Shown piece by piece: positions 1 through 64,000 of a DNA stretch of 64,000 bases. This DNA comes from a virus, in IMG/VR virus record IMGVR_UViG_3300027710_001279, positions 1-64,000 of that record; one strand, 5' to 3'. The notes beneath the pieces were generated by a model. It was not told the origin of the DNA and searched no databases. It was given only the letters and a program-made list of their open reading frames with translations. The position numbers and the translations under genes were made by a program. Each line of letters begins with the position of its first letter. Positions within the stretch are counted from its first letter, which is position 1.

Positions 1-2
1 TT

Positions 3-323
3 GTACAGATTCTAACAGATACTAAAAACAGCACTATCAAGCAGTATCAGTATATGTTTGAACTAGACGGTATTGATCTGAGTTTTGATCAAGACGCCCT
101 ACGTGAAATAGCAAAGCGAGCTAAAGAACTTAAAACCAATGCTCGTGGACTTAAAAACATCATTGAAAAGATCCTAATGCCTTATCAGTTTGATGCCGTA
201 GATCTTGTCGAGCGCGGTTTGAAGTCAATTCGCATAAGTAAAGATACTATAGATGGCAAACCAGCCATTATGATTTTTGATAAAAAGAAAAATGAGCAAA
301 AACAACAAAGCACCAATGGGTAA
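3..323 (+). CDS. clpX: ClpX C-terminal fragment (partial at window edge)
   Basis: This is the 3' end of an open frame that enters from the left edge; the first visible ATG at 54 is internal. The residues match the small domain of ClpX, the AAA+ unfoldase that feeds ClpP: an ILTDTKN / IKQYQ stretch, then FELDGIDLSF, then the sensor-2-like NARGLKNIIE. A Lys-rich tail ends at the TAA. The Walker motifs and zinc domain would lie upstream, outside the window. A phage ClpX would have to use host ClpP or act alone as an unfoldase; that is inference. The 3' end overlaps the rpsU frame. Family assignment is firm and completeness is unknown. Confidence 0.85.
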   Translation, partial: VQILTDTKNSTIKQYQYMFELDGIDLSFDQDALREIAKRAKELKTNARGLKNIIEKILMPYQFDAVDLVERGLKSIRISKDTIDGKPAIMIFDKKKNEQKQQSTNG

Positions 324-528
324 TAAGGTCATCGTAGGAGACTTGCCATTAAACGTAGCACTGAGAAAATTCAAACAAAAAGTAGATGATTCCGGGATTC
401 TGGAAACATTGAGAGCCAAAATGTTCTACGAAAAGCCAACCACTGAGCGTAAGCGTAAAAAAGGTGCTGCCAAAAGCCGTTGGCAAAAGAAACTTAGAGA
501 CGGCGCTTTACCTAAAAAAATGTATTGA
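292..528 (+). CDS. rpsU: Ribosomal protein bS21
   Basis: A 78-residue basic protein with the bS21 pattern: a short N-terminal strand (VIVGDLPLNVALRKFKQKV), then a Lys/Arg-rich helix ending RKKGAAKSRWQKKLRD. bS21 sits on the 30S platform near the anti-Shine-Dalgarno site, and phage copies are known from large aquatic phages. I prefer ATG 292, preceded by AGAAA; a TTG at 277 and an ATG at 316 are alternatives. It overlaps the end of clpX by about 30 nt, so the two are probably co-transcribed. The likely role, by inference, is replacing host bS21 to bias translation initiation. Confidence 0.9.
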   Translation: MSKNNKAPMGNKVIVGDLPLNVALRKFKQKVDDSGILETLRAKMFYEKPTTERKRKKGAAKSRWQKKLRDGALPKKMY

Positions 529-553
529 CAAATACCATAAAATGTGTTATACT
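525..553 (+). promoter_or_regulatory. sigma70-type promoter, leaderless start
   Basis: TTGACA at 525-530, 17-bp spacer, TATACT at 548-553. The ATG of the next gene at 560 is only 6 nt past the -10 box, so the transcript probably begins at or next to the start codon. Confidence 0.8.
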
Positions 554-559
554 TAATGT

Positions 560-1090
560 ATGACAAAACATCTTATGATCGATATGGAGACCATGGCAGT
601 CTCCCCAAATGCTGTAGTCCTTTCACTGGGCGCAGTCCACTTCAACCCGTATGGTAATGGATATGGTGACAAGATCTACTTTAAAATTGACCTTGATGAC
701 CAAGACAAGTTAGGACGTGAAATTGACCCTAACACACTCGAGTGGTGGAGTCGGCAAGATCCTGCTATAATGGAGGAAGCCTTTAGTGAAGAAGGCCGTA
801 TTTCACTTGTTGAAGCTATGGATATCTTCCATAAGTTTGCTTGGGGATGTTCAGCATTCTGGAGTCACGGTGCAACCTTTGACTTAGTAATCATTGAAAA
901 CATTTATCGTCAATTAGGAAAACCTCTACCTTGGCAATACTGGCAGTTACGTGATACACGCACCCTGTTTGATCTAGGTTATGATCCAGACATGCCACAA
1001 GGTAGTAAACACGATGCTTTGCAGGATGCTATCCGGCAGGCCGTAGGCGTACAAAACATCTACGCAAAAATGAAAATTAGACCACGATAA
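560..1090 (+). CDS. 3'-5' exonuclease, DnaQ/DexA-like fold
   Basis: A 176-residue DEDD-superfamily nuclease. Motif I is DMET (residues 8-11, metal-binding Asp and Glu); a central SHGATFDLVII block fits motif II; KHDALQDA near residue 152 fits the final His/Asp motif (HDAxxD). It resembles the phage DexA / Rv2179c-like exoribonuclease group, which removes nucleotides from the 3' end of RNA or single-stranded DNA with two metal ions. The gene has its own near-consensus promoter and no Shine-Dalgarno, suggesting early leaderless expression. DNA versus RNA preference cannot be read from the sequence. Confidence 0.8.
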   Translation: MTKHLMIDMETMAVSPNAVVLSLGAVHFNPYGNGYGDKIYFKIDLDDQDKLGREIDPNTLEWWSRQDPAIMEEAFSEEGRISLVEAMDIFHKFAWGCSAFWSHGATFDLVIIENIYRQLGKPLPWQYWQLRDTRTLFDLGYDPDMPQGSKHDALQDAIRQAVGVQNIYAKMKIRPR

Positions 1091-1150
1091 TGTTCATGGT
1101 TACCCTATTCCTGAAATAGGAAAATACAATGGAAGACTCATGGTTTTCCA

Positions 1151-1179
1151 TTGATTTGTGCATTAAATAAGTGTACAAT
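1151..1179 (+). promoter_or_regulatory. sigma70-like promoter upstream of ahpC
   Basis: TTGATT at 1151-1156, 17-bp spacer, TACAAT at 1174-1179, followed by a leader with AAAGGAG before the ATG at 1214. Both hexamers deviate from consensus. Confidence 0.55.
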
Positions 1180-1213
1180 AAACATTGTTTCATTCACACA
1201 CAAAGGAGATAAT

Positions 1214-1765
1214 ATGAAAACAGTTGGTGATAAATTAGAAAAATTTGCCGTAACAGGCGTGAACCCAGGTAAAGATGATTTCTTTACTATTACAGATGAG
1301 TCATTTGCAGGCAAGTGGAAAGTAATCGTTTACTACCCAAAGGACTTTACGTTTGTTTGCCCAACAGAAATCGTAGCCTACGATAAACTGTTCCAAGACT
1401 TTGCTGACCGTGATGCAGTATTGCTAACTGGATCTACAGACAACGAGTTCTGTAAACTAGCATGGCAACGTAGTCATGAAGACTTGAGCAAGATCAAACA
1501 TATTCAGTTTGCTGACACACAACGTTATGATCCAAAAACTTGTGACGACTTGAGTTTGATTGAACAACTTGGTGTGTTCTATGCTCCAGCTGGCGCCGCA
1601 CTTCGCGCCACATTCATCGTTGATCCACAGAACGAAATCCAACACGTTACAGTCAACAACTTGAACGTTGGTCGTAACCCAGAAGAAACACTTCGCGTAT
1701 TGGATGCGCTACAAACTGGTGAACTATGTGCTTGTAACCGCACAGTTGGCGGCGAGACTCTGTAA
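1214..1765 (+). CDS. ahpC: AhpC-family peroxiredoxin
   Basis: A 184-residue thioredoxin-fold peroxidase that reduces hydrogen peroxide and alkyl hydroperoxides. The peroxidatic cysteine is C49 in FVCPTEI. The C-terminus carries a CxC pair (C173, C175 in ELCACNR). The AhpC that uses AhpD as reductant in Mycobacterium has a similar double-cysteine tail, and an AhpD-like gene lies 1.3 kb downstream. Start 1214 is chosen because AAAGGAGATAAT precedes it; an upstream in-frame ATG at 1151 would overlap the promoter. The stop codon overlaps the next ATG by 1 nt. This is an uncommon phage gene, presumably limiting oxidative damage in the infected cell. Confidence 0.92.
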   Translation: MKTVGDKLEKFAVTGVNPGKDDFFTITDESFAGKWKVIVYYPKDFTFVCPTEIVAYDKLFQDFADRDAVLLTGSTDNEFCKLAWQRSHEDLSKIKHIQFADTQRYDPKTCDDLSLIEQLGVFYAPAGAALRATFIVDPQNEIQHVTVNNLNVGRNPEETLRVLDALQTGELCACNRTVGGETL

Positions 1766-2388
1766 TGTTAGAAACTATATGCGACACGTTAGTTGAAGCA
1801 TATAGACGCAACTGGATTACCAGTCGTGATGGCAATGTAAGTATTCGTCATCACGACCGTGATCATTTTTATATCACACCCAGTGGCGTCCGTAAGCAGA
1901 CAATGCAGCCTGATCAATTTAAGAAGATCAAGATTGTCAGCAATCTAATATGGCGGGAAGAACCTTATTCTGATATAAGTGCTAACCTAAAGCCCAGTGG
2001 AGAAATTCCATTACACTTCGGTTTACAAAGAGCAATGGGACAACATAGTAATGATGTTCGAGTAGTAGTTCATTTGCACCCCACTTATTGTGTAGCGGCT
2101 ATGCATGCCGGCATTGACCTAAGCACCATTGTTAATGACTTCCCGGAACTTAGTAGATACACCAAGGTAGCACCTAACGTAGGTGATGTGCCGCCTATCA
2201 GTCAAGAACTTGCTGACCGTTGTCACGAAAATTTGTGGCTACGAAAAGACGGTACCATTGGGTTTGATATTGTTGGTATTAAAGGTCATGGCGTGGTTGC
2301 TATAGATACTAGCCCATGGAGGGCATTTGAACACATTGAACGATTAGAACATATTTGTCAAATCGTATTAGCGTCGGGAAAATATTGA
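1765..2388 (+). CDS. Class II aldolase/adducin-family protein
   Basis: A 207-residue protein with the class II aldolase fold, as in L-fuculose-phosphate aldolase and ribulose-5-phosphate 4-epimerase. Visible landmarks are GNVSIRHHDRDHFYITPSG near the N-terminus, GEIPLHFGLQRAM (the expected catalytic-acid region), the zinc pair in VVHLHPTYC, and GHGVVAI with the third His. These enzymes cleave or epimerise phosphorylated sugars with zinc. Its start overlaps ahpC's stop, so the two are translated together. Substrate unknown; methylthioribulose-phosphate dehydratase belongs to the same fold and cannot be excluded. Confidence 0.8.
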   Translation: MLETICDTLVEAYRRNWITSRDGNVSIRHHDRDHFYITPSGVRKQTMQPDQFKKIKIVSNLIWREEPYSDISANLKPSGEIPLHFGLQRAMGQHSNDVRVVVHLHPTYCVAAMHAGIDLSTIVNDFPELSRYTKVAPNVGDVPPISQELADRCHENLWLRKDGTIGFDIVGIKGHGVVAIDTSPWRAFEHIERLEHICQIVLASGKY

Positions 2389-2389
2389 C

Positions 2390-3022
2390 ATGAGTTATAT
2401 TGTAGGTTCGTTGCCGCCAATTAAATGTTTTGTTAAACGAGAATTTCTCTATAACTTTGAAAAAGGTCATGGAGAATTAGAACCTGCAATATGGGTCAGT
2501 CTTAAAGCACTAAGGGGACAGGTGTTTCGTATTGAAAGCCTGTTGCCTAACTACGGTGCCCTCTATGACAAGCTACCTATTCATGCCTACGTTTGGCAAG
2601 AAAATCATACAGGAAATCTACCCGTAGATATTTTACAGCTTTGGGACTGTATGGGCTATCGCTTTACTATTATTGAAAAAATAGGTCTGCGTAATCTAGG
2701 TGTTAAGTTTCTGGGCAAGGATAAAGAATGGCATCACGGAACTTATTTGTTTACCGTGGACTTTTGTGCAGACGGTATGGATGTGGACACAGGGTTCACT
2801 GAAGTTGCCGAAGAACATAAATCGTTTAATTTTATTCGACTAGAAAACGGACAGTTTGCCTGCCAACCTAACAACCGTTGCTTGTGGTATGATCAAAGTT
2901 TAATTTCTGGTAATGTTAAATTTCCAGACTTCAAAGCCGCACAGACTATATTTACAGTAGATGGAACACGCAAGTGGAGTGCAGGAGATGATTGGTTTTA
3001 TAATATAGAGGAAAGAAAATGA
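2390..3022 (+). CDS. Unrecognised 210-residue protein in the ahpC-ahpD operon
   Basis: I do not recognise a family. The protein is rich in aromatic residues and has no signal peptide or membrane segment. Distinctive stretches are VGSLPPIKCFVKREFL near the start, HAYVWQENHTGNLPVDILQLWDCMGYRF mid-protein in a mixed strand-rich pattern, and WYDQSLISGNVKFPDF near the end. The gene begins 1 nt after the aldolase stop and overlaps the AhpD-like gene by 4 nt, so it is part of the same operon. It looks like a cytosolic globular protein. Confidence 0.7.
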   Translation: MSYIVGSLPPIKCFVKREFLYNFEKGHGELEPAIWVSLKALRGQVFRIESLLPNYGALYDKLPIHAYVWQENHTGNLPVDILQLWDCMGYRFTIIEKIGLRNLGVKFLGKDKEWHHGTYLFTVDFCADGMDVDTGFTEVAEEHKSFNFIRLENGQFACQPNNRCLWYDQSLISGNVKFPDFKAAQTIFTVDGTRKWSAGDDWFYNIEERK

Positions 3023-3525
3023 GTTTTATTGAAACAGTAAAAGGTGCTTTGCCAGATTACGCAAAGGACACAAAGTTAAACTTGGACGCAGTTCTGGTTC
3101 GCAGTACACTAGATGCAGATGTTGCCATGGGCTGTGCCGTAGCCGCATTGGCTGCAACAGGCAACGGAAAAGTCCTAGCAGTGATGTTAGCAGACAATCC
3201 AACGTTTGCAGAGTCAGCAATGACCGCCGCAAGTATTATGGCGCAGAACAACGTTTGGTATCCGTATGTTGAAATGGCCGACGATCCTAGTCTAAAAGGA
3301 TTACCAGCTGGCTTACGTATGAACGCTATTGCGAGTCATGGTGGAACTACCAAGTCAAACTTCGAAGCATTTAGTTTGGCTGCAAGTATTGTTGGCAAAT
3401 GTCACTTCTGTGTTAAAGCACATTATGAAACACTCAAGACAGAAGGTTACACAGTGGAACAACTTCGTGACATTGGCCGTATTGCCAGTGTAATGAACTC
3501 TGTGGCCAAAGTTTTGAATAGTTAA
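3019..3525 (+). CDS. ahpD: AhpD-like alkylhydroperoxidase (CMD family)
   Basis: A 168-residue mostly helical protein of the carboxymuconolactone decarboxylase/AhpD superfamily. The redox motif is CHFCVKAH (CxxC followed by His), equivalent to the CSHC motif of Mycobacterium AhpD. AhpD reduces the AhpC disulfide, and the AhpC here has the matching CxC tail, so the two probably form one peroxidase system. GGAAAGAAA precedes the ATG, which overlaps the previous stop by 4 nt. The dihydrolipoamide system that recharges AhpD in bacteria is not in the window and would come from the host. Confidence 0.85.
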   Translation: MSFIETVKGALPDYAKDTKLNLDAVLVRSTLDADVAMGCAVAALAATGNGKVLAVMLADNPTFAESAMTAASIMAQNNVWYPYVEMADDPSLKGLPAGLRMNAIASHGGTTKSNFEAFSLAASIVGKCHFCVKAHYETLKTEGYTVEQLRDIGRIASVMNSVAKVLNS

Positions 3526-4490
3526 TTTTTCCAACCTACTTCATCTATAATTGGTATCCATTGTTTACGTAGTGCCATCATACTGGCTTTAAACCCCACA
3601 GGAGTTTGTTCTTTTATTTCGGCAAACATTAAATTGTCTTTAATAAATTGACGTCCTTCAGAGCTATTAATAGCATTACGGAACATGGTAACATACCAGT
3701 CAATGACATCTTGGTTTGTGCCTTTGGGGAATATAATACCCCAGGCAGCATAGACATTCATCCCCGGAACATAGTCCTTCATTAATGGAACGTCTTTTAA
3801 ACCTTCGAGTTTGTATTCACTGGTTAACCCAATAATTTTTACCTTACCAGATTTTACCAAGACATTAGCAACCGCAACAGGAATGATCCCGAACTCTGTG
3901 TGCCCACCTGCTACATCCTGACCTGCCTGTGCTGGCCCTTTATATGGGATAGTTTTAATTAGTTCTCGATTACCCTTGATATGATACATCATGTATTCGT
4001 AGGCCATTTTATGCGAACTACTTCCAGTAGCAATACTAATAGGGTCTCGGGTGTTCCTCATACGTTCCATAAATTCTTTTGGAGTCGTAGTTGGACTTTT
4101 TTCAGAGGCTATAATAGCTAATGGGCTCTTTGCTAAAGTTAATCCATATTCAAAATCATCTAATGTATATTTTTTATTTTCTGGATTTACATAATCCGCA
4201 GTTACCCAAATACCTTGGTGGCTAGCTACATAGATATGATGCCCATCGTTAGGTAGCTTTATAAAGTGATTCATACCTATAATGCCATCGCCCCCTGGCT
4301 TATTTTCTACAATAAAATTTATTTTAGGATTTGTTTTTTCAATAATACTACTAAACCCTCTAAAACTTAGTTCGTTTCCGCTACCTGGTGCAAACCCGAT
4401 AACTGTTGTTACTGTTTTGCTTGGCTCCCAAGCATTGGCTGCTGTTGCAATGAACATTGCAATAATTATTTTAATGATGTTCTTACTCAC
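3522..4490 (-). CDS. Bug/TctC-type tripartite tricarboxylate transporter substrate-binding protein
   Basis: A 322-residue periplasmic binding protein: signal peptide MSKNIIKIIIAMFIATAANA, then the Bug/TctC signature of a FAPGSGNE phosphate-like loop, VENKPGGDGIIG (compare VENRPGAGG) and, later, PYKGPAQAGQDVAGG. Length is normal for the family. Bug proteins bind carboxylates (citrate, aromatic acids and others) for the TctAB transporter, and are especially abundant in Betaproteobacteria. No TctA or TctB is present here. The gene is convergent with ahpD (4-nt overlap) and preceded by a late-type TTAAATAT element. Probably acquired from a host; the ligand is unknown. Confidence 0.88.
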   Translation of the reverse strand: MSKNIIKIIIAMFIATAANAWEPSKTVTTVIGFAPGSGNELSFRGFSSIIEKTNPKINFIVENKPGGDGIIGMNHFIKLPNDGHHIYVASHQGIWVTADYVNPENKKYTLDDFEYGLTLAKSPLAIIASEKSPTTTPKEFMERMRNTRDPISIATGSSSHKMAYEYMMYHIKGNRELIKTIPYKGPAQAGQDVAGGHTEFGIIPVAVANVLVKSGKVKIIGLTSEYKLEGLKDVPLMKDYVPGMNVYAAWGIIFPKGTNQDVIDWYVTMFRNAINSSEGRQFIKDNLMFAEIKEQTPVGFKASMMALRKQWIPIIDEVGWKN

Positions 4491-4525
4491 GATGTTTCCT
4501 GTTGTTATTACTTTGCAGTAAATAG

Positions 4526-4533
4526 ATATTTAA
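4526..4533 (-). promoter_or_regulatory. Late-type promoter octamer TTAAATAT
   Basis: TTAAATAT read on the minus strand, 36 nt upstream of the Bug/TctC start. It matches the NTAAATAY element found at many unit starts in this window. Confidence 0.4.
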
Positions 4534-4540
4534 TAAACAT

Positions 4541-5080
4541 ATGACAGTCGATCAAAATTATCTCAATCAATACTTTGGAAACATCTGGCACAAGAACAGC
4601 GACCCTTGTAGGAAGAATACAAAATCAGGACTACAACTTATTGACAAAATAGGCAACTATGAAACTGTCTTAGACGTAGGCTGCGGGACAAATCCTTTCA
4701 AAGGAGTTATATCAAATCTTACGGGCATAGATCCGGCCTTTGATCAAGCAGATGTAAAATGTGGCATAGACGAATTTGTCACTGACAAAAAGTTTGATGT
4801 GGCGCTGTGCCTGGGCAGTATCAACTTTGGTGATGTTGTAGACATAGAAAGACAGATAGCAAAAGTTGTCAGCTTACTAGAACCACATGGAAGAATTTAT
4901 TGGCGTTGTAATCCTGGACAAAAGGACCACCCTGATCCAGGGTGTGAGCATATTGAATTCTACCCTTGGAGCATTGAGGAACATGTTCGTTTAAGTATCA
5001 AGTTTGGATTTAGACTTGTTGAGTGTTGCTGGGAACAGAACGGACGACGAATCTATGCCGAGTGGTCTAGGATTATTTAA
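4541..5080 (+). CDS. Class I SAM-dependent methyltransferase
   Basis: A 179-residue methyltransferase-fold protein. Motif I is VLDVGCGTNPF near residue 46, followed by the acidic loop GIDPAF and a DVALCLGSINFGDV motif. The C-terminal part has aromatic strands (GRIYWRCNPGQ, FYPWS). It resembles methyltransferase type 11/25 proteins acting on small molecules or lipids; there is no target-recognition domain to suggest DNA methylation. The gene is divergent from the Bug/TctC gene, and its 3' end overlaps the convergent membrane-protein gene by 8 nt. Substrate unknown. Confidence 0.75.
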   Translation: MTVDQNYLNQYFGNIWHKNSDPCRKNTKSGLQLIDKIGNYETVLDVGCGTNPFKGVISNLTGIDPAFDQADVKCGIDEFVTDKKFDVALCLGSINFGDVVDIERQIAKVVSLLEPHGRIYWRCNPGQKDHPDPGCEHIEFYPWSIEEHVRLSIKFGFRLVECCWEQNGRRIYAEWSRII

Positions 5081-5492
5081 ACCATCCTATCTTCTTACCT
5101 GCTGCCTTACGCTCATCATACTCTTCAGGGGTACTTGGGAAACGTAATGCCCATACAGCGCAGAGTGCCATTCCTAGGCCAACACCTAATACTAGTTTCC
5201 AGTTTTGCGTAGTAAACCAAAGAATGATAAGACTAATGTCCATTGTAATGACCATAGCCCATTTGCCATAAGTAGGGAATACTCGTTTCTCTGACCAGTT
5301 ACGTAAGAAAGGTCCAAACAGTTTATGATTCATAATCCAGTTATGCCAACGTTCTGAACTTTTGGCAAAACAATAGGCCGCACCAACAGTTGGTGTGCTC
5401 CAAGGTATACCAGGAGTAACTACTCCAATGTAAGCAATGCCTAGGCAAATAAATCCCAAGGTCATCCATAACGCTTTTTTAATCTTATTCAT
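5073..5492 (-). CDS. YbaN/DUF454-family inner-membrane protein
   Basis: A 139-residue protein with two to three hydrophobic segments. It matches the YbaN/DUF454 pattern: GIAYIGVVTPGIPWSTPTVGAAYCFAKSSERWHNWIMNH, then FGPFLRNW, then a second hydrophobic pair. The E. coli homologue is an uncharacterised inner-membrane protein. Start 5492 is preferred over the longer frame because AAAGGAACCCTT precedes it and the chain then begins with the usual short basic N-terminus. A late-type element lies 16 nt upstream. Rare in phages; function unknown. Confidence 0.78.
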   Translation of the reverse strand: MNKIKKALWMTLGFICLGIAYIGVVTPGIPWSTPTVGAAYCFAKSSERWHNWIMNHKLFGPFLRNWSEKRVFPTYGKWAMVITMDISLIILWFTTQNWKLVLGVGLGMALCAVWALRFPSTPEEYDERKAAGKKIGWFK

Positions 5493-5507
5493 AAGGGTTC
5501 CTTTCTT

Positions 5508-5515
5508 GTATTTAC
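5508..5515 (-). promoter_or_regulatory. Late-type promoter octamer GTAAATAC
   Basis: GTAAATAC on the minus strand, followed by a short leader with AAAGGAA before the DUF454 start at 5492. Confidence 0.5.
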
Positions 5516-5565
5516 TAAGTATTTGACACACACAGAAAAAACAAGTCTTAACTTAAGGAGAAAAG

Positions 5566-6606
5566 ATGGACTTCATCACAAACGTTCTGTTAAAGAACAT
5601 ATCATACTTATGGATGATATTCTTCATTATGATCACTGCCGGACTAGCAAAAGAGTATCAACTCTTCGCCCCGGCATTTGCCTATGTAAGAAACACATTC
5701 CGTAGCAACAAGTTTGTAGTAGTTCTCCTAAGTGCAATTGGCGGAGTATTGCCAATTGAAGGTCGAGTCACTGTATCGGCAGGTTTGCTTGATACAGTTG
5801 CACCTAAGTGCGGACACGGTCGTGAGAAGATGGGTATTGTTGATTACTTGAGTACACACCACTATTACTTGTGGTCACCTCTTGAGAAAACAGTTATCCT
5901 ACCTATTGCGGCTTTTGGTCTAACCTACGGTGCATGGCTTGGCCTAGTTGCGCCTTTATTGATTGTTACTTTTGCGTTTATTACTTGGTACATCTGGAGC
6001 CAAGTACATAACGAAGAAATAGTGATCACCCCAGGAAACTTTAAACTATCATCGGTATTACGAAATGTATTGCCTATGTTTGTAGCAATTGGCCTTTACA
6101 TTTACAATGATAAGTGGATGGTCGGTTGTTTTGGTTTCCTAACCCTGTATTACATCATCATTAGTCAACAGTGGAACATTAAGAAATTATTGAGCTACGT
6201 TCGATGGGATGTATTAGCGTGGGTTGGCGCAGTTATTATGCTAGGAAACTACATGAAAACTTATGATGCCGCTTGGCAAACTATGTTAAAGACAAGTGTG
6301 CTTGATCCGCATACTTTTGTTGGCATGGTAATCATCAGCCTCATCGGCCTTGTGGCCAGCTTCTTTATGGGTAGTAGTGGAAAATTTATTGCAATTGCTG
6401 TATTAATGGCTCAAGTCTTTGGACAAGAGTATTTCTTATGGTTCTTTGCTATTGACTTTGCTGGCTACTTATTAAGTCCGACTCACAAATGTGTGGTGAT
6501 CGGTAACCGTTATTTTGGAACACCGTTTAGTACCTACTATAAAGCATTAGGTGCCTGGGGTGGATTAATGCTGATAACGGCAGGTGTATTAACCTTTTTG
6601 GTTTAA
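5566..6606 (+). CDS. Polytopic membrane protein, permease-like (possible DUF401 relative)
   Basis: A 346-residue protein with about nine or ten membrane-spanning segments. A polar re-entrant-like segment GGVLPIEGRVTVSAG is followed by YLSTHHYYLWSPLEKTVILP, a layout that reminds me of DUF401/ion-transporter-superfamily permeases; the assignment is by eye only. The last third contains GSSGKFIAIAVLMAQ and LLSPTHKCVVIGNRYF, possible substrate-site loops. AAGGAGAAAAG precedes the ATG. It is divergent from the DUF454 gene and lies near the Bug/TctC binding protein, suggesting a transport theme. Substrate cannot be inferred. Confidence 0.6.
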   Translation: MDFITNVLLKNISYLWMIFFIMITAGLAKEYQLFAPAFAYVRNTFRSNKFVVVLLSAIGGVLPIEGRVTVSAGLLDTVAPKCGHGREKMGIVDYLSTHHYYLWSPLEKTVILPIAAFGLTYGAWLGLVAPLLIVTFAFITWYIWSQVHNEEIVITPGNFKLSSVLRNVLPMFVAIGLYIYNDKWMVGCFGFLTLYYIIISQQWNIKKLLSYVRWDVLAWVGAVIMLGNYMKTYDAAWQTMLKTSVLDPHTFVGMVIISLIGLVASFFMGSSGKFIAIAVLMAQVFGQEYFLWFFAIDFAGYLLSPTHKCVVIGNRYFGTPFSTYYKALGAWGGLMLITAGVLTFLV

Positions 6607-6612
6607 TACCAC

Positions 6613-6641
6613 TTGACAAACTGACCTTTCTAGTGTATAAT
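6613..6641 (+). promoter_or_regulatory. sigma70 consensus promoter
   Basis: TTGACA at 6613-6618, 17-bp spacer, TATAAT at 6636-6641: a perfect consensus promoter for the operon starting at 6668. It sits inside a large palindrome (6624-6662). Confidence 0.88.
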
Positions 6642-6662
6642 AACACATACACTCAGAAAGGT
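6624..6662. repeat. Interrupted palindrome over promoter and ribosome-binding site
   Basis: Left arm ACCTTTCTAGTGTAT (6624-6638) and right arm ATACACT-C-AGAAAGGT (6647-6662) are complementary apart from one extra C, around an 8-nt centre. The left arm covers spacer and -10; the right arm covers the probable transcript start and the AGAAAGG ribosome-binding site. It could be an operator. Confidence 0.65.
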
Positions 6663-6667
6663 TTCTT

Positions 6668-6925
6668 ATGAAACACTCAAAATTGGATCGACGTCATACT
6701 GGTTATTCCAATTTTAAATATGCGGCCCAATTCTTTTCTAAAGAAAAAGATAAATTTTGTGCTATTAGAGAATGGGCTTGGGAGCAATGGGGACCTAGCT
6801 GTGAAATGGAATTTTGGGACTCAACTAGAAATCCTAAATGGTGTTGGATAGTTGATCAATATAAAATTAAAATTTTCTTTGCCACTGATGCAGAATATCA
6901 ATGGTTTTTACTAAAATGGACATGA
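6668..6925 (+). CDS. Small unknown protein, 85 residues
   Basis: I recognise no family. The protein is rich in Trp and Phe (six Trp in 85 residues) with the pattern FKYAAQFFSKEKDKFCAIREWAWEQWGPSCEMEFW. No signal peptide or membrane segment. It is the first gene after a perfect sigma70 promoter, with AGAAAGG as ribosome-binding site, and ends 1 nt before the phosphoesterase ATG. Early expression and co-translation are likely. Confidence 0.7.
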   Translation: MKHSKLDRRHTGYSNFKYAAQFFSKEKDKFCAIREWAWEQWGPSCEMEFWDSTRNPKWCWIVDQYKIKIFFATDAEYQWFLLKWT

Positions 6926-6926
6926 C

Positions 6927-7739
6927 ATGATAATTCACCTTGTTAGTGATTTACACTTAGAATTTGCCTACCAGGAATTGCCCGGTGGTGATGTTCTCAT
7001 CTTGGCTGGAGATATCTGTGAAGCAAAAACACTCCGTAAAGAATTTCACCAAACTAAAGTTGTAGATCGTGTTCCTGGTGCTTTCAAAGCCTACGACTTT
7101 TTCTACAGCGAATGTGCCAAATACAAGAAAGTGTTTTATGTTATGGGAAACCATGAACATTATCACGGTCGCTTTGACAAGACCTACAACGAACTTAAAA
7201 GTATGATGCCTGAAAATGTTACCTTGCTTGAAAAAGAATGTTTTGAGTATGAAGGCGTAGTGTTCTTAGGTGCTACATTATGGACTGACATGAATAAGGG
7301 TGATCCTATCACGGTCTATACTATGAAAGGTTTTATGAATGACTATAAGGTTGTTCAGAATTTTTATGCTGACAAAGGATTATACCACAAGTTAACTCCT
7401 GAACATACTGTTACAGAACATCGTAAGACTAAGCAGTATTTCAAAACAATTCTTGAAATGAACCGTGATAAACCAGTAGTAGTTATTACCCACATGAGTC
7501 CTAGTTTCCAAAGCACCCACGAAAAGTACAGATACGAAACTGTTACCAATGGTGGCTACTCTAGTGACTTAGATGACTTCATCCTAGATCACAATAACAT
7601 TAAAGTATGGGTTCATGGTCATATGCATGATCCCGTTGATTACAAGATTGGTGATACTCGAGTCATTGCAAACCCAAGAGGCTATATGCCTTGGGAAGAT
7701 GGCAACGGTTTTGAACCCGGTCTATACTTTGAGGTATAA
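6927..7739 (+). CDS. Calcineurin-like metallophosphoesterase
   Basis: A 270-residue phosphoesterase with all five dimetal blocks in order: DLHLEF (8-13), GDICE (28-32), GNHEHYHG (75-82), THMSPS (about 190) and GHMHDP (about 233). These coordinate two metal ions that hydrolyse phosphomono- or phosphodiester bonds. Such proteins are common in large phages and may act on nucleotides, RNA ends or proteins; the substrate is not shown. It is the second gene of the operon starting at 6668. A second, unrelated-looking phosphoesterase lies at 44130. Confidence 0.88.
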   Translation: MIIHLVSDLHLEFAYQELPGGDVLILAGDICEAKTLRKEFHQTKVVDRVPGAFKAYDFFYSECAKYKKVFYVMGNHEHYHGRFDKTYNELKSMMPENVTLLEKECFEYEGVVFLGATLWTDMNKGDPITVYTMKGFMNDYKVVQNFYADKGLYHKLTPEHTVTEHRKTKQYFKTILEMNRDKPVVVITHMSPSFQSTHEKYRYETVTNGGYSSDLDDFILDHNNIKVWVHGHMHDPVDYKIGDTRVIANPRGYMPWEDGNGFEPGLYFEV

Positions 7740-7741
7740 CT

Positions 7742-7984
7742 ATGTCTAGTCTGGCAGAATACTTTGAAGCTAATCGTCCTAAACCCAAATACAAGTTTGG
7801 GGATAGGGTCGATGGTATGTATATGAAGATACCCTATGTTGGTACAGTCTATACAGATAATATGCGTAATGAGTTAGAAGGCCCTATGGTTAGTATTCAT
7901 TTGGACCTGCCAATGAAAATTGGTAAAGTGTGGCATGAATACATTCGTGTAAAATATAAAGACATTAAAGGACTAAGAAAATGA
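7742..7984 (+). CDS. Small unknown protein, 80 residues
   Basis: No family recognised. The layout FGDRVDGMYMKIPYVGTVYTDN ... EGPMVSIHLDLP looks like a small beta-barrel of SH3 or KOW type, where a short strand-rich domain begins with a GDRV turn; that is a shape impression only. It starts 2 nt after the phosphoesterase stop and overlaps the next gene by 4 nt. Confidence 0.65.
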   Translation: MSSLAEYFEANRPKPKYKFGDRVDGMYMKIPYVGTVYTDNMRNELEGPMVSIHLDLPMKIGKVWHEYIRVKYKDIKGLRK

Positions 7985-8232
7985 GTTCAACCGTACGTAT
8001 ACCTTGGAATCGAAATTACGAGAACGAACGCAACTGGAATGAAGTCTGTGCTAGAGCTATAGAAATGTTTGGACTGCCGGGCAACAGATTTACCACTCAT
8101 GCCAATATTCACTATATGGACTTTATTTTTAAAAGTAATAAAGATGCACTAATGTTTGCCATAGAACATAATGGCATTATTGTTCCAGACGAAGACCTAA
8201 CTGTAGAAGCTGTAGGAAGATACATGCAGTGA
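7981..8232 (+). CDS. Small unknown protein, 83 residues
   Basis: No family recognised. A soluble protein with several Asn and aromatic residues and an acidic C-terminal half (IVPDEDLTVEAVGRYMQ). Translationally coupled by 4-nt overlaps on both sides, so it belongs to the 6668-8525 operon. Confidence 0.65.
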   Translation: MSSTVRIPWNRNYENERNWNEVCARAIEMFGLPGNRFTTHANIHYMDFIFKSNKDALMFAIEHNGIIVPDEDLTVEAVGRYMQ

Positions 8233-8525
8233 GAAAGCGTGAGGATGAAAGTTACGAAGCATGGTGCAAGCGTGTCGAAATGTATGAACACGGCTGTGCT
8301 TTGCAACGGATTGCAGAAGGTGATTCTATTGATCAAGTTTTAGATGACATGAGTCGTAAAATCATGCAAAAACTTCTACATCCTCTCTATGACGAAATCC
8401 GTAAATCATCAAATACTACATATGATGCAGAAGCTGGGAAAAAAGAGTATGCGGAAAAATATCTAAAACATAACACTCCTGTAGCAGATCACGTTGAAGG
8501 TCAATTATTTGACAAACGCGAATAA
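8229..8525 (+). CDS. Small unknown helical protein, 98 residues
   Basis: No family recognised. The sequence is highly charged and predicted helical: ESYEAWCKRVEMYEHGCALQRIAEG is followed by a second helix rich in Lys, Asp and Glu. The -35 element of the dnaK promoter (8509-8514) lies inside its last codons. Last gene of the operon that begins at 6668. Confidence 0.65.
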   Translation: MRKREDESYEAWCKRVEMYEHGCALQRIAEGDSIDQVLDDMSRKIMQKLLHPLYDEIRKSSNTTYDAEAGKKEYAEKYLKHNTPVADHVEGQLFDKRE

Positions 8526-8539
8526 TTCGTGTATAAATA
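8509..8539 (+). promoter_or_regulatory. Composite sigma70 / late promoter of dnaK
   Basis: TTGACA at 8509-8514 and TATAAA at 8532-8537 are 17 bp apart, and the same -10 is part of a perfect T4-type late octamer TATAAATA (8532-8539). The transcription unit could thus be read both early by host sigma70 and late by a phage sigma factor. Confidence 0.75.
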
Positions 8540-8570
8540 TAGCTGTAGTGAATACTTTTAAGATTTACTA

Positions 8571-8605
8571 CCGGACATAGGGTCCAAACTATTCTTACTT
8601 ACCAA
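8571..8605 (+). promoter_or_regulatory. dnaK leader hairpin and shared ATTCTTACTTA element
   Basis: The dnaK leader holds a small hairpin (GGAC ... GTCC, about 8573-8585), then ATTCTTACTTA (8591-8601), then AAGGAG. The same 11-mer and a GGAC/GTCC hairpin recur in the hsp20 leader. Confidence 0.5.
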
Positions 8606-8615
8606 GGAGATAAAA

Positions 8616-10499
8616 ATGAGTAGAGTAATCGGTATCGATTTAGGTACAACAAATTCGTGTGTAGCAGTCATTGAAAATGGTGTTACAAAAGTTATTGAGA
8701 ATTCAGAAGGCGCACGTACTACACCTAGTATTGTTGCTTATGCTAACGATGAGATCCTTGTAGGAGCCTCGGCAAAACGTCAAGCAGTTACAAACCCCAA
8801 AAACACAATTTACGCAAGTAAGCGTTTAATCGGACGTAAGTTCACAGAAGAAGCTGTACAAAAAGACATCGATTTGATGCCTTATAAAATTGTTCAAGCT
8901 GATAACGGCGATGCTTGGGTACAAGTAAACGAGGACAAACTTGCTCCTCCACAGATCAGCGCAGAAGTCCTGCGTAAAATGAAACAGACCGCAGAGGATT
9001 ATCTAGGACATGAAGTTACACAAGCGGTTATCACAGTTCCTGCATACTTTAACGACAGCCAAAGACAGGCAACTAAGGATGCTGGCAAAATTGCAGGCTT
9101 GGAGGTACTCCGTATTATCAACGAACCAACTGCGGCTGCATTGGCCTATGGTGTTGACAAAGCAGATAAGGCTGATCGCAAGATTGCTGTGTATGATTTG
9201 GGTGGTGGAACATTTGACGTATCAATCATTGAGATTGCCAACGTTGACGGCGATAAACAAATTGAAGTGTTGTCCACTAATGGTGACACATTCTTAGGTG
9301 GTGAAGACTTTGACCAACGTATCATGGATTACTTGGTAGCGGAGTTTAAGAAAGACAATGGAGTTGATCTTACCAAAGACATGTTGGCCCTACAACGTCT
9401 TAAAGAAGCCGCTGAAAAGGCCAAGATTGAATTGTCAAGTTCTGCACAGACAGATGTTAACTTGCCTTACATCACAGCAGACGCCAGTGGTCCTAAGCAT
9501 ATGAATGTTAAGATCACTCGTGCTAAACTTGAGCAGTTAGTTGACGAGCTAATTCAACGTAGTATTGCCCCATGTAAAACTGCCATGTCAGATGCAGGTG
9601 TCACTGCTGGCGACATTGACGAAGTTATTCTAGTTGGTGGTATGACACGTATGCCTAAGGTTGCTGAAACAGTTGAGAAGTTGTTTGGCAAGGCACCACG
9701 TAAGGATGTTAACCCAGATGAAGCAGTGGCCGCTGGTGCTGCCATTCAAGGTGATGTGCTAGGTGGTGGACGCACAGACGTTCTATTGCTAGATGTTACA
9801 CCATTGAGCTTGGGTATTGAGACTATGGGTGGTGTAATGACTAAGTTGATTCAAAAGAATACAACTATTCCTACTAAGGCAAGTCAAACATTCTCTACAG
9901 CTGAAGACAATCAACCTGCTGTAACTGTCAAGGCATTCCAAGGTGAGCGTGAGTTCGTTCAATATAACAAGCTGTTAGGTGACTTTAACCTCGAAGGCAT
10001 TCCTCCAGCACGTCGTGGTACTCCTCAAATTGAGATTACCTTTGATATTGATGCAAACGGTATTATGCACGTTAGCGCCAAAGATAAGAACACAGGCAAA
10101 GAAAACAAGATCACTATCAAATCTAGCAGTGGTTTAAGCGAAGCTGAAATCCAAGACATGATCAAGGACGCAGAACTTAACGCTGAAGAAGATAAGAAAA
10201 AGCGTGAACTTGTTGAAGCACGTAACGGTGCTGAAAATGCCATTTACTCTATCAAAGAGGACAAAGAAAAATACATCGACCTAGTTACTGCCGAAGAAAA
10301 GGCCAATCTTGAAGATGCTATTAAGGCCGTAGAAGATGCATCCAAGGGAGATGATCCTAAGGTTATTCAAGATCTTGTGCAGGCAATGTTTAAGGCCATG
10401 GGTCCTTTGATGACAAAGAAACAACAAGAAGACGAGAAGGCCAAAGATAAACCTGCGGACGACAATGTTGTTGACGCAGAAGTAAAAGAGGCTGTATAA
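8616..10499 (+). CDS. dnaK: Chaperone DnaK (Hsp70)
   Basis: A full-length 627-residue Hsp70. The ATPase domain begins [15 protein letters not shown] (phosphate-1 loop, residues 4-18), with [12 protein letters not shown] (phosphate-2) near 195 and [10 protein letters not shown] (adenosine loop) near 340. The linker [15 protein letters not shown] leads into the substrate-binding domain (about residues 390-505), then a helical lid and an acidic tail ending [10 protein letters not shown]. It refolds or holds unfolded proteins with DnaJ and GrpE, neither of which is in the window, so host cochaperones are presumably used. Start supported by AAGGAGATAAAA. A complete phage dnaK is unusual. Confidence 0.97.
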
Positions 10500-10511
10500 T
10501 TGTTATAAATA
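10471..10511 (+). promoter_or_regulatory. Composite promoter of hsp20
   Basis: TTGACG (10471-10476), 18-bp spacer, TATAAT (10495-10500) lie in the 3' end of dnaK, followed by a perfect late octamer TATAAATA (10504-10511). This repeats the double architecture seen upstream of dnaK. Confidence 0.6.
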
Positions 10512-10516
10512 AAATT

Positions 10517-10573
10517 GTAGGACACCTAAATGGGTCCTACAGTTGGGCATAGCGCCCAAATGATTCTTACTTA
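10517..10573 (+). promoter_or_regulatory. hsp20 leader with two hairpins
   Basis: Hairpin 1: GTAGGAC (10517-10523) with GTCCTAC (10534-10540). Hairpin 2: TTGGGC (10543-10548) with GCCCAA (10554-10559). Then ATTCTTACTTA (10563-10573) just before the AAAGGAG site. It could be a 5' stabiliser or a heat-sensitive leader; neither is shown. Confidence 0.6.
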
Positions 10574-10588
10574 TTAAAGGAGAAAATT

Positions 10589-11023
10589 ATGAATCAATTA
10601 GTACGTTTCGACACCAATGCTCTAAACAGAGCTCTAGTAGGATTTGACACAATGTTCGACAACTTCGAACAACGTCTTGCAAGTCAAATCAACAACTCAT
10701 ATCCACCATACAACATTCTAAAACACGATGACAATTCTTACGAATTGGAAATTGCTGTCACTGGTTTTACACCAGAAGAAGTTGTAGTTGAGCTTGATCA
10801 AAATCAGCTTGTAGTCACAGGCAAACGTAGTCGTGATGAAGACACTGAAACACAGTATCTACATCGTGGACTAGCAACTCGTGATTTTACACGCAGTTGG
10901 ACATTAGCTGAACACATGGAAGTAGGGGAAGGCCGTATTAAAAACGGTGTTCTTACTATTGCTTTAACTCGTGTTGTTCCAGAAGCTCTTAAACCAAGAG
11001 TTTTGAAGATCAAAGCTGAGTAA
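10589..11023 (+). CDS. Small heat-shock protein Hsp20 (IbpA-like)
   Basis: A 144-residue alpha-crystallin-domain protein. The N-terminal arm has FDTMFDNFEQRLASQINNSYPPYNI, typical of the IbpA/HspH class. The crystallin domain runs from about 45 to 130 (YELEIAVTGFTPEEVVVEL ... GVLTIAL). The C-terminal tail has VLKIKAE with an IxI-like anchor. It holds aggregation-prone proteins for DnaK/ClpB, and the adjacent dnaK supports a joint role. Small Hsp20 genes are frequent in T4-like marine phages. AAAGGAG precedes the ATG. A strong terminator follows. Confidence 0.93.
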   Translation: MNQLVRFDTNALNRALVGFDTMFDNFEQRLASQINNSYPPYNILKHDDNSYELEIAVTGFTPEEVVVELDQNQLVVTGKRSRDEDTETQYLHRGLATRDFTRSWTLAEHMEVGEGRIKNGVLTIALTRVVPEALKPRVLKIKAE

Positions 11024-11029
11024 TCCTAC

Positions 11030-11052
11030 GGGGGCTCCGGCCCCCTTTTGTT
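11030..11052 (+). terminator. Rho-independent terminator after hsp20
   Basis: Stem GGGGGC (11030-11035) / GCCCCC (11040-11045) with a 4-nt loop TCCG, followed by TTTTGTT. It starts 7 nt after the hsp20 stop. Confidence 0.9.
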
Positions 11053-11062
11053 AAACCCGTTA

Positions 11063-11070
11063 TTAAATAC
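11063..11070 (+). promoter_or_regulatory. Late-type octamer TTAAATAC, leaderless clpS
   Basis: TTAAATAC ends 4 nt before the clpS ATG (11075). There is no Shine-Dalgarno between them, so the transcript probably starts at or near the start codon. Confidence 0.6.
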
Positions 11071-11074
11071 AATC

Positions 11075-11380
11075 ATGGCAACAGATACAATCATTGAAAA
11101 GAAATCCAAAGTTACCGACACTATTAAAGCGCCTGGTAAATTTAAAGTTGTCGTCTGCAATGACGATGTAACTCCCGTTGAATTTGTAATATCCATGCTG
11201 GTCATGGTATTCCGACACACTGAAAAATCTGCACTAGAACTAACACTGAAAATCCATAACAGTGGTAGTGCTGTTGCTGGTATTTTTAGCTACGAAGTTG
11301 CAGAGCAAAAAGCACTTGATGCAACCAATCTTGCTAGGGCCAACGGTTATCCTCTGATAATTAAAGTAGAACCAGAATGA
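11075..11380 (+). CDS. clpS: ClpS N-recognin adaptor
   Basis: A 101-residue adaptor that in bacteria delivers N-degron substrates to ClpAP. The core KVVVCNDDVTPVEFVISMLVMVF matches the ClpS signature (NDDxTPMEFV). EKSALELTLKIHNSGSAVAGIFSYEVAEQKA matches the second half, including the usual H-x-x-G-x-A region and the E-x-A-x-x-K helix. Start 11075 follows a late-type octamer; the longer frame from 11048 would include the promoter. With a ClpX and no ClpA visible, the phage may retune host ClpAP rather than build its own protease. Confidence 0.92.
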   Translation: MATDTIIEKKSKVTDTIKAPGKFKVVVCNDDVTPVEFVISMLVMVFRHTEKSALELTLKIHNSGSAVAGIFSYEVAEQKALDATNLARANGYPLIIKVEPE

Positions 11381-11388
11381 GGAACTAA

Positions 11389-11925
11389 ATGAGCTTAAAA
11401 GATTTAACCAGTGCTAAACACACAGAGGCTGAATCTACTCCGTTTATGAAGGCAGTGTTTGCAAAAACCCTGCCTTTTGATTTGTGGGTAGATTGGACAT
11501 ATCAAAAGTGGCTATTCTACGGAGCCATTGAAGGCGCCGCAGGTGCTAATAGACTGTTAGGAGATTTGCCAGACATTCGCAGGGCATTTTATTTGTTCAT
11601 GGATTATAATGAGATGAACACTGACCGTAAAAAACACGAGTTTCGTCCCATTGTCGTTGACTACTACAATTATCTAATTTCTATTGCCAAAGATCCTAAC
11701 AAGGTTATGGCTCATTTGTATACCTGGCACATGGGTGATATGTTTGGCGGCCAAATGATCAAGAAGATTGTTCCAGGCGCACATCGTAACTTAGAGTTTG
11801 AAGATGCTCGAACACTAATGACCAACATACGCAATAAACTAGACGACAGTATGGGTGAAGAGGCTAACATAGCCTTTGACTGGGCCATACGAATGATGAG
11901 GGATTATGACAGTAGTTTGGGATAA
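11389..11925 (+). CDS. Heme oxygenase (biliverdin-forming)
   Basis: A 178-residue heme oxygenase related to those of marine phages. The proximal heme ligand is H11 in KHTEAES. The distal-helix region HMGDMFGGQMIKKIVPG corresponds to the GDLSGGQ motif that lines the oxygen pocket. The enzyme opens heme to biliverdin IXalpha, CO and iron using reduced ferredoxin. Its 3' end overlaps the bilin reductase gene by 20 nt, so product and next enzyme are directly coupled. ATGAGGAACTAA precedes the start. Somewhat shorter than bacterial HO1 (about 220-240), as in phage versions. Confidence 0.9.
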   Translation: MSLKDLTSAKHTEAESTPFMKAVFAKTLPFDLWVDWTYQKWLFYGAIEGAAGANRLLGDLPDIRRAFYLFMDYNEMNTDRKKHEFRPIVVDYYNYLISIAKDPNKVMAHLYTWHMGDMFGGQMIKKIVPGAHRNLEFEDARTLMTNIRNKLDDSMGEEANIAFDWAIRMMRDYDSSLG

Positions 11926-12577
11926 GATCAGTAAGTTAGCCGCAGACATTACAGACAAGTTTAATGCTACCGGAGAAAAAGCTCAAGGATCGTTAGAAGA
12001 ACAATACGGCTGGCATAACACCCTTTGGTCCAGCAACAGCTATCGCAGAGCTCACGTTGAAATTGTAGACTTCCGTGAAACTTATAAGATATATATTTTA
12101 CACGTTACAGTATTTCCACACTTTAACGACCCTAGTCCTATCTACGGATTTGATGCCGTATGTGGACCTAACAAAATAACAGGTGCGTTCCACGATTTTA
12201 GCCATGCTGGCGACCCTCAAAGTTTTATGTATCTTTGGTTCAAAGCCCGGGTCAACGGACTAGAATGGAATAAACCTAGACAACTACCCGAATGGGCGCA
12301 ACAGATCTTTAGTCCTGCTATGGTAGCCGCAGGCAATCTACAGGATGAATCTGAAATAGATCAACTATGTGCTACTGCATTAACTACTCTAGATTTCTAT
12401 CTAAAAAATGTAGGCAAAGAGCAACAAGATGTAGCTGATTATCACATGGCTCAAAATCGTTATTGCCACTATCAAAAGCAGAATCCGCACGTAGTTAACA
12501 GTATGATTAGCATGGGCGTACCTGAGCCCAAAATGAAGCAGTTTGTGAGAGAAATTCTATTCCCTGAATTTCACTAA
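11906..12577 (+). CDS. Ferredoxin-dependent bilin reductase, PcyX/PebS-like
   Basis: A 223-residue protein with the ferredoxin-dependent bilin reductase pattern: IYGFDAVCGPNKITGAFHDFSHAGDP in the centre, with D83 at the place of the conserved proton-donating Asp, and a C-terminal LDFYLKNV ... NRYCHYQKQNPHVVNSMISMGVPE block typical of the family. These enzymes reduce biliverdin to phytobilins. The nearest group I know is phage PcyX, which makes phycoerythrobilin and was described from non-cyanobacterial marine phage sequences. Coupled to heme oxygenase by overlap. No phycobiliprotein or ferredoxin is in the window. Exact product is uncertain. Confidence 0.85.
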   Translation: MTVVWDKISKLAADITDKFNATGEKAQGSLEEQYGWHNTLWSSNSYRRAHVEIVDFRETYKIYILHVTVFPHFNDPSPIYGFDAVCGPNKITGAFHDFSHAGDPQSFMYLWFKARVNGLEWNKPRQLPEWAQQIFSPAMVAAGNLQDESEIDQLCATALTTLDFYLKNVGKEQQDVADYHMAQNRYCHYQKQNPHVVNSMISMGVPEPKMKQFVREILFPEFH

Positions 12578-12581
12578 ATAC
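12574..12581 (+). promoter_or_regulatory. Late-type octamer CTAAATAC, near-leaderless
   Basis: CTAAATAC overlaps the bilin reductase stop region and ends 6 nt before the ATG at 12588. Confidence 0.55.
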
Positions 12582-12587
12582 TGAACT

Positions 12588-13709
12588 ATGAGATCACGTG
12601 AATTTTTAATCGAAAAAGCCCCAACGCCCACTCCGGGGATGAAAAACAAAAATGCCGGACTTGCGGCCAGCAAGGTTCCAATGGGTCAGCCACCGGAAGT
12701 TGAACCTATACTTAAAAAGTTAGGTTACAAGGAAATTAAAAAAGCAGGCAATTTCCTTATTGTAGTTGTAGAGATTCCTCCTAAGAGTAAAAATATGGAA
12801 TTCCGTGTCGAGGTGATGAAAAAAATAGCGGCAGGGTTACAGGCTACGTTCCCGGGAACTATATATAATCCTATACAAAGCACTAAAAGCTCTATTGGAT
12901 TTGTAGAAATTCCAAACAATCCTATTAAAGTTCTTGTTAAAGATTTTAAAAAACAAGGCACAAAACGTGCCGGTGTTGCCAATGAACATCAACTAGTTGC
13001 GTTAATCCAAGAACAGATACAAGCATACGGTAAAGTTGACGTATTTTTCCAAGATGATAGAGGTAGAAGATTAGAAGTACCTGACGTTATTAATATTGTA
13101 GCAAGTGGCACAGATACCAAAGACCGAAAGAAAGCTGACGTTGTGTTACATAGTGCTTTATCAAAAGTTCCTGTATCTATTAAACAAGAAAATGCAGAAG
13201 TTTGGGAAAGTGCAGATACTTTATTTGGTGCCAGAGCAAGAAAGATCATTGATAAATTAAAGAAAGATGGACTTGTTAACTTAAATCAAATTAATCAAAT
13301 TCAGGTCAAAGGACAGTTACTACCTGTTTATAAACTAGACAAAGAAATTGTTGTTCAGCCTACTTCGCAAGATGCTATGCAGGCAGTGTTTGGCTCAGAT
13401 TTAAACCCAGAAGGCGGTATCATTGTACAAGATTTTCAACCTCACCACTTTGTGCAGTATGATGACACTATTATCATAGACTGTTATGCTGTAATCAAAA
13501 CTCAAGAAGATATTCCAGAATCTCATTTAATGTACTTTTTGATTAAAAACATGCCCGGAAGAGCTAGTTTAGGCTATTACGGTTTAGGTACTCAGGCAGT
13601 TACTATGTCTAGAGCATTTGGTAAACAACTAACTAAAACTCCAATTTTTGTAGATCAAGCAGGTAATACGGTCCCGGCTCCAAAACCACGAAATCCAGCG
13701 GTTGAATAA
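12588..13709 (+). CDS. Putative head-internal protein with nuclease-like core
   Basis: A 373-residue protein beginning MRSREFLIEKAP, which resembles the T4 capsid-targeting sequence; FLIE gives the (L/I)xE cleavage site expected for a gp21-type prohead protease. The rest shows NEHQLVALIQEQIQAYGK (about 125-145), then an acidic region with DRKKADVVL and VPVSIKQENAE near residue 180-210. An Asp followed about 15 residues later by a strand ending I-K is the spacing of PD-(D/E)XK nucleases; this is inferred by eye. A protein packaged and injected with the DNA is plausible. Preceded by a late-type promoter, with no Shine-Dalgarno. Confidence 0.6.
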   Translation: MRSREFLIEKAPTPTPGMKNKNAGLAASKVPMGQPPEVEPILKKLGYKEIKKAGNFLIVVVEIPPKSKNMEFRVEVMKKIAAGLQATFPGTIYNPIQSTKSSIGFVEIPNNPIKVLVKDFKKQGTKRAGVANEHQLVALIQEQIQAYGKVDVFFQDDRGRRLEVPDVINIVASGTDTKDRKKADVVLHSALSKVPVSIKQENAEVWESADTLFGARARKIIDKLKKDGLVNLNQINQIQVKGQLLPVYKLDKEIVVQPTSQDAMQAVFGSDLNPEGGIIVQDFQPHHFVQYDDTIIIDCYAVIKTQEDIPESHLMYFLIKNMPGRASLGYYGLGTQAVTMSRAFGKQLTKTPIFVDQAGNTVPAPKPRNPAVE

Positions 13710-13750
13710 ATTTCCCCGATCTTTTTCTAGACTTAAATAAGTCTACAGAG

Positions 13751-13758
13751 TTAAATAC
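13751..13758 (+). promoter_or_regulatory. Late-type octamer TTAAATAC
   Basis: TTAAATAC 17 nt before the ATG at 13776, with AGGAAAG between them as ribosome-binding site. Confidence 0.55.
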
Positions 13759-13775
13759 TCTTATATAGGAAAGAT

Positions 13776-14147
13776 ATGGAAATACTGTTTTTGCTGTTAT
13801 TATTCCAAATCAAGCATTGGTATGCTGATTTTAAAATTCAAACCTACATGCAGACAGTTAAGAAAGGCGTGTGGCTAGACCCAGTTGGCATGAGCCACAC
13901 TGCCGACCATATTTGGACCACGCTGGTCTGTTTATTTGTATTCAATTTCATTCATCCTATTCCAGCACTTACTATCATTGTAGTAGCATTATTAGAAGGC
14001 CTCTATCATTATATGATAGACTACACCAAAGTAAAATACGGTTGTAAAGACAACACTAAACCTTTGTTCTGGAACCAATTTGGTCTAGATCAACTAGCAC
14101 ATCAAACATCTTATCTTGTCATTGCTTGGTATTTGCTGATTCTTTAA
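13776..14147 (+). CDS. DUF3307-like membrane protein
   Basis: A 123-residue protein with three to four hydrophobic segments and the DUF3307 pattern: an N-terminal LLLFQIKHWYADFKIQT (equivalent to HLLaDFxxQ), a central SHTADHIWTT, EGLYHYMIDYTKVKYG (HxxxDxxK), and a C-terminal FGLDQLAHQTSYL. Conserved His and Asp residues at membrane faces suggest metal or proton binding, but the family has no known role. AGGAAAG precedes the ATG. Confidence 0.75.
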   Translation: MEILFLLLLFQIKHWYADFKIQTYMQTVKKGVWLDPVGMSHTADHIWTTLVCLFVFNFIHPIPALTIIVVALLEGLYHYMIDYTKVKYGCKDNTKPLFWNQFGLDQLAHQTSYLVIAWYLLIL

Positions 14148-14181
14148 CTTATCTGTATAGTTAATTTCTCTAAAATAGCCC

Positions 14182-14189
14182 GTAAATAC
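14182..14189 (+). promoter_or_regulatory. Late-type octamer GTAAATAC of the curli-like operon
   Basis: GTAAATAC 25 nt before the csgF-like ATG, with CGGAGGAATCA as ribosome-binding site. Confidence 0.6.
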
Positions 14190-14214
14190 TACGAAGGTTA
14201 TTTCGGAGGAATCA

Positions 14215-14694
14215 ATGAAAAACACTTTAATCGCCGTAGGGCTAATGCTAACACTGGCATCAGCACAGGCCGAACTAGTTCACCAATTTAAAAATCCAGC
14301 CTTTAGCGGCATTGGATACAGCAGTCACGTTCTAACAATTGACAGCATTGAAAAGTCACGTCGTGATGCCATTGAGGCAGATAAGAAGTCTGCTATTGCC
14401 AAAGCTGAAGCAGAACTACTAAACACTCCGCTGAATAGATTCATGAGTCTATTCCAAAGTCAAGTATACGCTCAACTTGCTACACAATTAAGCAACAACT
14501 TATTCACAAACAAATGTAGTGCCGCAGATGGTACAGCAATTCCTGGTTGCGTAAATCCAACAACAGGTAATTTTGTATTAGATGGTAACACAGTTACCTG
14601 GGTCAAGGCCAATGACAAAGTTACACTAACAGTGGTAGATGCCAAAGGCAATAGAACCACTGTTGTAGTGCCGATTGCTAGTTTTAGTTTTTAA
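14215..14694 (+). CDS. csgF: Curli assembly protein CsgF
   Basis: A 159-residue secreted protein with signal peptide MKNTLIAVGLMLTLASAQAE. The mature N-terminus LVHQFKNPAFSGIGY matches CsgF's F-x-F-x-N-P-x-F-G-G, the segment that plugs the CsgG pore. The middle is longer than in E. coli CsgF (138 residues) and includes a Cys pair (KCSAADGTAIPGC). The C-terminus (NFVLDGNTVTWV ... VTLTVVDAKGNRTTVVV) matches the CsgF strands. It starts the curli-like operon, 10 nt upstream of csgG. In bacteria CsgF couples secretion to nucleation of the fibre at the outer membrane. Confidence 0.88.
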   Translation: MKNTLIAVGLMLTLASAQAELVHQFKNPAFSGIGYSSHVLTIDSIEKSRRDAIEADKKSAIAKAEAELLNTPLNRFMSLFQSQVYAQLATQLSNNLFTNKCSAADGTAIPGCVNPTTGNFVLDGNTVTWVKANDKVTLTVVDAKGNRTTVVVPIASFSF

Positions 14695-14704
14695 GGAGTA
14701 AAGA

Positions 14705-15643
14705 ATGAACGCAATTAAATTATCCTTAATAACACTAGCCGTAGTAGCCCTGGCAGGTTGCTCAACAGTTCGTCCATGGGGCAGCACACAGATCAAAGAA
14801 GAAGCTACGGTCAGCGAAACAATTAACAAAAGCTTCAATAATGTTCCAAGTCCAGCAGGACCGGCAGTGACAGTGGCAGTATACGGTTTCAAAGACATGA
14901 CTGGACAGCGTAAGCCAAGCTCAACACTGAGCTTATTCTCTACAGCAGTTACACAAGGTGCCGAAGCGTACCTAATTAAAAGTTTACAAGAAGTTGGCAA
15001 TCGTCAATGGTTCACAGTTGTTGAGCGTGTTGGCCTAGACAACTTGTTGAAAGAGCGTCAGATGATCAAACAGACTCGTGAGATCTATGAAGGCGCAAAT
15101 GCCAAACCTTTACCTCCACTACAGATGGCGGGTGTTATTCTTGAAGGCGGCATTATTGATTATAACTCTAATACACTAACAGGCGGCACAGGTGCTCGTT
15201 GGTTGGGTATTGGAACACAAACAGCCTACACTCAAGACGTGGTTGTGATCAGTTTACGTCTGGTGAGTGTTCAAACTGGGGAAGTATTAACTACTGTAAC
15301 AGTGGAAAAGAACTTGCTCAGTACCGCCGATGGCGCTACTGCATTTAAATTCTTTAATCAGGCTACACAGGCATTTGAGTTCGATTCAAGCCAGACATTT
15401 AATGAACCTGGCAACTATGCACTACGTTCAGCAATTGAGACAGGTGTTGTTGAGTTAATTAAGAAAGGCGAACGTAACAGCTTATGGAAATTCAAGGAGA
15501 AACCTAATGAGTTGGTTCAAAAGGAAACCCCACGTGAAGGAGCCGCCAAAACTCCACCCGCACCACAGCAGTCCAATATCGGAAAGCGTGATGAAGGAAG
15601 CAAAGAAAAAAGTAATTGGAGTAGACTCCAATTCTGGAAGTAA
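14705..15643 (+). CDS. csgG: Curli secretion channel lipoprotein CsgG
   Basis: A 312-residue outer-membrane lipoprotein. The signal peptide ends in the lipobox LAGC with lipidated C19. The body follows CsgG: AVYGFKDMTGQRKPS, the FTVVERVGLDNLLKERQ(M)IKQTRE motif, then VILEGGIIDYNSNTLTGGTGARWLGIG (transmembrane barrel/eyelet region) and VVVISLRLVSVQTGEVL. A Lys/Pro-rich C-terminal extension replaces the short bacterial end. CsgG forms the nonameric curlin export pore. Known from some T4-like marine phages, but the role in a phage (exporting fibres from the infected cell, or a virion component) is unsettled. Confidence 0.93.
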   Translation: MNAIKLSLITLAVVALAGCSTVRPWGSTQIKEEATVSETINKSFNNVPSPAGPAVTVAVYGFKDMTGQRKPSSTLSLFSTAVTQGAEAYLIKSLQEVGNRQWFTVVERVGLDNLLKERQMIKQTREIYEGANAKPLPPLQMAGVILEGGIIDYNSNTLTGGTGARWLGIGTQTAYTQDVVVISLRLVSVQTGEVLTTVTVEKNLLSTADGATAFKFFNQATQAFEFDSSQTFNEPGNYALRSAIETGVVELIKKGERNSLWKFKEKPNELVQKETPREGAAKTPPAPQQSNIGKRDEGSKEKSNWSRLQFWK

Positions 15644-15660
15644 GAAGAAAAAAGATTAGG

Positions 15661-15708
15661 TGTTAATTTTTTTACTGTAAATTTTTTTACACTGTTAAAA
15701 AATTAACA
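15661..15708 (+). repeat. A/T hairpin between csgG and the first curlin-like gene
   Basis: TGTTAATTTTTT (from 15661) pairs with AAAAAATTAACA (ending 15708), about 12 bp, with a second T-tract in the loop. It may attenuate read-through from csgG or end the upstream transcript. Confidence 0.55.
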
Positions 15709-15736
15709 TCGGTGTTTAACTTGTAAGAGAATACAT

Positions 15737-15744
15737 TTAAATAT
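15737..15744 (+). promoter_or_regulatory. Late-type octamer TTAAATAT
   Basis: TTAAATAT 37 nt before the curlin-like ATG (15782). The leader then has a GGAC ... GTCC hairpin (about 15755-15770) and an AAAGGAAAC ribosome-binding site. Confidence 0.5.
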
Positions 15745-15781
15745 TGTAGGAGGGGACATTATTAAGTCCAAAGGAAACAAA

Positions 15782-16570
15782 ATGAAACAAATATTATTAG
15801 CACTAGCAATATTAACAGCGTTCCCGGCCATGGCCCAAACAGCGGTTACAGCCCCGAGTGCTCCAACAATTCCCGCAATGGCTACAGTTAGCCCTAACGC
15901 AACAGCCGCACTGGCTATTGCCACAACTAACCGTATCTTTATTGATCAAAGTGGTGACAATCCTGATGTCAATATGACACAAGATGGTACTGGTAACAAA
16001 GCAGGGTCAGCTGCTCGTCCAGTATATCTACGTGGTATTGACCAAACAGTTGTTACTCGTCAAATTGGTGTCAACAACGACATCAACTTAGAGTTAGTTA
16101 ATGACACTACTGGCTCTGGCAAAGGCGTAACTGTTACAATTCAACAGATCGGCGACAGCAACATTGTTGATGCAGCCTGCGGTTATGGCACAGCAAGTAC
16201 AGGTGGAACAGCACTGACAGGTTGTAATGCTGCTGACTTAAACTGGAAGTTCACTGGCGACAGCAACGACTTTCAATTCCGTGGCACAGGCGCTGACCTA
16301 AAAAGCGCAGTTGATGTAACAGGCGACAGCAACGTATTCCGTATTGATGCTATTGGTGACAAGCACAGTCAGACTATTAAGGTAGCAGGTGACACTAACA
16401 CATTTAATATCAATCAACGCAGTACAGGTGCCGCAGGTTCTAGCATTTGGGTTGACCTAACTGGTAACAGCAACAGCTTTACAATGAGCCAAACTGGAAC
16501 TATTGATAGCGTTATCAATATCAAGAGTGTATCTAACTCAGGTACATTTAACATCACTCAGAAAAACTAA
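15782..16570 (+). CDS. Secreted curlin-repeat protein
   Basis: A 262-residue protein with signal peptide MKQILLALAILTAFPAMAQ. Repeated units of about 22-25 residues follow the curlin pattern of paired strands with Asn/Gln/Gly: GDNPDVNMTQDGTGN, VVTRQIGVNNDINLELV, VTIQQIGDSNIVD, TGDSNDFQFRGTG, TGDSNVFRIDAIGD, AGDTNTFNINQRS, TGNSNSFTMSQTG, and the final SGTFNITQKN. Such repeats stack into an amyloid-like beta solenoid. One disulfide-capable pair (ACGYG ... TGCN) interrupts the repeats. Placed after CsgF and CsgG, it is the likely fibre subunit or nucleator. Confidence 0.85.
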   Translation: MKQILLALAILTAFPAMAQTAVTAPSAPTIPAMATVSPNATAALAIATTNRIFIDQSGDNPDVNMTQDGTGNKAGSAARPVYLRGIDQTVVTRQIGVNNDINLELVNDTTGSGKGVTVTIQQIGDSNIVDAACGYGTASTGGTALTGCNAADLNWKFTGDSNDFQFRGTGADLKSAVDVTGDSNVFRIDAIGDKHSQTIKVAGDTNTFNINQRSTGAAGSSIWVDLTGNSNSFTMSQTGTIDSVINIKSVSNSGTFNITQKN

Positions 16571-16579
16571 GGTGGCAAC

Positions 16580-17749
16580 ATGAGAGTTGCCTCTCTTATC
16601 ATTGGCTTGTTAATGGCCGGTACCGCTTGGGCAGACATTGGTTCTGTCACCGAAGCATCTGGTACTGCCATTATCAAGCGTGGTAAAGATACAATTCAAA
16701 TTGTCAAAGGCACTGAAATTAAAACTAATGATAAGGTTGAGACTAAGAATGGTAAAGTTAAGATCGTTTTTAAAGACGATACAAATGTTACTGTTACTGA
16801 GTCGAGTAGCCTTGTTATTGACGACTTTGTATATGATCCTAAAAGCGGCGCGGGCAAGCTAGGACTCAAAGCTGCCGCAGGAACAGTTCGATATGTATCA
16901 GGTAGCATTGCCAAAGATCCTAAGAATGTAAAAATCAACACACCTACTGCGGCCATTGCTGTTCGTGGAACAGACTTTGTTATGGCTGTTAGTGAAACAG
17001 GTAGCAGTATGATCATGTTGATGCCAACTTGTGAAATAGAACAGAATGTAAACCTTAAAGGACTAACCTGCGGTAGTGGTGCTATTGATGTAGAAACCCC
17101 AGCAGGCATTGTTAAACTAAATCGTCCATATCAAGCTACACTAGTTGAAACACTAAACGGCATGCCTAGTCCTGCTGTTATTGTTGCTCTTAATGGTATG
17201 GCCATTGGCAACAACCTAATGGTTAATCCTCCACGCACAACTACAGGTATGAATGTCATACAGGCTGCTCGTGCTGCTGCTGAAAAAACAGGCGATGCCA
17301 AGAAAGACGACAAAGATAAAAAAGACGACAAAGATGATGCCAAAGATCAAGAGAAGCAAGCAGTAGCCAGCAAAGGCGAAAAAGGCAGCGGAAACAGATC
17401 TTACAAGCAAGGTCGTAGTGCCAACGAAGGCGACGAAGACACTGCTAATGGAACTAAAGTTGGTGTAGATGTAAACACTAACAAAGATGCGCTGTCTAAT
17501 GATGTAGCAGCAGTAGGAGACACTGAAAATCCCTACGTTAAAAAGTTATTCAAAGATAAAAGTGAAACACAGCAAGTTGGTTGGTTATATGAAAGTCTAA
17601 GTCCTAACAGTCGTAACTATGCTAACGTTGTTATGCCAATGAATACACAGGTTCAAGTTACAGTAACACAAGACATGCAGACTAACCAATGGAACTTTGC
17701 TCCAGGTAAGCCACAAGGACAGATTGTTATCAATCAGAACTTCAGATGA
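16580..17749 (+). CDS. FecR-domain periplasmic protein
   Basis: A 389-residue protein with signal peptide MRVASLIIGLLMAGTAWA. The FecR/LysM-like barrel spans about residues 20-140: IGSVTEASGTAIIKRG, GTEIKTNDKVETKNGKVKIVFKDDTNVTV, then ARGTDF-like VRGTDFVMAV. A low-complexity Lys/Asp linker (KKDDKDKKDDKDD, near 240) follows, with a C-terminal domain ending in strands (NTQVQVTVTQDMQTNQWNF). In this locus it may anchor or chaperone fibre proteins rather than sense siderophores; inferred from position between two curlin-repeat genes. Its stop overlaps the next ATG by 4 nt. Confidence 0.82.
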   Translation: MRVASLIIGLLMAGTAWADIGSVTEASGTAIIKRGKDTIQIVKGTEIKTNDKVETKNGKVKIVFKDDTNVTVTESSSLVIDDFVYDPKSGAGKLGLKAAAGTVRYVSGSIAKDPKNVKINTPTAAIAVRGTDFVMAVSETGSSMIMLMPTCEIEQNVNLKGLTCGSGAIDVETPAGIVKLNRPYQATLVETLNGMPSPAVIVALNGMAIGNNLMVNPPRTTTGMNVIQAARAAAEKTGDAKKDDKDKKDDKDDAKDQEKQAVASKGEKGSGNRSYKQGRSANEGDEDTANGTKVGVDVNTNKDALSNDVAAVGDTENPYVKKLFKDKSETQQVGWLYESLSPNSRNYANVVMPMNTQVQVTVTQDMQTNQWNFAPGKPQGQIVINQNFR

Positions 17750-19596
17750 AAAAGATATTATTTGCCCTAATGTTTTTATGCTCAAATGCATTTGCTGCTA
17801 TCACTGATGGCAAGTTTGGTATCAATCAAATATTCGACGTGCAGTATTGGTGGAATGGTAATACACTAAACGCCAGTAACTTTATTGCTCCCTACAATAA
17901 AAACTTTCAAACAGTAACAGTTACCACAGGACAATACTTTCAGTTCTTTGCCAGCACGACTAATCCAGGAACCTACGGATTGAAGTTAATGAACAGCAAC
18001 GGCACACAGCACAGTATTGTTCATGACACTGGCGATATCACTGCTTTAGGTAACGGTGCTATTTTCTATATCGGATCGGGATTCTTTGGCAACGTTATCA
18101 CAACAGCAGCAGGCTACAACTATGGTGCTAGTGCTCAATTCACTAACATGGATACAAGTGTTACTAGCAGTGACCTAAACAACTATACATTTGCCAGCAC
18201 AACACCGTTGGCAGCAGGACAAACAGCGGCACCAGCAACTCCTACAGTTGATTGGAAAACGATTAAGACTAATAGCACACCTGTAGTAATCAGTGCTATT
18301 ACTCCAACAAGTTATAACAGTCCTGCAGGTGAAGGTGCAGCCAATGCGTTTGACGGCAACACAGGAACAAAGTATCTAAACTTTGACAAAAAGAACGCCG
18401 GTGTTACAGTTAAACTAAGTCAAGGTCGTGTAGTTCAAAAGTTTACTATTACCACAGCCAATGACTTCAGTGGCCGCGATCCTACCAGTTACAAACTCTA
18501 TGGCAGTAATAACGGCACTAACTGGACATTGATTAAACAAGACACACTAAGTTTAAGTGAGTCTAGGTATTGGACTAGTCCTGAAATAGCGACAGGCAAC
18601 ACTACTGCCTATGTCTATTACTTTATTCTATTCCCCACAACTAAGTCAGGTGACGGTTGTGGATTAAATTGTGACAGTATGCAGATTGGTGAAGTTACAT
18701 ACTACTATGATCTAAATGATGGTGTTACTAGCACTGACTCTGGATCAGGTGGCACACCTAGTAATCCAGGAACAGCAGGCAGTGTCTGTGCTGACTGTGC
18801 TCCTACATGGCCAGCAACCAGTGATATTACTGTTGGTCAAACTGCACAAAAGAATTCAGCAAAGAGCCGTGTATCAAACATTGTATTAGGCAACAGTCTA
18901 CATCTTGAACAAAAGATCGGTAGTAGTGGTAACAGTGTAACTATCGAACAGACCGGAAACTACAATAAGATTGCAGGCTTAGGTGGCAACACATACTCTG
19001 TCATTGACGGTGACAACAATAATATCAATATTAAACAAGGTGACACGCTAGGTAAGAACTTGATTGAGTTCAGTATTACTGGTAACAGTAACACAGTTGG
19101 TATATGGCAAAGCCGTAATCCTACAACTGGACTACAAGATGGCAGTGAAAGTGGTGGACACTACATGGGTCTAAATATCACAGGCAGCACCAACACATTG
19201 TCGTTGAAACAAAGCAATGACGGTGGCACAACTAGTGGACACTTTGCCTACATTGATATCACAGGTAACAACAATCAAGGCACACTAAAGCAAATGGGCA
19301 ATGGTGAGAAAACATTCTTTGGCATTGTCAATGGAAATACTAATGTGTTTGATGTTACTCAACAAGGGAGTGGAAGCTACTTTGATCTAAGTTTAACAGG
19401 CACAGGACATAATGTCACTGCCAACCAAAAGGACGCTGGCAGTCACAAAGCCACAATCAACTTGACCAATGCTGGTGGGTCTAGTACAGTCAATTTAATT
19501 CAGCAGGGTGCAACAGCACAAAACATCAACATTACTCAACAGTGTGCCACATTATCAGGATGTAGCGTTTCAGTAACGCAAGGCGGCGGACCATAG
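17746..19596 (+). CDS. Large adhesin-like protein: discoidin-type domain plus curlin repeats
   Basis: A 616-residue secreted protein with signal peptide MKKILFALMFLCSNAFA. Residues about 20-140 form an unknown strand-rich domain. Residues about 180-330 resemble an F5/8C (discoidin) carbohydrate-binding domain: AANAFDGNTGTKYLNF, QKFTITTANDFSGRDPTSYKLYGS ... NWTLI, then IGEVTYYY. After a Gly/Ser linker and a CADC motif, residues about 380-616 hold curlin-like repeats (SVTIEQTGNYN, ININQ/IKQGD, HFAYIDITGNNNQGTLKQMG, STVNLIQQG). The design suggests a fibre tip or glycan-binding curlin. Translationally coupled to the FecR gene. Confidence 0.8.
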   Translation: MKKILFALMFLCSNAFAAITDGKFGINQIFDVQYWWNGNTLNASNFIAPYNKNFQTVTVTTGQYFQFFASTTNPGTYGLKLMNSNGTQHSIVHDTGDITALGNGAIFYIGSGFFGNVITTAAGYNYGASAQFTNMDTSVTSSDLNNYTFASTTPLAAGQTAAPATPTVDWKTIKTNSTPVVISAITPTSYNSPAGEGAANAFDGNTGTKYLNFDKKNAGVTVKLSQGRVVQKFTITTANDFSGRDPTSYKLYGSNNGTNWTLIKQDTLSLSESRYWTSPEIATGNTTAYVYYFILFPTTKSGDGCGLNCDSMQIGEVTYYYDLNDGVTSTDSGSGGTPSNPGTAGSVCADCAPTWPATSDITVGQTAQKNSAKSRVSNIVLGNSLHLEQKIGSSGNSVTIEQTGNYNKIAGLGGNTYSVIDGDNNNINIKQGDTLGKNLIEFSITGNSNTVGIWQSRNPTTGLQDGSESGGHYMGLNITGSTNTLSLKQSNDGGTTSGHFAYIDITGNNNQGTLKQMGNGEKTFFGIVNGNTNVFDVTQQGSGSYFDLSLTGTGHNVTANQKDAGSHKATINLTNAGGSSTVNLIQQGATAQNINITQQCATLSGCSVSVTQGGGP

Positions 19597-19597
19597 T

Positions 19598-19762
19598 ATG
19601 TTCAACGCCATTGGTTCATTGATGTTGGCAGGCATGCTGGCTCAAGAGCCAAGGTGTGTAAAATGGACATGGACAGGCGATGTCTATAATCGCAGAGTGG
19701 TATGCCTAGAATGGGACAAACCTCCCAAGCCACCTAAAGATAAGGATCCTAAGAAAACATGA
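19598..19762 (+). CDS. Small secreted-type protein, 54 residues
   Basis: A short frame directly after the curlin adhesin (1-nt gap) whose TGA overlaps the next ATG (ATGA at 19759-19762), so it is in coupled register with genes on both sides. The N-terminus MFNAIGSLMLAGMLAQ is hydrophobic. The body holds RCVKWTWTGDVYNRRVVCLEW, with two Cys framing a strand-like segment, and a Pro/Lys tail. Probably periplasmic or membrane-attached; family unknown. Confidence 0.6.
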   Translation: MFNAIGSLMLAGMLAQEPRCVKWTWTGDVYNRRVVCLEWDKPPKPPKDKDPKKT

Positions 19763-20244
19763 TTGATCCTATCACAATTGGTATTGCTTTCACGGCCGCA
19801 CAACAGTCGGTGGGCTATATTAAAAAAGCCATTGCCCTAGGCAAAGACGTTAACAGTCTCTACGGGCAGTTTGCCCGATTCTTTGAAAACAGTGATAAAA
19901 TTCACTCTGCCAGCATAGAGGTACAAAACAGTAAAAAAATTCTCACAGATGGGCAGATTCGGGCCATGTCAATACAGATTGCCATGCAGAGTAAAGCTCT
20001 GCGGTCCGCTGAAAAAGAACTAAAAGAGATGCTGATATACTCGGGTAATAGTGATGTCTGGGATGAAATGATGGCTGAGCGTGTGCGTATGTACAAGGAG
20101 AGAGCCAAGTTAGAAGCAGATATAAAAAATGCTAGGATCCAAGCACAGTCTGATATGATAGATCGAGTACTTATAGGTATAAGTTTTATGGCAATAGCTA
20201 TACCTGTTGTGCTTTTTACTTTTGCTATGATAGTAAGGTCCTAA
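19759..20244 (+). CDS. Membrane-anchored coiled-coil protein, 161 residues
   Basis: A single transmembrane segment at the C-terminus (IGISFMAIAIPVVLFTFAMIV, about 138-158) follows a long charged helical region (SKALRSAEKELKEMLIY, ERVRMYKERAKLEADIKNARI). The N-terminus DPITIGIAFTAAQQSVGYIKKAI is amphipathic. I have the impression that similar proteins occur near structural genes in T4-like aquatic phages. No function assigned. Last gene of the curli-like operon. Confidence 0.7.
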   Translation: MIDPITIGIAFTAAQQSVGYIKKAIALGKDVNSLYGQFARFFENSDKIHSASIEVQNSKKILTDGQIRAMSIQIAMQSKALRSAEKELKEMLIYSGNSDVWDEMMAERVRMYKERAKLEADIKNARIQAQSDMIDRVLIGISFMAIAIPVVLFTFAMIVRS

Positions 20245-20248
20245 CCGC

Positions 20249-20256
20249 ATAAATAT
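20249..20256 (+). promoter_or_regulatory. Late-type octamer ATAAATAT, leaderless start
   Basis: ATAAATAT ends 3 nt before the ATG at 20260; no ribosome-binding site fits between. Confidence 0.6.
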
Positions 20257-20259
20257 TCA

Positions 20260-20571
20260 ATGCGTTTCGATGACTTCACAAAGCGACCTGTCCAACCACA
20301 GAGTCCACTAACTTATACAGAAAGTTTACAGGCTAAACTTGATGCCCAAATGGCAGTTAAACCTGCTCCTAAATTCACAGCTTTAGAGTATGCTATGATG
20401 GAAGGTGGCCATAGTTTAGAAGAAAGCTACGGTGAAACATTTGGCCAAGCTGGAAAAGAAAAAACTAAAATAATGCGTAAACATAATATTAAACCAGGCG
20501 ATGCAGAATGGTTTAAATTGTGGTTTAGTCTTCCTTACATGACTGGAGAGAAACCCAATGAAAGTAAGTGA
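20260..20571 (+). CDS. Small unknown protein, 103 residues
   Basis: It begins MRFDDFTKRP, loosely like the capsid-targeting N-termini of its neighbours but without a clear (L/I)xE. Body: MMEGGHSLEESYGETFGQAGKEKTKIMRKHNIKPGDAEWFKLWFSLPYM, a conserved-looking block. Late-type promoter immediately upstream. It overlaps the next gene by 14 nt. Possibly a minor virion protein; function unknown. Confidence 0.65.
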   Translation: MRFDDFTKRPVQPQSPLTYTESLQAKLDAQMAVKPAPKFTALEYAMMEGGHSLEESYGETFGQAGKEKTKIMRKHNIKPGDAEWFKLWFSLPYMTGEKPNESK

Positions 20572-20752
20572 GATATTAGAAAACTTTGCTGATGGTCGTA
20601 ATCCACAAGACAAAGGTGATAGTAAACGTCACGGTATCAATACTAAAGCATCAGTAAGTAGTTTACGTAAGACTGCTAAACAAGGTGGCCGCAAAGGTCA
20701 ACTAGCACATTGGCTAGCTAATATGAAATCAGGGAGGGCTAAAAAGAAATGA
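20558..20752 (+). CDS. Small basic protein with capsid-targeting-like N-terminus, 64 residues
   Basis: MKVSEILENFADGRNP gives an (L/I)xE site at ILE, as expected for gp21-type cleavage. The remainder is strongly basic (GDSKRHGINTKA, GRKGQLAHWLANMKSGRAKKK), suiting a DNA-associated internal head protein. Similar small proteins occur, as I recall, in cyanophages and other T4-like marine phages. Overlaps its neighbours by 14 and 4 nt. Confidence 0.65.
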   Translation: MKVSEILENFADGRNPQDKGDSKRHGINTKASVSSLRKTAKQGGRKGQLAHWLANMKSGRAKKK

Positions 20753-21039
20753 GAGCCTACGAATTTATTAATGAAGATTGGAATAAGGTTAACAAGCAAG
20801 ATAAAACTGACGGACTAAGTCAGAAAGCTGTTAATGCTTATCGCAGAGAGAATCCAGGTAGTAAATTAAAGACTGCCGTTACTACTAAGCCCAGTAAATT
20901 AAAAGCAGGCAGCAAGGATGCTAAACGCCGCAAGAGTTTCTGTGCTCGTATGTCGGGTAACAAAGGTCCTATGAAAGACGAGAAGGGTCGCCCTACTCCA
21001 AAAGCAAAAGCACTAAGTCGATGGAACTGTGAAGAATGA
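20749..21039 (+). CDS. Basic protein with capsid-targeting-like N-terminus (DUF6321-like)
   Basis: A 96-residue protein beginning MRAYEFINEDWNK, close to the T4 internal-protein leader, with INE as a possible prohead-protease site. The C-terminal block AKRRKSFCARMSGNKGPMKDEKGRPTPKAKALSRWNC is a widely conserved phage motif with two Cys and many basic residues, which I associate with DUF6321. It may bind packaged DNA. Its stop overlaps the cyclase start by 4 nt, which would put a cyclase under late control. Confidence 0.7.
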   Translation: MRAYEFINEDWNKVNKQDKTDGLSQKAVNAYRRENPGSKLKTAVTTKPSKLKAGSKDAKRRKSFCARMSGNKGPMKDEKGRPTPKAKALSRWNCEE

Positions 21040-23099
21040 AAAAAATATTATTAAGCCCCTGGTTGGCAATAGTAACACTTGCCCTAATAGTAGGTGTTCG
21101 ATTTGCTGATCTAAGTTTTGTAGAATCGGTTAGACTTCGTTACTTTGACCAATTGGTTACCAGCCAACCCGCCAAAGATATACCTGTACACACAGTTAAC
21201 ATCGACGAGGCAGCATTAGACAAGTACGGCCAGTATCCTTTTAGTCGTGACATTTATGCACAAATCATTCAAGAACTCTACAAAAGAGAAGCTGGATTAG
21301 TTGTTTTTAATATATTAATGCCTGAAAAAGACAGGTTTAAACAAGACCCTGTGCTAGCACGTACTTTAGAACAATATCCAGTTATATTGCCCAACCTTGG
21401 AAGTATGTCTTCAAAGAATACAGCACACGGAAGCCCTGCCGCTATCATCGGTCAAGATCCTGCAGGCCGAGTAGTAGAATATCCAGGCATTATCAGTAAC
21501 GTAGACATGTTAGGTGAACGTGCTGCCGGTGTTGGTATGGTAAACACATTCCCAGAGATTGATGGTGTTGTTCGTCGGACTCCTTTAGTGATTTACAGTC
21601 AAGAACATTTGTATCCTAGCCTAGCATTAGAGACACTGCGTGTCGCTGCCAAAGACAAAAACTTCCAAATTAAGATTGGAGAGATGGGTGTAGAAGCACT
21701 GCGTATTCCTAAGTTTGGTAAGATACCTACAGACGGATTAAGTCGTGTATGGATTGATTGGTCAGCAACTCCTCAACAGCATAGTCTAGTAGACTTGCCA
21801 GAATCATTTAAAGGTGAGATAGTTATTGTAGGTGTTAGTGCCGCAGGACTAGTCCAACCCGTTGCTACCAGCAAAGGCGAAATATGGCCACAAGATTTAC
21901 AAGCGGCTGCTATGGGAACAATGTTAAGTGGCACCACTATACAACGTCCTGAGTGGGCTGACCAGGCTGAAATATTAGCACTGATCCTTGCAGGTGCATT
22001 ACTATTATTTTTAACAAGGTGGATGTATGTTGGAATTGCGACAATGGTTGTATTGGCTGTTGGTAGTGTGTTCGCTAGTATGTACGCTTATAGTGGGCTT
22101 CATATTTTATTTGATACTACCGCTTTTACCCTTGGAATTGTATTGGTTGCTTTACATGCCTATACAGTAAAATTCTTAGATGAGTTCTTCCAGAAGTCAC
22201 AAATTAAAAAACAATTTGGTTCTTACGTAAATCCTATTATTGTAGAACGCTTACAAAAAGATCCTAGTTTTATTAAACTAGGCGGTGAGAAGAAAGAACT
22301 TACTGTTATGATGAGTGACATGCGTAACTTCACCGGGCTCGGAGAGACCTACGGAGATGACGTCGTAGCATTTACAGAAACAATGAATCGTTACATGACT
22401 GCCATTGCTGAACCTATTCTACGCAACAACGGTTGCTTGATCAAGTTCATTGGTGATGCAAGTTTACATGTTCACGGTGCTCCTATTCAAGAAGCACAAG
22501 ATCCTGACCACGTGCTAGCAGGAATTCGCACAGGTTTAGAAATGTTACATGCCGTTGAGTTGTTTAACATTGAATTAGAAAAAGAAGGTAAGCCAAAGGT
22601 AGGATGTGGATTAGGTATTAACACAGGACCTACATTGATTGGTAACATTGGAAGTAAAGACCGTTTTGCCTATGACGTCTTAGGCGACAGTGTTAGTTTA
22701 ACAGCACGACTAGAAGGCCAAACAAAGAACTATGGTGTGTTAATTATCATCAGTGAATCCACACAGTCTAGAGTAGGAGATGCGTATTTTACACTGCCTT
22801 TAGATTGTATTGCAGTTAAAGGTAAGAACATAGGTGTTAATATCTTTACTGTGTTCTACAATCCAGATGAAACTGTAGCAGAAGCATGGTATAGTGCTAG
22901 AGAGCATCATGAACTAATGCTACAATATTATCGCGAACAACAATGGGACAAGGCCATTAGTATGTGTCAAGAACTAACTGGTGAGTTCTACGGTAACATG
23001 GATCATTACTACGAACTGTGGATTGAACGTATTGCTGAAATGCGCTCTAGAGATCTTCCTGCAGACTGGGACGGTACTTACAGGGCTACGAGCAAGTAA
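21036..23099 (+). CDS. CHASE2-domain class III adenylate/guanylate cyclase
   Basis: A 687-residue membrane receptor cyclase. A first membrane segment (about 5-25) is followed by a periplasmic CHASE2 sensor (about 35-300, with TVNIDEAALDKYGQYPFSRDIYAQII), then two or three further membrane segments (about 305-380). The catalytic domain (about 410-600) has metal Asp residues in MMSDMRNFTGLG and KFIGDASLHVHGAP, the adenine-type Lys in that second motif, and YDVLGDSVSLTARLEGQTK. The transition-state Asn of the usual GDxVN motif reads Ser here, while the Arg is present. A C-terminal helical tail follows. It should make cAMP if active. Very unusual in a phage. Confidence 0.88.
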   Translation: MKKILLSPWLAIVTLALIVGVRFADLSFVESVRLRYFDQLVTSQPAKDIPVHTVNIDEAALDKYGQYPFSRDIYAQIIQELYKREAGLVVFNILMPEKDRFKQDPVLARTLEQYPVILPNLGSMSSKNTAHGSPAAIIGQDPAGRVVEYPGIISNVDMLGERAAGVGMVNTFPEIDGVVRRTPLVIYSQEHLYPSLALETLRVAAKDKNFQIKIGEMGVEALRIPKFGKIPTDGLSRVWIDWSATPQQHSLVDLPESFKGEIVIVGVSAAGLVQPVATSKGEIWPQDLQAAAMGTMLSGTTIQRPEWADQAEILALILAGALLLFLTRWMYVGIATMVVLAVGSVFASMYAYSGLHILFDTTAFTLGIVLVALHAYTVKFLDEFFQKSQIKKQFGSYVNPIIVERLQKDPSFIKLGGEKKELTVMMSDMRNFTGLGETYGDDVVAFTETMNRYMTAIAEPILRNNGCLIKFIGDASLHVHGAPIQEAQDPDHVLAGIRTGLEMLHAVELFNIELEKEGKPKVGCGLGINTGPTLIGNIGSKDRFAYDVLGDSVSLTARLEGQTKNYGVLIIISESTQSRVGDAYFTLPLDCIAVKGKNIGVNIFTVFYNPDETVAEAWYSAREHHELMLQYYREQQWDKAISMCQELTGEFYGNMDHYYELWIERIAEMRSRDLPADWDGTYRATSK

Positions 23100-23804
23100 T
23101 TAAGATCGAATCTTTGCCAAGCCTACTGTTCTAAATAGTGTAAGCCACATCCACCCTAGGTCAAACTCAAACCAACGACGGCTCATTTTAGGACTGGCTG
23201 GATCAAGGTGATGGTTGTTGTGTAGTTCTTCACCACCAATGATAATACCCCAGGGGCTAAAATTTGTACTGCGGTCTTTGGTCTCACCGTTACGATATCC
23301 TAGCCAATGGCCAACACCGTTGACAACACCTGCGGCCCAGAATGGAATCCATATCATTTGTATACCCCACACTAACAATCCCCATGAGCCAAAAAGAACA
23401 AGGTCTATGACCAGCATTAAAGCTATGCCCAGGCGACTGTGTGGAGTATATAATTTGCGTTCGATCCAATCATCGGGTGTGCCTACACCGTATTGATTAA
23501 TCATTGCTGTATCTTTGCTGGCCGTATGATATAAGAAGGCTCCTTTGAACAGGACATTCCATATGCCAAATACGTGCGGGCTATGCGGATCGCCTTCTAC
23601 ATCGGTTGATCTATGATGCTTGCGGTGTATGGCAACCCATTGCTTGGTAATTTGTCCTGTGGTCATCCATAACCAGAAACGCATAAAGTGTGCTAATATG
23701 GGATGAAATTCTATTCCACGATGTGCTTGTCCACGGTGCAAAAACAAAGTGACGCATACTATGGTAATATGCGTCACTATTAGAGTATAAAGTATTAATA
23801 GCAT
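23100..23804 (-). CDS. Fatty-acid desaturase (acyl-CoA/acyl-lipid delta-9 type)
   Basis: A 234-residue membrane desaturase with the three di-iron histidine boxes: HRGQAH (about residue 23), HRKHH (about 60) and HNNHH (about 200), and hydrophobic segments between them. The enzyme inserts a cis double bond in fatty acyl chains using oxygen and an electron donor. It is shorter than the other three desaturases of the window and ends SRRWFEFDLGWMWL. A TTAAATAG element ends 3 nt before its ATG, and no Shine-Dalgarno is visible. Convergent with the cyclase gene, the stop codons being adjacent. Confidence 0.88.
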   Translation of the reverse strand: MLLILYTLIVTHITIVCVTLFLHRGQAHRGIEFHPILAHFMRFWLWMTTGQITKQWVAIHRKHHRSTDVEGDPHSPHVFGIWNVLFKGAFLYHTASKDTAMINQYGVGTPDDWIERKLYTPHSRLGIALMLVIDLVLFGSWGLLVWGIQMIWIPFWAAGVVNGVGHWLGYRNGETKDRSTNFSPWGIIIGGEELHNNHHLDPASPKMSRRWFEFDLGWMWLTLFRTVGLAKIRS

Positions 23805-23807
23805 CTA

Positions 23808-23815
23808 CTATTTAA
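23808..23815 (-). promoter_or_regulatory. Late-type octamer TTAAATAG, leaderless start
   Basis: Minus-strand TTAAATAG, 3 nt before the desaturase ATG at 23804. Confidence 0.45.
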
Positions 23816-24162
23816 TCATCTCCGGCAGAACCTTTTATTTCCTCTTTGGTTGCTTTCCGTTTACCTATTGGTAGATCTTCATCTGCTGTCTTATTAATCT
23901 CAGCTTCTGCCCTAACACGCTCACGTTCAATGGTCTTGCCACGCAGTTCCATAACAGTTTCAACCTTTTGATTTAATCTTATAAGGTCGTTGTCCAACAT
24001 ACGAATGCGATCAATAAGAGCAATAAGAGTTCCATTAGCTTGTCCTATAACAGGTTTGATTTCTGTGGTCACCCATGTCCACACATAGTAAATGAAATAT
24101 CCCATGCCGCCAGCGGCTACAATAGGGAATCCATATTTGTTTACTAATTCTACTGGATCCAT
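23812..24162 (-). CDS. Small membrane protein with coiled coil (YvrJ/holin-like), 116 residues
   Basis: MDPVELVNKYGFPIVAAGGMGYFIYYVW gives one N-terminal transmembrane segment, followed by a helical heptad region (LIALIDRIRMLDNDLIRLNQKVETVMELRGK) and a charged tail. The GFPI-(A/V)-A-GY-F start is shared with the protein at 25187-25465, so the two are paralogues. The shape (one segment, coiled coil, charged end) suits small phage holin/YvrJ-like proteins, but lysis function is only a guess. AAGGAG precedes the ATG. Confidence 0.65.
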   Translation of the reverse strand: MDPVELVNKYGFPIVAAGGMGYFIYYVWTWVTTEIKPVIGQANGTLIALIDRIRMLDNDLIRLNQKVETVMELRGKTIERERVRAEAEINKTADEDLPIGKRKATKEEIKGSAGDD

Positions 24163-24171
24163 ATATACTCC

Positions 24172-25185
24172 TTATCTTACCCAATACCAAATAACACCTG
24201 GATGAGCACCATCTTGGATATTAGCCAACCACGGTGCTGGTTCCCATCCACCAGGTGTGATCAATGTTCCCCACCAACCGCCACGGAATCCGTCTGTGGT
24301 CAACCAGCCATGGTTGATGCCAATACCTACCCAAGGCATACGTGCTTCCATGTCATCATAACCGTAGTTCCATGTTTGACCAGTGTCATTGTTGCCAAAA
24401 CGTGCTAATTCTGTAATGTTCTTACGCCAGCCGGGTGTGCCCAACTGTTCATCACCAAAGTCAGCACCATCAACAATAGTTTGAGTAAATGAGTATGCTT
24501 CGTTAGCAGTCCACGCACCACCTAGTGATCCGTGTTCACGAGCAGTGATCATAAAATCAAATCCTGAGTCTGCTCGTTTGATCTTGTTAGCCCAACTTAA
24601 GATACTGTAGTTTTGTTCAACTGAACGATTGTTGTATTGGGCCAGTTGAGTAGGGCAAGTGGTAGCGTTGCGACTAAACACTTGTTCTTCTGTCCAGTTA
24701 CTAATAGAATTTTGAACGATTAATGTCCAGCCACCGCCTAAGGTAGTCATGTCACAGTAGACAGCAAAGGGATTGCCATCGTTGATGTCATCGTTTTGTA
24801 TCCAGTATACACCATCTTCACTGTCTGGATAGTCTTGTTTGATCTGCCAAGCACTGGTGCTGTATTCTTCTCTAGTCAATCCAGTGTTTAATCCTAGTGC
24901 TAGATTACGTGCTTTAAGTTCTGCTTTCTCTCTTGCTAGGATAGCCGCTTCGGTTGTGCGTAGTGAGGCAGTTAATGTCGAACGATCTGCGATACTCAGC
25001 GTGTCATAATAGTTTAATATAGTTTCTTGATTCACAATCTCTTCCTCTGTTTCAGCACCGATATCCTGATTGGCAATTTCTTCACGGTAATCATTTACGG
25101 GTTTTGATACTAACTTTCCGTCCGGAGTTCTTACCCAAGTAAAATCGCTGGTGTATTCTTTGCCATTCCATACAGATACAACCAT
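24172..25185 (-). CDS. Fibrinogen-like (FReD) domain protein, possible tail fibre or adhesin
   Basis: A 337-residue protein. The N-terminus MVVSVWNGKEYTSDFTWVRTP is followed by a helical stretch (about 60-110). The C-terminal domain matches fibrinogen-related domains: GVYWIQNDDINDGNPFAVYCDMTTLGGGWTLI, WANKIKRADSGFDFMI, and a Gly/Trp-rich end (GGWWGTLITPGGWEP ... GVIWYWV). FReDs bind acetylated sugars and occur in some phage receptor-binding proteins. Start 25185 is preferred because AAAGGAAAGACTAAC precedes it; the longer frame from 25218 would overlap the upstream gene by 32 nt. Confidence 0.78.
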   Translation of the reverse strand: MVVSVWNGKEYTSDFTWVRTPDGKLVSKPVNDYREEIANQDIGAETEEEIVNQETILNYYDTLSIADRSTLTASLRTTEAAILAREKAELKARNLALGLNTGLTREEYSTSAWQIKQDYPDSEDGVYWIQNDDINDGNPFAVYCDMTTLGGGWTLIVQNSISNWTEEQVFSRNATTCPTQLAQYNNRSVEQNYSILSWANKIKRADSGFDFMITAREHGSLGGAWTANEAYSFTQTIVDGADFGDEQLGTPGWRKNITELARFGNNDTGQTWNYGYDDMEARMPWVGIGINHGWLTTDGFRGGWWGTLITPGGWEPAPWLANIQDGAHPGVIWYWVR

Positions 25186-25186
25186 G

Positions 25187-25465
25187 TTAGTCTTTCCTTT
25201 GATCTGCTTGCTCTGCACGACTAATTCTGTCGTAATCAGGTTGTAGGCCTAGTGCATGACTTACTTTAACATCAATACGTTGAAGTTGGTTGGTCATAGT
25301 ATCAACACGGCTGTCTAAGCCTTTAATGATACCACCCATACCATTGACACTGGATGTAACTCCAGCAAGGATGAATTTTAGTGTAAGGAAAACAAAGTAG
25401 CCAGCAGCCATGGCACCTGCAATAGGAAAGCCAAGCTCTGCTACTAATTTAAAGAAATCTCCCAT
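25187..25465 (-). CDS. Small membrane protein (YvrJ/holin-like), 92 residues
   Basis: MGDFFKLVAELGFPIAGAMAAGYFVFLTLKFILAGV gives one transmembrane helix, then GLDSRVDTMTNQLQRIDVKVSHAL, a heptad-like segment. It resembles the 116-residue protein at 23812-24162 in the GFPI...GYF start and the R-x-D-x-x-x-x-Q-L-x-R-x-D-x-K-V coil. It starts the three-gene minus-strand unit with the fibrinogen-like gene in the middle. Function unknown. Confidence 0.65.
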   Translation of the reverse strand: MGDFFKLVAELGFPIAGAMAAGYFVFLTLKFILAGVTSSVNGMGGIIKGLDSRVDTMTNQLQRIDVKVSHALGLQPDYDRISRAEQADQRKD

Positions 25466-25484
25466 ATTTTGCTCCCAGTGTATT

Positions 25485-25492
25485 ATATTTAC
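25485..25492 (-). promoter_or_regulatory. Late-type octamer GTAAATAT
   Basis: Minus-strand GTAAATAT about 20 nt upstream of the ATG at 25465, with GGGAGC as ribosome-binding site. Confidence 0.5.
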
Positions 25493-25525
25493 ATATAATG
25501 ATTTGGGGAAAATATGGGTATATAA

Positions 25526-26239
25526 TTATTCTTCTAGCCACCAAGCAGGAGATTCTTGACGCACCTGGCATACAAAGTCAGCGTCACGAGGAACGCCCGG
25601 AGGGCAACTTGGATCAGGTACCGCAGCCATACCAGGTGCAAACTCACCCCAGCGATCGCCTTTAAAGTCTTTGTTTACATGAGTGTAGGGTGTCCAAAAC
25701 TCTGCACAAATATTTTGATATGTGGAGTAAGGTACCTTTTCGTTGTTCCAGGCAATAAAACGTTTAACACTATCGCCTGCAATAATTTGAATATTGTTTT
25801 CGGCAAACTTATGTCGTGGGCACCAGAATGTAGTCCATCCAGATTCTAAACTGTTTACGTAGTCTTGCATACGTTCAGAGATAATAAACGCATCCGACTC
25901 AACGTGAATGATTTTTTCAAACCCGTATTTCTCTGCATAGGCTGCGGCAAACATATAACTTCTATACCAACCTGGATATACAGCGTGTCCACTGTAACCT
26001 AGGTTCTGAGCAAAGTGATAGATCACTGCGCGGCTTTCAGGACATTCGTCCGGTAGTTGATTTTCTTGAATAACTTCTACGCCTTCCCATCCGGGCATCA
26101 TGGCGCTACCATCATCAATGAATAATATTTGATCATATTCGAGCTTACTATTCTCCAAGGCGTTAGCCCATCGTCCAAATAGTCCGTCCCAACGTGCTTG
26201 ATCGTTTGAGTAAGATGTGCAAAATACTAATGTTTTCAT
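25526..26239 (-). CDS. Glycosyltransferase-like protein, 237 residues
   Basis: The N-terminus MKTLVFCTSYSNDQARWDGLFGRW and the acidic motif IIHVESDAFII (about residue 115) fit a GT-A-type nucleotide-sugar transferase with a DxD-like ESD. The C-terminal part is Pro/Trp-rich (PDPSCPPGVPRDADF). Length and pattern recall capsule-type transferases of large phages, but I cannot name a family. Start 26239 is preferred: a divergent TATAAT-like element ends 7 nt upstream. Transcribed away from the sugar island that follows. Confidence 0.6.
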   Translation of the reverse strand: MKTLVFCTSYSNDQARWDGLFGRWANALENSKLEYDQILFIDDGSAMMPGWEGVEVIQENQLPDECPESRAVIYHFAQNLGYSGHAVYPGWYRSYMFAAAYAEKYGFEKIIHVESDAFIISERMQDYVNSLESGWTTFWCPRHKFAENNIQIIAGDSVKRFIAWNNEKVPYSTYQNICAEFWTPYTHVNKDFKGDRWGEFAPGMAAVPDPSCPPGVPRDADFVCQVRQESPAWWLEE

Positions 26240-26262
26240 AACATTAATTATACACAAAAGAC

Positions 26263-26291
26263 TTGACAAGAGCAAATCAAGGCTGTATCAT
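26263..26291 (+). promoter_or_regulatory. sigma70 promoter of the sugar island
   Basis: TTGACA at 26263-26268, 17-bp spacer, TATCAT at 26286-26291. A late-type octamer follows at 26319, so the island may have two promoters. Confidence 0.75.
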
Positions 26292-26318
26292 ATTTGTTAT
26301 AGTGCAGATAAAAATAAT

Positions 26319-26326
26319 TTAAATAC
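26319..26326 (+). promoter_or_regulatory. Late-type octamer TTAAATAC before the sugar island
   Basis: TTAAATAC 18 nt upstream of the ATG at 26345, with ACAGAGGATTC between as ribosome-binding site. Confidence 0.55.
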
Positions 26327-26344
26327 TGCAGAACAGAGGATTCA

Positions 26345-27145
26345 ATGACAAACCGATTAACTTTTAGCCACAGCGGCACATTTGGCGATACTATCTACAG
26401 TATGTGCCCAGTAAAAATACTAGGTGGGGGAGATGTTTATATTAAACTCAACGGAATGAACGAAGTATCGTGGAACGCATTTGGAGCACCAAACGCAGGA
26501 CCACACGCAGGTAGATACACACAGCAAGACATAGACTTTTTATTCCCACTGCTAGAAAAACAAAGTTACATTCACAAATTAGACTTGTGGCGTAACGAAA
26601 CAGTAGATCACGATCTAGCCGATCATTATAAATTTACCACAGGACCCAAAGGTTGGCAAGGAAATCAAACTGAATGCGCTGCCTTAGTCTGCGGATTAGA
26701 TCTCGACGAACATCGTCAAGCATTATTAATTGATCCATGGTTAGATGCTGTTGAACCTATCCGCATCAATAATCGTCCTATTGTTATCAACAGAACGCCA
26801 CGTTATCTACAAGGTGGTGATCCTAATGCTCCTACTTGGCGCAAGTGGGTTGAAGATGGCTTAGATGACGTTGCTGTATTCTTAGGCACACAAGAAGAAG
26901 CAGATGCGTTTAATCGTCAGTTTAGTTGTAATGTACCTTATCACAAAGTTGAGGATATGTTAGAGATGGCACGTATTATTCAAGGTGCTGAACAGGTTAT
27001 GGCTAATCAAAGTATTGTTATGTCCCTAGCTATTGGCCTAGGTAAAACATTCTGGTGTGAAACTAGAAAAGACTATGACAACTATCGCAGTCCTAGAGGC
27101 TGGGGAGATGTTTGGTTTCCCCGTGTTAATGGATTCTACTTCTAA
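26345..27145 (+). CDS. GT9-like glycosyltransferase (ADP-heptosyltransferase fold)
   Basis: A 266-residue protein starting LTFSHSGTFGDTIYSMCPVK, like the GDxIxSLP start of GT-B family 9 heptosyltransferases. Later it has RPIVINRTPRYLQGG (start of the donor domain), VFLGTQEEADAF and a MARIIQGAEQVMANQSIVMSLAIGLGK motif, which corresponds to the donor-site SxxxHLAAALG region. It would transfer a sugar onto a surface glycan or virion component. First gene of a 14-gene collinear block with short gaps or overlaps. Confidence 0.7.
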   Translation: MTNRLTFSHSGTFGDTIYSMCPVKILGGGDVYIKLNGMNEVSWNAFGAPNAGPHAGRYTQQDIDFLFPLLEKQSYIHKLDLWRNETVDHDLADHYKFTTGPKGWQGNQTECAALVCGLDLDEHRQALLIDPWLDAVEPIRINNRPIVINRTPRYLQGGDPNAPTWRKWVEDGLDDVAVFLGTQEEADAFNRQFSCNVPYHKVEDMLEMARIIQGAEQVMANQSIVMSLAIGLGKTFWCETRKDYDNYRSPRGWGDVWFPRVNGFYF

Positions 27146-27705
27146 TGATTGAAGTTATAGATCTACCTTTGAAAGATGCAAAGGTAATAAAATTAAAACG
27201 ACATACTGATAACCGTGGCTGGTTCACTGAAACATTTAGGCAGGAATGGCTCGACCAAGCAGGCATTACATCTAATTTTATATTTGACTTTTACAGTTTT
27301 AGCATCAAAGCAGGAACAGTAAGAGGCATGCATGGTCAAACTAGTAATGCACCACAGGCTAAATTAGTCAGCGTTCTTAATGGTAGCATCTATGATGTGT
27401 TAGTTGATGCTAGACTAGACAGTCCTACATATGGACAAAGTTGCGGAGTTACTATTTCAAAAGACGAGCCTAGTCTTGTTTACATACCACGTGGTTTCTA
27501 TCACGGATTCATTACACTAGATCCCAACACCTACGTTGGTTACAGAGTAGACGGGTATCACAATGGCGCAGAAGAATGTGGCGTTATGTGGAATGATCCA
27601 CAGTTAAAAATTAAATGGCCTCTGAATGATGAGCTAACTATTAGTCAGAGAGATCAAAGTCATCCAAGTTGGAATGACTGTTATAAATTTCAAGGAACAC
27701 TATGA
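27145..27705 (+). CDS. rmlC: dTDP-4-dehydrorhamnose 3,5-epimerase-like (RmlC)
   Basis: A 186-residue cupin with the RmlC pattern: RHTDNRGWFTETFRQEW at the N-terminus, GTVRGMHGQ in place of the usual RGLHxQ with its catalytic His, KLVSVLNGSIYDVLVD, and VYIPRGFYHGFITL near residue 115. It inverts C3 and C5 of a 4-keto-6-deoxy sugar nucleotide. Its partner RmlB lies at 34641 in the same block. ATG overlaps the previous stop by 1 nt. Confidence 0.87.
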   Translation: MIEVIDLPLKDAKVIKLKRHTDNRGWFTETFRQEWLDQAGITSNFIFDFYSFSIKAGTVRGMHGQTSNAPQAKLVSVLNGSIYDVLVDARLDSPTYGQSCGVTISKDEPSLVYIPRGFYHGFITLDPNTYVGYRVDGYHNGAEECGVMWNDPQLKIKWPLNDELTISQRDQSHPSWNDCYKFQGTL

Positions 27706-28361
27706 CAAAAATTGCAGTATGTCAGTTATGGGACCATAACTACCAAGCACTAGCAGATGTAAGCTGGACACAGAATAAAAAACTATACTGTGACCATTGG
27801 GGTTATCCCTATCATGTTAAAACAGAAGGCTTTACATATTGCCCTAGCTATGAAAAAATCAAGTTCATGCTAGACATTATGAACGAACATCCAGAATATG
27901 ATTGGTTGTACTGGGCAGGTGCCGATACATTGATCACTAACTTCTACATTAAGTTAGAAAGTTTTATCGATGAAGACTACCACATCGTTATGGCCAAGGA
28001 CATTAACGACATTAATGCCGACAGCTTTATGTTAAAAAACAGTCCAGAAAGCAGAGCTTACTTTGCCTACTTGTGGACACAGGTTGAAAAGTATCAAACA
28101 CACATGTGGTGGGAACAACAGGCTATGATTGACAGCATGCCAACATATGGTCACTTGTTTAAGTTTGTTCCACAAAAAACATTTAATAGTTTCTTATACA
28201 AGCAACTGTATTGGAACATCTATCGCAGTGACATTGATAAAACTGGCAACAGTGGGCAATGGACACCTGGCGATTTCTTAATTCACTTTGCAGGCAGCGG
28301 CTTGCCTAAGAAAGAATTATGCCAACAGTTCCTTGGATTAGTTAGACACATTACACCTTAA
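27702..28361 (+). CDS. GT34-like glycosyltransferase, copy 1
   Basis: A 219-residue GT-A-like transferase. Key region: YDWLYWAGADTLITNFYIKLESF, where ADTLITN takes the place of the DxD (DSDAxIxN) in galactosyl/mannosyl transferases of the GMA12/MNN10 type. The later WWEQQAMIDSMP and GDFLIHFAGSG match that family's EQ-x-A and H-x-A-G motifs. Closely related in layout to the gene at 32316. Overlaps RmlC by 4 nt. Confidence 0.75.
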   Translation: MTKIAVCQLWDHNYQALADVSWTQNKKLYCDHWGYPYHVKTEGFTYCPSYEKIKFMLDIMNEHPEYDWLYWAGADTLITNFYIKLESFIDEDYHIVMAKDINDINADSFMLKNSPESRAYFAYLWTQVEKYQTHMWWEQQAMIDSMPTYGHLFKFVPQKTFNSFLYKQLYWNIYRSDIDKTGNSGQWTPGDFLIHFAGSGLPKKELCQQFLGLVRHITP

Positions 28362-28370
28362 GAGAGAAAA

Positions 28371-29690
28371 ATGCAAGAAATTTTAAATCTAGTAAAAAAG
28401 TATATTGAAGAAAAAGAATCAAAGAAGACCTGGGTAGCAGGAAAAGACTTTGTTAACTATGCAGGCGCTTTATATGACTCCTCAGAATACATGGCAGGCG
28501 TAGAGTCGTTGCTCAAAGGTTGGCTGGCTCTAGGCGAGTGCGGCACACGATTTGAAAAAGAATTCCCTGCACAGTTTGGTAAAAATCTAGGAGTTTTAAC
28601 AAACTCTGGTTCTAGTGCTAACTTGTTAATGATGGCTTCATTGACCAGTAAACGTGGACATAACTTTCCTAAAGGTACTAAGGTGTTAATGCCCATTGCT
28701 GGCTTCCCCACAACACTCAACCCCACGCTACAAGTTGGCTTTACTCCTGTGTTCTGTGACATTGAGATCGATACACTAAACATTGACTTAGATCATGCAG
28801 AACGTATTCTGGCAGAAGATCCAGAGATTAAAGTCATTACCTTTGCCCACGTACTTGGAAATCCTCCTAACATGGATCGTGTTATGGAATTAGTTAAAAA
28901 GTATAACCTAGTATTGCTAGAAGATTGTTGTGACGGTCTAGGTACTAATTATGATGGCAAGCCGTTAGGCAGCTTTGGATTTATGGCCAGTTGCAGTTTC
29001 TATCCTGCACACCATATGACCATGGGTGAGGGCGGCTTTGTAGCAACTAACAGCGCTAGCCAAGAAGTTATTGTACGCAGTTTCCGTGAGTGGGGACGTG
29101 GTTGCTATTGTGTAGGCCCAGAAGCCAACAAACTTAAATGCGGCACTTGTGGAAGTCGTTTCAAAGAATGGATTCCAGAACTGCCCGGCGAGATATTTGA
29201 CCACAAGTATGTCTATGATGAAATTGGTTATAACTTAAAGCCTATTGAATTACAGGCTGCTATGGGTCTAGAACAGATCAAGAAGCTACCACAAATTCAC
29301 GAACTGCGTCAACGCAACTATGAATTGTTGTTTAAGATCTACGAAAAGTATGAACAGTTCTTCCATATTCCACGAGCCTGTGATAAAGCAGATGTAAGTT
29401 GGTTTGCGTTTCCTCTTACCATTAAAGAAGGTGCTCCGTTTACTCGTGCAGACATCGTTGACTACTTGGAAGAAAACTTGATTCAAACTCGTCCGTATTT
29501 TGCTGGTAACATCATGTTGCAACCTGCTTACAGTCATTTAATGAATCCTGCAGATGCTCGTGATCACTTTCCTGTAGCAACATATACAATGAAGAACACA
29601 TTCTTCCATGGATGCAGTCCTGTTATTACTCCAGAACAGATTGCCTACATTGGCGAGAAGGTAGATGGATTTATGAGTTTGTTTATCTAA
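28371..29690 (+). CDS. rfbH: CDP-4-keto-6-deoxyglucose 3-dehydrase-like protein (RfbH/E1)
   Basis: A 439-residue member of the DegT/StrS aminotransferase fold, but of the dehydrase branch: the usual PLP-binding Lys is replaced by His in SFYPAHHMTMGEGGF, the hallmark of E1 (RfbH/DdhC). A Cys cluster GCYCVGPEANKLKCGTCGSRF matches its [2Fe-2S] site. E1 removes the C3 hydroxyl from CDP-4-keto-6-deoxyglucose on the way to 3,6-dideoxyhexoses such as abequose, paratose and tyvelose in O-antigens. The E3 reductase and a CDP-glucose cytidylyltransferase are not seen here. AGAGAGAAA precedes the ATG. Confidence 0.9.
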   Translation: MQEILNLVKKYIEEKESKKTWVAGKDFVNYAGALYDSSEYMAGVESLLKGWLALGECGTRFEKEFPAQFGKNLGVLTNSGSSANLLMMASLTSKRGHNFPKGTKVLMPIAGFPTTLNPTLQVGFTPVFCDIEIDTLNIDLDHAERILAEDPEIKVITFAHVLGNPPNMDRVMELVKKYNLVLLEDCCDGLGTNYDGKPLGSFGFMASCSFYPAHHMTMGEGGFVATNSASQEVIVRSFREWGRGCYCVGPEANKLKCGTCGSRFKEWIPELPGEIFDHKYVYDEIGYNLKPIELQAAMGLEQIKKLPQIHELRQRNYELLFKIYEKYEQFFHIPRACDKADVSWFAFPLTIKEGAPFTRADIVDYLEENLIQTRPYFAGNIMLQPAYSHLMNPADARDHFPVATYTMKNTFFHGCSPVITPEQIAYIGEKVDGFMSLFI

Positions 29691-29691
29691 G

Positions 29692-30510
29692 ATGAAAATA
29701 TTTTTAACCGGAACTCAAGGCTTTATAGGACATAACCTATTAGAGTTTTATCACGGCTATGAAATATTCGAACATCGTAGATACATGGACATCGGTGCTA
29801 AGTTAGAATATTTTAAACCAGATCTAATTATACACTGTGCTGCCGAAATATATAAACCAGATGAGATGTGGAAGTCTAATATGGTCATGCTCTATGATAT
29901 CTTAGACTATGTTAAAACTAATCCTAACACTAAGTTAATACATATTGGATCAAGTTCGGAATACGGGCCTGTTCCAAGAGCAGCCGCTGAAACAGATAGG
30001 ATTAATCCCATAGATATGTATCAGGCAACCAAAGGTGCAGGTACATTGTTATGCCAAGGTTATGCTAGACAATACAAACTTGACATTGCTGTTGCAAGAG
30101 CGTATAGTGTATATGGTAAGTATGAAAAGCCGCATAGACTATTTCCAAGACTTTGGAGAGCGTTCCAACTTGATCAACCTATGAAATTATTTCATGGATA
30201 TCACGACTTCATTTATATCGATGACTTTGTTAGAGGCATTGATACTATAAGACAGGCAGATAAACCTCTAGGTGATATTATAAATCTTGGATCAGGTATT
30301 CAATATAGTAATCAAGAAGTGTTAGAACTATTTGAAAAGGTAGCAGGAAAGCGAGCACCGGTTGAAGTAGTTCCAGCAATGGCTAAAGAATTTGAAAGTG
30401 AAGTATGGTTGTGCGATACAACTTACGCAAAAGAAAAATATAACTTTGAAACAGTTTATACTTTAGAACAAGGTATTAGAGATTTCTTAAAGACTGCAAA
30501 CTATAATTAG
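29692..30510 (+). CDS. NAD(P)-dependent sugar epimerase/reductase (extended SDR)
   Basis: A 272-residue Rossmann protein: LTGTQGFIGHNLL (cofactor loop), HIGSSSEYGP (catalytic Ser) and YQATKGAG (the YxxxK pair). Directly after RfbH, a reductase of the RfbJ/RfbS (CDP-abequose/paratose synthase) type would make sense, but substrate cannot be read from sequence. Starts 1 nt after the RfbH stop. Confidence 0.8.
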   Translation: MKIFLTGTQGFIGHNLLEFYHGYEIFEHRRYMDIGAKLEYFKPDLIIHCAAEIYKPDEMWKSNMVMLYDILDYVKTNPNTKLIHIGSSSEYGPVPRAAAETDRINPIDMYQATKGAGTLLCQGYARQYKLDIAVARAYSVYGKYEKPHRLFPRLWRAFQLDQPMKLFHGYHDFIYIDDFVRGIDTIRQADKPLGDIINLGSGIQYSNQEVLELFEKVAGKRAPVEVVPAMAKEFESEVWLCDTTYAKEKYNFETVYTLEQGIRDFLKTANYN

Positions 30511-30517
30511 GAAAATT

Positions 30518-31237
30518 ATGACATTACAACGACAACTACTAACCAGTAAACACACTACAATTGATATTGTTAGTGAAGATGAATCTGCTCAAGCACACTT
30601 TGATAACAGAGCAAACTTTGCTGACATTGTATTAAATCAAATTAACACAGATCGATTCTATGACGATATACTCGATGGAGAAGATGATCTTACAATTTTA
30701 GACGTCGGCGGCAACATAGGATTGTTTAGCTTGTATGCTCATGATAAGTCTAAGGCAATTTATCCTGTTGAACCAACACCAGGACACTTTCATATCCTCA
30801 AAGACTTAACTAAAAATTATCCTAACATTCATCCTGTTAATGTTGCGCTACACAATGAAGATACTACCATTGATTTTTATATCAGTGAAGAAAACTCTAC
30901 AATGAACAGTAGCGTTAACAAGTATGGTACCAAAGTAGAAGTACAGGCTCGCACACTAGCAAGTCTAATCAAAGAACTTGATCTAGAACATGTAGACTTT
31001 GTCAAGTGTGATATCGAAGGCAGTGAAATGGCTGCGCTAACTGATGAAACTGTAGGTGCAGTTAAAGATATTGTTGATGCTTGGTTTATCGAAGTACATG
31101 CCACAGACAACGAAACATTGAGAGGTATCGATAGCCTACGTCACAATAGAGGACAGTTAATTGAAATCTTTGAAAGACAAGGGTATGCCGCCCAAATCTT
31201 AAGAGAAGATTCACTTTACATTTACAAAGATGAGTAA
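30518..31237 (+). CDS. FkbM-family methyltransferase
   Basis: A 239-residue SAM-dependent methyltransferase: ILDVGGNIGLFSLYAHD (motif I), VEPTPGHFHILKDL (acidic loop), and DFVKCDIEGSEMAAL, the typical FkbM signature. FkbM enzymes O-methylate sugars or polyketides; in this setting a sugar is likely. AGGAAAATT precedes the ATG, and the 3' end overlaps the next gene by 8 nt. Confidence 0.87.
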   Translation: MTLQRQLLTSKHTTIDIVSEDESAQAHFDNRANFADIVLNQINTDRFYDDILDGEDDLTILDVGGNIGLFSLYAHDKSKAIYPVEPTPGHFHILKDLTKNYPNIHPVNVALHNEDTTIDFYISEENSTMNSSVNKYGTKVEVQARTLASLIKELDLEHVDFVKCDIEGSEMAALTDETVGAVKDIVDAWFIEVHATDNETLRGIDSLRHNRGQLIEIFERQGYAAQILREDSLYIYKDE

Positions 31238-31835
31238 TTTAGTTAAACGTATTCTAGATATAAGCTATCAAGAAAAGCTGAGCCATCTAAGCTCTTGCCT
31301 TTCTGCGTTGCCTATTGTAGAAGAAATATACGAAAAGAAAAAAGAAGATGAAGTGTTTATCCTAAGTAATGGACATGCCGGGCTTGCACTATACGTAGTA
31401 TTAGAAAAAAAATATGGTGTAGACCCTGTAATGCTTTTACATAAACACGGTATTCATCCTAGCAAAGATTTAGAAAACAAACTATACTGTAGTACAGGTA
31501 GTTTAGGTAGCGGTCTACCTATCGCTGTTGGACATGCTCTAGCAGATAGAACAAAGAACGTTTACTGTATGATCAGTGACGGCGAATGTGCAGAAGGCAG
31601 TATTTGGGAAAGCCTGCGTTTTATCCACACAGCTAAGTTAGATAACCTTCATGTCTATGCTAACATTAACGGAATGAGTGCTTACGAATATTTAGATGTA
31701 ACTTATTTGGTAGAACGATTAAAGACATTCTTACCTAGAATTAATTTAAGAATATCCGAGCCTGCTGAATTTAGCTTTGCTAAAGGATTGTTAACTCATT
31801 ATTATGTTATGAAAGGTGAGGACTACACGCCATGA
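31230..31835 (+). CDS. Transketolase-like, thiamine-diphosphate-binding half
   Basis: A 201-residue protein corresponding to the N-terminal (PP) domain of transketolase: VFILSNGHAGLALYVVLEK, GSLGSGLPIAVGHALA, and the ThDP motif SDGECAEGSIWESLRFIHTAKLDNLHVYANIN (GDG-x(25-30)-N, with Ser for the first Gly). The partner domain is the next gene. Split transketolases occur in archaea and in surface-sugar clusters, where they act on keto-sugars. Confidence 0.85.
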   Translation: MSNLVKRILDISYQEKLSHLSSCLSALPIVEEIYEKKKEDEVFILSNGHAGLALYVVLEKKYGVDPVMLLHKHGIHPSKDLENKLYCSTGSLGSGLPIAVGHALADRTKNVYCMISDGECAEGSIWESLRFIHTAKLDNLHVYANINGMSAYEYLDVTYLVERLKTFLPRINLRISEPAEFSFAKGLLTHYYVMKGEDYTP

Positions 31836-32314
31836 GAAAAGAATGTATGAATCTGCTTCTTGCAGAAATGGTAGACAATGAGGATATCATCGTGTTAACT
31901 GCTGATCTAGGCTTTGGATTGTTAGATCAAATACAAAATACCTTTCCGGAACGTTTTCATAACGTAGGAGCCGCAGAGCAACTTATGATTGGGGCAGGAA
32001 TTGGACTTGCAGAAGCAGGTAAGATTCCTGTATGCTATAGTATGAGTTCGTTCCTATTGTATCGACCTTTTGAATTTTTGCGTAACTATGTTAATGCTGA
32101 ATGTGTTCCTGTTAAACTAATTGGTAGTGGTAGAGATAAAGATTATAGTCATGATGGACTAAGTCATTGGGCACATGATGATGAGCAGGTATTATCAGCG
32201 TTGCCTAACATTAAAATTTACAAACCAGAAAGTATCGAAGAGTTGGAACGTATCTGGCCAGACTTCATTAATAGTCTCGAACCTGCTTACTTAAACTTAA
32301 CAAGAAAGATTTAA
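31832..32314 (+). CDS. Transketolase-like, pyrimidine-binding half
   Basis: A 160-residue protein equal to the central (Pyr) domain of transketolase: IIVLTADLGFGLLDQIQNTFPERFHNVGAAEQLMIGAGIGLAEAG includes the catalytic Glu in AAEQ that activates ThDP. The third transketolase domain is absent. It overlaps the first half by 4 nt, so the halves should be made together. Confidence 0.85.
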   Translation: MRKECMNLLLAEMVDNEDIIVLTADLGFGLLDQIQNTFPERFHNVGAAEQLMIGAGIGLAEAGKIPVCYSMSSFLLYRPFEFLRNYVNAECVPVKLIGSGRDKDYSHDGLSHWAHDDEQVLSALPNIKIYKPESIEELERIWPDFINSLEPAYLNLTRKI

Positions 32315-32315
32315 A

Positions 32316-32978
32316 ATGTACGCTGTTATATCAATGCACACTCCAGACTATCAGCCATTGGCAGACTATACCTGGACTAAGAACAAATTAGAGTATACAG
32401 AACGGCACGGCTATGCCGCACACTGTAAAACTGATGATTTCAGACTGCCTAAAAATCAAGTAGGTGGAGAGAAGTTGCGTCTGTTCCGTGAATACTTTGA
32501 TTCTAATCCCGGAGTAGAATGGATTTGGTGGTTAGAGACTGATACTCTAATCACAAACTTCAATACTAAAATTGAAGATCTAATCGATAACAACTACCAC
32601 TTTATTATTGGGACTGATGGCAACGGATTAAATGCAGGCAGTTTCTTTTTGCGTAATAGTCCAGAAGGTAACGCATATCTTAATTGGTTAATTTCTGTAT
32701 GGCCTAAATATCAGAATCATCATTTCTATGAGCAGCAGGCTATGATTGATAGCACAAGCATGCCTGAGTGGTCGCCTATTATCAAAGTAGAGCCACAGTA
32801 TAAATTCAATGCACACGACTGCTGGCCCAATCAATGGCAACCAGGATTTGGTGTAGACAAGCTAGGAGAACGTGCTTGGTGGGAACCAGGAGATACCGTT
32901 GTACACTGGCCTGGTTCAAGTTTGCAAACAAGACTAGGAAGACAGATCCCTTACTATATGCCCAAGGTGGTTAGATGA
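32316..32978 (+). CDS. GT34-like glycosyltransferase, copy 2
   Basis: A 220-residue GT-A transferase parallel to the gene at 27702: PDYQPLADYTWTKNKLEYTERHGY, then WIWWLETDTLITNFNTKIEDLI with ETDTLITN as the DxD-type site, FYEQQAMIDS, and GDTVVHWPGSS at the end. Galactosyl/mannosyl transferase GMA12/MNN10 type. The two copies may add different sugars to one glycan. Confidence 0.78.
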   Translation: MYAVISMHTPDYQPLADYTWTKNKLEYTERHGYAAHCKTDDFRLPKNQVGGEKLRLFREYFDSNPGVEWIWWLETDTLITNFNTKIEDLIDNNYHFIIGTDGNGLNAGSFFLRNSPEGNAYLNWLISVWPKYQNHHFYEQQAMIDSTSMPEWSPIIKVEPQYKFNAHDCWPNQWQPGFGVDKLGERAWWEPGDTVVHWPGSSLQTRLGRQIPYYMPKVVR

Positions 32979-33847
32979 GAAAAGTCTACGATTGTTTTAC
33001 ATTCTTTAATGAACTTGATCTTTTAGAACTTCGATTAAGTGAATGTTATGATAGTGCAGATTATTTTGTAATTGCAGAAGCTAATAAAACATTCTCCGGT
33101 AACAACAAAAGATTTATCCTAGAAGATAATTGGGATAGATACAAGGCATTCCACGATAAGATCATTTACATTAAAGTTGATGATATGCCCGAAGGTCCTA
33201 ATGCATGGGCAAGAGAATACCATCAGCGCAATGCATTGATTCGCGGATTAGGCAATGCGGCAGACAATGATGTTGTAGCATTAACAGACTGCGATGAAGT
33301 ATTACGTCCAAGAACGTTAAACATTCTACGCAACGATACAGAGCATTCAATTTGGATCTGTCGTCATCCTATGTTTTATTTTAAACTAAACTACTTAATG
33401 ACACAACCTAAATCGTATCATGTTAATCCCATGGCAGTTCTTAAAAAGAATTTAACTGGTTTTCAGAATTTGCGTAATCATATGGTAGGTTGGGCATACC
33501 AACAACCGGATGATTACAACACCAACGAAGTTTGTACCATTCAGCACAGTGGTTGGCATTTTACCTATCTAGGCGATACTAAACATGCCGCAACTAAGTT
33601 GCTTAACTTTGCACACACAGAATCACAACACTGGGCCAGTAAGATTGATATCAATGAGATTATGACACGCAAAGGCGGCATTGATCCAAATAGCCCAGAA
33701 AGATTTGAATACATAGAATTAGATGAATACTTTCCAAAGACTGTATTAAACAATTTAGATCGTTGGAAAGATTACATCATCACAAATCCTGCAGTTAGCA
33801 TTAAGAACTATGTGCCTTCTCTAAACTTAGATGAAATTTACAAATGA
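32975..33847 (+). CDS. GT17-like glycosyltransferase
   Basis: A 290-residue protein with the GT17 pattern: VYDCFTFFNELDLLELRL at the N-terminus, DYFVIAEANKTFSGN, then ALTDCDEVLRPRTLNIL with the acidic DCDE motif. GT17 members in eukaryotes add bisecting GlcNAc; in phages and bacteria they sit in glycan clusters with unknown acceptors. Overlaps its neighbours on both sides by 4 nt. Confidence 0.82.
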   Translation: MRKVYDCFTFFNELDLLELRLSECYDSADYFVIAEANKTFSGNNKRFILEDNWDRYKAFHDKIIYIKVDDMPEGPNAWAREYHQRNALIRGLGNAADNDVVALTDCDEVLRPRTLNILRNDTEHSIWICRHPMFYFKLNYLMTQPKSYHVNPMAVLKKNLTGFQNLRNHMVGWAYQQPDDYNTNEVCTIQHSGWHFTYLGDTKHAATKLLNFAHTESQHWASKIDINEIMTRKGGIDPNSPERFEYIELDEYFPKTVLNNLDRWKDYIITNPAVSIKNYVPSLNLDEIYK

Positions 33848-34644
33848 AAATATTAATAACCGGTGCTAGGGGATTTGTTGGAAGTTTCATTGCTAGGCAT
33901 CTAGCAGAAAAACATACACTATTAACTCCTACAAGACAAGAGTTAGATCTTACAAACTTAGAACAGGTAGAGGATTGGTTCAGCAACAACGAAGTCGATG
34001 TAGTTGTGCATTGTGCGTTGAGTGGGCGCGAAGTTTTGTCTAGCACCGAACCACAATATCTAAGTGATGGTTTGTTGATGTTCCGTAATCTTTGGTTGCA
34101 AAAACCCAGATATAAAAGATTTGTACACTTGGGCACAGCCTACGAATTTGATCTAACTAAAAATAACAACAATGTATTAGAACATGAGTTTGTTCATCAC
34201 ATACCAAGAACAAGTTACGGTTATGCTAAAAACATTGCGGCAAGGATTATACGAGATACACCAGGCTTTTATAACTTAAAGTTATTTGGAGTGTTTCACG
34301 AAACTGAAAGTTCTAACAGATTCTTTCAAAGGGTAAAACAACAGGATGAAGTTATAATCAACAACGACATTTATTTGGATTACATTTATCTGCCTGACAT
34401 ACTACCCATGCTTGAACGCATGGTAGAAGGACACAGCCAACATTCCGATGTTAACATGGTATACACCCATAAATATCGACTAAGTGAGATGGCAGAAATA
34501 TTGTGCAACAATTTAGGTTTGCCACTAACAAAGATTAAAATTAAAAATTCAGCAGGCAATAATTTAACAGGAGACAGCGTAGTGTTGTCTAGTTATAATT
34601 TTAAACTAGTTGGATTAGAACAAGGACTAAGGAATTATAAATGA
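33844..34644 (+). CDS. NAD-dependent sugar epimerase/reductase, RmlD-like
   Basis: A 266-residue extended SDR: ILITGARGFVGSFIARHLAEKH, then PTRQELDLTNLEQVEDWFSNNEVDVVVHCA as in RmlD/GDP-fucose synthases, HLGTAYEFD, and YGYAKNIAARI (YxxxK). It resembles GDP-L-fucose synthase/RmlD-type reductases that finish deoxysugar synthesis. With RmlB and RmlC in the block, reduction of a dTDP-4-keto sugar is a reasonable guess. Confidence 0.78.
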   Translation: MKILITGARGFVGSFIARHLAEKHTLLTPTRQELDLTNLEQVEDWFSNNEVDVVVHCALSGREVLSSTEPQYLSDGLLMFRNLWLQKPRYKRFVHLGTAYEFDLTKNNNNVLEHEFVHHIPRTSYGYAKNIAARIIRDTPGFYNLKLFGVFHETESSNRFFQRVKQQDEVIINNDIYLDYIYLPDILPMLERMVEGHSQHSDVNMVYTHKYRLSEMAEILCNNLGLPLTKIKIKNSAGNNLTGDSVVLSSYNFKLVGLEQGLRNYK

Positions 34645-35579
34645 AAGTTGTTTACGTTACCGGTTGTTTAGGTTTTATTGGTTACCATGTAACTAAAAAA
34701 TGTCTAGACAAAGGTTGGTATGTCATAGGCGTCGACAAGGAAACCTATGCTGCCAATCTACAGTTCTTACCAGAACTACAGGCCTACCCAAAATTTAAAT
34801 ATATTAAACAAGACATTCGTGACATCACATATTTGTTAGACTGTGATTATGTTATCAATACTGCCGCAGAAAGTCACGTTGACAATTCAATTGTTGGCAG
34901 TGAAGTATTCTTAAACAGTAACATCTACGGTGTTCATAATCTTTTACAAAACTTACAAAAGAATAAGTTCAAGGTTCCTACACTACTGCATTTTTCAACT
35001 GATGAAGTCTACGGTGATATTGTAGAAGGCAGTCACACTGAAACAGATATCCTAAAGCCTAGTAACCCATACTCTGCAACCAAAGCGGCTGCTGACATGT
35101 TGATCAGTGCTTGGGCTCGTACACATAACATTCCCTGGGTTATTGTACGCCCTACTAATAACTACGGCATTGGACAGTATGTTGAGAAGCTAATCCCCAA
35201 GGCTGTCAAATACTTGAGCATTGGTCGCAAGATTCCCCTGCACGAAAACGGCACTCCCAGACGCACATGGTTGCATGTTAGTGACACAGCAAACGCTATC
35301 ATCCATATTGTTGAAAGCGGAGTAACTGGTGAGATCTTTAACATCAGCGGTAACAGCGAAGACAGCAATATCAATATTGCTAAAAAGATTATTAAACAAG
35401 TCACTGGCACTGAAAACTATGATGACCATATTGACTTCAGTTGGGGACGTAAAGGACAAGATGTCCGTTACAGCATCGACGACAGTAAACTACAGGCATT
35501 AGGTTGGAAGGCACAGGCTAACTTTGATGAAGAACTGGCTAAAATTGTAGACTATTATAAAAATAACTTTGTTTGGTAA
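34641..35579 (+). CDS. rmlB: dTDP-glucose 4,6-dehydratase (RmlB-like)
   Basis: A 312-residue extended SDR with RmlB features: YVTGCLGFIGYHV, GVDKETYAANLQFL (compare YAGNLxNL), AAESHVDNSI, FSTDEVYGD with catalytic Thr-Asp-Glu, YSATKAAADML (YxxxK), RPTNNYGIGQYVEKLIPKAV, and the C-terminal ENGTPRRTWLHVSD. It converts dTDP-glucose to dTDP-4-keto-6-deoxyglucose. No thymidylyltransferase (RmlA) is in the window. Confidence 0.9.
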   Translation: MKVVYVTGCLGFIGYHVTKKCLDKGWYVIGVDKETYAANLQFLPELQAYPKFKYIKQDIRDITYLLDCDYVINTAAESHVDNSIVGSEVFLNSNIYGVHNLLQNLQKNKFKVPTLLHFSTDEVYGDIVEGSHTETDILKPSNPYSATKAAADMLISAWARTHNIPWVIVRPTNNYGIGQYVEKLIPKAVKYLSIGRKIPLHENGTPRRTWLHVSDTANAIIHIVESGVTGEIFNISGNSEDSNINIAKKIIKQVTGTENYDDHIDFSWGRKGQDVRYSIDDSKLQALGWKAQANFDEELAKIVDYYKNNFVW

Positions 35580-35582
35580 AAT

Positions 35583-36284
35583 ATGAAAAAGAACCTTTTA
35601 ATTATCCCTGCGGGACCTAATGCACTATTTCAACAGTGGAGCGACTATTCAAACTGTAATTTTGATCTAGTAGTTCTTAATTGGAGTTCTGCTCCACTGA
35701 CTAACTTAGAACATGCTGCCTTTGTAGAAACTACTCCAGGACAGAAGTGGAAAATTGTTGCAGACTTTGCCAGCAAGCAAGATTTAAGTCGTTACGAATA
35801 CATTTGGATACTAGACGACGATTGCCTAACTACTCCAGAAGGTGTTGAAGCTACATTTAATTTCTGCAAGGAAAACAATTTGGATATGGCGCAACCAGCA
35901 CTAACCCCGGACAGCTCCCGCACTCATCCTAGCACATTTTTAATTCCCGGTGCAAAGATGCATATTACTGACACAGTAGAAATTATGGCACCTATCTTTA
36001 GTAAGGCAGCTTGGCCAGTATGTTCAGAACACTTTGGCAAGATGCCAGCTGGTGTAGGTTACGGTCTTGAAGGATATTGGGCAGGTGTTCTTGACAGTAA
36101 ATCAGGTACAACTAAGTTTGGTGGACAAGTAGCTGTCATTGACTTATATCCAGTAAAGCATACAAAGACAGTAACTGGACCTGCTGAATACGCAAGAATG
36201 GGCATTAACCCAGATGATGACGGACACTACTTTGCTAATCTCGGGCACGGTTGGACATTTAACACTATTGAAGTCATAATGTGA
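35583..36284 (+). CDS. DUF707-like glycosyltransferase-fold protein
   Basis: A 233-residue protein. NLLIIPAGPNALFQQW at the start, YIWILDDDCLTTPEGVEATFNFCKENNLDMAQPAL in the middle and VIDLYPVKHTKTVTG near the end fit DUF707, a GT-A-like family with an acidic metal motif (LDDD). It probably transfers a sugar in the same glycan pathway. Overlaps the next start by 4 nt. Confidence 0.7.
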   Translation: MKKNLLIIPAGPNALFQQWSDYSNCNFDLVVLNWSSAPLTNLEHAAFVETTPGQKWKIVADFASKQDLSRYEYIWILDDDCLTTPEGVEATFNFCKENNLDMAQPALTPDSSRTHPSTFLIPGAKMHITDTVEIMAPIFSKAAWPVCSEHFGKMPAGVGYGLEGYWAGVLDSKSGTTKFGGQVAVIDLYPVKHTKTVTGPAEYARMGINPDDDGHYFANLGHGWTFNTIEVIM

Positions 36285-36766
36285 TTGCAATAACAGGCCA
36301 TACTCAAGGCATAGGAAAATGTGCCTTTGAAAGATTGAGTCCTAACATAATAGGTTTTAGCAAGTCTACCGGATATGACATTACTAATTTTTTTGATCGT
36401 AAACGGATCATAGATGAATCTGTAAACTGTGATATCTTTATAAACAATGCTACAGCAGAGTTTGGTCAAACATTATTGTTTTTAGAATTGTTTGATGCAT
36501 GGAAACATACTAATAAAACTATTATCAATGTTGGTAGTAGAATTGCAGAAGTATTAGTATTACCAAATACTCATCAACACTTATTAAAGTATCAAGCTGA
36601 AAAACTTATTTTAAAAGAAATGAGCAATAGAGTAGTCGGGTTGTGTAAAGTTAAATATAAATGGTTTGGTTATGTAGGTACAGAAAAGATACTAAAAAAA
36701 TATCCGCATTTTACAGAACAAGATTACATCACAGAAGATCAAGCAGTTAACATAATACTTTCATGA
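36281..36766 (+). CDS. Short SDR-type oxidoreductase, 161 residues
   Basis: IAITGHTQGIGKCAFERL gives the TGxxxGIG cofactor loop, DIFINNATAEFGQT the NNA motif, and YQAEKLILKEM the catalytic YxxxK. It is much shorter than classical SDRs (about 250), lacking much of the substrate domain; similar mini-SDRs occur in T4-like marine phages. Substrate unknown. Confidence 0.72.
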   Translation: MIAITGHTQGIGKCAFERLSPNIIGFSKSTGYDITNFFDRKRIIDESVNCDIFINNATAEFGQTLLFLELFDAWKHTNKTIINVGSRIAEVLVLPNTHQHLLKYQAEKLILKEMSNRVVGLCKVKYKWFGYVGTEKILKKYPHFTEQDYITEDQAVNIILS

Positions 36767-37248
36767 TAAAAAAAGTAATAGATACTATCAACGTTGATCC
36801 TATTTTAGATAGTTTTTTTAAACTTAATAAAGATATAGTATGGACAATTTATCCGCAAGGACAGCAAGTTGGATTACAATATAAACCAAACGAAGACCAT
36901 TGGTCAAGTGCAGTAGGAAAAAGTCAAGGTAAAGAACTAGAATACACTGAATTAAATCCTTTCTTTAAAGATACAATATTCGAAACTATTATTAACCAAT
37001 ATAATTTAAAAAGAACTAGATTAATGTGGGTTAATCCAAAATCATGTTATAGCTTACACCAAGATGAAACTCCAAGGATTCATATTCCATTGATTACAAA
37101 CTCCGAATGTTATTTTTTATTCCCACCCGGAATGATGTTTTGCTTAGATGTAAATTCAGTATGGTGGGTAAATACAAAATTAAAACATACATTCTTAAAT
37201 TGTTCAGAAGAACCAAGATTACATCTTGTTGGAGTAATTGAAAAATAA
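36763..37248 (+). CDS. Asp/Asn hydroxylase-like Fe(II)/2-oxoglutarate oxygenase
   Basis: A 161-residue double-stranded beta-helix protein with SLHQDETPRIHIPLI (HxD metal pair), VWWVNTKLKHTFLN (distal His) and EPRLHLVGVI (2-oxoglutarate-binding Arg). This is the AspH arrangement. Closes the sugar island. Probably hydroxylates a peptide or small molecule; substrate not inferable. Confidence 0.72.
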   Translation: MIKKVIDTINVDPILDSFFKLNKDIVWTIYPQGQQVGLQYKPNEDHWSSAVGKSQGKELEYTELNPFFKDTIFETIINQYNLKRTRLMWVNPKSCYSLHQDETPRIHIPLITNSECYFLFPPGMMFCLDVNSVWWVNTKLKHTFLNCSEEPRLHLVGVIEK

Positions 37249-37255
37249 CCCAAAT

Positions 37256-37275
37256 GTGTTGTAAAAATACAACAC
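37256..37275. repeat. Palindrome GTGTTGTA-AAAA-TACAACAC, copy 1
   Basis: Perfect 8-bp arms around AAAA, 9 bp upstream of the -35 box at 37285. The core GTTGTA-AAAA-TACAAC recurs at 37805-37820, also upstream of a strong promoter. Operator or weak terminator. Confidence 0.6.
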
Positions 37276-37284
37276 TAAAAGAGG

Positions 37285-37313
37285 TTGACAAGTTGGTAAA
37301 ACCGTGTTATAAT
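37285..37313 (+). promoter_or_regulatory. sigma70 consensus promoter
   Basis: TTGACA (37285-37290), 17-bp spacer, TATAAT (37308-37313). Nearly identical over about 30 bp to the promoter at 42913. The next ATG (37323) is 9 nt past the -10. Confidence 0.88.
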
Positions 37314-37322
37314 ATATGTAAC

Positions 37323-37508
37323 ATGATTAATATACACCCAACACTTAACCCACTTGAAGTTATCCTTGTCGAAGAGGATATGGCTAAAAAGGGGATTACA
37401 CACTATACAATGACACAGGGCAACGACTGCATCTGGGTCTACTATGGTCCAATGAACCTCTATTATATATTTAAAGAAGGACGTATTCATGACATCCAAA
37501 TTGATTAA
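37323..37508 (+). CDS. Small unknown protein, 61 residues
   Basis: MINIHPTLNPLEVILVEEDMAKKGITHYTM with an NDCIWVYYGPMNLYYIF strand-like end. I choose ATG 37323 because the longer frame from 37254 would include the promoter. With at most a 2-3 nt leader the mRNA would be nearly leaderless. No family recognised. It overlaps the following gene by about 20 nt. Confidence 0.6.
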   Translation: MINIHPTLNPLEVILVEEDMAKKGITHYTMTQGNDCIWVYYGPMNLYYIFKEGRIHDIQID

Positions 37509-37698
37509 AGTTATGCAAGAGACCACAGAGTGGTCCGATGGTGGCTCCAATCACACGTATATATTTAAAGATAAGCCCACAGGTCGTAGTGCCGCGGCCA
37601 TTGCCTACATACCGGCAGGTTCTAAGATAGTGCAACGTTTCAAGAAGCCTATTAACTTAGACCTTAAGGGCAGGACGTTTGTAGAGTTGACAGACTGA
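37489..37698 (+). CDS. Small unknown protein, 69 residues
   Basis: MTSKLIKVMQETTEWSDGGSNHTYIF, then a basic strand-rich half (PAGSKIVQRFKKPINLDLKGRTFVEL). GGACG precedes the ATG. The -35 element for the tRNA-Arg promoter overlaps its last codons. No family recognised. Confidence 0.62.
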   Translation: MTSKLIKVMQETTEWSDGGSNHTYIFKDKPTGRSAAAIAYIPAGSKIVQRFKKPINLDLKGRTFVELTD

Positions 37699-37715
37699 TA
37701 ATTTTCTAGTATAAT
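37687..37715 (+). promoter_or_regulatory. sigma70 consensus promoter for tRNA-Arg
   Basis: TTGACA (37687-37692), 17-bp spacer, TATAAT (37710-37715), placing the start about 7 nt on, at the first base of tRNA-Arg. Confidence 0.85.
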
Positions 37716-37722
37716 AAGACAA

Positions 37723-37799
37723 CTGACTGTAGCTCAACTGGATAGAGCAACAGCCTTCTAAGCTGTAGGTCGGGGGTTCGAGTCCCTCCAGTCAGGCCA
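37723..37799 (+). tRNA. tRNA-Arg (TCT)
   Basis: Acceptor CTGACTG/CAGTCAG, anticodon loop CTTCTAA, T-arm with TTCGAGT, encoded CCA. Confidence 0.95.
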
Positions 37800-37804
37800 A
37801 ATTC

Positions 37805-37820
37805 GTTGTAAAAATACAAC
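37805..37820. repeat. Palindrome GTTGTA-AAAA-TACAAC, copy 2
   Basis: Perfect 6-bp arms around AAAA, about 31 bp upstream of the promoter at 37852; see copy 1 at 37256. Confidence 0.55.
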
Positions 37821-37851
37821 AAAAATAATTTGCCAAAAATGCAAAAAGTGG

Positions 37852-37880
37852 TTGACAACGAGACTAAATAAATGTATAAT
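37852..37880 (+). promoter_or_regulatory. sigma70 consensus promoter
   Basis: TTGACA (37852-37857), 17-bp spacer, TATAAT (37875-37880). It drives the short unit that ends at the terminator near 38114. Confidence 0.87.
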
Positions 37881-37938
37881 TAACACATAGACAGCAATGA
37901 TGCTGTTTATGGAAACAAAAGGTTTTAAGAGAAATAAA

Positions 37939-38085
37939 ATGCAATCGTGCAATAAACATCAACAATTTAATACGATGCCCAAACAGGCAGGTGTAATAGC
38001 CTCCAATTGGTCAACGATTGATTGTGGTAGTTTATCATATGATCGCACACCAGAGATTACCAGGGTCCGGGAGGACTTAATGTAA
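37939..38085 (+). CDS. Possible small protein, 48 residues
   Basis: Between a consensus promoter and a terminator lies one short frame. ATG 37939 has AAGAGA upstream; an earlier in-frame ATG at 37897 lacks a ribosome-binding site. The peptide contains KQAGVIASNWSTIDCGSLSYDRTPEITRVRED. The transcript could instead be a non-coding RNA: CAGC-AATGAT-GCTG (37891-37904) folds near its start. Confidence 0.4.
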   Translation: MQSCNKHQQFNTMPKQAGVIASNWSTIDCGSLSYDRTPEITRVREDLM

Positions 38086-38113
38086 ATGTAAGTTTACACT
38101 TAAACTCCAAGGA

Positions 38114-38142
38114 CCCTAGGATTAAAACCCTGGGGTTTTTTG
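38114..38142 (+). terminator. Rho-independent terminator
   Basis: CCCTAGG (38114-38120) pairs with CCTGGGG (38129-38135) with one G-U, followed by TTTTTT. Confidence 0.8.
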
Positions 38143-38159
38143 TTTTTGGAAAAAGAAAA

Positions 38160-38321
38160 ATGATAGAACAAGATAAGAAGAAACAACGAGAAGTTGAGTT
38201 TATACAACAGTATACTCTATCCAAAGAAGATTTTCGTAAGATGGTCTTAGAAAAGATGGAACGTGCTAAGGTATATAGTCAAGCCGTTAGAAAGCGCGAG
38301 ATTGCTCAAGAGCGATTGTAG
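38160..38321 (+). CDS. Small charged helical protein, 53 residues
   Basis: MIEQDKKKQREVEFIQQYTLSKEDFRKMVLEKMERAKVYSQAVRKREIAQERL is here described only in outline: an almost entirely helical, Lys/Glu/Arg-rich chain ending in EIAQERL. GGAAAAAGAAAA precedes the ATG. It lies between a terminator and a structured non-coding stretch. Family unknown; a nucleic-acid- or polymerase-binding peptide is possible. Confidence 0.55.
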   Translation: MIEQDKKKQREVEFIQQYTLSKEDFRKMVLEKMERAKVYSQAVRKREIAQERL

Positions 38322-38327
38322 ACCGCA

Positions 38328-38540
38328 AAGTGTGAATAGGTAGCAACGCGAGCTACGGGATGCACTTAAAACATGTCTCAAATGGGCGGCAACTAGGATG
38401 GAATCCCTTGTGTGGGACTAAAAATCAGTTCGTATTAAAGCATTCTTTAAGAACAGGCAGCCTAAGTATTTTAGAGTGCTTTAATACACACTCTCTACTT
38501 CCGTTGACTGGAAGGACAGGGCACGTAGTGCCGAGAGTGT
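38328..38540 (+). ncRNA. Structured non-coding segment upstream of tRNA-Tyr
   Basis: Three foldable modules in tandem. (1) 38328-38367: AAGTGT/GCACTT closing GTAGC/GCTAC. (2) 38432-38487: a 15-bp helix GTATTAAAGCATTCT / AGAGTGCTTTAATAC with one G-U pair. (3) 38488-38540: ACACTCTC/GAGAGTGT closing two hairpins, CTTCC/GGAAG and GGCAC/GTGCC, a three-way junction. No credible frame or promoter inside. Complementarity is seen directly; that these are stable RNAs is inferred. Confidence 0.55.
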
Positions 38541-38550
38541 TATCTATTTT

Positions 38551-38637
38551 GGAGATGTAGGAAAATTGGTAACCCCAGTGGACTGTAAATCCGCCGCCCG
38601 AAAGGCACTACTGGTTCGACTCCAGTCGTCTCCACCA
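38551..38637 (+). tRNA. tRNA-Tyr (GTA)
   Basis: Type II tRNA with long variable arm; acceptor GGAGATG/CGTCTCC, anticodon loop CTGTAAA, encoded CCA. Confidence 0.95.
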
Positions 38638-38642
38638 AATTT

Positions 38643-38717
38643 GGTCCCATAGTATAGCGGTAAGTATAGCGGCTTGTCACGCCGTCGGCAGGGGTTCGAT
38701 TCCCCTTGGGACCGCCA
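38643..38717 (+). tRNA. tRNA-Asp (GTC)
   Basis: Acceptor GGTCCCA/TGGGACC, anticodon loop TTGTCAC, encoded CCA. Confidence 0.95.
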
Positions 38718-38723
38718 AATTAT

Positions 38724-38798
38724 GCTCGGTTCGTCTATCGGTAAGGACGCTAGCCTTTCAAGTTGGAAAGACGGGTTCGATTCCCGTACCGAGTACCA
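38724..38798 (+). tRNA. tRNA-Glu (TTC), copy 1
   Basis: Acceptor GCTCGGT/ACCGAGT, anticodon loop CTTTCAA, encoded CCA. A second Glu(TTC) lies at 40561. Confidence 0.93.
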
Positions 38799-38805
38799 AA
38801 TAATA

Positions 38806-38895
38806 GGAAGCGTGGCAGAGTCCGGCTTATTGCAACAGTCTTGAAAACTGTCGGCTCGAAAGGGTCCGTGAGTTCGAATCTCACCGCTTCCACCA
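38806..38895 (+). tRNA. tRNA-Ser (TGA)
   Basis: Type II; acceptor GGAAGCG/CGCTTCC, anticodon loop CTTGAAA, long variable arm, encoded CCA. Confidence 0.95.
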
Positions 38896-38902
38896 AAAGA
38901 GG

Positions 38903-38930
38903 TTGACATTCTACTTAATTCGTGTATAAT
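38903..38930 (+). promoter_or_regulatory. sigma70 promoter for the tRNA-like element
   Basis: TTGACA (38903-38908), 16-bp spacer, TATAAT (38925-38930); predicted start coincides with the first base of the tRNA-like element at 38938. Confidence 0.82.
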
Positions 38931-38937
38931 TATATAT

Positions 38938-39051
38938 GCGACCGTAAGTGGAATATGGCAGACCTCCCGCTATGCTCATAGCATAGAATGGGGACGGGGC
39001 GATGAGTCTAACTCGCAGCCTTTGCAGGTTCAAGCCCTGCCGGTCGTACCA
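38938..39051 (+). ncRNA. Long tRNA-like element (CAT loop, 114 nt)
   Basis: Acceptor GCGACCG/CGGTCGT (one G-U), discriminator A, encoded CCA, and a normal T-arm GCAGG-TTCAAGC-CCTGC make both ends tRNA-like. The middle is not canonical: a D-loop-like GGAATATGGCAGA, then an extended arm with CTATG-CTCATAG-CATAG (loop fits anticodon CAT) lengthened by CCC/GGG, then a second large arm with GAGT-CTA-ACTC closed by GGC/GCC. It may be a divergent type II tRNA or a tRNA mimic. Own promoter directly upstream. Confidence 0.6.
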
Positions 39052-39055
39052 AATT

Positions 39056-39146
39056 CGAGAGTGGGCAGGATGGTAATGCAGCTGATTGCTAATCAGTAGA
39101 CCAGCTTAAAACTGGTCACAGGGTTCGACTCCCTGACTCTCGGCCA
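39056..39146 (+). tRNA. tRNA-Ser (GCT)
   Basis: Type II; acceptor CGAGAGT/ACTCTCG, anticodon loop TTGCTAA, variable arm GACCAG/CTGGTC, encoded CCA. Confidence 0.95.
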
Positions 39147-39150
39147 ATTT

Positions 39151-39224
39151 GTATCCCTGGTGTAATGGCAGCACCGCGGTCTCCAAAACCGTCAGTCAAG
39201 GTTCGAGTCCTTGGGGGTACGCCA
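39151..39224 (+). tRNA. tRNA-Trp (CCA)
   Basis: Acceptor GTATCCC/GGGGTAC, anticodon loop CTCCAAA, encoded CCA. Confidence 0.94.
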
Positions 39225-39230
39225 ATCAAC

Positions 39231-39307
39231 GGTGACCATAGTGTAAAGGTTTAGCACCGCACTCTGTGAAAGTGCTAGAATGGGATCGTTCCCCATTGGT
39301 TACCCCA
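39231..39307 (+). tRNA. tRNA-His (GTG)
   Basis: The extra G at position -1 (39231) pairs with C73, as histidyl-tRNA synthetase requires; acceptor GTGACCA/TGGTTAC, anticodon loop CTGTGAA, encoded CCA. Confidence 0.93.
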
Positions 39308-39317
39308 AGGAGCTATA

Positions 39318-39728
39318 ATGGAAAAACTAAAAACATTCAATATTTTGAAAGGTTCTGTTCGCAGGTTCGATGAACTGCTAGGACGAACATTGTATCGTGT
39401 ATCTGCAGATGAGGCAGAACTAACATTGTATCTGTCGGATACAAACTATGTAAGATTCTGTCACCACCAAGATTGTTGCGAAAGTGTTTACATAGAAGAT
39501 ATCTGTGGAGATCTCAACGACCTTGTTGGGGCACCTCTAGTAGAAGCTGAAGAAGTTTCTAACTATGATGATGGCCCAGTAGATAGTAGCGATGAATCTT
39601 ACACATGGACATTTTATCGTTTCCGCACACGGAAAGGTAGTGTGTCAGTTCGATGGTATGGGTCCAGCAATGGATACTATTCCGAAAGTGTCAGCGTAGA
39701 ATTTGTTGACACTACAATACCCGGATAG
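39318..39728 (+). CDS. DUF7448-like phage protein
   Basis: A 136-residue protein that matches, as I recall it, the phage family DUF7448: LLGRTLYRVSADEAELTLYL, FCHHQDCCESVYIEDICGDLNDLVG, then SYTWTFYRFRTRKGSVSVRWYGSSNGYYSESV. The CCESVYIED block is the recognisable core. AAGGAGC precedes the ATG. Its last 10 nt, including the TAG, lie inside tRNA-Ile. Function unknown. Confidence 0.75.
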   Translation: MEKLKTFNILKGSVRRFDELLGRTLYRVSADEAELTLYLSDTNYVRFCHHQDCCESVYIEDICGDLNDLVGAPLVEAEEVSNYDDGPVDSSDESYTWTFYRFRTRKGSVSVRWYGSSNGYYSESVSVEFVDTTIPG

Positions 39729-39793
39729 CTCAGTGGTAGAGCAGCGCCTTGATAAGGCGTTGGTCGCAAGTTCAAATCTTGCTCCGGGTACCA
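39719..39793 (+). tRNA. tRNA-Ile (GAT)
   Basis: Acceptor ACCCGGA/TCCGGGT, anticodon loop TTGATAA, encoded CCA. The 5' end overlaps the upstream coding region by 10 nt. Confidence 0.95.
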
Positions 39794-39797
39794 ATTT

Positions 39798-39872
39798 ACC
39801 GCTGTCGTATAATGGAGTATACCCCTCGCTACGAACGAGGAAATGGAGGTTCGATTCCTTCCGGCGGTACCA
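39798..39872 (+). tRNA. tRNA-Arg (ACG)
   Basis: Acceptor ACCGCTG/CGGCGGT, anticodon loop CTACGAA (A34 would need host TadA to become inosine), encoded CCA. Confidence 0.94.
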
Positions 39873-39878
39873 AATAAT

Positions 39879-39954
39879 GGGACCATAGCTCAGTTGGTAG
39901 AGCAGTAGACTTTTAATCTATTGGTCGGGAGTTCGAATCTCCCTGGTCCTACCA
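39879..39954 (+). tRNA. tRNA-Lys (TTT)
   Basis: Acceptor GGGACCA/TGGTCCT, anticodon loop CTTTTAA, encoded CCA. Confidence 0.95.
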
Positions 39955-39958
39955 TAAC

Positions 39959-40034
39959 AGACATATAGCATAGTGGCTAATGCAGTTCCTTCATACGGAA
40001 AAGATCGTTGGTTCAAGTCCAACTATGTCTACCA
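39959..40034 (+). tRNA. tRNA-Met (CAT), elongator or Ile2
   Basis: Acceptor AGACATA/TATGTCT, anticodon loop TTCATAC, encoded CCA. Lacks the initiator C1-A72 mismatch. If C34 is lysidinylated it would be Ile2. Confidence 0.9.
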
Positions 40035-40041
40035 ATTCAAT

Positions 40042-40117
40042 ACCAACTTAGCTGATGTGGTCATAGCAACGGTTTGAAGCACCGTGGAATGAGGTTCGAT
40101 CCCTCAAGTTGGTACCA
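40042..40117 (+). tRNA. tRNA-Phe (GAA)
   Basis: Acceptor ACCAACT/AGTTGGT, anticodon loop TTGAAGC, encoded CCA. Confidence 0.93.
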
Positions 40118-40124
40118 AGTTTGT

Positions 40125-40198
40125 TCCCGGATAGTGTAGTGGTAACACAACAGACTTTGACTCTGCTATTGTAGGTTCGATTCCTACTCCGGGTGCCA
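40125..40198 (+). tRNA. tRNA-Gln (TTG)
   Basis: Anticodon loop CTTTGAC; acceptor TCCCGGA/TCCGGGT leaves a U1-U72 mismatch, which fits the weak first pair favoured by glutaminyl-tRNA synthetase. Encoded CCA. Confidence 0.92.
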
Positions 40199-40220
40199 CA
40201 AAAATGTTTTAAAAAACCGT

Positions 40221-40249
40221 TGACAGATCTTAAAAAAGACTGTATAATA
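40221..40249 (+). promoter_or_regulatory. sigma70 consensus promoter
   Basis: TTGACA (40221-40226), 17-bp spacer, TATAAT (40244-40249), about 50 bp upstream of tRNA-Leu(TAA). Confidence 0.87.
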
Positions 40250-40300
40250 ATTACTTGTTAAGCAATTAACACCGTTCTTTAAAAATATAATTTGATATTT

Positions 40301-40387
40301 GCCCGAGTGGTGAAATAGGTAGACACAAGAGACTTAAAATCTCTCGCTCTAACAGGCGTGCCGGTTCGATTCCGGCCTCGGGTACCA
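40301..40387 (+). tRNA. tRNA-Leu (TAA)
   Basis: Type II; acceptor GCCCGAG/CTCGGGT, anticodon loop CTTAAAA, encoded CCA. The CCA end is also part of the inverted repeat that follows. Confidence 0.95.
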
Positions 40388-40554
40388 TTAGTTGATAGCA
40401 TTCAGTGGGTATCGTATATGGACGCATATACTAGGCGGGCTAGTCGGGCCATCGATCAGTCCTAACACAACCACAGCAATGGCTTAGGAAGGGAAGCACC
40501 CGACTCCAAAATTCGCTCGTCGTCATAGACTGTGAATACTATCAACTAATGGTA
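40383..40554 (+). ncRNA. Closed structured RNA between tRNA-Leu and tRNA-Glu
   Basis: A perfect 16-bp inverted repeat TACCATTAGTTGATAG (40383-40398) / CTATCAACTAATGGTA (40539-40554), continued after one mismatch by ATTCA/TGAAT, encloses about 130 nt. Inside are GTATATG/CATATAC, CTAG/CTAG, and GTCGGG/CCCGAC closing CCTAA/TTAGG. The left arm includes the CCA end of tRNA-Leu. No open frame. This is too ordered for a simple spacer; identity unknown. Confidence 0.65.
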
Positions 40555-40560
40555 TTAAAT

Positions 40561-40636
40561 GTCCCGTTCGTCTAGAGGCCTAGGACACCACCCTTTCACG
40601 GTGACTACACCAGTTCGAATCTGGTACGGGACGCCA
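40561..40636 (+). tRNA. tRNA-Glu (TTC), copy 2
   Basis: Acceptor GTCCCGT/ACGGGAC, anticodon loop CTTTCAC, encoded CCA; clearly different in sequence from copy 1. Confidence 0.94.
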
Positions 40637-40644
40637 AAGTTTTA

Positions 40645-40734
40645 CCCGCAGTAGCTCAAGGAGAGCAGGTCGGCTTATATCCGATTAATCTAGATAAGGT
40701 CCAGGATGGGGTTCGATTCCTCACTGCGGGACCA
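40645..40734 (+). tRNA. tRNA-Ile (TAT), atypical
   Basis: Acceptor CCCGCAG/CTGCGGG, anticodon stem GTCGG/CCGAT with loop CTTATAT, T-arm TGGGG-TTCGATT-CCTCA, encoded CCA. Two oddities: the D-loop is only AAGGA, and the variable region is about 21 nt, unlike normal isoleucine tRNAs. The anticodon is read from the loop alone. Confidence 0.75.
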
Positions 40735-40763
40735 TTGACAGTTTATAAATATTCTGTTATAAT
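40735..40763 (+). promoter_or_regulatory. sigma70 consensus promoter
   Basis: TTGACA (40735-40740) right after the CCA of tRNA-Ile(TAT), 17-bp spacer, TATAAT (40758-40763); start predicted near the first base of tRNA-Leu(TAG). The spacer also holds TATAAATA. Confidence 0.87.
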
Positions 40764-40771
40764 AGTTTTAT

Positions 40772-40848
40772 GCCCAGGTGATGGAATTGGTATACGTGTT
40801 GGTCTTAGAAGCCAAATTTTGCGAGTTCGAGTCTCGCCCTGGGCACCA
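40772..40848 (+). tRNA. tRNA-Leu (TAG)
   Basis: Acceptor GCCCAGG/CCTGGGC, anticodon loop CTTAGAA, encoded CCA. The variable region is short (ATTTT), unusual for leucine. Confidence 0.88.
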
Positions 40849-40930
40849 TATTGAAGCACATTAAAGATAGGGTCGTAGCGGTTCTATGAACTTTAATACA
40901 TACCAAGGTAGTTAGTGTGTTTCAATATGG
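40846..40930 (+). ncRNA. Structured spacer RNA between tRNA-Leu and tRNA-Ala
   Basis: CCATATTGAAGCACATTA (from 40846) pairs with TAGTGTGTTTCAATATGG (ending 40930), 18 bp with two G-U pairs. The interior holds AAAG/CTTT closing ATAG/CTAT, and TACC-AA-GGTA: a junction with two inner hairpins. The helix begins in the CCA of tRNA-Leu and ends in the first two G of tRNA-Ala. Confidence 0.65.
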
Positions 40931-41004
40931 GGGTGTAGCTCAGTTGGGAGAGCGCCAGCTTTGCAAGCTGGATGTCGCAGGTTCGATCCCTGTCACCTCC
41001 ACCA
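40929..41004 (+). tRNA. tRNA-Ala (TGC)
   Basis: Acceptor GGGGGTG/CACCTCC, anticodon loop TTTGCAA, encoded CCA. Lacks the usual G3-U70 at the expected place (the G-U is at 3 counted from the end as G3/T), so identity rests on the anticodon and the visible G3-U70 wobble. Confidence 0.92.
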
Positions 41005-41010
41005 GTTTAT

Positions 41011-41086
41011 TCCCTAGTAGCTCAGCGGTAGAAGCACCTGACTGTTAATCAGGGTGTCGGTGGTTCGATCCCACCCTGGGGAGCCA
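41011..41086 (+). tRNA. tRNA-Asn (GTT)
   Basis: Acceptor TCCCTAG/CTGGGGA, anticodon loop CTGTTAA, encoded CCA. Confidence 0.94.
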
Positions 41087-41106
41087 GTTTTTTTAAGGAT
41101 TTAAAT

Positions 41107-41283
41107 ATGTCAAAAGGTAGTAGCCCTAGGCCATATAGTGTTAGCCAAAAACAATTTGCTAATAACTTTGATGCAATTTTTCGCAAGCCTGATCCTAGGA
41201 TAGTCGAAGAACAACAAATTGAAGATGAAGAATTCGAAAGAATTGCTCAATCAAGTCAAGTTAAAGATACTACAAAAGATTAA
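41107..41283 (+). CDS. Small conserved-type phage protein, 58 residues
   Basis: MSKGSSPRPYSVSQKQFANN begins a short frame containing FDAIFRKPDPRIVEEQQIEDEEFERI, an acidic helical second half. I believe similar short proteins occur in T4-like cyanophages, but function is unknown. TTTAAGGATTTAAAT precedes the ATG, giving an AAGGA ribosome-binding site. It sits alone between tRNA-Asn and tRNA-Thr. Confidence 0.6.
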   Translation: MSKGSSPRPYSVSQKQFANNFDAIFRKPDPRIVEEQQIEDEEFERIAQSSQVKDTTKD

Positions 41284-41291
41284 TAATTAAA

Positions 41292-41366
41292 GCCGACTTA
41301 GCACAGTGGTAGTGCAATCGCCTTGTAAGCGATAGGTCATCAGTTCGAATCCGATAGTCGGCACCA
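41292..41366 (+). tRNA. tRNA-Thr (TGT)
   Basis: Acceptor GCCGACT/AGTCGGC, anticodon loop CTTGTAA, encoded CCA. Confidence 0.94.
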
Positions 41367-41369
41367 AAT

Positions 41370-41443
41370 GCGGGGTTAGTTTAATGGTAAAACAGCAGAT
41401 TTCCAATCTTCGGTCGAGAGTTCGATTCTCTCACTCCGCTCCA
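41370..41443 (+). tRNA. tRNA-Gly (TCC)
   Basis: Acceptor GCGGGGT/ACTCCGC, anticodon loop TTTCCAA, encoded CCA. Confidence 0.93.
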
Positions 41444-41449
41444 ATTTTC

Positions 41450-41525
41450 GGGTCGTTAGCTCAGTTGGTAGAGCGCCTGCCTTACACGCAGGATGTCGGC
41501 AGTTCGAGCCTGTCACGACCCACCA
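41450..41525 (+). tRNA. tRNA-Val (TAC)
   Basis: Acceptor GGGTCGT/ACGACCC, anticodon loop CTTACAC, encoded CCA. Confidence 0.95.
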
Positions 41526-41531
41526 GTATTT

Positions 41532-41608
41532 CGGAGTGTAGCACAGCCTGGTAGTGCGCCTGGTTTGGGACCAGGAGGTCCAAGGTTCGAATCCTTGTAC
41601 TCCGACCA
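41532..41608 (+). tRNA. tRNA-Pro (TGG)
   Basis: Acceptor CGGAGTG/TACTCCG with C1-G72 as usual for proline, anticodon loop TTTGGGA, encoded CCA. Confidence 0.95.
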
Positions 41609-41615
41609 AGTTTTG

Positions 41616-41880
41616 TAAGACACATGGGTTGACCACAACGCCACGCATCAAGGTAAGGTGTCTATAGTGTAAGTAGCAGGTTTGGTCATGCTTACACACA
41701 ATCCCAACGTTCCGGGTGTCTCCGGATAGTGTGACCCACACGATGAGAAGTAGTGTGACAACTACGGGTGGTAGTCTTTAAACCGAAAGGCCGCTAGCAA
41801 TGCGAGAACGGTCCCTGTCGGGAAGCGGGTGGAAGGAGTGTGTGATGGGTATGATAGCGTCATATCTTGATACTCTATAA
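41616..41880 (+). ncRNA. Structured non-coding stretch after tRNA-Pro
   Basis: A gap without a credible gene but with a run of hairpins: AGACAC/GTGTCT (41618-41663), GTGTAAG/CTTACAC (41667-41697), CCGG/CCGG (41712-41725), GTGTG-ACC-CACAC (41729-41741), GTAGT/ACTAC (41750-41765), and a G/C-rich stretch about 41780-41830. It could be one large folded RNA. No similarity to RNase P, tmRNA or 6S RNA is evident to me. Confidence 0.5.
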
Positions 41881-41900
41881 TTACCGCCGGGGGATGCAGA

Positions 41901-41970
41901 GCATATATAAACACACTCTAGCCAAACGGCAACAAGTGGGCTCATGCCCATGAAGTGTGTTTATATATGT
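41901..41970 (+). ncRNA. Three-way-junction RNA element with 16-bp closing helix
   Basis: CATATATAAACACACT (41902-41917) pairs perfectly with AGTGTGTTTATATATG (41954-41969). It encloses two hairpins, GCC-AAAC-GGC (41921-41930) and TGGGC-TCAT-GCCCA (41937-41950). It lies 15 nt upstream of the small gene at 41985, so it could also be a 5' leader structure. Confidence 0.65.
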
Positions 41971-41984
41971 TTTGGGAGAATTAT

Positions 41985-42137
41985 ATGCCAATGTATGAGA
42001 CAACTGTAAGAACACCACAGGGTGAAGAAAAGAAAAGAATCTATGCGGATACTCCGCAAGAAGCTAAAAAACTTTTTGAACAACTGTACGGTGGACCAAG
42101 AGCAGTGCCATACATACCGCATATAATTCCAAGTTAA
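41985..42137 (+). CDS. Small unknown protein, 50 residues
   Basis: MPMYETTVRTPQGEEKKRIYADTPQEAKKLFEQLYG followed by a Pro-rich tail. The strand-helix layout resembles a small ferredoxin-like or phage DUF domain; no family assigned. GGGAGAATTAT precedes ATG 41985; the longer frame from 41955 would run into the upstream helix. Confidence 0.6.
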   Translation: MPMYETTVRTPQGEEKKRIYADTPQEAKKLFEQLYGGPRAVPYIPHIIPS

Positions 42138-42141
42138 TTAT

Positions 42142-42220
42142 CGCGGGGTAGGGGAGTCTAGTCGTCCCCGCCAGTCTCATAAGCTGGAGATCGGAGGTGC
42201 GAATCCTTCCCCCGCAACCA
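42142..42220 (+). tRNA. Initiator tRNA-fMet (CAT)
   Basis: Starts CGCGGGG and ends CCCCGCA-ACCA, giving the C1-A72 mismatch that marks bacterial initiators; anticodon loop CTCATAA. The anticodon stem (CCAGT/GCTGG) lacks the three G-C pairs typical of initiators, and the T-loop reads TGCGAAT. Encoded CCA. Confidence 0.88.
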
Positions 42221-42243
42221 TTTTTTTAAACGTAAAGGTATAT

Positions 42244-42474
42244 ATGGCTATTAAACAACTAAGTCGCGGTACAACAATTGACACTGAAACATGTGTAGAA
42301 ATGGTCGGGGGCAATCGATTTGATCTAGTATTGATTGCGGCTGTTAGAGCTAGAGAACTAGCACGTCAACATCGCCATGCTGAAAACAAAGGGCAGTTAA
42401 ATGCTCCTGTAGCCGCTTTGCTTGATATCCAAGAAGGCAGAGTTGGTAACGAATATCTTAAAAGAATTCGTTAA
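42244..42474 (+). CDS. rpoZ: RNA polymerase omega subunit
   Basis: A 76-residue protein with the omega core: a short start (IKQLSRGTTIDTETCVEMVG), then NRFDLVLIAAVRARELARQ, the signature that clamps the beta-prime C-terminus, then helices ending in a basic tail. E. coli omega is 91 residues. Neighbouring tRNAs (fMet upstream, Cys downstream) place it inside the tRNA operon. A phage omega might replace host omega to stabilise or retune host RNA polymerase, including its (p)ppGpp response; that is inference. TTTTTAAACGTAAAGGTATAT precedes the ATG, with AAAGG as ribosome-binding site. Confidence 0.88.
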   Translation: MAIKQLSRGTTIDTETCVEMVGGNRFDLVLIAAVRARELARQHRHAENKGQLNAPVAALLDIQEGRVGNEYLKRIR

Positions 42475-42480
42475 TTAAAT

Positions 42481-42558
42481 GCAACGGTGGCAGAGCGGCC
42501 CAATGCAACGGATTGCAAATCCGTAAAACCGGGGGTTCAAATCCCTCCCGTTGCTCCA
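42481..42558 (+). tRNA. tRNA-Cys (GCA)
   Basis: Acceptor GCAACGG/CCGTTGC, anticodon loop TTGCAAA, discriminator U as required for cysteine, encoded CCA. Confidence 0.94.
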
Positions 42559-42582
42559 ATATCAAATTATAAATATTTTAAT

Positions 42583-42656
42583 GCGGGTATGATGTAAAGG
42601 TAACCTGAAACCTTGCCAAGGTTTATTTCCGAGTTCGATTCTCGGTACCCGCTCCA
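42583..42656 (+). tRNA. tRNA-Gly (GCC)
   Basis: Acceptor GCGGGTA/TACCCGC, anticodon loop TTGCCAA, discriminator U, encoded CCA. Confidence 0.94.
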
Positions 42657-42666
42657 AACAACACGG

Positions 42667-42705
42667 CCCTACCCTCTAGTAACATAGTTCTACGGTGGGG
42701 TTTTT
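42667..42705 (+). terminator. Rho-independent terminator of the tRNA operon
   Basis: CCCTACC (42667-42673) pairs with GGTGGGG (42694-42700) with one G-U, followed by TTTTTC. Confidence 0.78.
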
Positions 42706-42896
42706 CTTTTTGCGTTATATAATCTTTCTTTGATTTCGTTGCGGACAATGTAGTCTGTGGAAGCGATTCTTGCCAACCACCCAGATAATAGCCCACGTTG
42801 ATAGATTAATGTTTCCATTTTATCGCCCTTATAACAGAGTTCGAGTAACTCGTCGAGCTCTTTTTGGATCTCTTCAAGGTGGGTTTTTGGCTTCAT
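42690..42896 (-). CDS. Small helical protein, 68 residues
   Basis: MKPKTHLEEIQKELDELLELCYKGDKMETLIYQRGLLSGWLARIAS is mostly amphipathic helix with a heptad-like first half. Family unknown. Its 3' end overlaps the terminator of the opposite strand. A late-type TATAAATA on the minus strand ends 6 nt before the ATG. Confidence 0.6.
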   Translation of the reverse strand: MKPKTHLEEIQKELDELLELCYKGDKMETLIYQRGLLSGWLARIASTDYIVRNEIKERLYNAKRKTPP

Positions 42897-42902
42897 AATA
42901 TA

Positions 42903-42910
42903 TATTTATA
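42903..42910 (-). promoter_or_regulatory. Late-type octamer TATAAATA, leaderless start
   Basis: A perfect T4-type late octamer on the minus strand, 6 nt upstream of the ATG at 42896. Confidence 0.55.
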
Positions 42911-42912
42911 GG

Positions 42913-42941
42913 TTGACAAACTGGTAAAACCGTGTTATAAT
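42913..42941 (+). promoter_or_regulatory. sigma70 consensus promoter
   Basis: TTGACA (42913-42918), 17-bp spacer, TATAAT (42936-42941), then AAGGAGC before the ATG at 42966. Confidence 0.9.
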
Positions 42942-42965
42942 ATATACATAGCAAGGAGCAATATA

Positions 42966-43364
42966 ATGGAATTTCTCGTCGAAACTCGTAGCGTAAAGAA
43001 ACGTAAATTTATAGAGGCAATTTTGCCCTCTATGATTAAACAACTTAAATTGGAAAACAGTAAGAAAGTTTTGCTGGTTCGAGTTGCCAATGAGTGCGAT
43101 GGACAGGGTATGACTATGCCACTGAATGGATTAGATGCCTATGTCGTAGTTGTCAAGCCAGGTTGGTTTGCCGATATGGGTGTTACCCTTGCACACGAGA
43201 TGGTTCACGTGCGTCAAATGGCCAAAGGTATTCTCAAAGTAGAAAATGGTGTTAACTACTGGCGTGGGAAGAAATACAGCAAGAAGACTAAGTATTTGGA
43301 CATGCCTTGGGAACAAGATGCGTTTTCAAAGCAAGAACTTATTTTTAGGAGGGCTGTAGAATAA
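42966..43364 (+). CDS. SprT-like zinc metallopeptidase
   Basis: A 132-residue protein with the zincin motif HEMVHVRQM (HExxH, about residue 77), in the place and with the downstream Arg-Gln found in SprT-like proteases. The N-terminal third is a basic strand-helix. A larger relative with HEIIHMRQF is at 62333. SprT-like proteases cleave DNA-bound proteins in cells; the phage role is unknown. Strong promoter and ribosome-binding site suggest early, high expression. Confidence 0.75.
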   Translation: MEFLVETRSVKKRKFIEAILPSMIKQLKLENSKKVLLVRVANECDGQGMTMPLNGLDAYVVVVKPGWFADMGVTLAHEMVHVRQMAKGILKVENGVNYWRGKKYSKKTKYLDMPWEQDAFSKQELIFRRAVE

Positions 43365-43570
43365 TGGAAATCTCAAGAGCAGAACAAAGTGTTATAAAAT
43401 ATAATCTAGAACAGTACCGCTTAGATCAAGCTCGTTTGGAAAAACAGCGAGAACAAGACTACGCCAAAAAGATTGAAGAACGTAGACTTGATCAAGTTAT
43501 AGCAGAACGAGTATCAAGAAATCTTCGTTTAGATTTGGACAAGGGTCGCATTTTAGATATAGAATGTTAG
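43364..43570 (+). CDS. Small coiled-coil protein, 68 residues
   Basis: An almost continuous charged helix (EQYRLDQARLEKQREQDYAKKIEERRLDQVIAERVSRNL) with a short C-terminal tail. Coiled-coil or intrinsically helical; no family. ATG overlaps the previous stop. Confidence 0.6.
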   Translation: MEISRAEQSVIKYNLEQYRLDQARLEKQREQDYAKKIEERRLDQVIAERVSRNLRLDLDKGRILDIEC

Positions 43571-43579
43571 GAGGCAATT

Positions 43580-44116
43580 ATGCCATGGATTGAAAATGTA
43601 GGTCTTGGAGATATTCCAAAAGGTCGGCATCACGATGCTGGCGAGAATTCGATGTTGATTCAGATTGTTGATCCGGCAATGGAGTTTCCTACCCCTATGC
43701 ACAAGTTCAAAGAGACTCATCAGTTTGAGTTTTTGGATGTAGAGGAAAAGGACGAAGTGTTGGAAGAAGCTATGAAGTGTAGTCACGAACAAGCTGCCGA
43801 GTTGGTTCGCCTACTACAACACGCATTGGCTAATCGAATGAATGTAGTCGTGCATTGTCATGCAGGTGTTTGTCGAAGTGGTGCAGTCTGCGAAGTTGGC
43901 GTCATGATGGGTTTTAATGATACTGAAGTCTTCCGTAGTCCTAACCTCCTAGTCAAGCATCGTATGATGAAGCACTTAGGTTGGACCTACGACGAGAACG
44001 AGCCTCACTCTATTAACGGTATAGGGCTCGATCCAGATTGGACCAACAACAACGAAAAGGTGTTTACACTCGCAGGCGCAAGACGAGAGCGTAGACTAAG
44101 AGAAGGTGATATTTAA
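43580..44116 (+). CDS. Protein tyrosine/dual-specificity phosphatase-like
   Basis: A 178-residue protein with the phosphatase loop VVVHCHAGVCRSGAVCEVG: C-x5-R with the HC start of tyrosine/dual-specificity phosphatases. The upstream segment (MLIQIVDPAMEF ... DEVLEEAMKCSHEQAAELVRLLQHAL) forms the expected alpha/beta start. It could remove phosphate from protein, RNA 5' ends or nucleotides. AGGAGGCAATT precedes the ATG. Confidence 0.8.
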   Translation: MPWIENVGLGDIPKGRHHDAGENSMLIQIVDPAMEFPTPMHKFKETHQFEFLDVEEKDEVLEEAMKCSHEQAAELVRLLQHALANRMNVVVHCHAGVCRSGAVCEVGVMMGFNDTEVFRSPNLLVKHRMMKHLGWTYDENEPHSINGIGLDPDWTNNNEKVFTLAGARRERRLREGDI

Positions 44117-44129
44117 AAAGGAGGGCAAG

Positions 44130-44735
44130 ATGCCTAGTGTATTTTTAGTAAGCGATACGCACTTTGGACATACCGGCGTCTGTCGCTTCACACGTAACGA
44201 TGGTGTTACAAAACTTCGCCCATGGGAATCTGCTGAGGAAATGGACGAAGCAATGGTTAAAGCGTGGAACGAACAGGTAAAGCCCACTGACAAGGTTTAC
44301 CATTTAGGTGACGTTGTTATCAATCGTAAAGCGTTAAAAATTATGTCAAGATTAAACGGTGACAAAGTTTTAATTCGTGGTAACCACGATATCTTTAGGG
44401 ATGATGAGTATAGAACTTACTTCCGTGAATTACGTGCCTATCATGTTATGAACGGGATGATCTTGAGCCATATCCCGTTACACTCAGAGTCCATGGGACG
44501 CTTTGGTGTTAACATTCACGGTCACTTACACGCAAACCGTGTGAAGAAGGCTCGCGGTGTTGATGCACGTACTGGAGAAGTTTTATACAGCGATGAAAAC
44601 GATGTTCGTTACCATTGCGTTTGTGTAGAACAAACTCCAAACTTTGCGCCTATACTGTTTGAAGATGTCATTAAGAACATCGAAGCAGAAGGTGGTAGTG
44701 TAGGTTTTAAGAACGGCAACGGTCCGACAATGTAA
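44130..44735 (+). CDS. Metallophosphoesterase (YfcE-like small form)
   Basis: A 201-residue phosphoesterase: SDTHFGH (about 8-14), GDVVIN, GNHD, SHIPLH, and HGHLHANRV, the complete dimetal signature. Related to small phage and bacterial phosphodiesterases (DUF/UPF type). Start 44130 chosen because AAGGAGGGCAAG precedes it. It follows the tyrosine-phosphatase gene and precedes a kinase, so a phosphate-group-handling set is possible. Confidence 0.85.
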   Translation: MPSVFLVSDTHFGHTGVCRFTRNDGVTKLRPWESAEEMDEAMVKAWNEQVKPTDKVYHLGDVVINRKALKIMSRLNGDKVLIRGNHDIFRDDEYRTYFRELRAYHVMNGMILSHIPLHSESMGRFGVNIHGHLHANRVKKARGVDARTGEVLYSDENDVRYHCVCVEQTPNFAPILFEDVIKNIEAEGGSVGFKNGNGPTM

Positions 44736-44736
44736 T

Positions 44737-44853
44737 ATGATCTACATTACTAACAAATACAATTCCATCCGACTACCCAATGAACCGGGTATGTTAGATT
44801 GGTTATTAGAAAATTATCCTAATTCAGGATATCACGTAGTAGAGATAAAATAA
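44737..44853 (+). CDS. Small protein, 38 residues
   Basis: A short frame tightly fitted between the phosphoesterase stop (1-nt gap) and the kinase start (1-nt gap). Peptide: MIYITNKYNSIRLPNEPGM then a LDWLLENYPNSGYHVVEI segment. Spacing supports it as real; function unknown. Confidence 0.5.
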   Translation: MIYITNKYNSIRLPNEPGMLDWLLENYPNSGYHVVEIK

Positions 44854-44854
44854 T

Positions 44855-45322
44855 ATGCTAAAATGTTATCAATTGATTGGAGTGCCTGGGTCCGGCAAAT
44901 CTACTTGGGTAGATAAGCAGGCCTGGGCTTTTTCTTGTGCAAAAGTTAGCACAGACAAATGGGTTGAAATTTATGCTAAAGAAGTAGGTCGTACCTATTC
45001 CGAAGTGTTTACGGATTTCATGCCTACTGCTGTAGACCTAATGGCTAAAGAAGTTATTGTAGCACGTGAAATGAATCGTGACATTATTTGGGATCAGACC
45101 AGCACGACCGTTGCAAGTCGAGCTAAAAAGTTTCGTATGTTGCCGGACTATGAACATATTGCCGTAGTGTTTAAGACCCCTGAGCATACAGAACTTATGC
45201 GTCGATTGATGAGCCGTCCGGGCAAAGACATTCCAGATCATGTTATTGCTAGCATGATTGCCAGTTGGGAAGATCCAACTGAAGAAGAAGGCTTTAAAGA
45301 AATAAGATATATCGGTCCTTAG
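44855..45322 (+). CDS. Polynucleotide-kinase-like P-loop kinase
   Basis: A 155-residue protein with Walker A GVPGSGKSTWVDK, then AKVSTDKWVEIYAKEVGRTYSEVF (lid and base-binding region) and WDQTSTTVASRAKKF with an Arg-rich helix, as in the kinase half of T4 polynucleotide kinase and related AAA_33 proteins. Such kinases phosphorylate 5'-OH ends of RNA or DNA. Lying beside the tRNA array, repair of cleaved tRNA is an attractive role. Its last 10 nt overlap tRNA-Arg(TCG). Confidence 0.8.
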   Translation: MLKCYQLIGVPGSGKSTWVDKQAWAFSCAKVSTDKWVEIYAKEVGRTYSEVFTDFMPTAVDLMAKEVIVAREMNRDIIWDQTSTTVASRAKKFRMLPDYEHIAVVFKTPEHTELMRRLMSRPGKDIPDHVIASMIASWEDPTEEEGFKEIRYIGP

Positions 45323-45387
45323 TTCAATGGATAGAATGCTTGGCTTCGAACCAAGCGGTGTGGGTTCGATTCCTGCAGGACCGGCCA
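45313..45387 (+). tRNA. tRNA-Arg (TCG)
   Basis: Acceptor CGGTCCT/AGGACCG, anticodon loop CTTCGAA, encoded CCA. Separated from the main array and overlapping a coding 3' end. Confidence 0.94.
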
Positions 45388-45396
45388 TCGTGTCGT

Positions 45397-46227
45397 TTAA
45401 ATACAATATGCATTAGGACATTCTGTTTTAATTTTTTCTTTTAGATCTAACAGCCAGTTTCCCGAAATAAGTATATCGTATGGTTTGTTAAAATAATCTT
45501 CAACAACTTTTATGTTATTTTGATGATACTGGATAAGATCTTCCGAACTAATTGGACAGGTCATGTTAAACAATTGACTAAACTCTATTACATTATCAAT
45601 GGTGTTTAAAAATAAATTATCTAAATTGTAAGGTATCCATCCGTTGGCAGCTTTTTTACTCATACTTGCGTAATTAAAAAAATATTTAATGGTCAGGTCT
45701 ACACCGTTAGACATGTTTAATCTCAGTGCTGGTTTTTCAAATGAATAGAAATATCCCCTGTCTATTATTTCTTTACTCTTTTCAATTAATTTTAAGTTTT
45801 TTCCTGCACACCTAATAACATCATCTTCAGACCCTCCTATATTAACCGGAAGGCTCCATCTCTTAATCCATAGTAATATATAAAACAGCGGTGTTAGTTT
45901 GTTACTACATAATTTAATACCTGCAAGCCTGGGCAAATTAATATTGTTAAGATCGAGAAAATAATGAGTAGGTAATATTAAATTCTTTTCTGAATACGCT
46001 ATATCTATTCTTTTGCAATCAGTATCGTTGATGATTAAAGATTCAGGCCAATAAGGATTTTTTATGTCAATTCCAAAATTTGCAAAAGGATTTTCTAACT
46101 CGCATCGATTAATATCGGAAGTCATTGACGATTGTAAAGAATAAAAACTGTCATCTTTAGAAATTTGAGAACATAAAAAATCCCCGCAAGACCCACCTGT
46201 GAACCCTAATAGAAAAATGTTTTTCAT
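45397..46227 (-). CDS. Unknown 276-residue protein, possible P-loop/sulfotransferase-like
   Basis: NIFLLGFTGGSCGDFLCSQISKDD at the N-terminus looks like a nucleotide or PAPS phosphate loop at the end of strand 1, as in sulfotransferases, but the remaining motifs are not recognisable. The rest is rich in Asn, Lys and Ile with ILLWIKRWSLPVNIGGSEDDVIRC mid-protein. Coupled (4-nt overlap) to the PP-loop gene upstream of it, so a shared pathway is likely. Function unknown. Confidence 0.5.
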   Translation of the reverse strand: MKNIFLLGFTGGSCGDFLCSQISKDDSFYSLQSSMTSDINRCELENPFANFGIDIKNPYWPESLIINDTDCKRIDIAYSEKNLILPTHYFLDLNNINLPRLAGIKLCSNKLTPLFYILLWIKRWSLPVNIGGSEDDVIRCAGKNLKLIEKSKEIIDRGYFYSFEKPALRLNMSNGVDLTIKYFFNYASMSKKAANGWIPYNLDNLFLNTIDNVIEFSQLFNMTCPISSEDLIQYHQNNIKVVEDYFNKPYDILISGNWLLDLKEKIKTECPNAYCI

Positions 46228-46784
46228 CTAACAATTCCGTTTTGTAATAACGCCCATTTCTTTTCTTGGCAAGGCCAACACGCTCCACATTCGGGAATTT
46301 TGCCTTCACCACAAGTTCCAGTAATATCTAATAATTCACCCACATTAAATTTTAAAGCAATTTTAACTAATTGATCTTTAGTAACTTCATAAAACGGCTG
46401 CAATACTTTAGAACTAATTGATTTACCCCTATTCGGTCCAGGAGGTAATTCTTTGGGATTAGCAGTATCGCCTAACAACAAAACATCTACCGGAAACTTC
46501 ATAGAATCGACTACAGCCATTTTTACTTGAACAGAATGATTAGCGTCTTTGTTTCCAATTAAGATTGCTTTTAAGTTTTTATTGAATTTTTTATTAATCC
46601 AATCTAAAACTATGTTGTTAAAATATAAAGACTTATTTGGACGGTCAATAACAAAGATAAGAAATTCATTATCTTTATTAAACTTACAGCACAGGTAAAG
46701 TAACAAGGCACTATCAAAACCACCAGATACAAAAATTCCAATCTTCTTGTGTGTTTTCAAAATGTCTTTTAAATTGTCAATCAT
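46224..46784 (-). CDS. PP-loop ATPase, QueC-like
   Basis: A 186-residue N-type ATP pyrophosphatase: FVSGGFDSALLLYL (SGGxDS loop, residues about 19-32), and a C-terminal zinc site CGEGKIPECGACWPCQEKKWAL with the C-x(7)-C-x2-C-x2-C spacing of QueC (7-cyano-7-deazaguanine synthase). QueC makes the preQ0 base, used in queuosine and in some phage DNA modifications. QueD, QueE and FolE are not in the window, so a different amidation/adenylation substrate remains possible. An ATAAATAT octamer lies 4 nt before the ATG. Confidence 0.75.
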   Translation of the reverse strand: MIDNLKDILKTHKKIGIFVSGGFDSALLLYLCCKFNKDNEFLIFVIDRPNKSLYFNNIVLDWINKKFNKNLKAILIGNKDANHSVQVKMAVVDSMKFPVDVLLLGDTANPKELPPGPNRGKSISSKVLQPFYEVTKDQLVKIALKFNVGELLDITGTCGEGKIPECGACWPCQEKKWALLQNGIVR

Positions 46785-46788
46785 GCAG

Positions 46789-46796
46789 ATATTTAT
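46789..46796 (-). promoter_or_regulatory. Late-type octamer ATAAATAT, leaderless start
   Basis: Minus-strand ATAAATAT, 4 nt before the ATG at 46784. It abuts the -35 box of the divergent promoter at 46796. Confidence 0.6.
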
Positions 46797-46824
46797 TGAC
46801 TAAAATTTATCAAGGTAGTATAAT
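46796..46824 (+). promoter_or_regulatory. sigma70-like promoter
   Basis: TTGACT (46796-46801), 17-bp spacer, TATAAT (46819-46824), upstream of the deaminase. Confidence 0.8.
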
Positions 46825-46840
46825 AAAAATAATTATTAAT

Positions 46841-47362
46841 ATGAAAAATAAATTTATAAAACTATACATGGATTGGGCAAAACGCTGTGCCGAACTCAGT
46901 CATGCAAAACGACTACATGTCGGAGCTGTTATTGTCAAAGACGATACAGTTATCAGCTATGGGTACAACGGTATGCCAGCAGGCTGGGATAACGATTGTG
47001 AAAATATAGAATGGTGTTCGGCAGGTGGTTGGCTAAGTCCAGAAGAAATTATAGAAGGTTGGCCATACGAAGGCACATACCTAGACGGAGATGGTAATAC
47101 GATGCAGGGTCGGTATCGTTTAAAAACTAAACCTGAGGTATTACATGCAGAATCAAACGCTATTGCAAAGCTAGCGAAGTCTACTAACAGTGGGCTTGGG
47201 GCTGACTTATTTGTTACTCACATGCCTTGTCTCGACTGTGCCAAGATCATTTATCAGTCTGGCATTGGTCGTGTATGGTATGGTGCTAACTATAGAGATG
47301 ATTCGGGAATCAAGTTCCTTGAAAAGTCCGGAGTTAAAATAGAAAAAATATCTAATGAGTAA
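46841..47362 (+). CDS. dCMP deaminase family protein
   Basis: A 173-residue zinc deaminase: MDWAKRCAELSHAKRLHVGAVIV at the start, HAESNAI (zinc His and proton-shuttling Glu, about residue 110) and PCLDCAK (zinc Cys pair, about 130). Phage dCMP deaminases convert dCMP to dUMP for dTTP supply. An insert with two Cys/Trp motifs (DCENIEWCSAGGW) fits the extra zinc-site region of the phage/ComEB type. ATG 46841 chosen because the longer frame covers the promoter; no clear ribosome-binding site. Confidence 0.85.
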   Translation: MKNKFIKLYMDWAKRCAELSHAKRLHVGAVIVKDDTVISYGYNGMPAGWDNDCENIEWCSAGGWLSPEEIIEGWPYEGTYLDGDGNTMQGRYRLKTKPEVLHAESNAIAKLAKSTNSGLGADLFVTHMPCLDCAKIIYQSGIGRVWYGANYRDDSGIKFLEKSGVKIEKISNE

Positions 47363-47370
47363 TTGTAGCG

Positions 47371-47378
47371 TTAAATAC
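47371..47378 (+). promoter_or_regulatory. Late-type octamer TTAAATAC
   Basis: TTAAATAC 21 nt before the ATG at 47400, in the gap after the deaminase gene. Confidence 0.5.
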
Positions 47379-47399
47379 TGTTTACATTAGAAATTAAAT

Positions 47400-48035
47400 A
47401 TGAACAAACTGTTTTGTCCTGTTAACTTAGATAAAAACTTTGTAGAGCCATGTGTTGCGTCATCATTAGATTATTGGCATGAAAAATACTATCCAAGAAT
47501 CTTAAAAGAAAATCTTAAACCGCATAATCTTTATGTTATGCCCGACGTACACAAAACTGAATATCAAGACTTGAAAAAATATTTTCATAAAGAACTCGGG
47601 TTAATATTAAAAAGTATAATTTTATTTCCTACCATTCCTAACAAGCTCAAAGATCCGCATAGAGACGGTCCACGATCAGATTATAGTTACAGCGCCATTA
47701 ATATTCCTGTGGCCAATACAAAAGGAACACTTCAGGTCTGGTGGCCAGATTTCGATGAATCAAGAGTCAAACAATTTAATTTAACACGCCCAGACGGAAC
47801 AAAGTCTATAGGATTTGATATTGTCCCAGAATGGAAAGAGGAAGAGTTTGATCAGGTTCCTAGTGATCATTCTTTAGAGTTGTTGTCTCCTCATTTGCTA
47901 AACACCAATGTTATTCATGGCGTAGATAATAGATCAAATAATGACTGGAGATTGGTTATGTCTTTGAGATTTATTGGTAACCCAAAACTAGAGCAAGTTA
48001 AAGAGCAGATTTTAAACACAAGAGGCCATCTATGA
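47400..48035 (+). CDS. Fe(II)/2-oxoglutarate oxygenase-like protein (1 of 10 in this island)
   Basis: A 211-residue protein with a probable double-stranded beta-helix. DPHRDGPRSDYSYSAINIPV holds the HxD metal pair, and NVIHGVDNRSNNDWRLVMSLRF the distal His and a co-substrate Arg. The LNxx/IPVANTKGTLQVWWPDF middle is a strand-rich core. Family-level call from motif order; substrate unknown. Overlaps the next gene by 4 nt. Confidence 0.65.
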   Translation: MNKLFCPVNLDKNFVEPCVASSLDYWHEKYYPRILKENLKPHNLYVMPDVHKTEYQDLKKYFHKELGLILKSIILFPTIPNKLKDPHRDGPRSDYSYSAINIPVANTKGTLQVWWPDFDESRVKQFNLTRPDGTKSIGFDIVPEWKEEEFDQVPSDHSLELLSPHLLNTNVIHGVDNRSNNDWRLVMSLRFIGNPKLEQVKEQILNTRGHL

Positions 48036-48688
48036 GTGTTGATGTAAAATTAATGACCATTGATGATATTTTATCTATCCCCAGTGACCTATTAACTACT
48101 AACCATGTTGCAGGATCTAAAGTATTAGAGTTAGACGAAACAGTTTGGAAAAGAAGAGCTATAGGTTATGCAACACACGGTTCTGTAGAAGTATTAGGGG
48201 CATACGATGCTGACAAAATTTTAGGTGTTGCGTTTGTTATATGGCCTAAACTTTCTCCTGCATATATGATTTCTAACCTAAGACTGTTTCATAACTTTCC
48301 TGGGTTTCCTGTAGATAAGAATGGGTATGGTGCATTGTTAAGCACTGCAATTGAAAAGGGCGAATCTCAAGGTAGATGGGAATTTTATATGAGACGAAAC
48401 TTAGATTATGGCAGATGGTTTAACAGAAGATACCAAAAGAAAACTTATGAAAACATTCCTATTAGCAAAAAATATCTAAGATCTGTTGAAGAAATAATTC
48501 CTGCTAATAATCAATCAAAATGGATTGCTACTAATACATTATGTAATAATGAAATTGTCGGTGAAGACACAATTATTGTAAAATATTTTTGTCCACAGAA
48601 CGAACGTAACACAAATTACATTCCCGAAGCTATGAGAATAAAGCACAAAAATACTCTTGATGTATTAACTAATTATAAACCAGAGTAG
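48032..48688 (+). CDS. GNAT-like protein, 218 residues
   Basis: The order VEVLGAYDADKILGVAFVIWPKLSP (central strands), then DKNGYGALLSTAIEKGESQGRWEFYMRRNLDYGRWFNRRY (helix and last strands) resembles a GNAT fold, but the acetyl-CoA loop (Q/RxxGxG/A) is not clear. Similar in layout to the protein at 55177-55788. Convergent with the next gene, 16-nt overlap. Acyl-acceptor unknown. Confidence 0.5.
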   Translation: MSVDVKLMTIDDILSIPSDLLTTNHVAGSKVLELDETVWKRRAIGYATHGSVEVLGAYDADKILGVAFVIWPKLSPAYMISNLRLFHNFPGFPVDKNGYGALLSTAIEKGESQGRWEFYMRRNLDYGRWFNRRYQKKTYENIPISKKYLRSVEEIIPANNQSKWIATNTLCNNEIVGEDTIIVKYFCPQNERNTNYIPEAMRIKHKNTLDVLTNYKPE

Positions 48689-49416
48689 TCTATGTAGGTA
48701 GTAGTCGGTGAGTTGTCCACCATTACCTTGTCCTTAAATTTAGAAATACTGCGTTCTAGTAAATCTCTATATTTTTTTACGTCTAGCACATACCTCCAGA
48801 ATACAAATATAATTTTTTTGTATGCTGGATCGTAGGTACTACCGTGTCTCACTCTTAAGTTATTGAATACAAATGAATTGGTTTCGGATAAATCCGGGTA
48901 TATTCTTTCCTTTGATTCATTTTCAAAAAACAAAGTTGGGGCAGGGTTCTCATCATGAATCATTAACCTAAACGACAAGGGAGTATCAAAATAATAACTA
49001 TCATCTCTATGAAGTAGTATAGGTTTATAGCTTGACCAGATGTTTATCCAGTGTAATTCTTTAAATGGCAAATAGTCTAAAATCTGTTCTCGTAACGCTG
49101 GAAATTTTAAAAACATATCTTCTTGAAGATTTATATTCCATCTTGTTTTTTCAGGAATACCCCATTCTGTATAATCTACAGAAAGGAAAGGACTACTTCC
49201 AGGAATTGCGTTGCTTTCTTTATCGTTGTAAAGTCGTTTTATAGGAAGTGCTTTTTCAAAATACCAGCTAGCAAAGTTGTCGTCTTTTATAAGGGGAATA
49301 TCTAAGGGAACAAAACAATAATTTTTATAGTCTTGTTCTAACTCTTTAATCTCGTTGTCAAGGTTTGGAAAATACTTAAACTGATTCTCCCTCGCACTAT
49401 TGGGGATTTTATTCAT
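48673..49416 (-). CDS. Fe(II)/2-oxoglutarate oxygenase-like protein, paralogue of 61225
   Basis: A 247-residue protein. ILLHRDDSYYFDTPLSFRLMIHDENP holds the HxD pair, and NLRVRHGSTYDPAYKKIIFVFWRY the distal His with basic residues. The gene at 61225 shares FVPLDxPLIK, IWSxxxPxxxHRDxxxxxDxPLxFRxxxxDxNPxxTL and RxxHGSTYDPxYKK in the same order, so the two are duplicates. Its ATG overlaps the desaturase stop by 4 nt, suggesting that they work on the same lipid or run together. Confidence 0.68.
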   Translation of the reverse strand: MNKIPNSARENQFKYFPNLDNEIKELEQDYKNYCFVPLDIPLIKDDNFASWYFEKALPIKRLYNDKESNAIPGSSPFLSVDYTEWGIPEKTRWNINLQEDMFLKFPALREQILDYLPFKELHWINIWSSYKPILLHRDDSYYFDTPLSFRLMIHDENPAPTLFFENESKERIYPDLSETNSFVFNNLRVRHGSTYDPAYKKIIFVFWRYVLDVKKYRDLLERSISKFKDKVMVDNSPTTTYIDYSGL

Positions 49417-50174
49417 TTTTTTATTTTTTCAATAAACCATGCGGCAATATCAGGTTCGTTATCTTTTTCACCAAACTTATATTTTCCGGGCCACTTATGA
49501 TGATTATTATGATATCCTGCACCTAATGTAATATAGGCTAACCAATGAACATTTTTACTGTTGTCAGGAGTATTGTAATTTTGATAACCTTTAGTAGGAT
49601 GATGGAAATAAACGTTACCCAAATCTTCAATCAGGTTAATCAAGAACCACCCGCCTAATGTCATAAAAAACAAACCAAAATAAATGTCTATTAAGTATGC
49701 TACGCCAACTGAACCCCAATAAAATTTATGGTAATGTCTATGAATCAGTTTTGCTAGAGAGTTTTTATAGAGCCAACGGGGAGCAACACCTGGAACAGTT
49801 TCTATAGGCTTAAATATTTGCCATCCAATAAATGCATTAAAAAATCCATTAACTGGACTATGCACATCTTGTTTAGTATCTGAAAACCTATGATGGTGAT
49901 AGTGTAATCCGGCCCAGAAGATAGGACTACCCTGTCCTGTAAGTGCTCCACAGATTATAAATGCATTTTTCCAAAAGTTGTTTACTTGAAAACTGCTGTG
50001 AGATATGTATCGATGATAACCTATTGCCGCTCCAAAAATTCCTAATATATAGAAACCTAAAAACGCATAGAGTAAAAATAACCATTGAAAATCTGTAAAC
50101 AGAACATAAAACGATACAGCGGTCAACAAAAAGTTAGGTAACAGAATTTTAAAAAAGTGACTGTTTAATTGCAT
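49413..50174 (-). CDS. Fatty-acid desaturase
   Basis: A 253-residue membrane desaturase with four hydrophobic segments and His boxes GYHRYISH, HYHHHRFSDTKQDVHSP and GYHNNHHKWPG. The TK-D-x-HSP extension after box II is typical of delta-9 acyl-CoA/acyl-lipid desaturases. Start 50174 (MQLNSHFFKIL) is chosen because a GTAAATAT octamer ends 4 nt before it, as at several other genes here; in-frame ATGs at 50195 and 50207 would lie upstream of that element. Confidence 0.88.
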   Translation of the reverse strand: MQLNSHFFKILLPNFLLTAVSFYVLFTDFQWLFLLYAFLGFYILGIFGAAIGYHRYISHSSFQVNNFWKNAFIICGALTGQGSPIFWAGLHYHHHRFSDTKQDVHSPVNGFFNAFIGWQIFKPIETVPGVAPRWLYKNSLAKLIHRHYHKFYWGSVGVAYLIDIYFGLFFMTLGGWFLINLIEDLGNVYFHHPTKGYQNYNTPDNSKNVHWLAYITLGAGYHNNHHKWPGKYKFGEKDNEPDIAAWFIEKIKK

Positions 50175-50178
50175 ACGG

Positions 50179-50186
50179 ATATTTAC
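50179..50186 (-). promoter_or_regulatory. Late-type octamer GTAAATAT, leaderless start
   Basis: Minus-strand GTAAATAT, 4 nt before the desaturase ATG (50174); it decides the start. Confidence 0.58.
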
Positions 50187-50217
50187 CTTGGCCATATATG
50201 AGTGCATAATTAATAGT

Positions 50218-51651
50218 ATGACTACTGTTGATTTTTTAATTTTTTCCGGAATAGGTTCTGCAGAGGAAACTTTTCATAAAACTCCAAGTAAACCCTGGAG
50301 ATCAATAGGTCCTTCAAAAATTGCCAATAGTCTTAGAAATAATGGATACACTGTTCAAATAATTAACTTTGCTACACTCCTTACCTACGAACAACTTTAC
50401 AAGATCTCAAAACAGTATGTTGGGCCTAAGACGTTATTAGGAGTTAGTACTACATTTTTATACAGCGAATATAATTCTAGTAATGCATACGAAGGTCTAC
50501 AAAATGTAGTAAAGCAATTGAAACAAGAAGTAGGATCTAAAGTTATTTTAGGTGGTCCTAGTGCTCATGCCTATAAAACATATTTCAATGCAGATTATAT
50601 TGTTAACGGATATTCCGAAAATAAAATATTAGATTTATTTGATCAAATTTTTAATTACGGTATAAAAAGAAAAACACGGTTAGATTGGGATATAAAAAGT
50701 TGTAACCATCGATGGCATGAAAGTGATCGGCTACAACCAGGAGAATCTATTCCTCTTGAAATTGGGCGAGGATGTATTTTTACCTGCAAGTATTGCAAGT
50801 TTGATATGTTAGGAAAGAAGCGAGGGGAGTATGTCCGTGACATGTCTATGATTAAAGACGAAATAATTGAGAATTTTGAAAAATATAAGATTACCAATTA
50901 TATGATAATGGATGATACGTTCAACGACGATGTTTATAAATTAGAAGACTGGTGCAAAATGGTAGACTCCTTGCCATTTAAGATACAGTATACTGCATAT
51001 TGTAGAGCAGATCTTCTTTGGAGGTATCAAGATATTAGCAGAGAATTATATAGGACGGGCCTAATTGGATCGACATTAGGAATAGAATCAATGAATACCT
51101 ATGCTTCTAAAATAGTAGGAAAAGCATGGAGTGGAAAACATGCAAAAGATTTTATTCCTTATTACATACATGATATATGTAAAGGTAGAACACTTACACA
51201 GATTAATTTTATTATAGGACTCCCTGGAGATACACTTGATGATATATGGAATTGGGTACATTGGGCAAAAGAAAATAAAATTCCCACAGTCCATGCTCAG
51301 CCGTTGGTAATTCGACCACCGAGATTATTTCCAGATGATCCAGTGTTTAGTGAATTTGACAAAGATGCAGAGTCTAAATATGGTTATAGCATTCCCAACG
51401 ATAAACGACCTTATGTATGGAAAAACAACATTATGACTTGGTTTGACGCCAGAAAAGAATATCGTAAAATTTATGATTATATTTCTAATAATTTTTGTGA
51501 CTTATCATGGCACGGATTTTCTTCATTAAGTCTAGGATACTCTGTTGATGAAATACAGAGCACATCGTTGATAAAATTTTATGAAGACCCAGTATACACT
51601 GCTAGATCGCAAGCCTGGCTTGATAACTATGTAGAGTCTTTTAATGGTTAA
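50218..51651 (+). CDS. Radical-SAM protein with B12-binding-like N-terminal domain
   Basis: A 477-residue protein. Residues about 1-140 look like the Rossmann-type B12-binding domain of B12-dependent radical SAM enzymes (PSKIANSLRNNGYTVQIINFATLL ... VILGGPSAHAY), but without the DxHxxG cobalt-ligand motif. The radical-SAM core follows with GCIFTCKYCKFD (Cx3Cx2C cluster) and GSTLGIESMN, then FIIGLPGDTLDDIWNWVHWAK, the typical barrel end. Such enzymes methylate or rearrange unactivated carbons. It is likely part of the metabolic island. Start 50218 avoids overlap with the divergent promoter region. Confidence 0.85.
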   Translation: MTTVDFLIFSGIGSAEETFHKTPSKPWRSIGPSKIANSLRNNGYTVQIINFATLLTYEQLYKISKQYVGPKTLLGVSTTFLYSEYNSSNAYEGLQNVVKQLKQEVGSKVILGGPSAHAYKTYFNADYIVNGYSENKILDLFDQIFNYGIKRKTRLDWDIKSCNHRWHESDRLQPGESIPLEIGRGCIFTCKYCKFDMLGKKRGEYVRDMSMIKDEIIENFEKYKITNYMIMDDTFNDDVYKLEDWCKMVDSLPFKIQYTAYCRADLLWRYQDISRELYRTGLIGSTLGIESMNTYASKIVGKAWSGKHAKDFIPYYIHDICKGRTLTQINFIIGLPGDTLDDIWNWVHWAKENKIPTVHAQPLVIRPPRLFPDDPVFSEFDKDAESKYGYSIPNDKRPYVWKNNIMTWFDARKEYRKIYDYISNNFCDLSWHGFSSLSLGYSVDEIQSTSLIKFYEDPVYTARSQAWLDNYVESFNG

Positions 51652-51684
51652 CGTTTTAAAAAATTACCCCCGTGATATTTAAAA

Positions 51685-51692
51685 CTAAATAC
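51685..51692 (+). promoter_or_regulatory. Late-type octamer CTAAATAC
   Basis: CTAAATAC 20 nt before the desaturase ATG at 51713; an ATTTAAAACTAAATACC context with no clear Shine-Dalgarno. Confidence 0.5.
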
Positions 51693-51712
51693 CAAAATAC
51701 TTAAAAGATACC

Positions 51713-52492
51713 ATGAAAAAAATTATCGAAACTCTGTTACACTATCAGACATTATACGTAGTATGGGGAAACATGATTCTGTTTGCTGGTTTACTATATT
51801 CTCTCCCATGGTCATGGTGGCTTCCGATCTCATTGATTGCTAGTTACTATGTTTGCACAGCAATTTCTGAAATTACAGTTCATCGATATTTTAGTCACAA
51901 ATCTTACGAAGTTAGTGACTTTGGTGAAAAAGTTTTACTATTTTTAGCTTTATTTGTAGGACAAGGATCTATTGTGCATTGGGTAGCAGTACATCGTCAA
52001 CACCATGCATTTGAAGATACTCCTAAAGACCCGCATAGTCCCTTATTTGTTCCTCTCTGGAGATTATTTTTAGGAATTTTCCCTCGATTAGATTACAAAC
52101 GATCGTTAGTTGCAGACCTGTTAAGAAGTAAGCATAAGAATTATATTCTGTTTGAAAAAAAATATTACCTTTTATTGTGGACTGCAATATGGACAATAAG
52201 TTTTTTAATTAGTCCTTGGTTAATGTTGTTTATTGTAGGCGGATCAGTTCTTTGGTTTTTAGGAACAGCTCTTATTAATTTTATTGGGCATAATTCGAAT
52301 AATGAAAAACGATTTAAAAATGATGTAGGATATAACAGCAGTTGGTTAAATCTTGCAACAGGTGCTGGGAATCATAACAATCATCATGCAAGACCGCAAA
52401 GTCATACATTTAAAGTAGATAAAGAAATTGATATCTATGGCAGTTTAATCGAACTCTACGCAACTAAGTTAAAAATTGAAAGAACTAATTGA
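51713..52492 (+). CDS. Fatty-acid desaturase
   Basis: A 259-residue membrane desaturase: TVHRYFSHKSYE (box I), VHRQHHAFEDTPKDPHSP (box II) and GNHNNHHARPQS (box III), with four hydrophobic stretches. Closest in style to acyl-CoA delta-9 desaturases. Its stop region overlaps the upstream edge of the LnmK-like gene, so the two are likely co-translated. Confidence 0.9.
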   Translation: MKKIIETLLHYQTLYVVWGNMILFAGLLYSLPWSWWLPISLIASYYVCTAISEITVHRYFSHKSYEVSDFGEKVLLFLALFVGQGSIVHWVAVHRQHHAFEDTPKDPHSPLFVPLWRLFLGIFPRLDYKRSLVADLLRSKHKNYILFEKKYYLLLWTAIWTISFLISPWLMLFIVGGSVLWFLGTALINFIGHNSNNEKRFKNDVGYNSSWLNLATGAGNHNNHHARPQSHTFKVDKEIDIYGSLIELYATKLKIERTN

Positions 52493-52499
52493 AGTTGGC

Positions 52500-53186
52500 A
52501 TGCCGCATTTAGTTTACCATGGGTTAGATCCCGTATGGTTACTGAAGTATATAGGGCATAAACATTGGAAATTAATAGAACATGTCCGTCCTATTAATAA
52601 AGATAACCAACGACTCTATGCAAGTTTTTTTGCAGCCAAGATAGATTTTTTAAACGGGCAACAATCAATTACTGAAAAAAGCACAATAGAGATTAGCAGT
52701 GAAGTTTTTAAATTTAATAATCTAATCTACAGATCATCACACACGGTTAATGATATCTGTGTAACATTAGACAGTATTTTTGTTAGAAAAGATAAAGTAG
52801 CAGGTCTAATTAAAGACGAACCTGCTTGGTCAAGTACTGATATTCCATATACAAAAGATACATTCTTAGAAGAACATAGTGAACTAAAAAGAAAATTAAT
52901 GAATGTTGACTTTGCTACAGCAAAAGAGTTGGTGTTTAATCCAGCAGTATTGTTTAACGGAGTTAAAATACTTTATTGTGCTAATTATCTAAGTCTAGCA
53001 TTGTTAAGCGAATGGATCACTTATCAAAGTTTACTTGACCCTATTAAAAAAATAGAAATATTTTGGTTTAAGAATATTAGTGTTGGGGATAAAGTATATG
53101 GAACTACTTCAAACAAAAATAACGTATTTGAAACAGTATTAATTTCAAATAATAGAGCAATGGGTTTCTGCAGAATTTACAGATGA
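52500..53186 (+). CDS. LnmK/Pnap_2097-like hotdog-fold biosynthetic protein
   Basis: A 228-residue protein from ATG 52500 (a TTG at 52476 would add 8 residues). The start MPHLVYHGLDPVWLLKYIGHKHWKLIEHV resembles the opening of the Pnap_2097/LnmK family (MPxLxxxGLSExWLLKxxGDxHW), whose known member LnmK is a bifunctional acyltransferase/decarboxylase on acyl-carrier-protein substrates. Later FKNISVGDKVYGTTSNKNNVFETVLISN gives hotdog-like strands. Next to a desaturase it points to acyl-chain chemistry. Exact reaction uncertain. Confidence 0.65.
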   Translation: MPHLVYHGLDPVWLLKYIGHKHWKLIEHVRPINKDNQRLYASFFAAKIDFLNGQQSITEKSTIEISSEVFKFNNLIYRSSHTVNDICVTLDSIFVRKDKVAGLIKDEPAWSSTDIPYTKDTFLEEHSELKRKLMNVDFATAKELVFNPAVLFNGVKILYCANYLSLALLSEWITYQSLLDPIKKIEIFWFKNISVGDKVYGTTSNKNNVFETVLISNNRAMGFCRIYR

Positions 53187-53584
53187 GTTGGCTGTTCTAA
53201 GTTTAGAGAGTCTATCAATACCAGCTCAGTAGTCTCTTTTTCCATTCCGCCAAATATTCTTTCATGTTGTTCTTGATCGATGTTTATATTGTTAGCATCA
53301 AAAACAAATCCATATTGGGTTAATGTTTGGAATTTATCATATAGATTCTTTAATAAAAGAAAATTATAGCTAGGATTAATCATTACAAAAATAACCACGC
53401 GATACAACACAAGATCTAAATGTGTTGTCCAACCATAGATTTTTCCTTGGTAGTTATCTGGAAATAAATTTAGTATATTAAAATCTGGATCATATTGTTT
53501 CATGACAGACGTAAAGTTGTCAGTATCATCGACATCAATTACCGGAAGCTGTGCATATAATTCAATAACGGAGTATGGTTTCAT
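53177..53584 (-). CDS. Tandem paralogue 3 of an unknown family, 135 residues
   Basis: MKPYSVIELYAQLPVIDVDDTDNFTSVMKQYDPDFNILNLFP ... KIYGWTTHLDLVLYRVVIFVMI ... Compared with the two genes upstream, it shares the order: N-terminal strand, an (A/S)V(M)KQ-x-x-P-D/N-x-x-F helix, a K/E-I-Y/H-G/A-W/L turn, then a strand pair and a C-terminal Asp/Leu-rich strand. Divergent copies of one small fold. No function known. Convergent with the LnmK-like gene (10-nt overlap). Confidence 0.6.
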   Translation of the reverse strand: MKPYSVIELYAQLPVIDVDDTDNFTSVMKQYDPDFNILNLFPDNYQGKIYGWTTHLDLVLYRVVIFVMINPSYNFLLLKNLYDKFQTLTQYGFVFDANNINIDQEQHERIFGGMEKETTELVLIDSLNLEQPTHL

Positions 53585-53586
53585 AA

Positions 53587-53961
53587 TTAATCAAATAAAT
53601 TTCTTATTTTAGAAAACTGGCGAACATGCAAAGTATCATGGGTTGAAAATTTATCTAAAATTTGTTCCCGAGTTAACAATATTTTTTCTACGGTAATTGC
53701 AGGAGTTAAACCAGTAACTGCGCTTAAAAATTCTGATAATATAAAATCTACAGAAGACGACTCTACAAAATAATAGTTTACCTTTGTTGATAACCCTTCA
53801 GTTGTTCTTATCCAGGCATATAAAATTTCTGCAAAATGTAACGGTGTAATAAATTCACCAAAATTAAAATTAGGATTTAACTGTTTCATAGCTTCGTGAT
53901 AAGACATACTCGAATGACTTTCGGGTAGTGTGCAGGTAGTTCTGATAACTGAAAAGTCCAT
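53587..53961 (-). CDS. Tandem paralogue 2 of an unknown family, 124 residues
   Basis: MDFSVIRTTCTLPESHSSMSYHEAMKQLNPNFNFGEF, then EILYAWIRTTEGLSTKVNYYFVESSSVDFILSEFL, then ILLTREQILDKFSTHDTLHVRQFSKI. The central YYFVESSSVDFI lines up with YYFVEDDDFIEV of copy 1. An ATAAATAC octamer precedes it within the end of copy 1. Function unknown. Confidence 0.62.
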   Translation of the reverse strand: MDFSVIRTTCTLPESHSSMSYHEAMKQLNPNFNFGEFITPLHFAEILYAWIRTTEGLSTKVNYYFVESSSVDFILSEFLSAVTGLTPAITVEKILLTREQILDKFSTHDTLHVRQFSKIRNLFD

Positions 53962-53973
53962 TTTAATTCCTTA

Positions 53974-54360
53974 TCAGGTATTTATCAAATTTTCAAATCT
54001 CTCAGGGCTTAGAATTTGCACCTCGTGATTTCCTTGACTAATAATATCCAACAGCTCTTGACCGGTAAAATTAAGATTATCAACTACAGTAAAAGGCATT
54101 TCTGTATGTTTAAAGACTGATAAATGTTTAACAATGTGATCTCTTACTTCTATAAAATCGTCATCTTCAACAAAATAGTAGCTTTCTACAAAAAAATGTT
54201 CACTAATATTCCTAATTAATCCGTGTATTTTATTATGTGCTATAAGATATCCAAATGTTTCTACAAATCCCCAATCTGGGACTACTGCGTTAACCGCTTC
54301 AGTATATGCCATTTTACGATACCGTTCCGGAATAGTAGTCGTGAATTTTAATACTTTCAT
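53974..54360 (-). CDS. Tandem paralogue 1 of an unknown family, 128 residues
   Basis: MKVLKFTTTIPERYRKMAYTEAVNAVVPDWGFVETFGYLIAHNKIHGLIRNISEHFFVESYYFVEDDDFIEVRDHIVKHL, then FTGQELLDIISQGNHEVQIL, here described as three blocks: an N-terminal strand-helix, the central YYFVEDDD strand, and a C-terminal helix-strand. The same three blocks recur in the two following genes. Overlaps the desaturase by 4 nt. Confidence 0.62.
   Translation of the reverse strand: MKVLKFTTTIPERYRKMAYTEAVNAVVPDWGFVETFGYLIAHNKIHGLIRNISEHFFVESYYFVEDDDFIEVRDHIVKHLSVFKHTEMPFTVVDNLNFTGQELLDIISQGNHEVQILSPERFENLINT
53978..53985 (-). promoter_or_regulatory. Late-type octamer ATAAATAC inside paralogue 1
   Basis: Minus-strand ATAAATAC, about 16 nt before the ATG at 53961, followed by AAGGAATT as ribosome-binding site. 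Confidence 0.5.
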
Positions 54361-55187
54361 GCCTTCAACCTATTTTTGGAATCGCCGTCTTTGTAAATAT
54401 TAATTATAAATCCAGCTGGATCAAATTCCCACCATTTTCCACTAGCACCTGTACCAAAATGGCTTGCGCCAGGGCGGCCGTGGTGATTATTATGCCAGCA
54501 CTCGCCTAGCACCAACGGAAATAAAATAGGAACATTTAAACTCTTATCATTAGTCTTAAAATTTTGATACCCTAAGCCTTTCATATGAAATAAGCTATTG
54601 GTAATATTATATGTAATTAATGTAATCATTGCAGGCATCATACTAAAAAATAAGAATAACTTTGGGCTAATTAAAAATAACACAAAATTAAATGCTAGAT
54701 AAAGTTTCACATAGTGTGTATGCACAAATACTATTTCTTTGTCTCTAATTAAATCAATGGCATATTTAGGATTAATTTTTTCGCCGTCGAGTTTATACAT
54801 CCACAATATAAAACTATGCCAGAAACCGTGAATAGGACTATGCGGATCATTAGGAGTATCAGGATGTCTGTGATGGTATCCTCGATGCACAGCAGTCCAT
54901 AAAATAGGACTTCCCTGGCCTGCCATAGCACCTGTCCATAGTAATAATCGATGTTTCCATTTTGATTCTAACACAAAACTCTTATGACAGAAATATCTAT
55001 GATAGCCGGCTGTAATTCCTAATACATTAAAAATAAAATATCCTGTTAAGAAATAAAACAAATTTGCTAATTCAAAATTAGCAAAAAATGAATATGTAGC
55101 ATAGATACCTATTAAAATCATAGGAGTGATAGCCCCTAGCAAAACTGGTACTTCTAATAAATTTTTCCAAATAGGTCTAAACATTTT
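54357..55187 (-). CDS. Fatty-acid desaturase
   Basis: A 276-residue membrane desaturase: GYHRYFCHKSF (box I), VHRGYHHRHPDTPNDPHSP (box II, one residue longer than the usual HxxHH) and CWHNNHHGRPG (box III). The N-terminus from 55187 begins MFRPIWKNLLEVPVLL; a longer form from 55220 is possible but overlaps the upstream gene more. Part of a minus-strand run with GNAT-like and oxygenase genes. Confidence 0.87.
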   Translation of the reverse strand, partial: KMFRPIWKNLLEVPVLLGAITPMILIGIYATYSFFANFELANLFYFLTGYFIFNVLGITAGYHRYFCHKSFVLESKWKHRLLLWTGAMAGQGSPILWTAVHRGYHHRHPDTPNDPHSPIHGFWHSFILWMYKLDGEKINPKYAIDLIRDKEIVFVHTHYVKLYLAFNFVLFLISPKLFLFFSMMPAMITLITYNITNSLFHMKGLGYQNFKTNDKSLNVPILFPLVLGECWHNNHHGRPGASHFGTGASGKWWEFDPAGFIINIYKDGDSKNRLKA

Positions 55188-55788
55188 GTATTCTCGTGCC
55201 TGTTCTAACAATGTAATCATCCTGTAATGGTCTTCTACCCATCATTCCCCACACCCAGTCTACCTCAGGTTTTGTTCCTGCAGGAATTGTAACTGTAGTT
55301 TCATATGTATAACTGTTATTTATTTCAGGTATCATACGTTGATAAAACGCATCAAACTTGCTCCAGCGACCTGGTTTAATTAGACTATGCCATGCCCTAA
55401 GGCCACGTAATTCGCATTCTCTAAACATAAATTCCCATAAAGGTTTCATATATCGTCTTAGAGCATTTTTGCTAGGATCAGATTTAAGATAAACAATGAC
55501 CCAATCTTTGTTGTATGGAGAAGGTAAATCGCATCTCCATCCTACCATAGCCATCATTGTGTCATTTTCAAATAGACCATACAGGTAGTGATAGTCATCT
55601 CCGTTAAGATAGTATCTCTTCATCCCTAATATCCAAATTTTCCAAAACTCGTCTATTTGTTCTAAAGATTCATCAACATGGCTGTTCGGCCTTTGCTTTG
55701 CTCTTTCTGCTTCAGCAAGATGACATTTCCAAAACAATTTTTCTATTTGGTCTAGGTGTGATAAATCTAGTCTAATGATTTCGGCCAT
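55177..55788 (-). CDS. GNAT-like protein, 203 residues
   Basis: IRLDLSHLDQIEKLFWKC (N-terminal helix region), DYHYLYGLFENDTMMAMVGWRCDLP (central strands), WVIVYLKSDPSKNALRRYMKPLWEFMFRECELRGLRAWHSLI (cofactor-side helix and final strands) follow GNAT order. The classical QxxGxG loop is not obvious. Compare the gene at 48032. It may N- or O-acylate a product of the neighbouring enzymes. Overlaps both neighbours. Confidence 0.55.
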   Translation of the reverse strand: MAEIIRLDLSHLDQIEKLFWKCHLAEAERAKQRPNSHVDESLEQIDEFWKIWILGMKRYYLNGDDYHYLYGLFENDTMMAMVGWRCDLPSPYNKDWVIVYLKSDPSKNALRRYMKPLWEFMFRECELRGLRAWHSLIKPGRWSKFDAFYQRMIPEINNSYTYETTVTIPAGTKPEVDWVWGMMGRRPLQDDYIVRTGTRIQNV

Positions 55789-56312
55789 TCTTTAAATACC
55801 TCAGATTCGCCTGTAAATAAAATATCTTGACATGCTACTTTTGGATCACCTTGGCTAACACAAATTAGTTCTTCAAGCAAGATAAATTTAAGCTCACCAG
55901 TATTTAAATAATTTCTAACATTGATCAGAGTATTCCTGGAATTGTGCTCTCGAGAAATAAAAATTGTTTTGGGATTTAAATTTTTATTAAGCCAATGTAT
56001 TTGGCTTTCTACCATTTCTTTAAATAGTGGGTCTATTTCTTTAGATATGTGATCTTGCCTATTTAATTTCCATGTACGGTTGAGTATTCTATAACAATCT
56101 TTAGGCCAACTTGTTCGTCTAAAAATTGTGCTAAAAAGATAGGGTTTGTTATTTTTATAACCTATTGAAAAGGCTGTTTGATCTTGATAGTTAAAATTCT
56201 CAACTTTATAATTTTCTATTATCTTTCCAGAATACATACCAATTAATTTTTTTCTAGATATATCGAATAACGATAAGAGGTCTGTATCAGTATGATCAAA
56301 TGTAACAATCAT
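55767..56312 (-). CDS. Unknown protein, 181 residues, acetyltransferase-like
   Basis: IGMYSGKIIENYKVENFNYQDQTAFSIGYKNNKPYLFSTIFRRTSWPKDCYRILNRTWK shows strand-rich halves; later NPKTIFISREHNSRNTLINVRNYLN resembles the penultimate strand and helix of GNAT-like proteins, but no cofactor loop is seen. The name is tentative. Overlaps its neighbours by 22 and 4 nt, so it is part of the same unit. Confidence 0.45.
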   Translation of the reverse strand: MIVTFDHTDTDLLSLFDISRKKLIGMYSGKIIENYKVENFNYQDQTAFSIGYKNNKPYLFSTIFRRTSWPKDCYRILNRTWKLNRQDHISKEIDPLFKEMVESQIHWLNKNLNPKTIFISREHNSRNTLINVRNYLNTGELKFILLEELICVSQGDPKVACQDILFTGESEVFKEWPKSLD

Positions 56313-56920
56313 GGTTCTATTAAGTTTTGAGCAGAGAGCCTCTCAAACATTTCTTCTTTAGAAATAGGGCGAACCGCTGATTTGCCAGTGTCTGCTAAGA
56401 TAATGGTTTTAAATATTCTCACACTTATACAAAATCGCCAATTATTGCTTTTGCTCATCATCCTATGGGGTCCATCAATATTAACAAAACAAGGTTTAGA
56501 AAGTTCAACAGACTCTACTAATTCAACCTCTTCTTCAGTCCAGGTCACACCCCCTCGGGTATTAAATGTTTGATACCATACTCCTTCTTTTTTAGACTTA
56601 AACCATTGCATATAGGTATCTTTCCAATTAATAAACCAGTTTAATCCCCAGGTGTCTTGTAATGGTAAAACTCCGTCTAAGTGTATTGGTCCACTGCTAT
56701 GAGGCCTGAGTTTAAACCAATTTGCTCTAATAACTTCATTTTTACCTAAAAGGTGGTTGTCAGTAAAAAAAGAATTAAAGTAAGGAGGTATCTCAATATC
56801 ATTTAATTGTCGAAACGGATGTTTGTATTCTTTAACAGCATTGTAGCTTACATCAAAGAATGAGCTAGGCAATCCTTCAAAATTGTAAGGGTCAGTTTTT
56901 AAATAATAAAAGTTTTTCAT
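56309..56920 (-). CDS. Fe(II)/2-oxoglutarate oxygenase-like protein
   Basis: A 203-residue protein. GPIHLDGVLPLQDTWGLNWFINW has the HxD pair, and IDGPHRMMSKSNNWRFCISVRIF the distal His and Arg. The same block order (HxDGxL...WGxNWxxxW ... xxPHRxxxxxxxWxxxVR) appears in the next gene (56917), so these two are close paralogues. Substrate unknown. Confidence 0.68.
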   Translation of the reverse strand: MKNFYYLKTDPYNFEGLPSSFFDVSYNAVKEYKHPFRQLNDIEIPPYFNSFFTDNHLLGKNEVIRANWFKLRPHSSGPIHLDGVLPLQDTWGLNWFINWKDTYMQWFKSKKEGVWYQTFNTRGGVTWTEEEVELVESVELSKPCFVNIDGPHRMMSKSNNWRFCISVRIFKTIILADTGKSAVRPISKEEMFERLSAQNLIEP

Positions 56921-57459
56921 TCGATGATATATTCTTTAAAAGTTTTTAATGCAACATCCCAATTAGTAGGGACAACTGGTCTCACAGTTAAACACCATCT
57001 ATCAGAGTCTGAAAAGTTTTCTACTCTATGCGGAACTCCTGTTTTAATAATTACAGGTTTAGTTATTTTAACAGACTCTAATAATGTTACATCATCGTCA
57101 TCCCAAAACAAGTAAGGAGTTTTAGCATTAGTCTTTTTAAAATTTTCTAATTTAAGTTTAGGACTATTTGGTTTCCACCAACTCATTAAATGATCATTCC
57201 CCCATACCCAATTCACGCCCCATTGCTGATGAGTTAAGAATCCGTCAACATGAATAGAACATTTATTATGAGGGGGCGTTCTAAATATCATTGCTTTAAT
57301 GTTTAAACCTAAATCGTTAAAAAATTTTATTAAATCAGGATTTAAAGATTTTTCAACATCAATTTTAAGAGTTATATGAGAATTTCCAGTATCTTTAGGA
57401 AACTGAAAATCACTTCTTAAGGGAGAAACTGATAAGTTGAGCTCTTTGTAATTATACAT
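56917..57459 (-). CDS. Fe(II)/2-oxoglutarate oxygenase-like protein
   Basis: A 180-residue protein from ATG 57459 (1 nt after the upstream stop; a longer form from 57480 is possible). CSIHVDGFLTHQQWGVNWVWG holds HxD, and KTGVPHRVENFSDSDRWCLTVRP the distal His and Arg. Paralogue of 56309. Overlaps it by 4 nt. Confidence 0.68.
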   Translation of the reverse strand: MYNYKELNLSVSPLRSDFQFPKDTGNSHITLKIDVEKSLNPDLIKFFNDLGLNIKAMIFRTPPHNKCSIHVDGFLTHQQWGVNWVWGNDHLMSWWKPNSPKLKLENFKKTNAKTPYLFWDDDDVTLLESVKITKPVIIKTGVPHRVENFSDSDRWCLTVRPVVPTNWDVALKTFKEYIIE

Positions 57460-57460
57460 A

Positions 57461-58171
57461 TTAATAAACAGGTTGATCAATGCCTAGCTGTTTTCTAAAC
57501 TCGTCAGTAAAAATACCATCAACCCTTAAGGTATATTGTAATTTGTTAGCTCTATCAACACCGTGTACATCAAGATCATTAAAAAATGCTGAACTAGAGT
57601 TAACTGGTATTTTTAATGCTGCGCTTTCATCATAGATATAAAATCGTTTTTCCTTAGTAGGATTAAACCATATAAACTCGTTAGAATGTTCTTTGTATTC
57701 AAAGTTGTCTCTGTGTGGATACATGTCACAGTCGTTTTCTGTTAACCAAAATAATACTCTTCCAATTTCTTTAAAAGGTAATTTTTCTAGCCAGAGTTGA
57801 AGTCCTGGGAAAAAGTTGCTGTTGTCATGCCATTTGGTCTTACTAGCATACTTTTTATTTTCAAAAGCGTTCCAAGAGTTATCAACCATATCTCTTATAT
57901 AAACTACACTACTTCCACAATACCATCCAGTTTTTAATTTAAGATACAGTGGGCCTGCTTCCCTAGGTAAGGAGATAAACTTTTTAAATATTTCATTCTT
58001 TTCCTGGGGATCTAAGTATCTATCTAGGTGATTCTTTGCAGATGGCAAAACTGCTGTTAGTATTTTACTCTGAGCAATACCTGCACAAATTTCGTCGTGC
58101 AGATCTTCTAGACCAGCAATGTCTAGATAAGAATCGCAGTTAATATAAGGACTATTAACTATTCCTTTCAT
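57461..58171 (-). CDS. Fe(II)/2-oxoglutarate oxygenase-like protein
   Basis: A 236-residue protein with MYPHRDNFEYKEHSNEFIWFNP (HxD) and NDLDVHGVDRANKLQYTLRVDGIFTDEFRKQLG (distal His and Arg). It shares the opening (NCDSYLDIAGLEDLHDEICAGIAQSK), the FKEIGRVLFW motif and this whole ending with its neighbour at 58155 (LHREISIGIAKTK ... FKSIGRILFF ... RYTLRIDGTFTDELQEELG), a recent duplication. Confidence 0.7.
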   Translation of the reverse strand: MKGIVNSPYINCDSYLDIAGLEDLHDEICAGIAQSKILTAVLPSAKNHLDRYLDPQEKNEIFKKFISLPREAGPLYLKLKTGWYCGSSVVYIRDMVDNSWNAFENKKYASKTKWHDNSNFFPGLQLWLEKLPFKEIGRVLFWLTENDCDMYPHRDNFEYKEHSNEFIWFNPTKEKRFYIYDESAALKIPVNSSSAFFNDLDVHGVDRANKLQYTLRVDGIFTDEFRKQLGIDQPVY

Positions 58172-59036
58172 AATTCCAATTCCAAGTGTATCCGTCTACT
58201 AGACCTAATTCTTCTTGAAGCTCATCAGTAAACGTGCCGTCAATACGTAGTGTATATCTAAAATTAGGCTCAGGATCTACTCCGTGGTAGTCTCTGTTGT
58301 TAAAGAAATAACTTCTTGCGCCCTGTTCTAGATAAACTTTTTCTTTGGTAATTTCGTCATAGACAAAGCTAGGGCGCCAGCCTGGAGTAAAGAAAAGATT
58401 GATGTTGTGATCTTTGTGTTCTGCTACTACTCCATCTCGATGCACAATAACACCAGCATTAGGATATGTAGTAAAAAATAAAATTCTACCAATGCTCTTA
58501 AAAGGGAGAGCATTGATGTATTCGATTAATTTAGGAAACAGTTTTGCATCTTCTGTCCAGAGAGACTTTTGGTCTGTAGCTTTGTCAAAGAACCCAGCTT
58601 CTTTAATGTAAACTGTAAAGAACCAAGGAATCAAAGATCCGGCTGAAAAGTAAAAATACTTATAAACTGATTTGAATCGATCTTCGGGTTTTGAAGTTTC
58701 TAATATTTGTTTAATAGACTCTTTGTGGAAACCGTCCGGATCATATTTTTCTAGCTCTCGCAACATTTCACTCCACCCATCTTTCATTCCGTATTTTTCT
58801 CTTATCTCAGGAGGATGTCCTCCAGTAGCAGTTCCCATTCTGTAATTCTTAGTCTTGGCAATCCCTATCGATATTTCTCTATGAAGTTCTAAATCCATAG
58901 AATGATCTAAGTATTTGTCCATGTTAAGCATAGGATGCCGATCTTTGCCAACACCTTTGATACCATGTTCTTGGTGGTGAAAAGTTTGCCAGTTTCTCCC
59001 CTGGTGTGGGAAATACACATATTCTTGATCTTTCAT
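58155..59036 (-). CDS. Fe(II)/2-oxoglutarate oxygenase-like protein
   Basis: A 293-residue protein: VIVHRDGVVAEHKDHNINLFFTPGWRPSFVYDE carries HxD, and NRDYHGVDPEPNFRYTLRIDG the distal His and Arg. Longer N-terminal part than its paralogue at 57461, with a Gly/His-rich FPHQGRNWQTFHHQEHGIKG start. Overlaps the paralogue by 17 nt. Confidence 0.7.
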   Translation of the reverse strand: MKDQEYVYFPHQGRNWQTFHHQEHGIKGVGKDRHPMLNMDKYLDHSMDLELHREISIGIAKTKNYRMGTATGGHPPEIREKYGMKDGWSEMLRELEKYDPDGFHKESIKQILETSKPEDRFKSVYKYFYFSAGSLIPWFFTVYIKEAGFFDKATDQKSLWTEDAKLFPKLIEYINALPFKSIGRILFFTTYPNAGVIVHRDGVVAEHKDHNINLFFTPGWRPSFVYDEITKEKVYLEQGARSYFFNNRDYHGVDPEPNFRYTLRIDGTFTDELQEELGLVDGYTWNWNYERNS

Positions 59037-59045
59037 TGTTAACCT

Positions 59046-59915
59046 TTATTCAGCTTTTAAAATTTCTAGCCCGGAAAATACATCACCGTCAATCAGCATT
59101 TGAAACGGATGTTTACCCCAAAATTCATTTGATACCCAGCATTGATTATTTTCATCATAATCAAACCAAGGACTAAATCCCAGAACAAAATGTACCCTGT
59201 CAATTGGGGCAGGGTTAGTTAATAACACCCTATGAGCAATATTGGTATCCCAAGTATATACTTTGCCTAATTCTAGGTGGTAAACATCATTACCTTCCAT
59301 TTCAAACATATATTCTGGAGATGTTGTAATAGGGATGTTAATTCTAATATTTTGACAAATAATTTCGTCCCTGTGCCAATTTAATTCTGCTAAACTTGAA
59401 TCAGGAACATGATTTTTTAAAACGCCCAATCTACTACGAATCATAGTTCTCTTTACTTTACTATCTAAAAACTCTTTTATATATCCGTAATTTGCCAATG
59501 TAGTTCTTTTTGTAAATCCATATGAGTCAAAATACGTGTCTTTTAACTGATTGTAATTTGATGTTTGATTCCAAAAGAATTGATCTCTTGCATTTTTAGG
59601 AGCTCCTAAAGTACTCTCATCTGGATCTATGCCATCCTTATGTCTAGGATTGCAAACAAAACTTAACCCTCCGTAGATTTCACTAGGTCCTTTTACACTG
59701 TTCCATCCTCTAAATTTTAATTGGTCTAATACTTCGAGAGTATCTTTTCTAAGACGAACAAAATCAGTATCGTGCAATTTCATTTCAACCTTGCGCCACT
59801 TAACCTGATTTTTTATTTCTTCCCATTTTTGATAGGATCCAGTTTTACGAAAAATATATTTTTCGGTTTGGATATCCTCTGGAATTTCGTCTCGGTGTAT
59901 TGTAAATTTAGGCAT
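59046..59915 (-). CDS. AspH-like Fe(II)/2-oxoglutarate oxygenase
   Basis: A 289-residue protein from ATG 59915, chosen because an ATAAATAT octamer ends 4 nt before it; the longer frame from 59960 would span the promoter. ELNWHRDEIICQNIRINIPI (HxD), VYTWDTNIAHRVLLTNPAPIDRVHFVLGF (distal His and Arg) follow the aspartyl/asparaginyl beta-hydroxylase layout. Substrate unknown. Confidence 0.7.
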   Translation of the reverse strand: MPKFTIHRDEIPEDIQTEKYIFRKTGSYQKWEEIKNQVKWRKVEMKLHDTDFVRLRKDTLEVLDQLKFRGWNSVKGPSEIYGGLSFVCNPRHKDGIDPDESTLGAPKNARDQFFWNQTSNYNQLKDTYFDSYGFTKRTTLANYGYIKEFLDSKVKRTMIRSRLGVLKNHVPDSSLAELNWHRDEIICQNIRINIPITTSPEYMFEMEGNDVYHLELGKVYTWDTNIAHRVLLTNPAPIDRVHFVLGFSPWFDYDENNQCWVSNEFWGKHPFQMLIDGDVFSGLEILKAE

Positions 59916-59919
59916 ATCG

Positions 59920-59927
59920 ATATTTAT
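59920..59927 (-). promoter_or_regulatory. Late-type octamer ATAAATAT, leaderless start
   Basis: Minus-strand ATAAATAT, 4 nt before ATG 59915; it pairs with the plus-strand copy at 59947 as a divergent promoter pair. Confidence 0.65.
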
Positions 59928-59946
59928 TTGCCTATACCACGGCCTC

Positions 59947-59954
59947 ATAAATAT
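59947..59954 (+). promoter_or_regulatory. Late-type octamer ATAAATAT, leaderless start
   Basis: Plus-strand ATAAATAT, 4 nt before ATG 59959, with no Shine-Dalgarno possible. Confidence 0.65.
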
Positions 59955-59958
59955 TGAC

Positions 59959-60660
59959 ATGGCCTACCCTATATTCAACGAACCCACACACATGCTCTTT
60001 AATCAATCAGTCGATGCAGACTGGGCATTAAAAGAATGCCGATGGATTATTGATAATCTTACTCCCAGTGACTACGCAAACGCTAGTGGCAAGTTTTTTA
60101 AAAATTACGTACAATGGTCATTCCATAAAACCAGCGAACAACCTTTGATTAAAAAATTTACTGAGATATTAGAAAATAGCAAAGAAGATTTCCGTAAGGT
60201 ATATAATAGAAATTTAGATTTTGAATTTGTCTATCTTGCCTATGTTAAGGATATTGCAGAAGAATGTTCAATTTGGCATAGAGATTACTTTTTAATCAAC
60301 GGTCAAGCACATTTAAGTGTGTTAGGGAACGGAGACCTGTTATGTTACGACTATGAAAATAATCTACACAACATTAAAGTTCCAAATGGAACTTGCTGGT
60401 TTGTTAACGGTAGTAACTTTAATCATAAGATCAATACAGGTGTAGGCGAAAGATTTGAAATATGTGCTCCTATAAGTCCCCGCAAAGAAATTGTAGAGCC
60501 AAGGATGTTAGGAGTTAACCCTAACGATCCTTTGAAATTAGTAAACAGCAGTATACCTGCCTATGTAGAAGGACAGCGTAGATTAAAAGAACAAACGTTG
60601 GCTAATGTAAAAAAGGGGAAGGATACCCACGGCGGAGTTGTTGCAGACTTTAGCACATAA
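59959..60660 (+). CDS. Fe(II)/2-oxoglutarate oxygenase-like protein
   Basis: A 233-residue protein: CSIWHRDYFLINGQAHLSVLGNGDLL (HxD), GTCWFVNGSNFNHKINTGVGERFEICAPI (distal His and Arg), then a Pro/Arg-rich tail PRKEIVEPRMLGVNPND. Similar single-domain oxygenases are frequent in T4-like cyanophages. Divergent from the AspH-like gene, sharing the promoter region. Confidence 0.68.
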   Translation: MAYPIFNEPTHMLFNQSVDADWALKECRWIIDNLTPSDYANASGKFFKNYVQWSFHKTSEQPLIKKFTEILENSKEDFRKVYNRNLDFEFVYLAYVKDIAEECSIWHRDYFLINGQAHLSVLGNGDLLCYDYENNLHNIKVPNGTCWFVNGSNFNHKINTGVGERFEICAPISPRKEIVEPRMLGVNPNDPLKLVNSSIPAYVEGQRRLKEQTLANVKKGKDTHGGVVADFST

Positions 60661-60661
60661 T

Positions 60662-61228
60662 ATGCTGTATAAAAAAATTCCGTTAACCTACGAATCTGAT
60701 CAGATTGCAGAGTATTATATGACACATATATCAAATACAATGTTTAGCGTAGGAGAACTTTCAGATATTGAAAGATTTAATCATAGAGGATCTGCAACTT
60801 TAGGAAGGAATTTTTTTAAAAAATTTCCTATATTAGAATCAAATCTCGATAAGATGTTTGGTAAAGATAATTACATAGGAAGATTTTTTGCAACTAGGCC
60901 AAATAGTAAAGGGTTTGTGCATATCGACATGGCACATAGTGAGCTTAATCCTAGATACTGGTCTTTAAACTTTCCTGTGTTTAACTGTCAACACAACTAC
61001 CATGAATGGTTTTCTACCAATTCTGAGCCGGACCTTATTTCTAAAGAATTTAATTCTTGGTTTTGGACTACTGATAACAATGTAAAATTAGTTGATAAAC
61101 TAGAATTAAGTGAACCATATATTTTAAGTGTATCGGTTCCGCATAGAATAAACAACCCAACTAACGAAGTGCGTGTAGTATTTGCTGTTAGAACCGTAAA
61201 CAATGAAGAAACATTTGAGTTCTTATGA
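60662..61228 (+). CDS. Fe(II)/2-oxoglutarate oxygenase-like protein
   Basis: A 188-residue protein from ATG 60662, directly after the previous stop. KGFVHIDMAHSELNPRYWSLNFPVF holds HxD, and LSVSVPHRINNPTNEVRVVFAVRT the distal His and Arg. The VPHR motif links it to the 56309/56917 pair. Overlaps the next gene by 4 nt. Confidence 0.67.
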   Translation: MLYKKIPLTYESDQIAEYYMTHISNTMFSVGELSDIERFNHRGSATLGRNFFKKFPILESNLDKMFGKDNYIGRFFATRPNSKGFVHIDMAHSELNPRYWSLNFPVFNCQHNYHEWFSTNSEPDLISKEFNSWFWTTDNNVKLVDKLELSEPYILSVSVPHRINNPTNEVRVVFAVRTVNNEETFEFL

Positions 61229-62025
61229 ATGAAAAAACATTAGTCACTGAATCTAGAAAACGAGAATCTCTAAGACGATGGGGAAGCTCGGAGTTTAATC
61301 AACTGGAACAAAAGTATGGAAAATATTTGTTTGTTCCGTTAGACGTTCCTTTGATAAAATCTAATAAACACAACGAGTTAGTCACATTCTATTACCAACA
61401 TGCTAAGTTAGCTGAACGTATAAAAGAAGACATTGCAGGATCAATGGATGATACTTATAGAGCTAAGTTTCTTTCTTTAAATAGTTCAGATACAGAAGCA
61501 GCTGATGTATGGACAAAAACTTATAAGCCAGAATTCGAAAACACTTTTAAAGATCTATTTGATCAAATTTACGAATACCTTCCCATACAAAAGGATACAA
61601 AAATCAGTTATACAATTTGGTCAACTCAGAGTCCTGTAGTAATGCATCGAGATCACACATCATTGCTTGATCTTCCTTTAAATTTTAGAATTAAGTTATA
61701 TGACAATAATCCGTCCGAAACTTTATTAATTAAAAATTGTTTAACAGACGGAGTTTATCAATACCAAAAAAATTGCTCACCTATACTTTTGCCTGAAGAA
61801 ACAAACACCTGGACATGGAACAATGCCAGGATAGTTCACGGTAGTACGTATGATCCTTGTTATAAAAAAATGCTAATGATATTAGAGGATTTAAAAATAG
61901 ACTGGATTAAGTATGAAACATTACTAGAAAAAAGTTTAATAAAATATAAAGACCACGTATTAGTCGATAATACATATCAACACTATGATTATTTTAACAA
62001 GGAATACTATGAACAACAACGTTAA
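61225..62025 (+). CDS. Fe(II)/2-oxoglutarate oxygenase-like protein, paralogue of 48673
   Basis: A 266-residue protein. PVVMHRDHTSLLDLPLNFRIKLYDNNPSETLLI (HxD), WNNARIVHGSTYDPCYKKMLMIL (distal His). Compared with 48673 it also shares FVPLDVPLIK near residue 37 and the C-terminal LLEKSLxKxKDxVxVDN. Last oxygenase of the island. Overlaps the small downstream gene by 17 nt. Confidence 0.68.
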   Translation: MNEKTLVTESRKRESLRRWGSSEFNQLEQKYGKYLFVPLDVPLIKSNKHNELVTFYYQHAKLAERIKEDIAGSMDDTYRAKFLSLNSSDTEAADVWTKTYKPEFENTFKDLFDQIYEYLPIQKDTKISYTIWSTQSPVVMHRDHTSLLDLPLNFRIKLYDNNPSETLLIKNCLTDGVYQYQKNCSPILLPEETNTWTWNNARIVHGSTYDPCYKKMLMILEDLKIDWIKYETLLEKSLIKYKDHVLVDNTYQHYDYFNKEYYEQQR

Positions 62026-62257
62026 ACAACTAGCCGATCAAGCAATGGCAAGCACTCAATGGTCTGTGGTTAATAATCTAAGTACAGAATTAGCGAATAG
62101 AGAAGTAGAATTGGATATATTTGCTAAATTACTATTAGATGATTACATGGACTTGTGTGAAAAAATAGCTCTTGAACAAAATAAAAGATTTGCGCCAGTA
62201 ATCCATTCATTTATAAAATCATTTAAAGACTCCATTAAACAAAGATACACAGAGTAG
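62009..62257 (+). CDS. Small helical protein, 82 residues
   Basis: MNNNVKQLADQAMASTQWSVVNNLSTELANREVELDIFAKLLLDDYMDLCEKIALEQNKRF is outlined as a helical bundle-like chain without known family. ATG 62009 chosen because CAAGGAATACT precedes it. It overlaps the preceding oxygenase end. Confidence 0.58.
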   Translation: MNNNVKQLADQAMASTQWSVVNNLSTELANREVELDIFAKLLLDDYMDLCEKIALEQNKRFAPVIHSFIKSFKDSIKQRYTE

Positions 62258-62260
62258 GCA

Positions 62261-62289
62261 TTTACTAATCCATTAAAGTAGTATATAAT
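62261..62289 (+). promoter_or_regulatory. sigma70-like promoter
   Basis: TTTACT (62261-62266), 17-bp spacer, TATAAT (62284-62289), upstream of the gene at 62333. Confidence 0.72.
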
Positions 62290-62332
62290 AGAGGCGTAAA
62301 AGTGATAATTACTAGTATACTCTGGATGGAAA

Positions 62333-63067
62333 ATGGCTACTTCAACAGAAAACTTTGACTGGTCGGTATTAAATCGAAACAGCATAATCACGCTGATGCA
62401 TACCCTGGCACCTGAAATAGTAAAACAACCACTTACTGTAGAAGAATTCCATAAAAAAGTAACTACATTACTAAAAAAATACTTGCCAGTTAGGGTGCGT
62501 AAAGCATTTAGTCCAAAAGTAGATCAGGGATTTGTGTATGTAGGCGGTTGCTATCACAGTGCATACGATGAAGATTATGTAAAATGCATTGAAGTATTAT
62601 TCCAATACCGAGCCAATGAAAAAATAATAAACCTAACGTCTAAAAGATTTTCTAGTATGTGTACAACTATAGCAGACACCTTGCTACATGAAATTATCCA
62701 CATGCGACAGTTTAGAAGAAGAAACTTCAAACAACTTCCAGACTACGCCAGCAATGCAGAAAAAAGTGAAATTAGAGAAGAACAAGAGTATCTTGGTTGT
62801 TCAGATGAAATAGATGCCTATGGATTTAATATTGCCTGCGAACTTATGGACAAGTTTGGTAAAAATAAAAACCAGATTGTTAACTATCTCAACGAAAACC
62901 AAAAGGGCAAGAAAAGACGTCATAACAGTTGGCGTATGTATCTTAAAGCATTTGAACACGACCACAATCATCCAATCCTACAGCGTGTCAAAAAGAAAGT
63001 GGTCCGATATCTTCCAGCAGCCGAAGCGGGCAAACCATATAGAAACAAAGATTGGATTAACTGGTAG
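62333..63067 (+). CDS. SprT-like zinc metallopeptidase, larger form
   Basis: A 244-residue protein. TIADTLLHEIIHMRQFRRRNF provides HExxH followed by Arg-Gln as in the 132-residue protein at 42966; DEIDAYGFNIACELMDKFG supplies a downstream acidic helix (a possible third ligand or structural Glu). The C-terminus is basic (KKKVVRYLPAAEAG). The two copies share the HE(M/I)(V/I)HxRQ pattern. Function in the phage unknown. Confidence 0.75.
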   Translation: MATSTENFDWSVLNRNSIITLMHTLAPEIVKQPLTVEEFHKKVTTLLKKYLPVRVRKAFSPKVDQGFVYVGGCYHSAYDEDYVKCIEVLFQYRANEKIINLTSKRFSSMCTTIADTLLHEIIHMRQFRRRNFKQLPDYASNAEKSEIREEQEYLGCSDEIDAYGFNIACELMDKFGKNKNQIVNYLNENQKGKKRRHNSWRMYLKAFEHDHNHPILQRVKKKVVRYLPAAEAGKPYRNKDWINW

Positions 63068-63096
63068 TTGACAACTGCCCAACATTCTGCTATACT
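63068..63096 (+). promoter_or_regulatory. sigma70 promoter, leaderless start
   Basis: TTGACA (63068-63073), 17-bp spacer, TATACT (63091-63096). The ATG at 63103 is 6 nt past the -10, the same geometry as at 525-560. Confidence 0.82.
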
Positions 63097-63102
63097 AGTA
63101 GA

Positions 63103-63336
63103 ATGAACTACACCGTCCATCAAAGTCAAATTCGTACACTCAGGCAAGACGATCCTCGATTTATTATCAAGGACAAATTTGTTATAAGTCCTAGAGCAGG
63201 ATTTGAATTTAGTCGAGACTGCCCTAGAGAACATAAACTAATAATTATGGAAGCTATCAAAAACGAATGGCTGTTGCCTGTGGCAAATATTACAGAACGT
63301 GAACTAATTTTTATGGGACTCACAAATGAATCTTAA
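63103..63336 (+). CDS. Small unknown protein, 77 residues
   Basis: MNYTVHQSQIRTLRQDDPRFIIKDKFVISPRAGFEFSRDCP, then a helix (REHKLIIMEAIKNEW) and a final LPVANITERELIFMGL. No family recognised. Leaderless by promoter position. Overlaps the next gene by 11 nt. Confidence 0.65.
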   Translation: MNYTVHQSQIRTLRQDDPRFIIKDKFVISPRAGFEFSRDCPREHKLIIMEAIKNEWLLPVANITERELIFMGLTNES

Positions 63337-63919
63337 ATCAGTACTTGAAGTTATCGGTCACAAATTTACCACAGGTGATGACTGGGGGATTAAAACTTTT
63401 AATAACACATCACATATTACATTCAAAGATCAAAACGGACGAGGGTGCGGTCATTGCATTTATAGAAATAACACTAATGAAGTAGTGTACCTAAGTGCAG
63501 AGGTTCCTGAACAACCATTGGCATTCCAATGGATCCACCTAGATTACAAAAAATCCTACTGCGAGGAATTAGGTAATGATTGGAACATTGCCTGGGACGA
63601 AGTCACATATACTAATGTAATCACTGAAGAACTTATGCTCGAGTATATTACAGACATTGTAAATATTGATTACAACAATCTACCTGTTATAGACAGCAAA
63701 GAATATTTCTCAACCAACAAGGCCATTATGAAACAATATACTGTAAAACTTGATGTTAGATATACATTTGATGTTGAGGCCAATTCAATCGATGAAGCAG
63801 TAGCAAAAGCAACTCATTTCCAACAAACAATGAAACACGGTTGGGGTGATGTTCCGGAAGTAAGTTGGTTAGACACCGAAGTTGTCAAAGAGATTGTAGA
63901 ACGTGAACTCCTTTCCTGA
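63326..63919 (+). CDS. Unknown protein, 197 residues
   Basis: No family recognised. The first half contains TGDDWGIKTFNNTSHITFKDQNGRGCGHCIY (a CxxC-like GCGHC) and WIHLDYKKSYCEELG; the second half, from about residue 133, has a QYTVKLDVRYTFDVEANSIDEAVAKATHF strand-helix reminiscent of small phage DUF domains. Overlaps the next gene's start. Confidence 0.62.
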   Translation: MNLKSVLEVIGHKFTTGDDWGIKTFNNTSHITFKDQNGRGCGHCIYRNNTNEVVYLSAEVPEQPLAFQWIHLDYKKSYCEELGNDWNIAWDEVTYTNVITEELMLEYITDIVNIDYNNLPVIDSKEYFSTNKAIMKQYTVKLDVRYTFDVEANSIDEAVAKATHFQQTMKHGWGDVPEVSWLDTEVVKEIVERELLS

Positions 63920-64000
63920 AGTTAGAATCGGAATCATTGGATTGGGTTATGTAGGTTCTGCAATCCTTAATTCTTTGTCCGATAGATTTATAGACTTGGT
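63903..64000 (+). CDS. UDP-glucose/GDP-mannose dehydrogenase family, N-terminal fragment
   Basis: The frame from GTG 63903 reads a short leader, then VRIGIIGLGYVGSAIL, the GxGxxG NAD-binding loop of nucleotide-sugar 6-dehydrogenases, and runs off the window. GAACTCC-context gives no strong ribosome-binding site, but it overlaps the previous gene. Such enzymes oxidise UDP-glucose to UDP-glucuronate; known in several T4-like phages. Only 32 residues are visible. Confidence 0.7.
   Translation, partial: MNSFPEVRIGIIGLGYVGSAILNSLSDRFIDL

Follow-up and report, generated by a model that had tools for sequence, protein, structure and literature searches.

What a large freshwater phage gains from a 14.6-kb block that holds ten HxD genes and three desaturase genes at near-zero spacing is the question raised by this locus, which we analyzed in a window of 64,000 nucleotides from a 73-kb record. 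These genes were all found where the first-pass annotation had placed them, the start given at 60662 being an inner ATG of the ORF at 60638 (Table 1). The tight packing it described was also borne out, with overlaps of 2-44 bp or gaps of no more than 12 bp between neighboring genes, a 61-bp gap being the single exception. The late-type promoters proposed there failed the check, because TATAAATA was seen five times in the complete window, where 7.4 occurrences are expected, and zero times within the island. For the QueC-like PP-loop enzyme proposed upstream (46224), PP-loop matches were obtained but are weak, and for the P-loop proposed in 45397 no Pfam match was found. Family search of the right-flank gene 62333 gave no convincing match. 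The GC content of the island region is about 33-34%, compared with about 40%. The phage carries 28 tRNAs, and a tRNA array lies on the same contig.

Table 1. Genes of the island and its flanks, with coordinates in the window and the evidence for each assignment.
Feature	Position	Strand	Evidence or remark
Left-flank phage genes 43580, 44106, 44855	43580..45322	+	Kept beside island in relatives
Gene pair upstream of island, 46224 and 45397	45397..46784	-	Both families also adjacent in L026
46224, PP-loop (QueC/LarE/AsnB-like, weak), in upstream pair	within 45397..46784	-	
oxA HxD oxygenase-like	47400..48035	+	HRD at 87, distal H173/R184; similar to 60638 (1.8e-4); oxA profile match
GN16 acetyltransferase-like (GNAT-like, weak)	48032..48688	+	Profile link to 55177/55767 family, 97%
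oxB HxD oxygenase-like	48673..49416	-	DSBH model, pLDDT 89.5
SCD1-type fatty acid desaturase	49413..50207	-	PF00487 2.8e-11; family profile vs SCD1 1.3e-38
B12-binding-type radical SAM	50188..51651	+	PF04055 6.6e-9; true start probably about 50218
SCD1-type fatty acid desaturase	51713..52492	+	PF00487 1.1e-12
LnmK/Pnap_2097-like (hotdog)	52476..53186	+	TIGR04099 2e-20, TIGR04098 1.5e-15, both below cut-off
Small protein 1, divergent paralogous trio	53177..53584	-	BLAST 53177-53587 1e-3
Small protein 2, divergent paralogous trio	53587..53961	-	BLAST 53587-53974 2e-6
Small protein 3, divergent paralogous trio	53974..54360	-	BLAST
SCD1-type desaturase, conserved core	54357..55220	-	PF00487 1.4e-13; GNAT-GNAT-desaturase order kept in relatives
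GN4 acetyltransferase-like, conserved core	55177..55788	-	Weak GNAT match, E 0.18
GN4 acetyltransferase-like, partner of 55177	55767..56312	-	Gene order in relatives
oxA HxD oxygenase-like	56309..56920	-	BLAST vs 56917 2e-17
oxA HxD oxygenase-like	56917..57480	-	DSBH model, pLDDT 90.5
oxC HxD oxygenase-like	57461..58171	-	BLAST vs 58155 5e-27; invariant H/D/H/R
oxC HxD oxygenase-like	58155..59036	-	17 viral relatives at 53-62%
oxD, Asp/Asn beta-hydroxylase-like oxygenase	59046..59960	-	PF05118 E 0.0028, below cut-off; invariant H196, D198, H243, R255
Orphan HxD protein	59959..60660	+	HRD107, H156, R165; no family found
oxA HxD oxygenase-like	60638..61228	+	BLAST vs 56309 2e-11; ATG at 60662 is likely start
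oxB HxD oxygenase-like	61225..62025	+	BLAST vs 48673 1e-41
Right-flank gene, metallopeptidase-like by eye	62333..63067	+	Kept near island in relatives

Among the ten HxD proteins we distinguish four families (oxA, oxB, oxC and oxD) and one orphan (59959), and in every protein the distal histidine is followed 9-13 residues on by an arginine or a lysine. This HxD...H...R/K pattern also arises in 9-48% of shuffles of the same proteins, so the pattern by itself proves little, and the weight for a predicted oxygenase identity comes from column invariance and structure models. In the family alignments, H136, D138, R150 and H191 of oxB are invariant and K201 is nearly so, H199, D201, H251 and R264 of oxC are invariant, as are the four oxD residues of Table 1, and in oxA D79 is invariant with H77 and R161 nearly so. 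The HxD...H metal triad and the basic 2-oxoglutarate residue are conserved across these columns (invariant or near-invariant), in agreement with membership of the oxygenase class. Searches of the HxD proteins against Pfam, PHROGs and PDB sequences gave little besides weak PF05118 matches, and it took alignments of the families together with structure models to go further; 58155 and 59046 had no match among 50,697 annotated phage records. PF05118, an Asp/Asn beta-hydroxylase family to which LpxO/OlsC-type enzymes belong, is weakly matched by oxD and some oxA members, which share its HxD...H...R arrangement, but the window proteins score under its cut-off (18 bits against 22.6 for 59046). The oxA and oxB families (6 of the 10 proteins) were modeled confidently, with pLDDT about 90, as double-stranded beta-helix (DSBH) oxygenase-like folds. 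Foldseek matched these models to MINA53/NO66 and ALKBH2/PHD2 (TMq about 0.4-0.5), and the best PDB matches of the oxB model were ALKBH2/3. Profile comparison joined oxC to the modeled families and may, tentatively, join oxD to them. The arrangement reported for the ten genes is present, and the fold prediction suggested as a check left the claim standing, with the modeled families predicted to be Fe(II)/2-oxoglutarate-type DSBH oxygenases or oxygenase-like proteins.

The other enzymes of the island could be assigned with varying strength. All three proposed desaturases exceeded the Pfam cut-off for FA_desaturase (PF00487), and their family profile matched solved acyl-CoA desaturases (SCD1; Table 1). 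The histidines H74, H79, H112, H116, H117, H212, H243, H246 and H247 are invariant, as is characteristic of the SCD1 type, and by sequence comparison we class the island desaturases as SCD1-type acyl-CoA desaturases. The radical-SAM protein was likewise confirmed, scoring above the PF04055 cut-off; it also matches, under cut-off, a B12-binding domain (PF02310, 4e-5, weak) and TIGR04072 (5e-16). The protein described as an LnmK-like hotdog (52476) does resemble the LnmK/Pnap_2097 family but stays below its cut-off (73 bits against 125). As for the three acetyltransferase-like proteins (the GN family: 48032, 55177 and 55767), their kinship to one another stands, with a profile probability of 94-97%, but the GNAT label comes from sub-threshold matches (PF13420 E 0.18, PF13527 E 0.085, 3n7z E 0.15). 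The GN family profile gave no match to clear GNATs and no OlsB-type family match was found, and the GNAT assignment is a weak one. The counterparts of 55177 and 55767 are fused into one protein in three relatives (L026, L031 and L034), and relatives of 48032 adjoin an acyl carrier protein (ACP) and a desaturase.

Using the related loci, we found that a core is kept in the order oxB(n)-GNAT-GNAT-desaturase-oxD-oxC. In non-redundant viral loci, the desaturase, the GN family and the oxygenases co-occur far above chance. For example, among loci fetched by oxD alone, the desaturase and GN co-occur in 17/24 against 1/27 (p 5e-7), and oxB co-occurs with the desaturase at p 2e-8. The oxygenase count per locus reaches 13, in four families, and the order is strongly reshuffled. 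Closer relatives carry the island genes together, not independently, and hence the neighborhood check did not refute the proposed cluster; in the most distant T4-like relatives (G013 and G015) single members are scattered. The T4-type major capsid protein Gp23 was strongly matched in four relatives of 243-608 kb and partially in a fifth, and is absent from the 73-kb record fragment. Particularly, an ACP (PF00550, 1e-8 to 1e-13) lies within the same island in 7 non-redundant viral loci, all seven of which also hold the desaturase and the GN family. Only 0-60 bp separate the ACP from a GN gene in L021, L044 and L061, with a desaturase less than 700 bp off, and two relatives carry AMP-binding ligases (1e-65); the 64-kb window itself has no ACP. 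From these conserved neighbors, including the ACP in relatives, it seems that the phage may run a pathway of its own for making modified fatty-acyl groups and attaching them.

We propose, at about even odds of being right, a pathway of acyl tailoring and N-acylation encoded by the island, in which unsaturated or hydroxylated acyl groups are made and then attached to an amine. The basis of this proposal is the gene content, the oxA and oxB folds, the desaturase family, the conserved core, the ACP in the islands of relatives and the co-occurrence, and from these we infer which chemistry takes place and in which order, that the transfer is GNAT-type, and what the target is. Fatty-acyl groups would be carried on ACP (its own in relatives, that of the host in the present phage) or CoA, and the SCD1-type enzymes would desaturate them. 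Some of the Fe/2-oxoglutarate-type oxygenases would oxidize them, and the GN proteins, often a tandem pair, would next pass them on to an amine of the target molecule, which would itself be modified by further oxygenases and by the B12 radical SAM protein.

Judging from related clusters in other phages, the pathway may be aimed at a lysine residue in a peptide of the virion or surface. In these clusters, whose proteins share only about 25-40% identity with those of the window type, oxD, oxB, desaturase and GN families adjoin a radical-SAM gene and a tail-fiber-like protein with a Cys-repeat peptide at its terminus. Termini ending in Lys have GN and desaturase in 8/8 cases and the others in 0/53, a p value (3e-10) that overstates independence since the sequences are related. 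The SPASM radical SAM of these clusters is absent from the window, and the 73-kb record holds neither a Cys-repeat tail-fiber substrate nor a candidate selidamide-type precursor peptide (Cys-repeat or conserved). In Achromobacter phage JWF, a SPASM radical SAM adjoins tail genes, and five translated neighboring proteins have no Cys-repeat end. The acyl-chain, lipopeptide or virion-tailoring reading put forward at first gains support from the ACP genes in the islands of relatives and from the Lys-ending peptides, its product and target in the present phage being putative. A more specific and rather doubtful possibility is that large phages run their own ACP-based pathway to lipidate and oxidize a ribosomal virion or surface protein, as a phage version of lipopeptide biosynthesis that would diversify receptor binding. 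That the oxygenases vary in copy number and order suggests that a structurally diverse product is selected for, as happens with surface antigens.

Surfaces could also be altered through glycans, if the island supplied acyl or amino-acyl decorations for the lipopolysaccharide or O-antigen of the infected cell and so blocked superinfection or altered receptors. We regard this as unlikely. A sugar cluster (dTDP-sugar isomerase, DegT aminotransferase, epimerase and GT17) is present at 26-36 kb of the same contig, but it lies 10 kb off, on the other side of the tRNA array. Cellular oxD homologues in Bacteriovorax adjoin a GT1 glycosyltransferase and an ABC-2 exporter pair; however, loci of this type also carry PqqD-like and radical SAM genes, and two of them (L108 and L116) hold short Cys-rich peptides, so that peptide maturation also fits. 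Pelagimyophages have a hypervariable island linked to host recognition, and LPS-related genes are encoded by some of these phages (PMC7029224).

Remodeling of host membrane lipids, by altered fatty-acid unsaturation or hydroxylation or by making an aminolipid, seems to us quite unlikely. The ornithine-lipid enzymes OlsB, OlsC and OlsE resemble a GNAT, Asp/Asn-hydroxylase-like and di-iron enzyme set, and the SCD1-type desaturases and the weak PF05118 match of oxD would suit such a role, but an OlsB-type match is lacking and up to 13 reshuffled oxygenases of four families in a locus are hard to square with a bulk lipid change. Single phage desaturases are read as lipid AMGs in two reports (PMC7678222; PMC7029224). 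It is very unlikely that there is no single pathway and that a hotspot beside the tRNA array has gathered independently acquired metabolic genes: the fixed core order, the fused GN pair and the strong co-occurrence, which holds even where another gene was used to fetch the loci, speak against it, in spite of the low GC content and the scattered members in distant T4-like relatives. DNA or tRNA hypermodification (ALKBH-like folds, the tRNAs, PP-loop enzymes) was dropped as a reading, since it leaves no place for membrane desaturases and ACP, even though ALKBH2/3 head the PDB matches of oxB.

The proposed acyl-tailoring and N-acylation pathway has partial parallels in known systems. A GNAT and an Fe/2OG hydroxylase make the acylated peptide phaeornamide (PMC9505594), and the Lys acylation of nostolysamides is the work of a tandem GNAT (PMC13060382). 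In selidamides and other GNAT-lipidated ribosomal peptides, as proposed here, a GNAT-type transferase, sometimes tandem, puts a fatty acyl on Lys or Orn; in contrast, the present island is phage-encoded, has three desaturases and ten oxygenases instead, and shows no lanthionine synthetase or NHLP precursor, nor any precursor peptide in the contig. Acyl-CoA desaturase and 2OGFeDO genes also occur in aquatic phages (Baikal Nitrospirota viruses, fonsimyophages and cyanophages), but as single genes, whereas ours belong to a conserved island of many genes, joined by ACP in relatives. Within mainly open-access literature, our search met no description of phage ACP and desaturase genes as a set or of a tail-fiber system with radical SAM, which is no proof of novelty. 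If the proposed pathway is real, phages carry whole tailoring pathways with their own ACP, beyond single metabolic genes, and these are reshuffled in evolution much as surface-antigen clusters are. A concrete, testable function would then be at hand for the many 2OG-type oxygenases and desaturases of aquatic phages that lack an explanation, and phages would have a possible new way to modify virions or hosts chemically. The pelagimyophage island (PMC7029224) resembles ours in its variable cassettes with radical SAM genes, and the desaturase/multi-oxygenase/ACP core is not described in the part of that report available; a CsgF/CsgG pair is found both there and in the present window.

The island between 47400 and 62025 belongs to a viral record of 73,042 bases, of which the window covers bases 1-64000. 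It holds ten HxD (oxygenase-like) and three desaturase open reading frames at the positions assigned in the first-pass annotation, and the tight packing described there was borne out by near-zero intergenic spacing, with an eleven-gene minus-strand run from 59960 to 53177 in which overlaps or gaps are at most 12 bp. The late-type promoters also proposed were not recovered, as a motif search found no strict late-promoter motif inside the island. GC falls to 33-34% in the island from about 40%. Immediately upstream lie 28 tRNA genes (37723-45387).

The ten HxD proteins were divided into four families, oxA to oxD, and one orphan (Table). Profile comparison linked oxB with oxC (97%) and oxA with oxC (88%), and a tentative oxA-oxD relationship was suggested by the same sequence profiles (69%). 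Taken alone, the HxD...H...R/K pattern is often shown by shuffled sequences too; across divergent homologues, its residues are invariant or nearly invariant. AlphaFold models were obtained for 56917 (oxA; pLDDT 90.5), which matches JmjC hydroxylases/cupins, and 48673 (oxB; pLDDT 89.5), which matches ALKBH2/PHD2-type oxygenases and a viral protein annotated as phytanoyl-CoA dioxygenase (TM 0.80, 30% identity). An eleventh HxD protein lies outside the island (36763-37248, plus strand; PF05118 E 5e-4, below cut-off).

All three desaturases scored above the Pfam cut-off, and their family profile matched solved SCD1 at 1e-38, with nine invariant histidines; a fourth SCD-type desaturase is encoded outside the island (23100-23804, minus strand). 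The radical SAM protein at 50188 has a weak B12-binding domain, and among NCBIfam families it scores best against TIGR04072 ('lipid biosynthesis'), at a value well short of the cut-off. For 52476, annotated as LnmK-like, likeness to LnmK/Pnap_2097 was seen at a level short of the family cut-off, and the acetyltransferase-like proteins 48032, 55177 and 55767 (GN family) are mutually homologous, their GNAT label being weak. Small proteins of ~100-135 aa (53177-54360, and the f10 family in loci L028/L031) recur in many islands and, by eye, are possibly small alpha/beta barrels.

Relatives comprised 17 loci from a scan with 58155 and 25 from a scan with 54357, among which the order oxB(n)-GN-GN-desaturase-oxD-oxC was seen repeatedly, the GN pair being a single fused gene in L026, L031 and L034. 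Conserved phage genes (43580, 44106, 44855 and 62333 families) are often nearby, and Gp23 had strong matches in four large records (243-608 kb) and a partial match in a fifth. Desaturase and oxygenase genes were clustered in the large relatives G003, G004, G005, G007 and G008 (permutation p ≤0.0024, 40-kb window), and scattered in two distant ones, G013 and G015. The relatives further contain Pfam-confirmed AMP-binding ligases and, by eye, PP-loop enzymes, ATP-grasp, Rieske oxygenase, BKACE and transporters. Six relatives carry a DUF1289 mini-protein (5e-16) antisense between the oxB and GN genes. Phage-encoded periplasmic solute-binding genes (Bug/TctC-, DctP-like) also occur near such islands by eye (window 3522-4490, minus strand; L024, L036, L039, L082, L110), as do TctA-like transporter genes in L082/L110.

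Across 115 non-redundant viral loci, GN was present in 34 of the 42 with a desaturase versus 2 of the 73 without. Among loci fetched with oxD alone, co-occurrence was significant for desaturase-GN (p 5e-7), oxB-desaturase (p 2e-8) and oxB-GN (p 3e-10), all of these tests ignoring phylogeny. Small-ORF clustering revealed a family of 75-79 aa in relatives' islands that matches PF00550, and the best of these acyl carrier proteins show 42-44% identity to E. coli AcpP. They occur in 7 of the 115 loci, all seven having desaturase and GN genes and three having the carrier within 60 bp of GN; none was found in the 64-kb window.

The oxD, oxB, desaturase and GN genes were also found in other, partly siphovirus-like phages, where they adjoin tail genes, a radical SAM gene of the SPASM type and the gene for a tail-fibre-like protein with an (Asn-Cys)-repeat end. 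A scan of viral loci found more than 500 relatives of this radical SAM, and a loose Cys-repeat screen picked out 68 of 80 fetched loci, a count that includes a few spurious frames. With a stricter screen, 61 distinct termini remained. GN and desaturase genes accompany each of the eight that have a lysine among their final three residues, and both are missing from the other 53, a set in which a few frames are spurious and three termini come from cellular contigs. Tail-fibre-like proteins with such a C-terminus (NCNCNC...) beside a SPASM-type radical SAM are widespread in phages, and the pairing looks like RiPP-type maturation of the virion tip; no description of this phage system was found in the literature searched.

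Cellular homologues of oxD, mostly from Bacteriovoracaceae, have PqqD-like proteins (PF05402 for L112) and radical SAM genes in their neighbourhood, and a few also a glycosyltransferase and an ABC exporter, a context that resembles peptide maturation. In L108/L116, peptides of 62-64 aa with C-terminal ACACACGGPCY accompany the oxD homologue, and such loci are possible RiPP clusters.

Features and their locations
Feature	Members or location	Strand	Basis
oxA	47400, 56309, 56917, 60638		BLAST and clustering
oxB	48673, 61225		BLAST and clustering
oxC	57461, 58155		BLAST and clustering
oxD	59046		BLAST and clustering
Orphan HxD protein	59959		BLAST and clustering
Cys-repeat tail-fibre/radical SAM loci	L065, L066, L074, L075, L076, L080, L081, L099, L121-L200
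Cys-repeat tail-fibre/radical SAM examples	L076:7858-8883, L076:14908-16287
DUF1289 mini-protein	L025, L026, L028, L029, L031, L034; e.g. L031:8664-8831	minus (L031)	PF06945
Possible cellular RiPP clusters (Bacteriovoracaceae and related MAGs)	L108:14900-15088, L116:16886-17080, L112:9670-9975, L107, L109

The most economical reading of the island is acyl-group tailoring with N-acylation, to which we give about an even chance; the substrate of the oxygenases would be the acyl chain, the acylated target or both. Acylated peptides for which a GNAT is combined with an Fe/2OG hydroxylase have published precedents (PMC9505594, PMC13060382). That surface glycans are the object of tailoring seems unlikely, and remodelling of membrane lipids is slightly less probable still. 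No description of the island gene set was found in the literature searched, and 58155 and 59046 had no match among annotated phage records. Known phage precedents are single desaturase and single 2OG-oxygenase genes (PMC7029224, PMC7678222), whereas acyl-group tailoring with N-acylation would here involve a multi-gene set.

Elsewhere in the window, a curli-type secretion set (14215-19596) encodes CsgF (2e-12), CsgG (8e-51), repeat proteins resembling curlin subunits and a FecR-like protein; pelagimyophages carry CsgF/CsgG, with CsgA and CsgB not identified there (PMC7029224). A sugar-nucleotide and glycosyltransferase cluster (25526-36284) includes a transketolase-like pair at 31230-32314.
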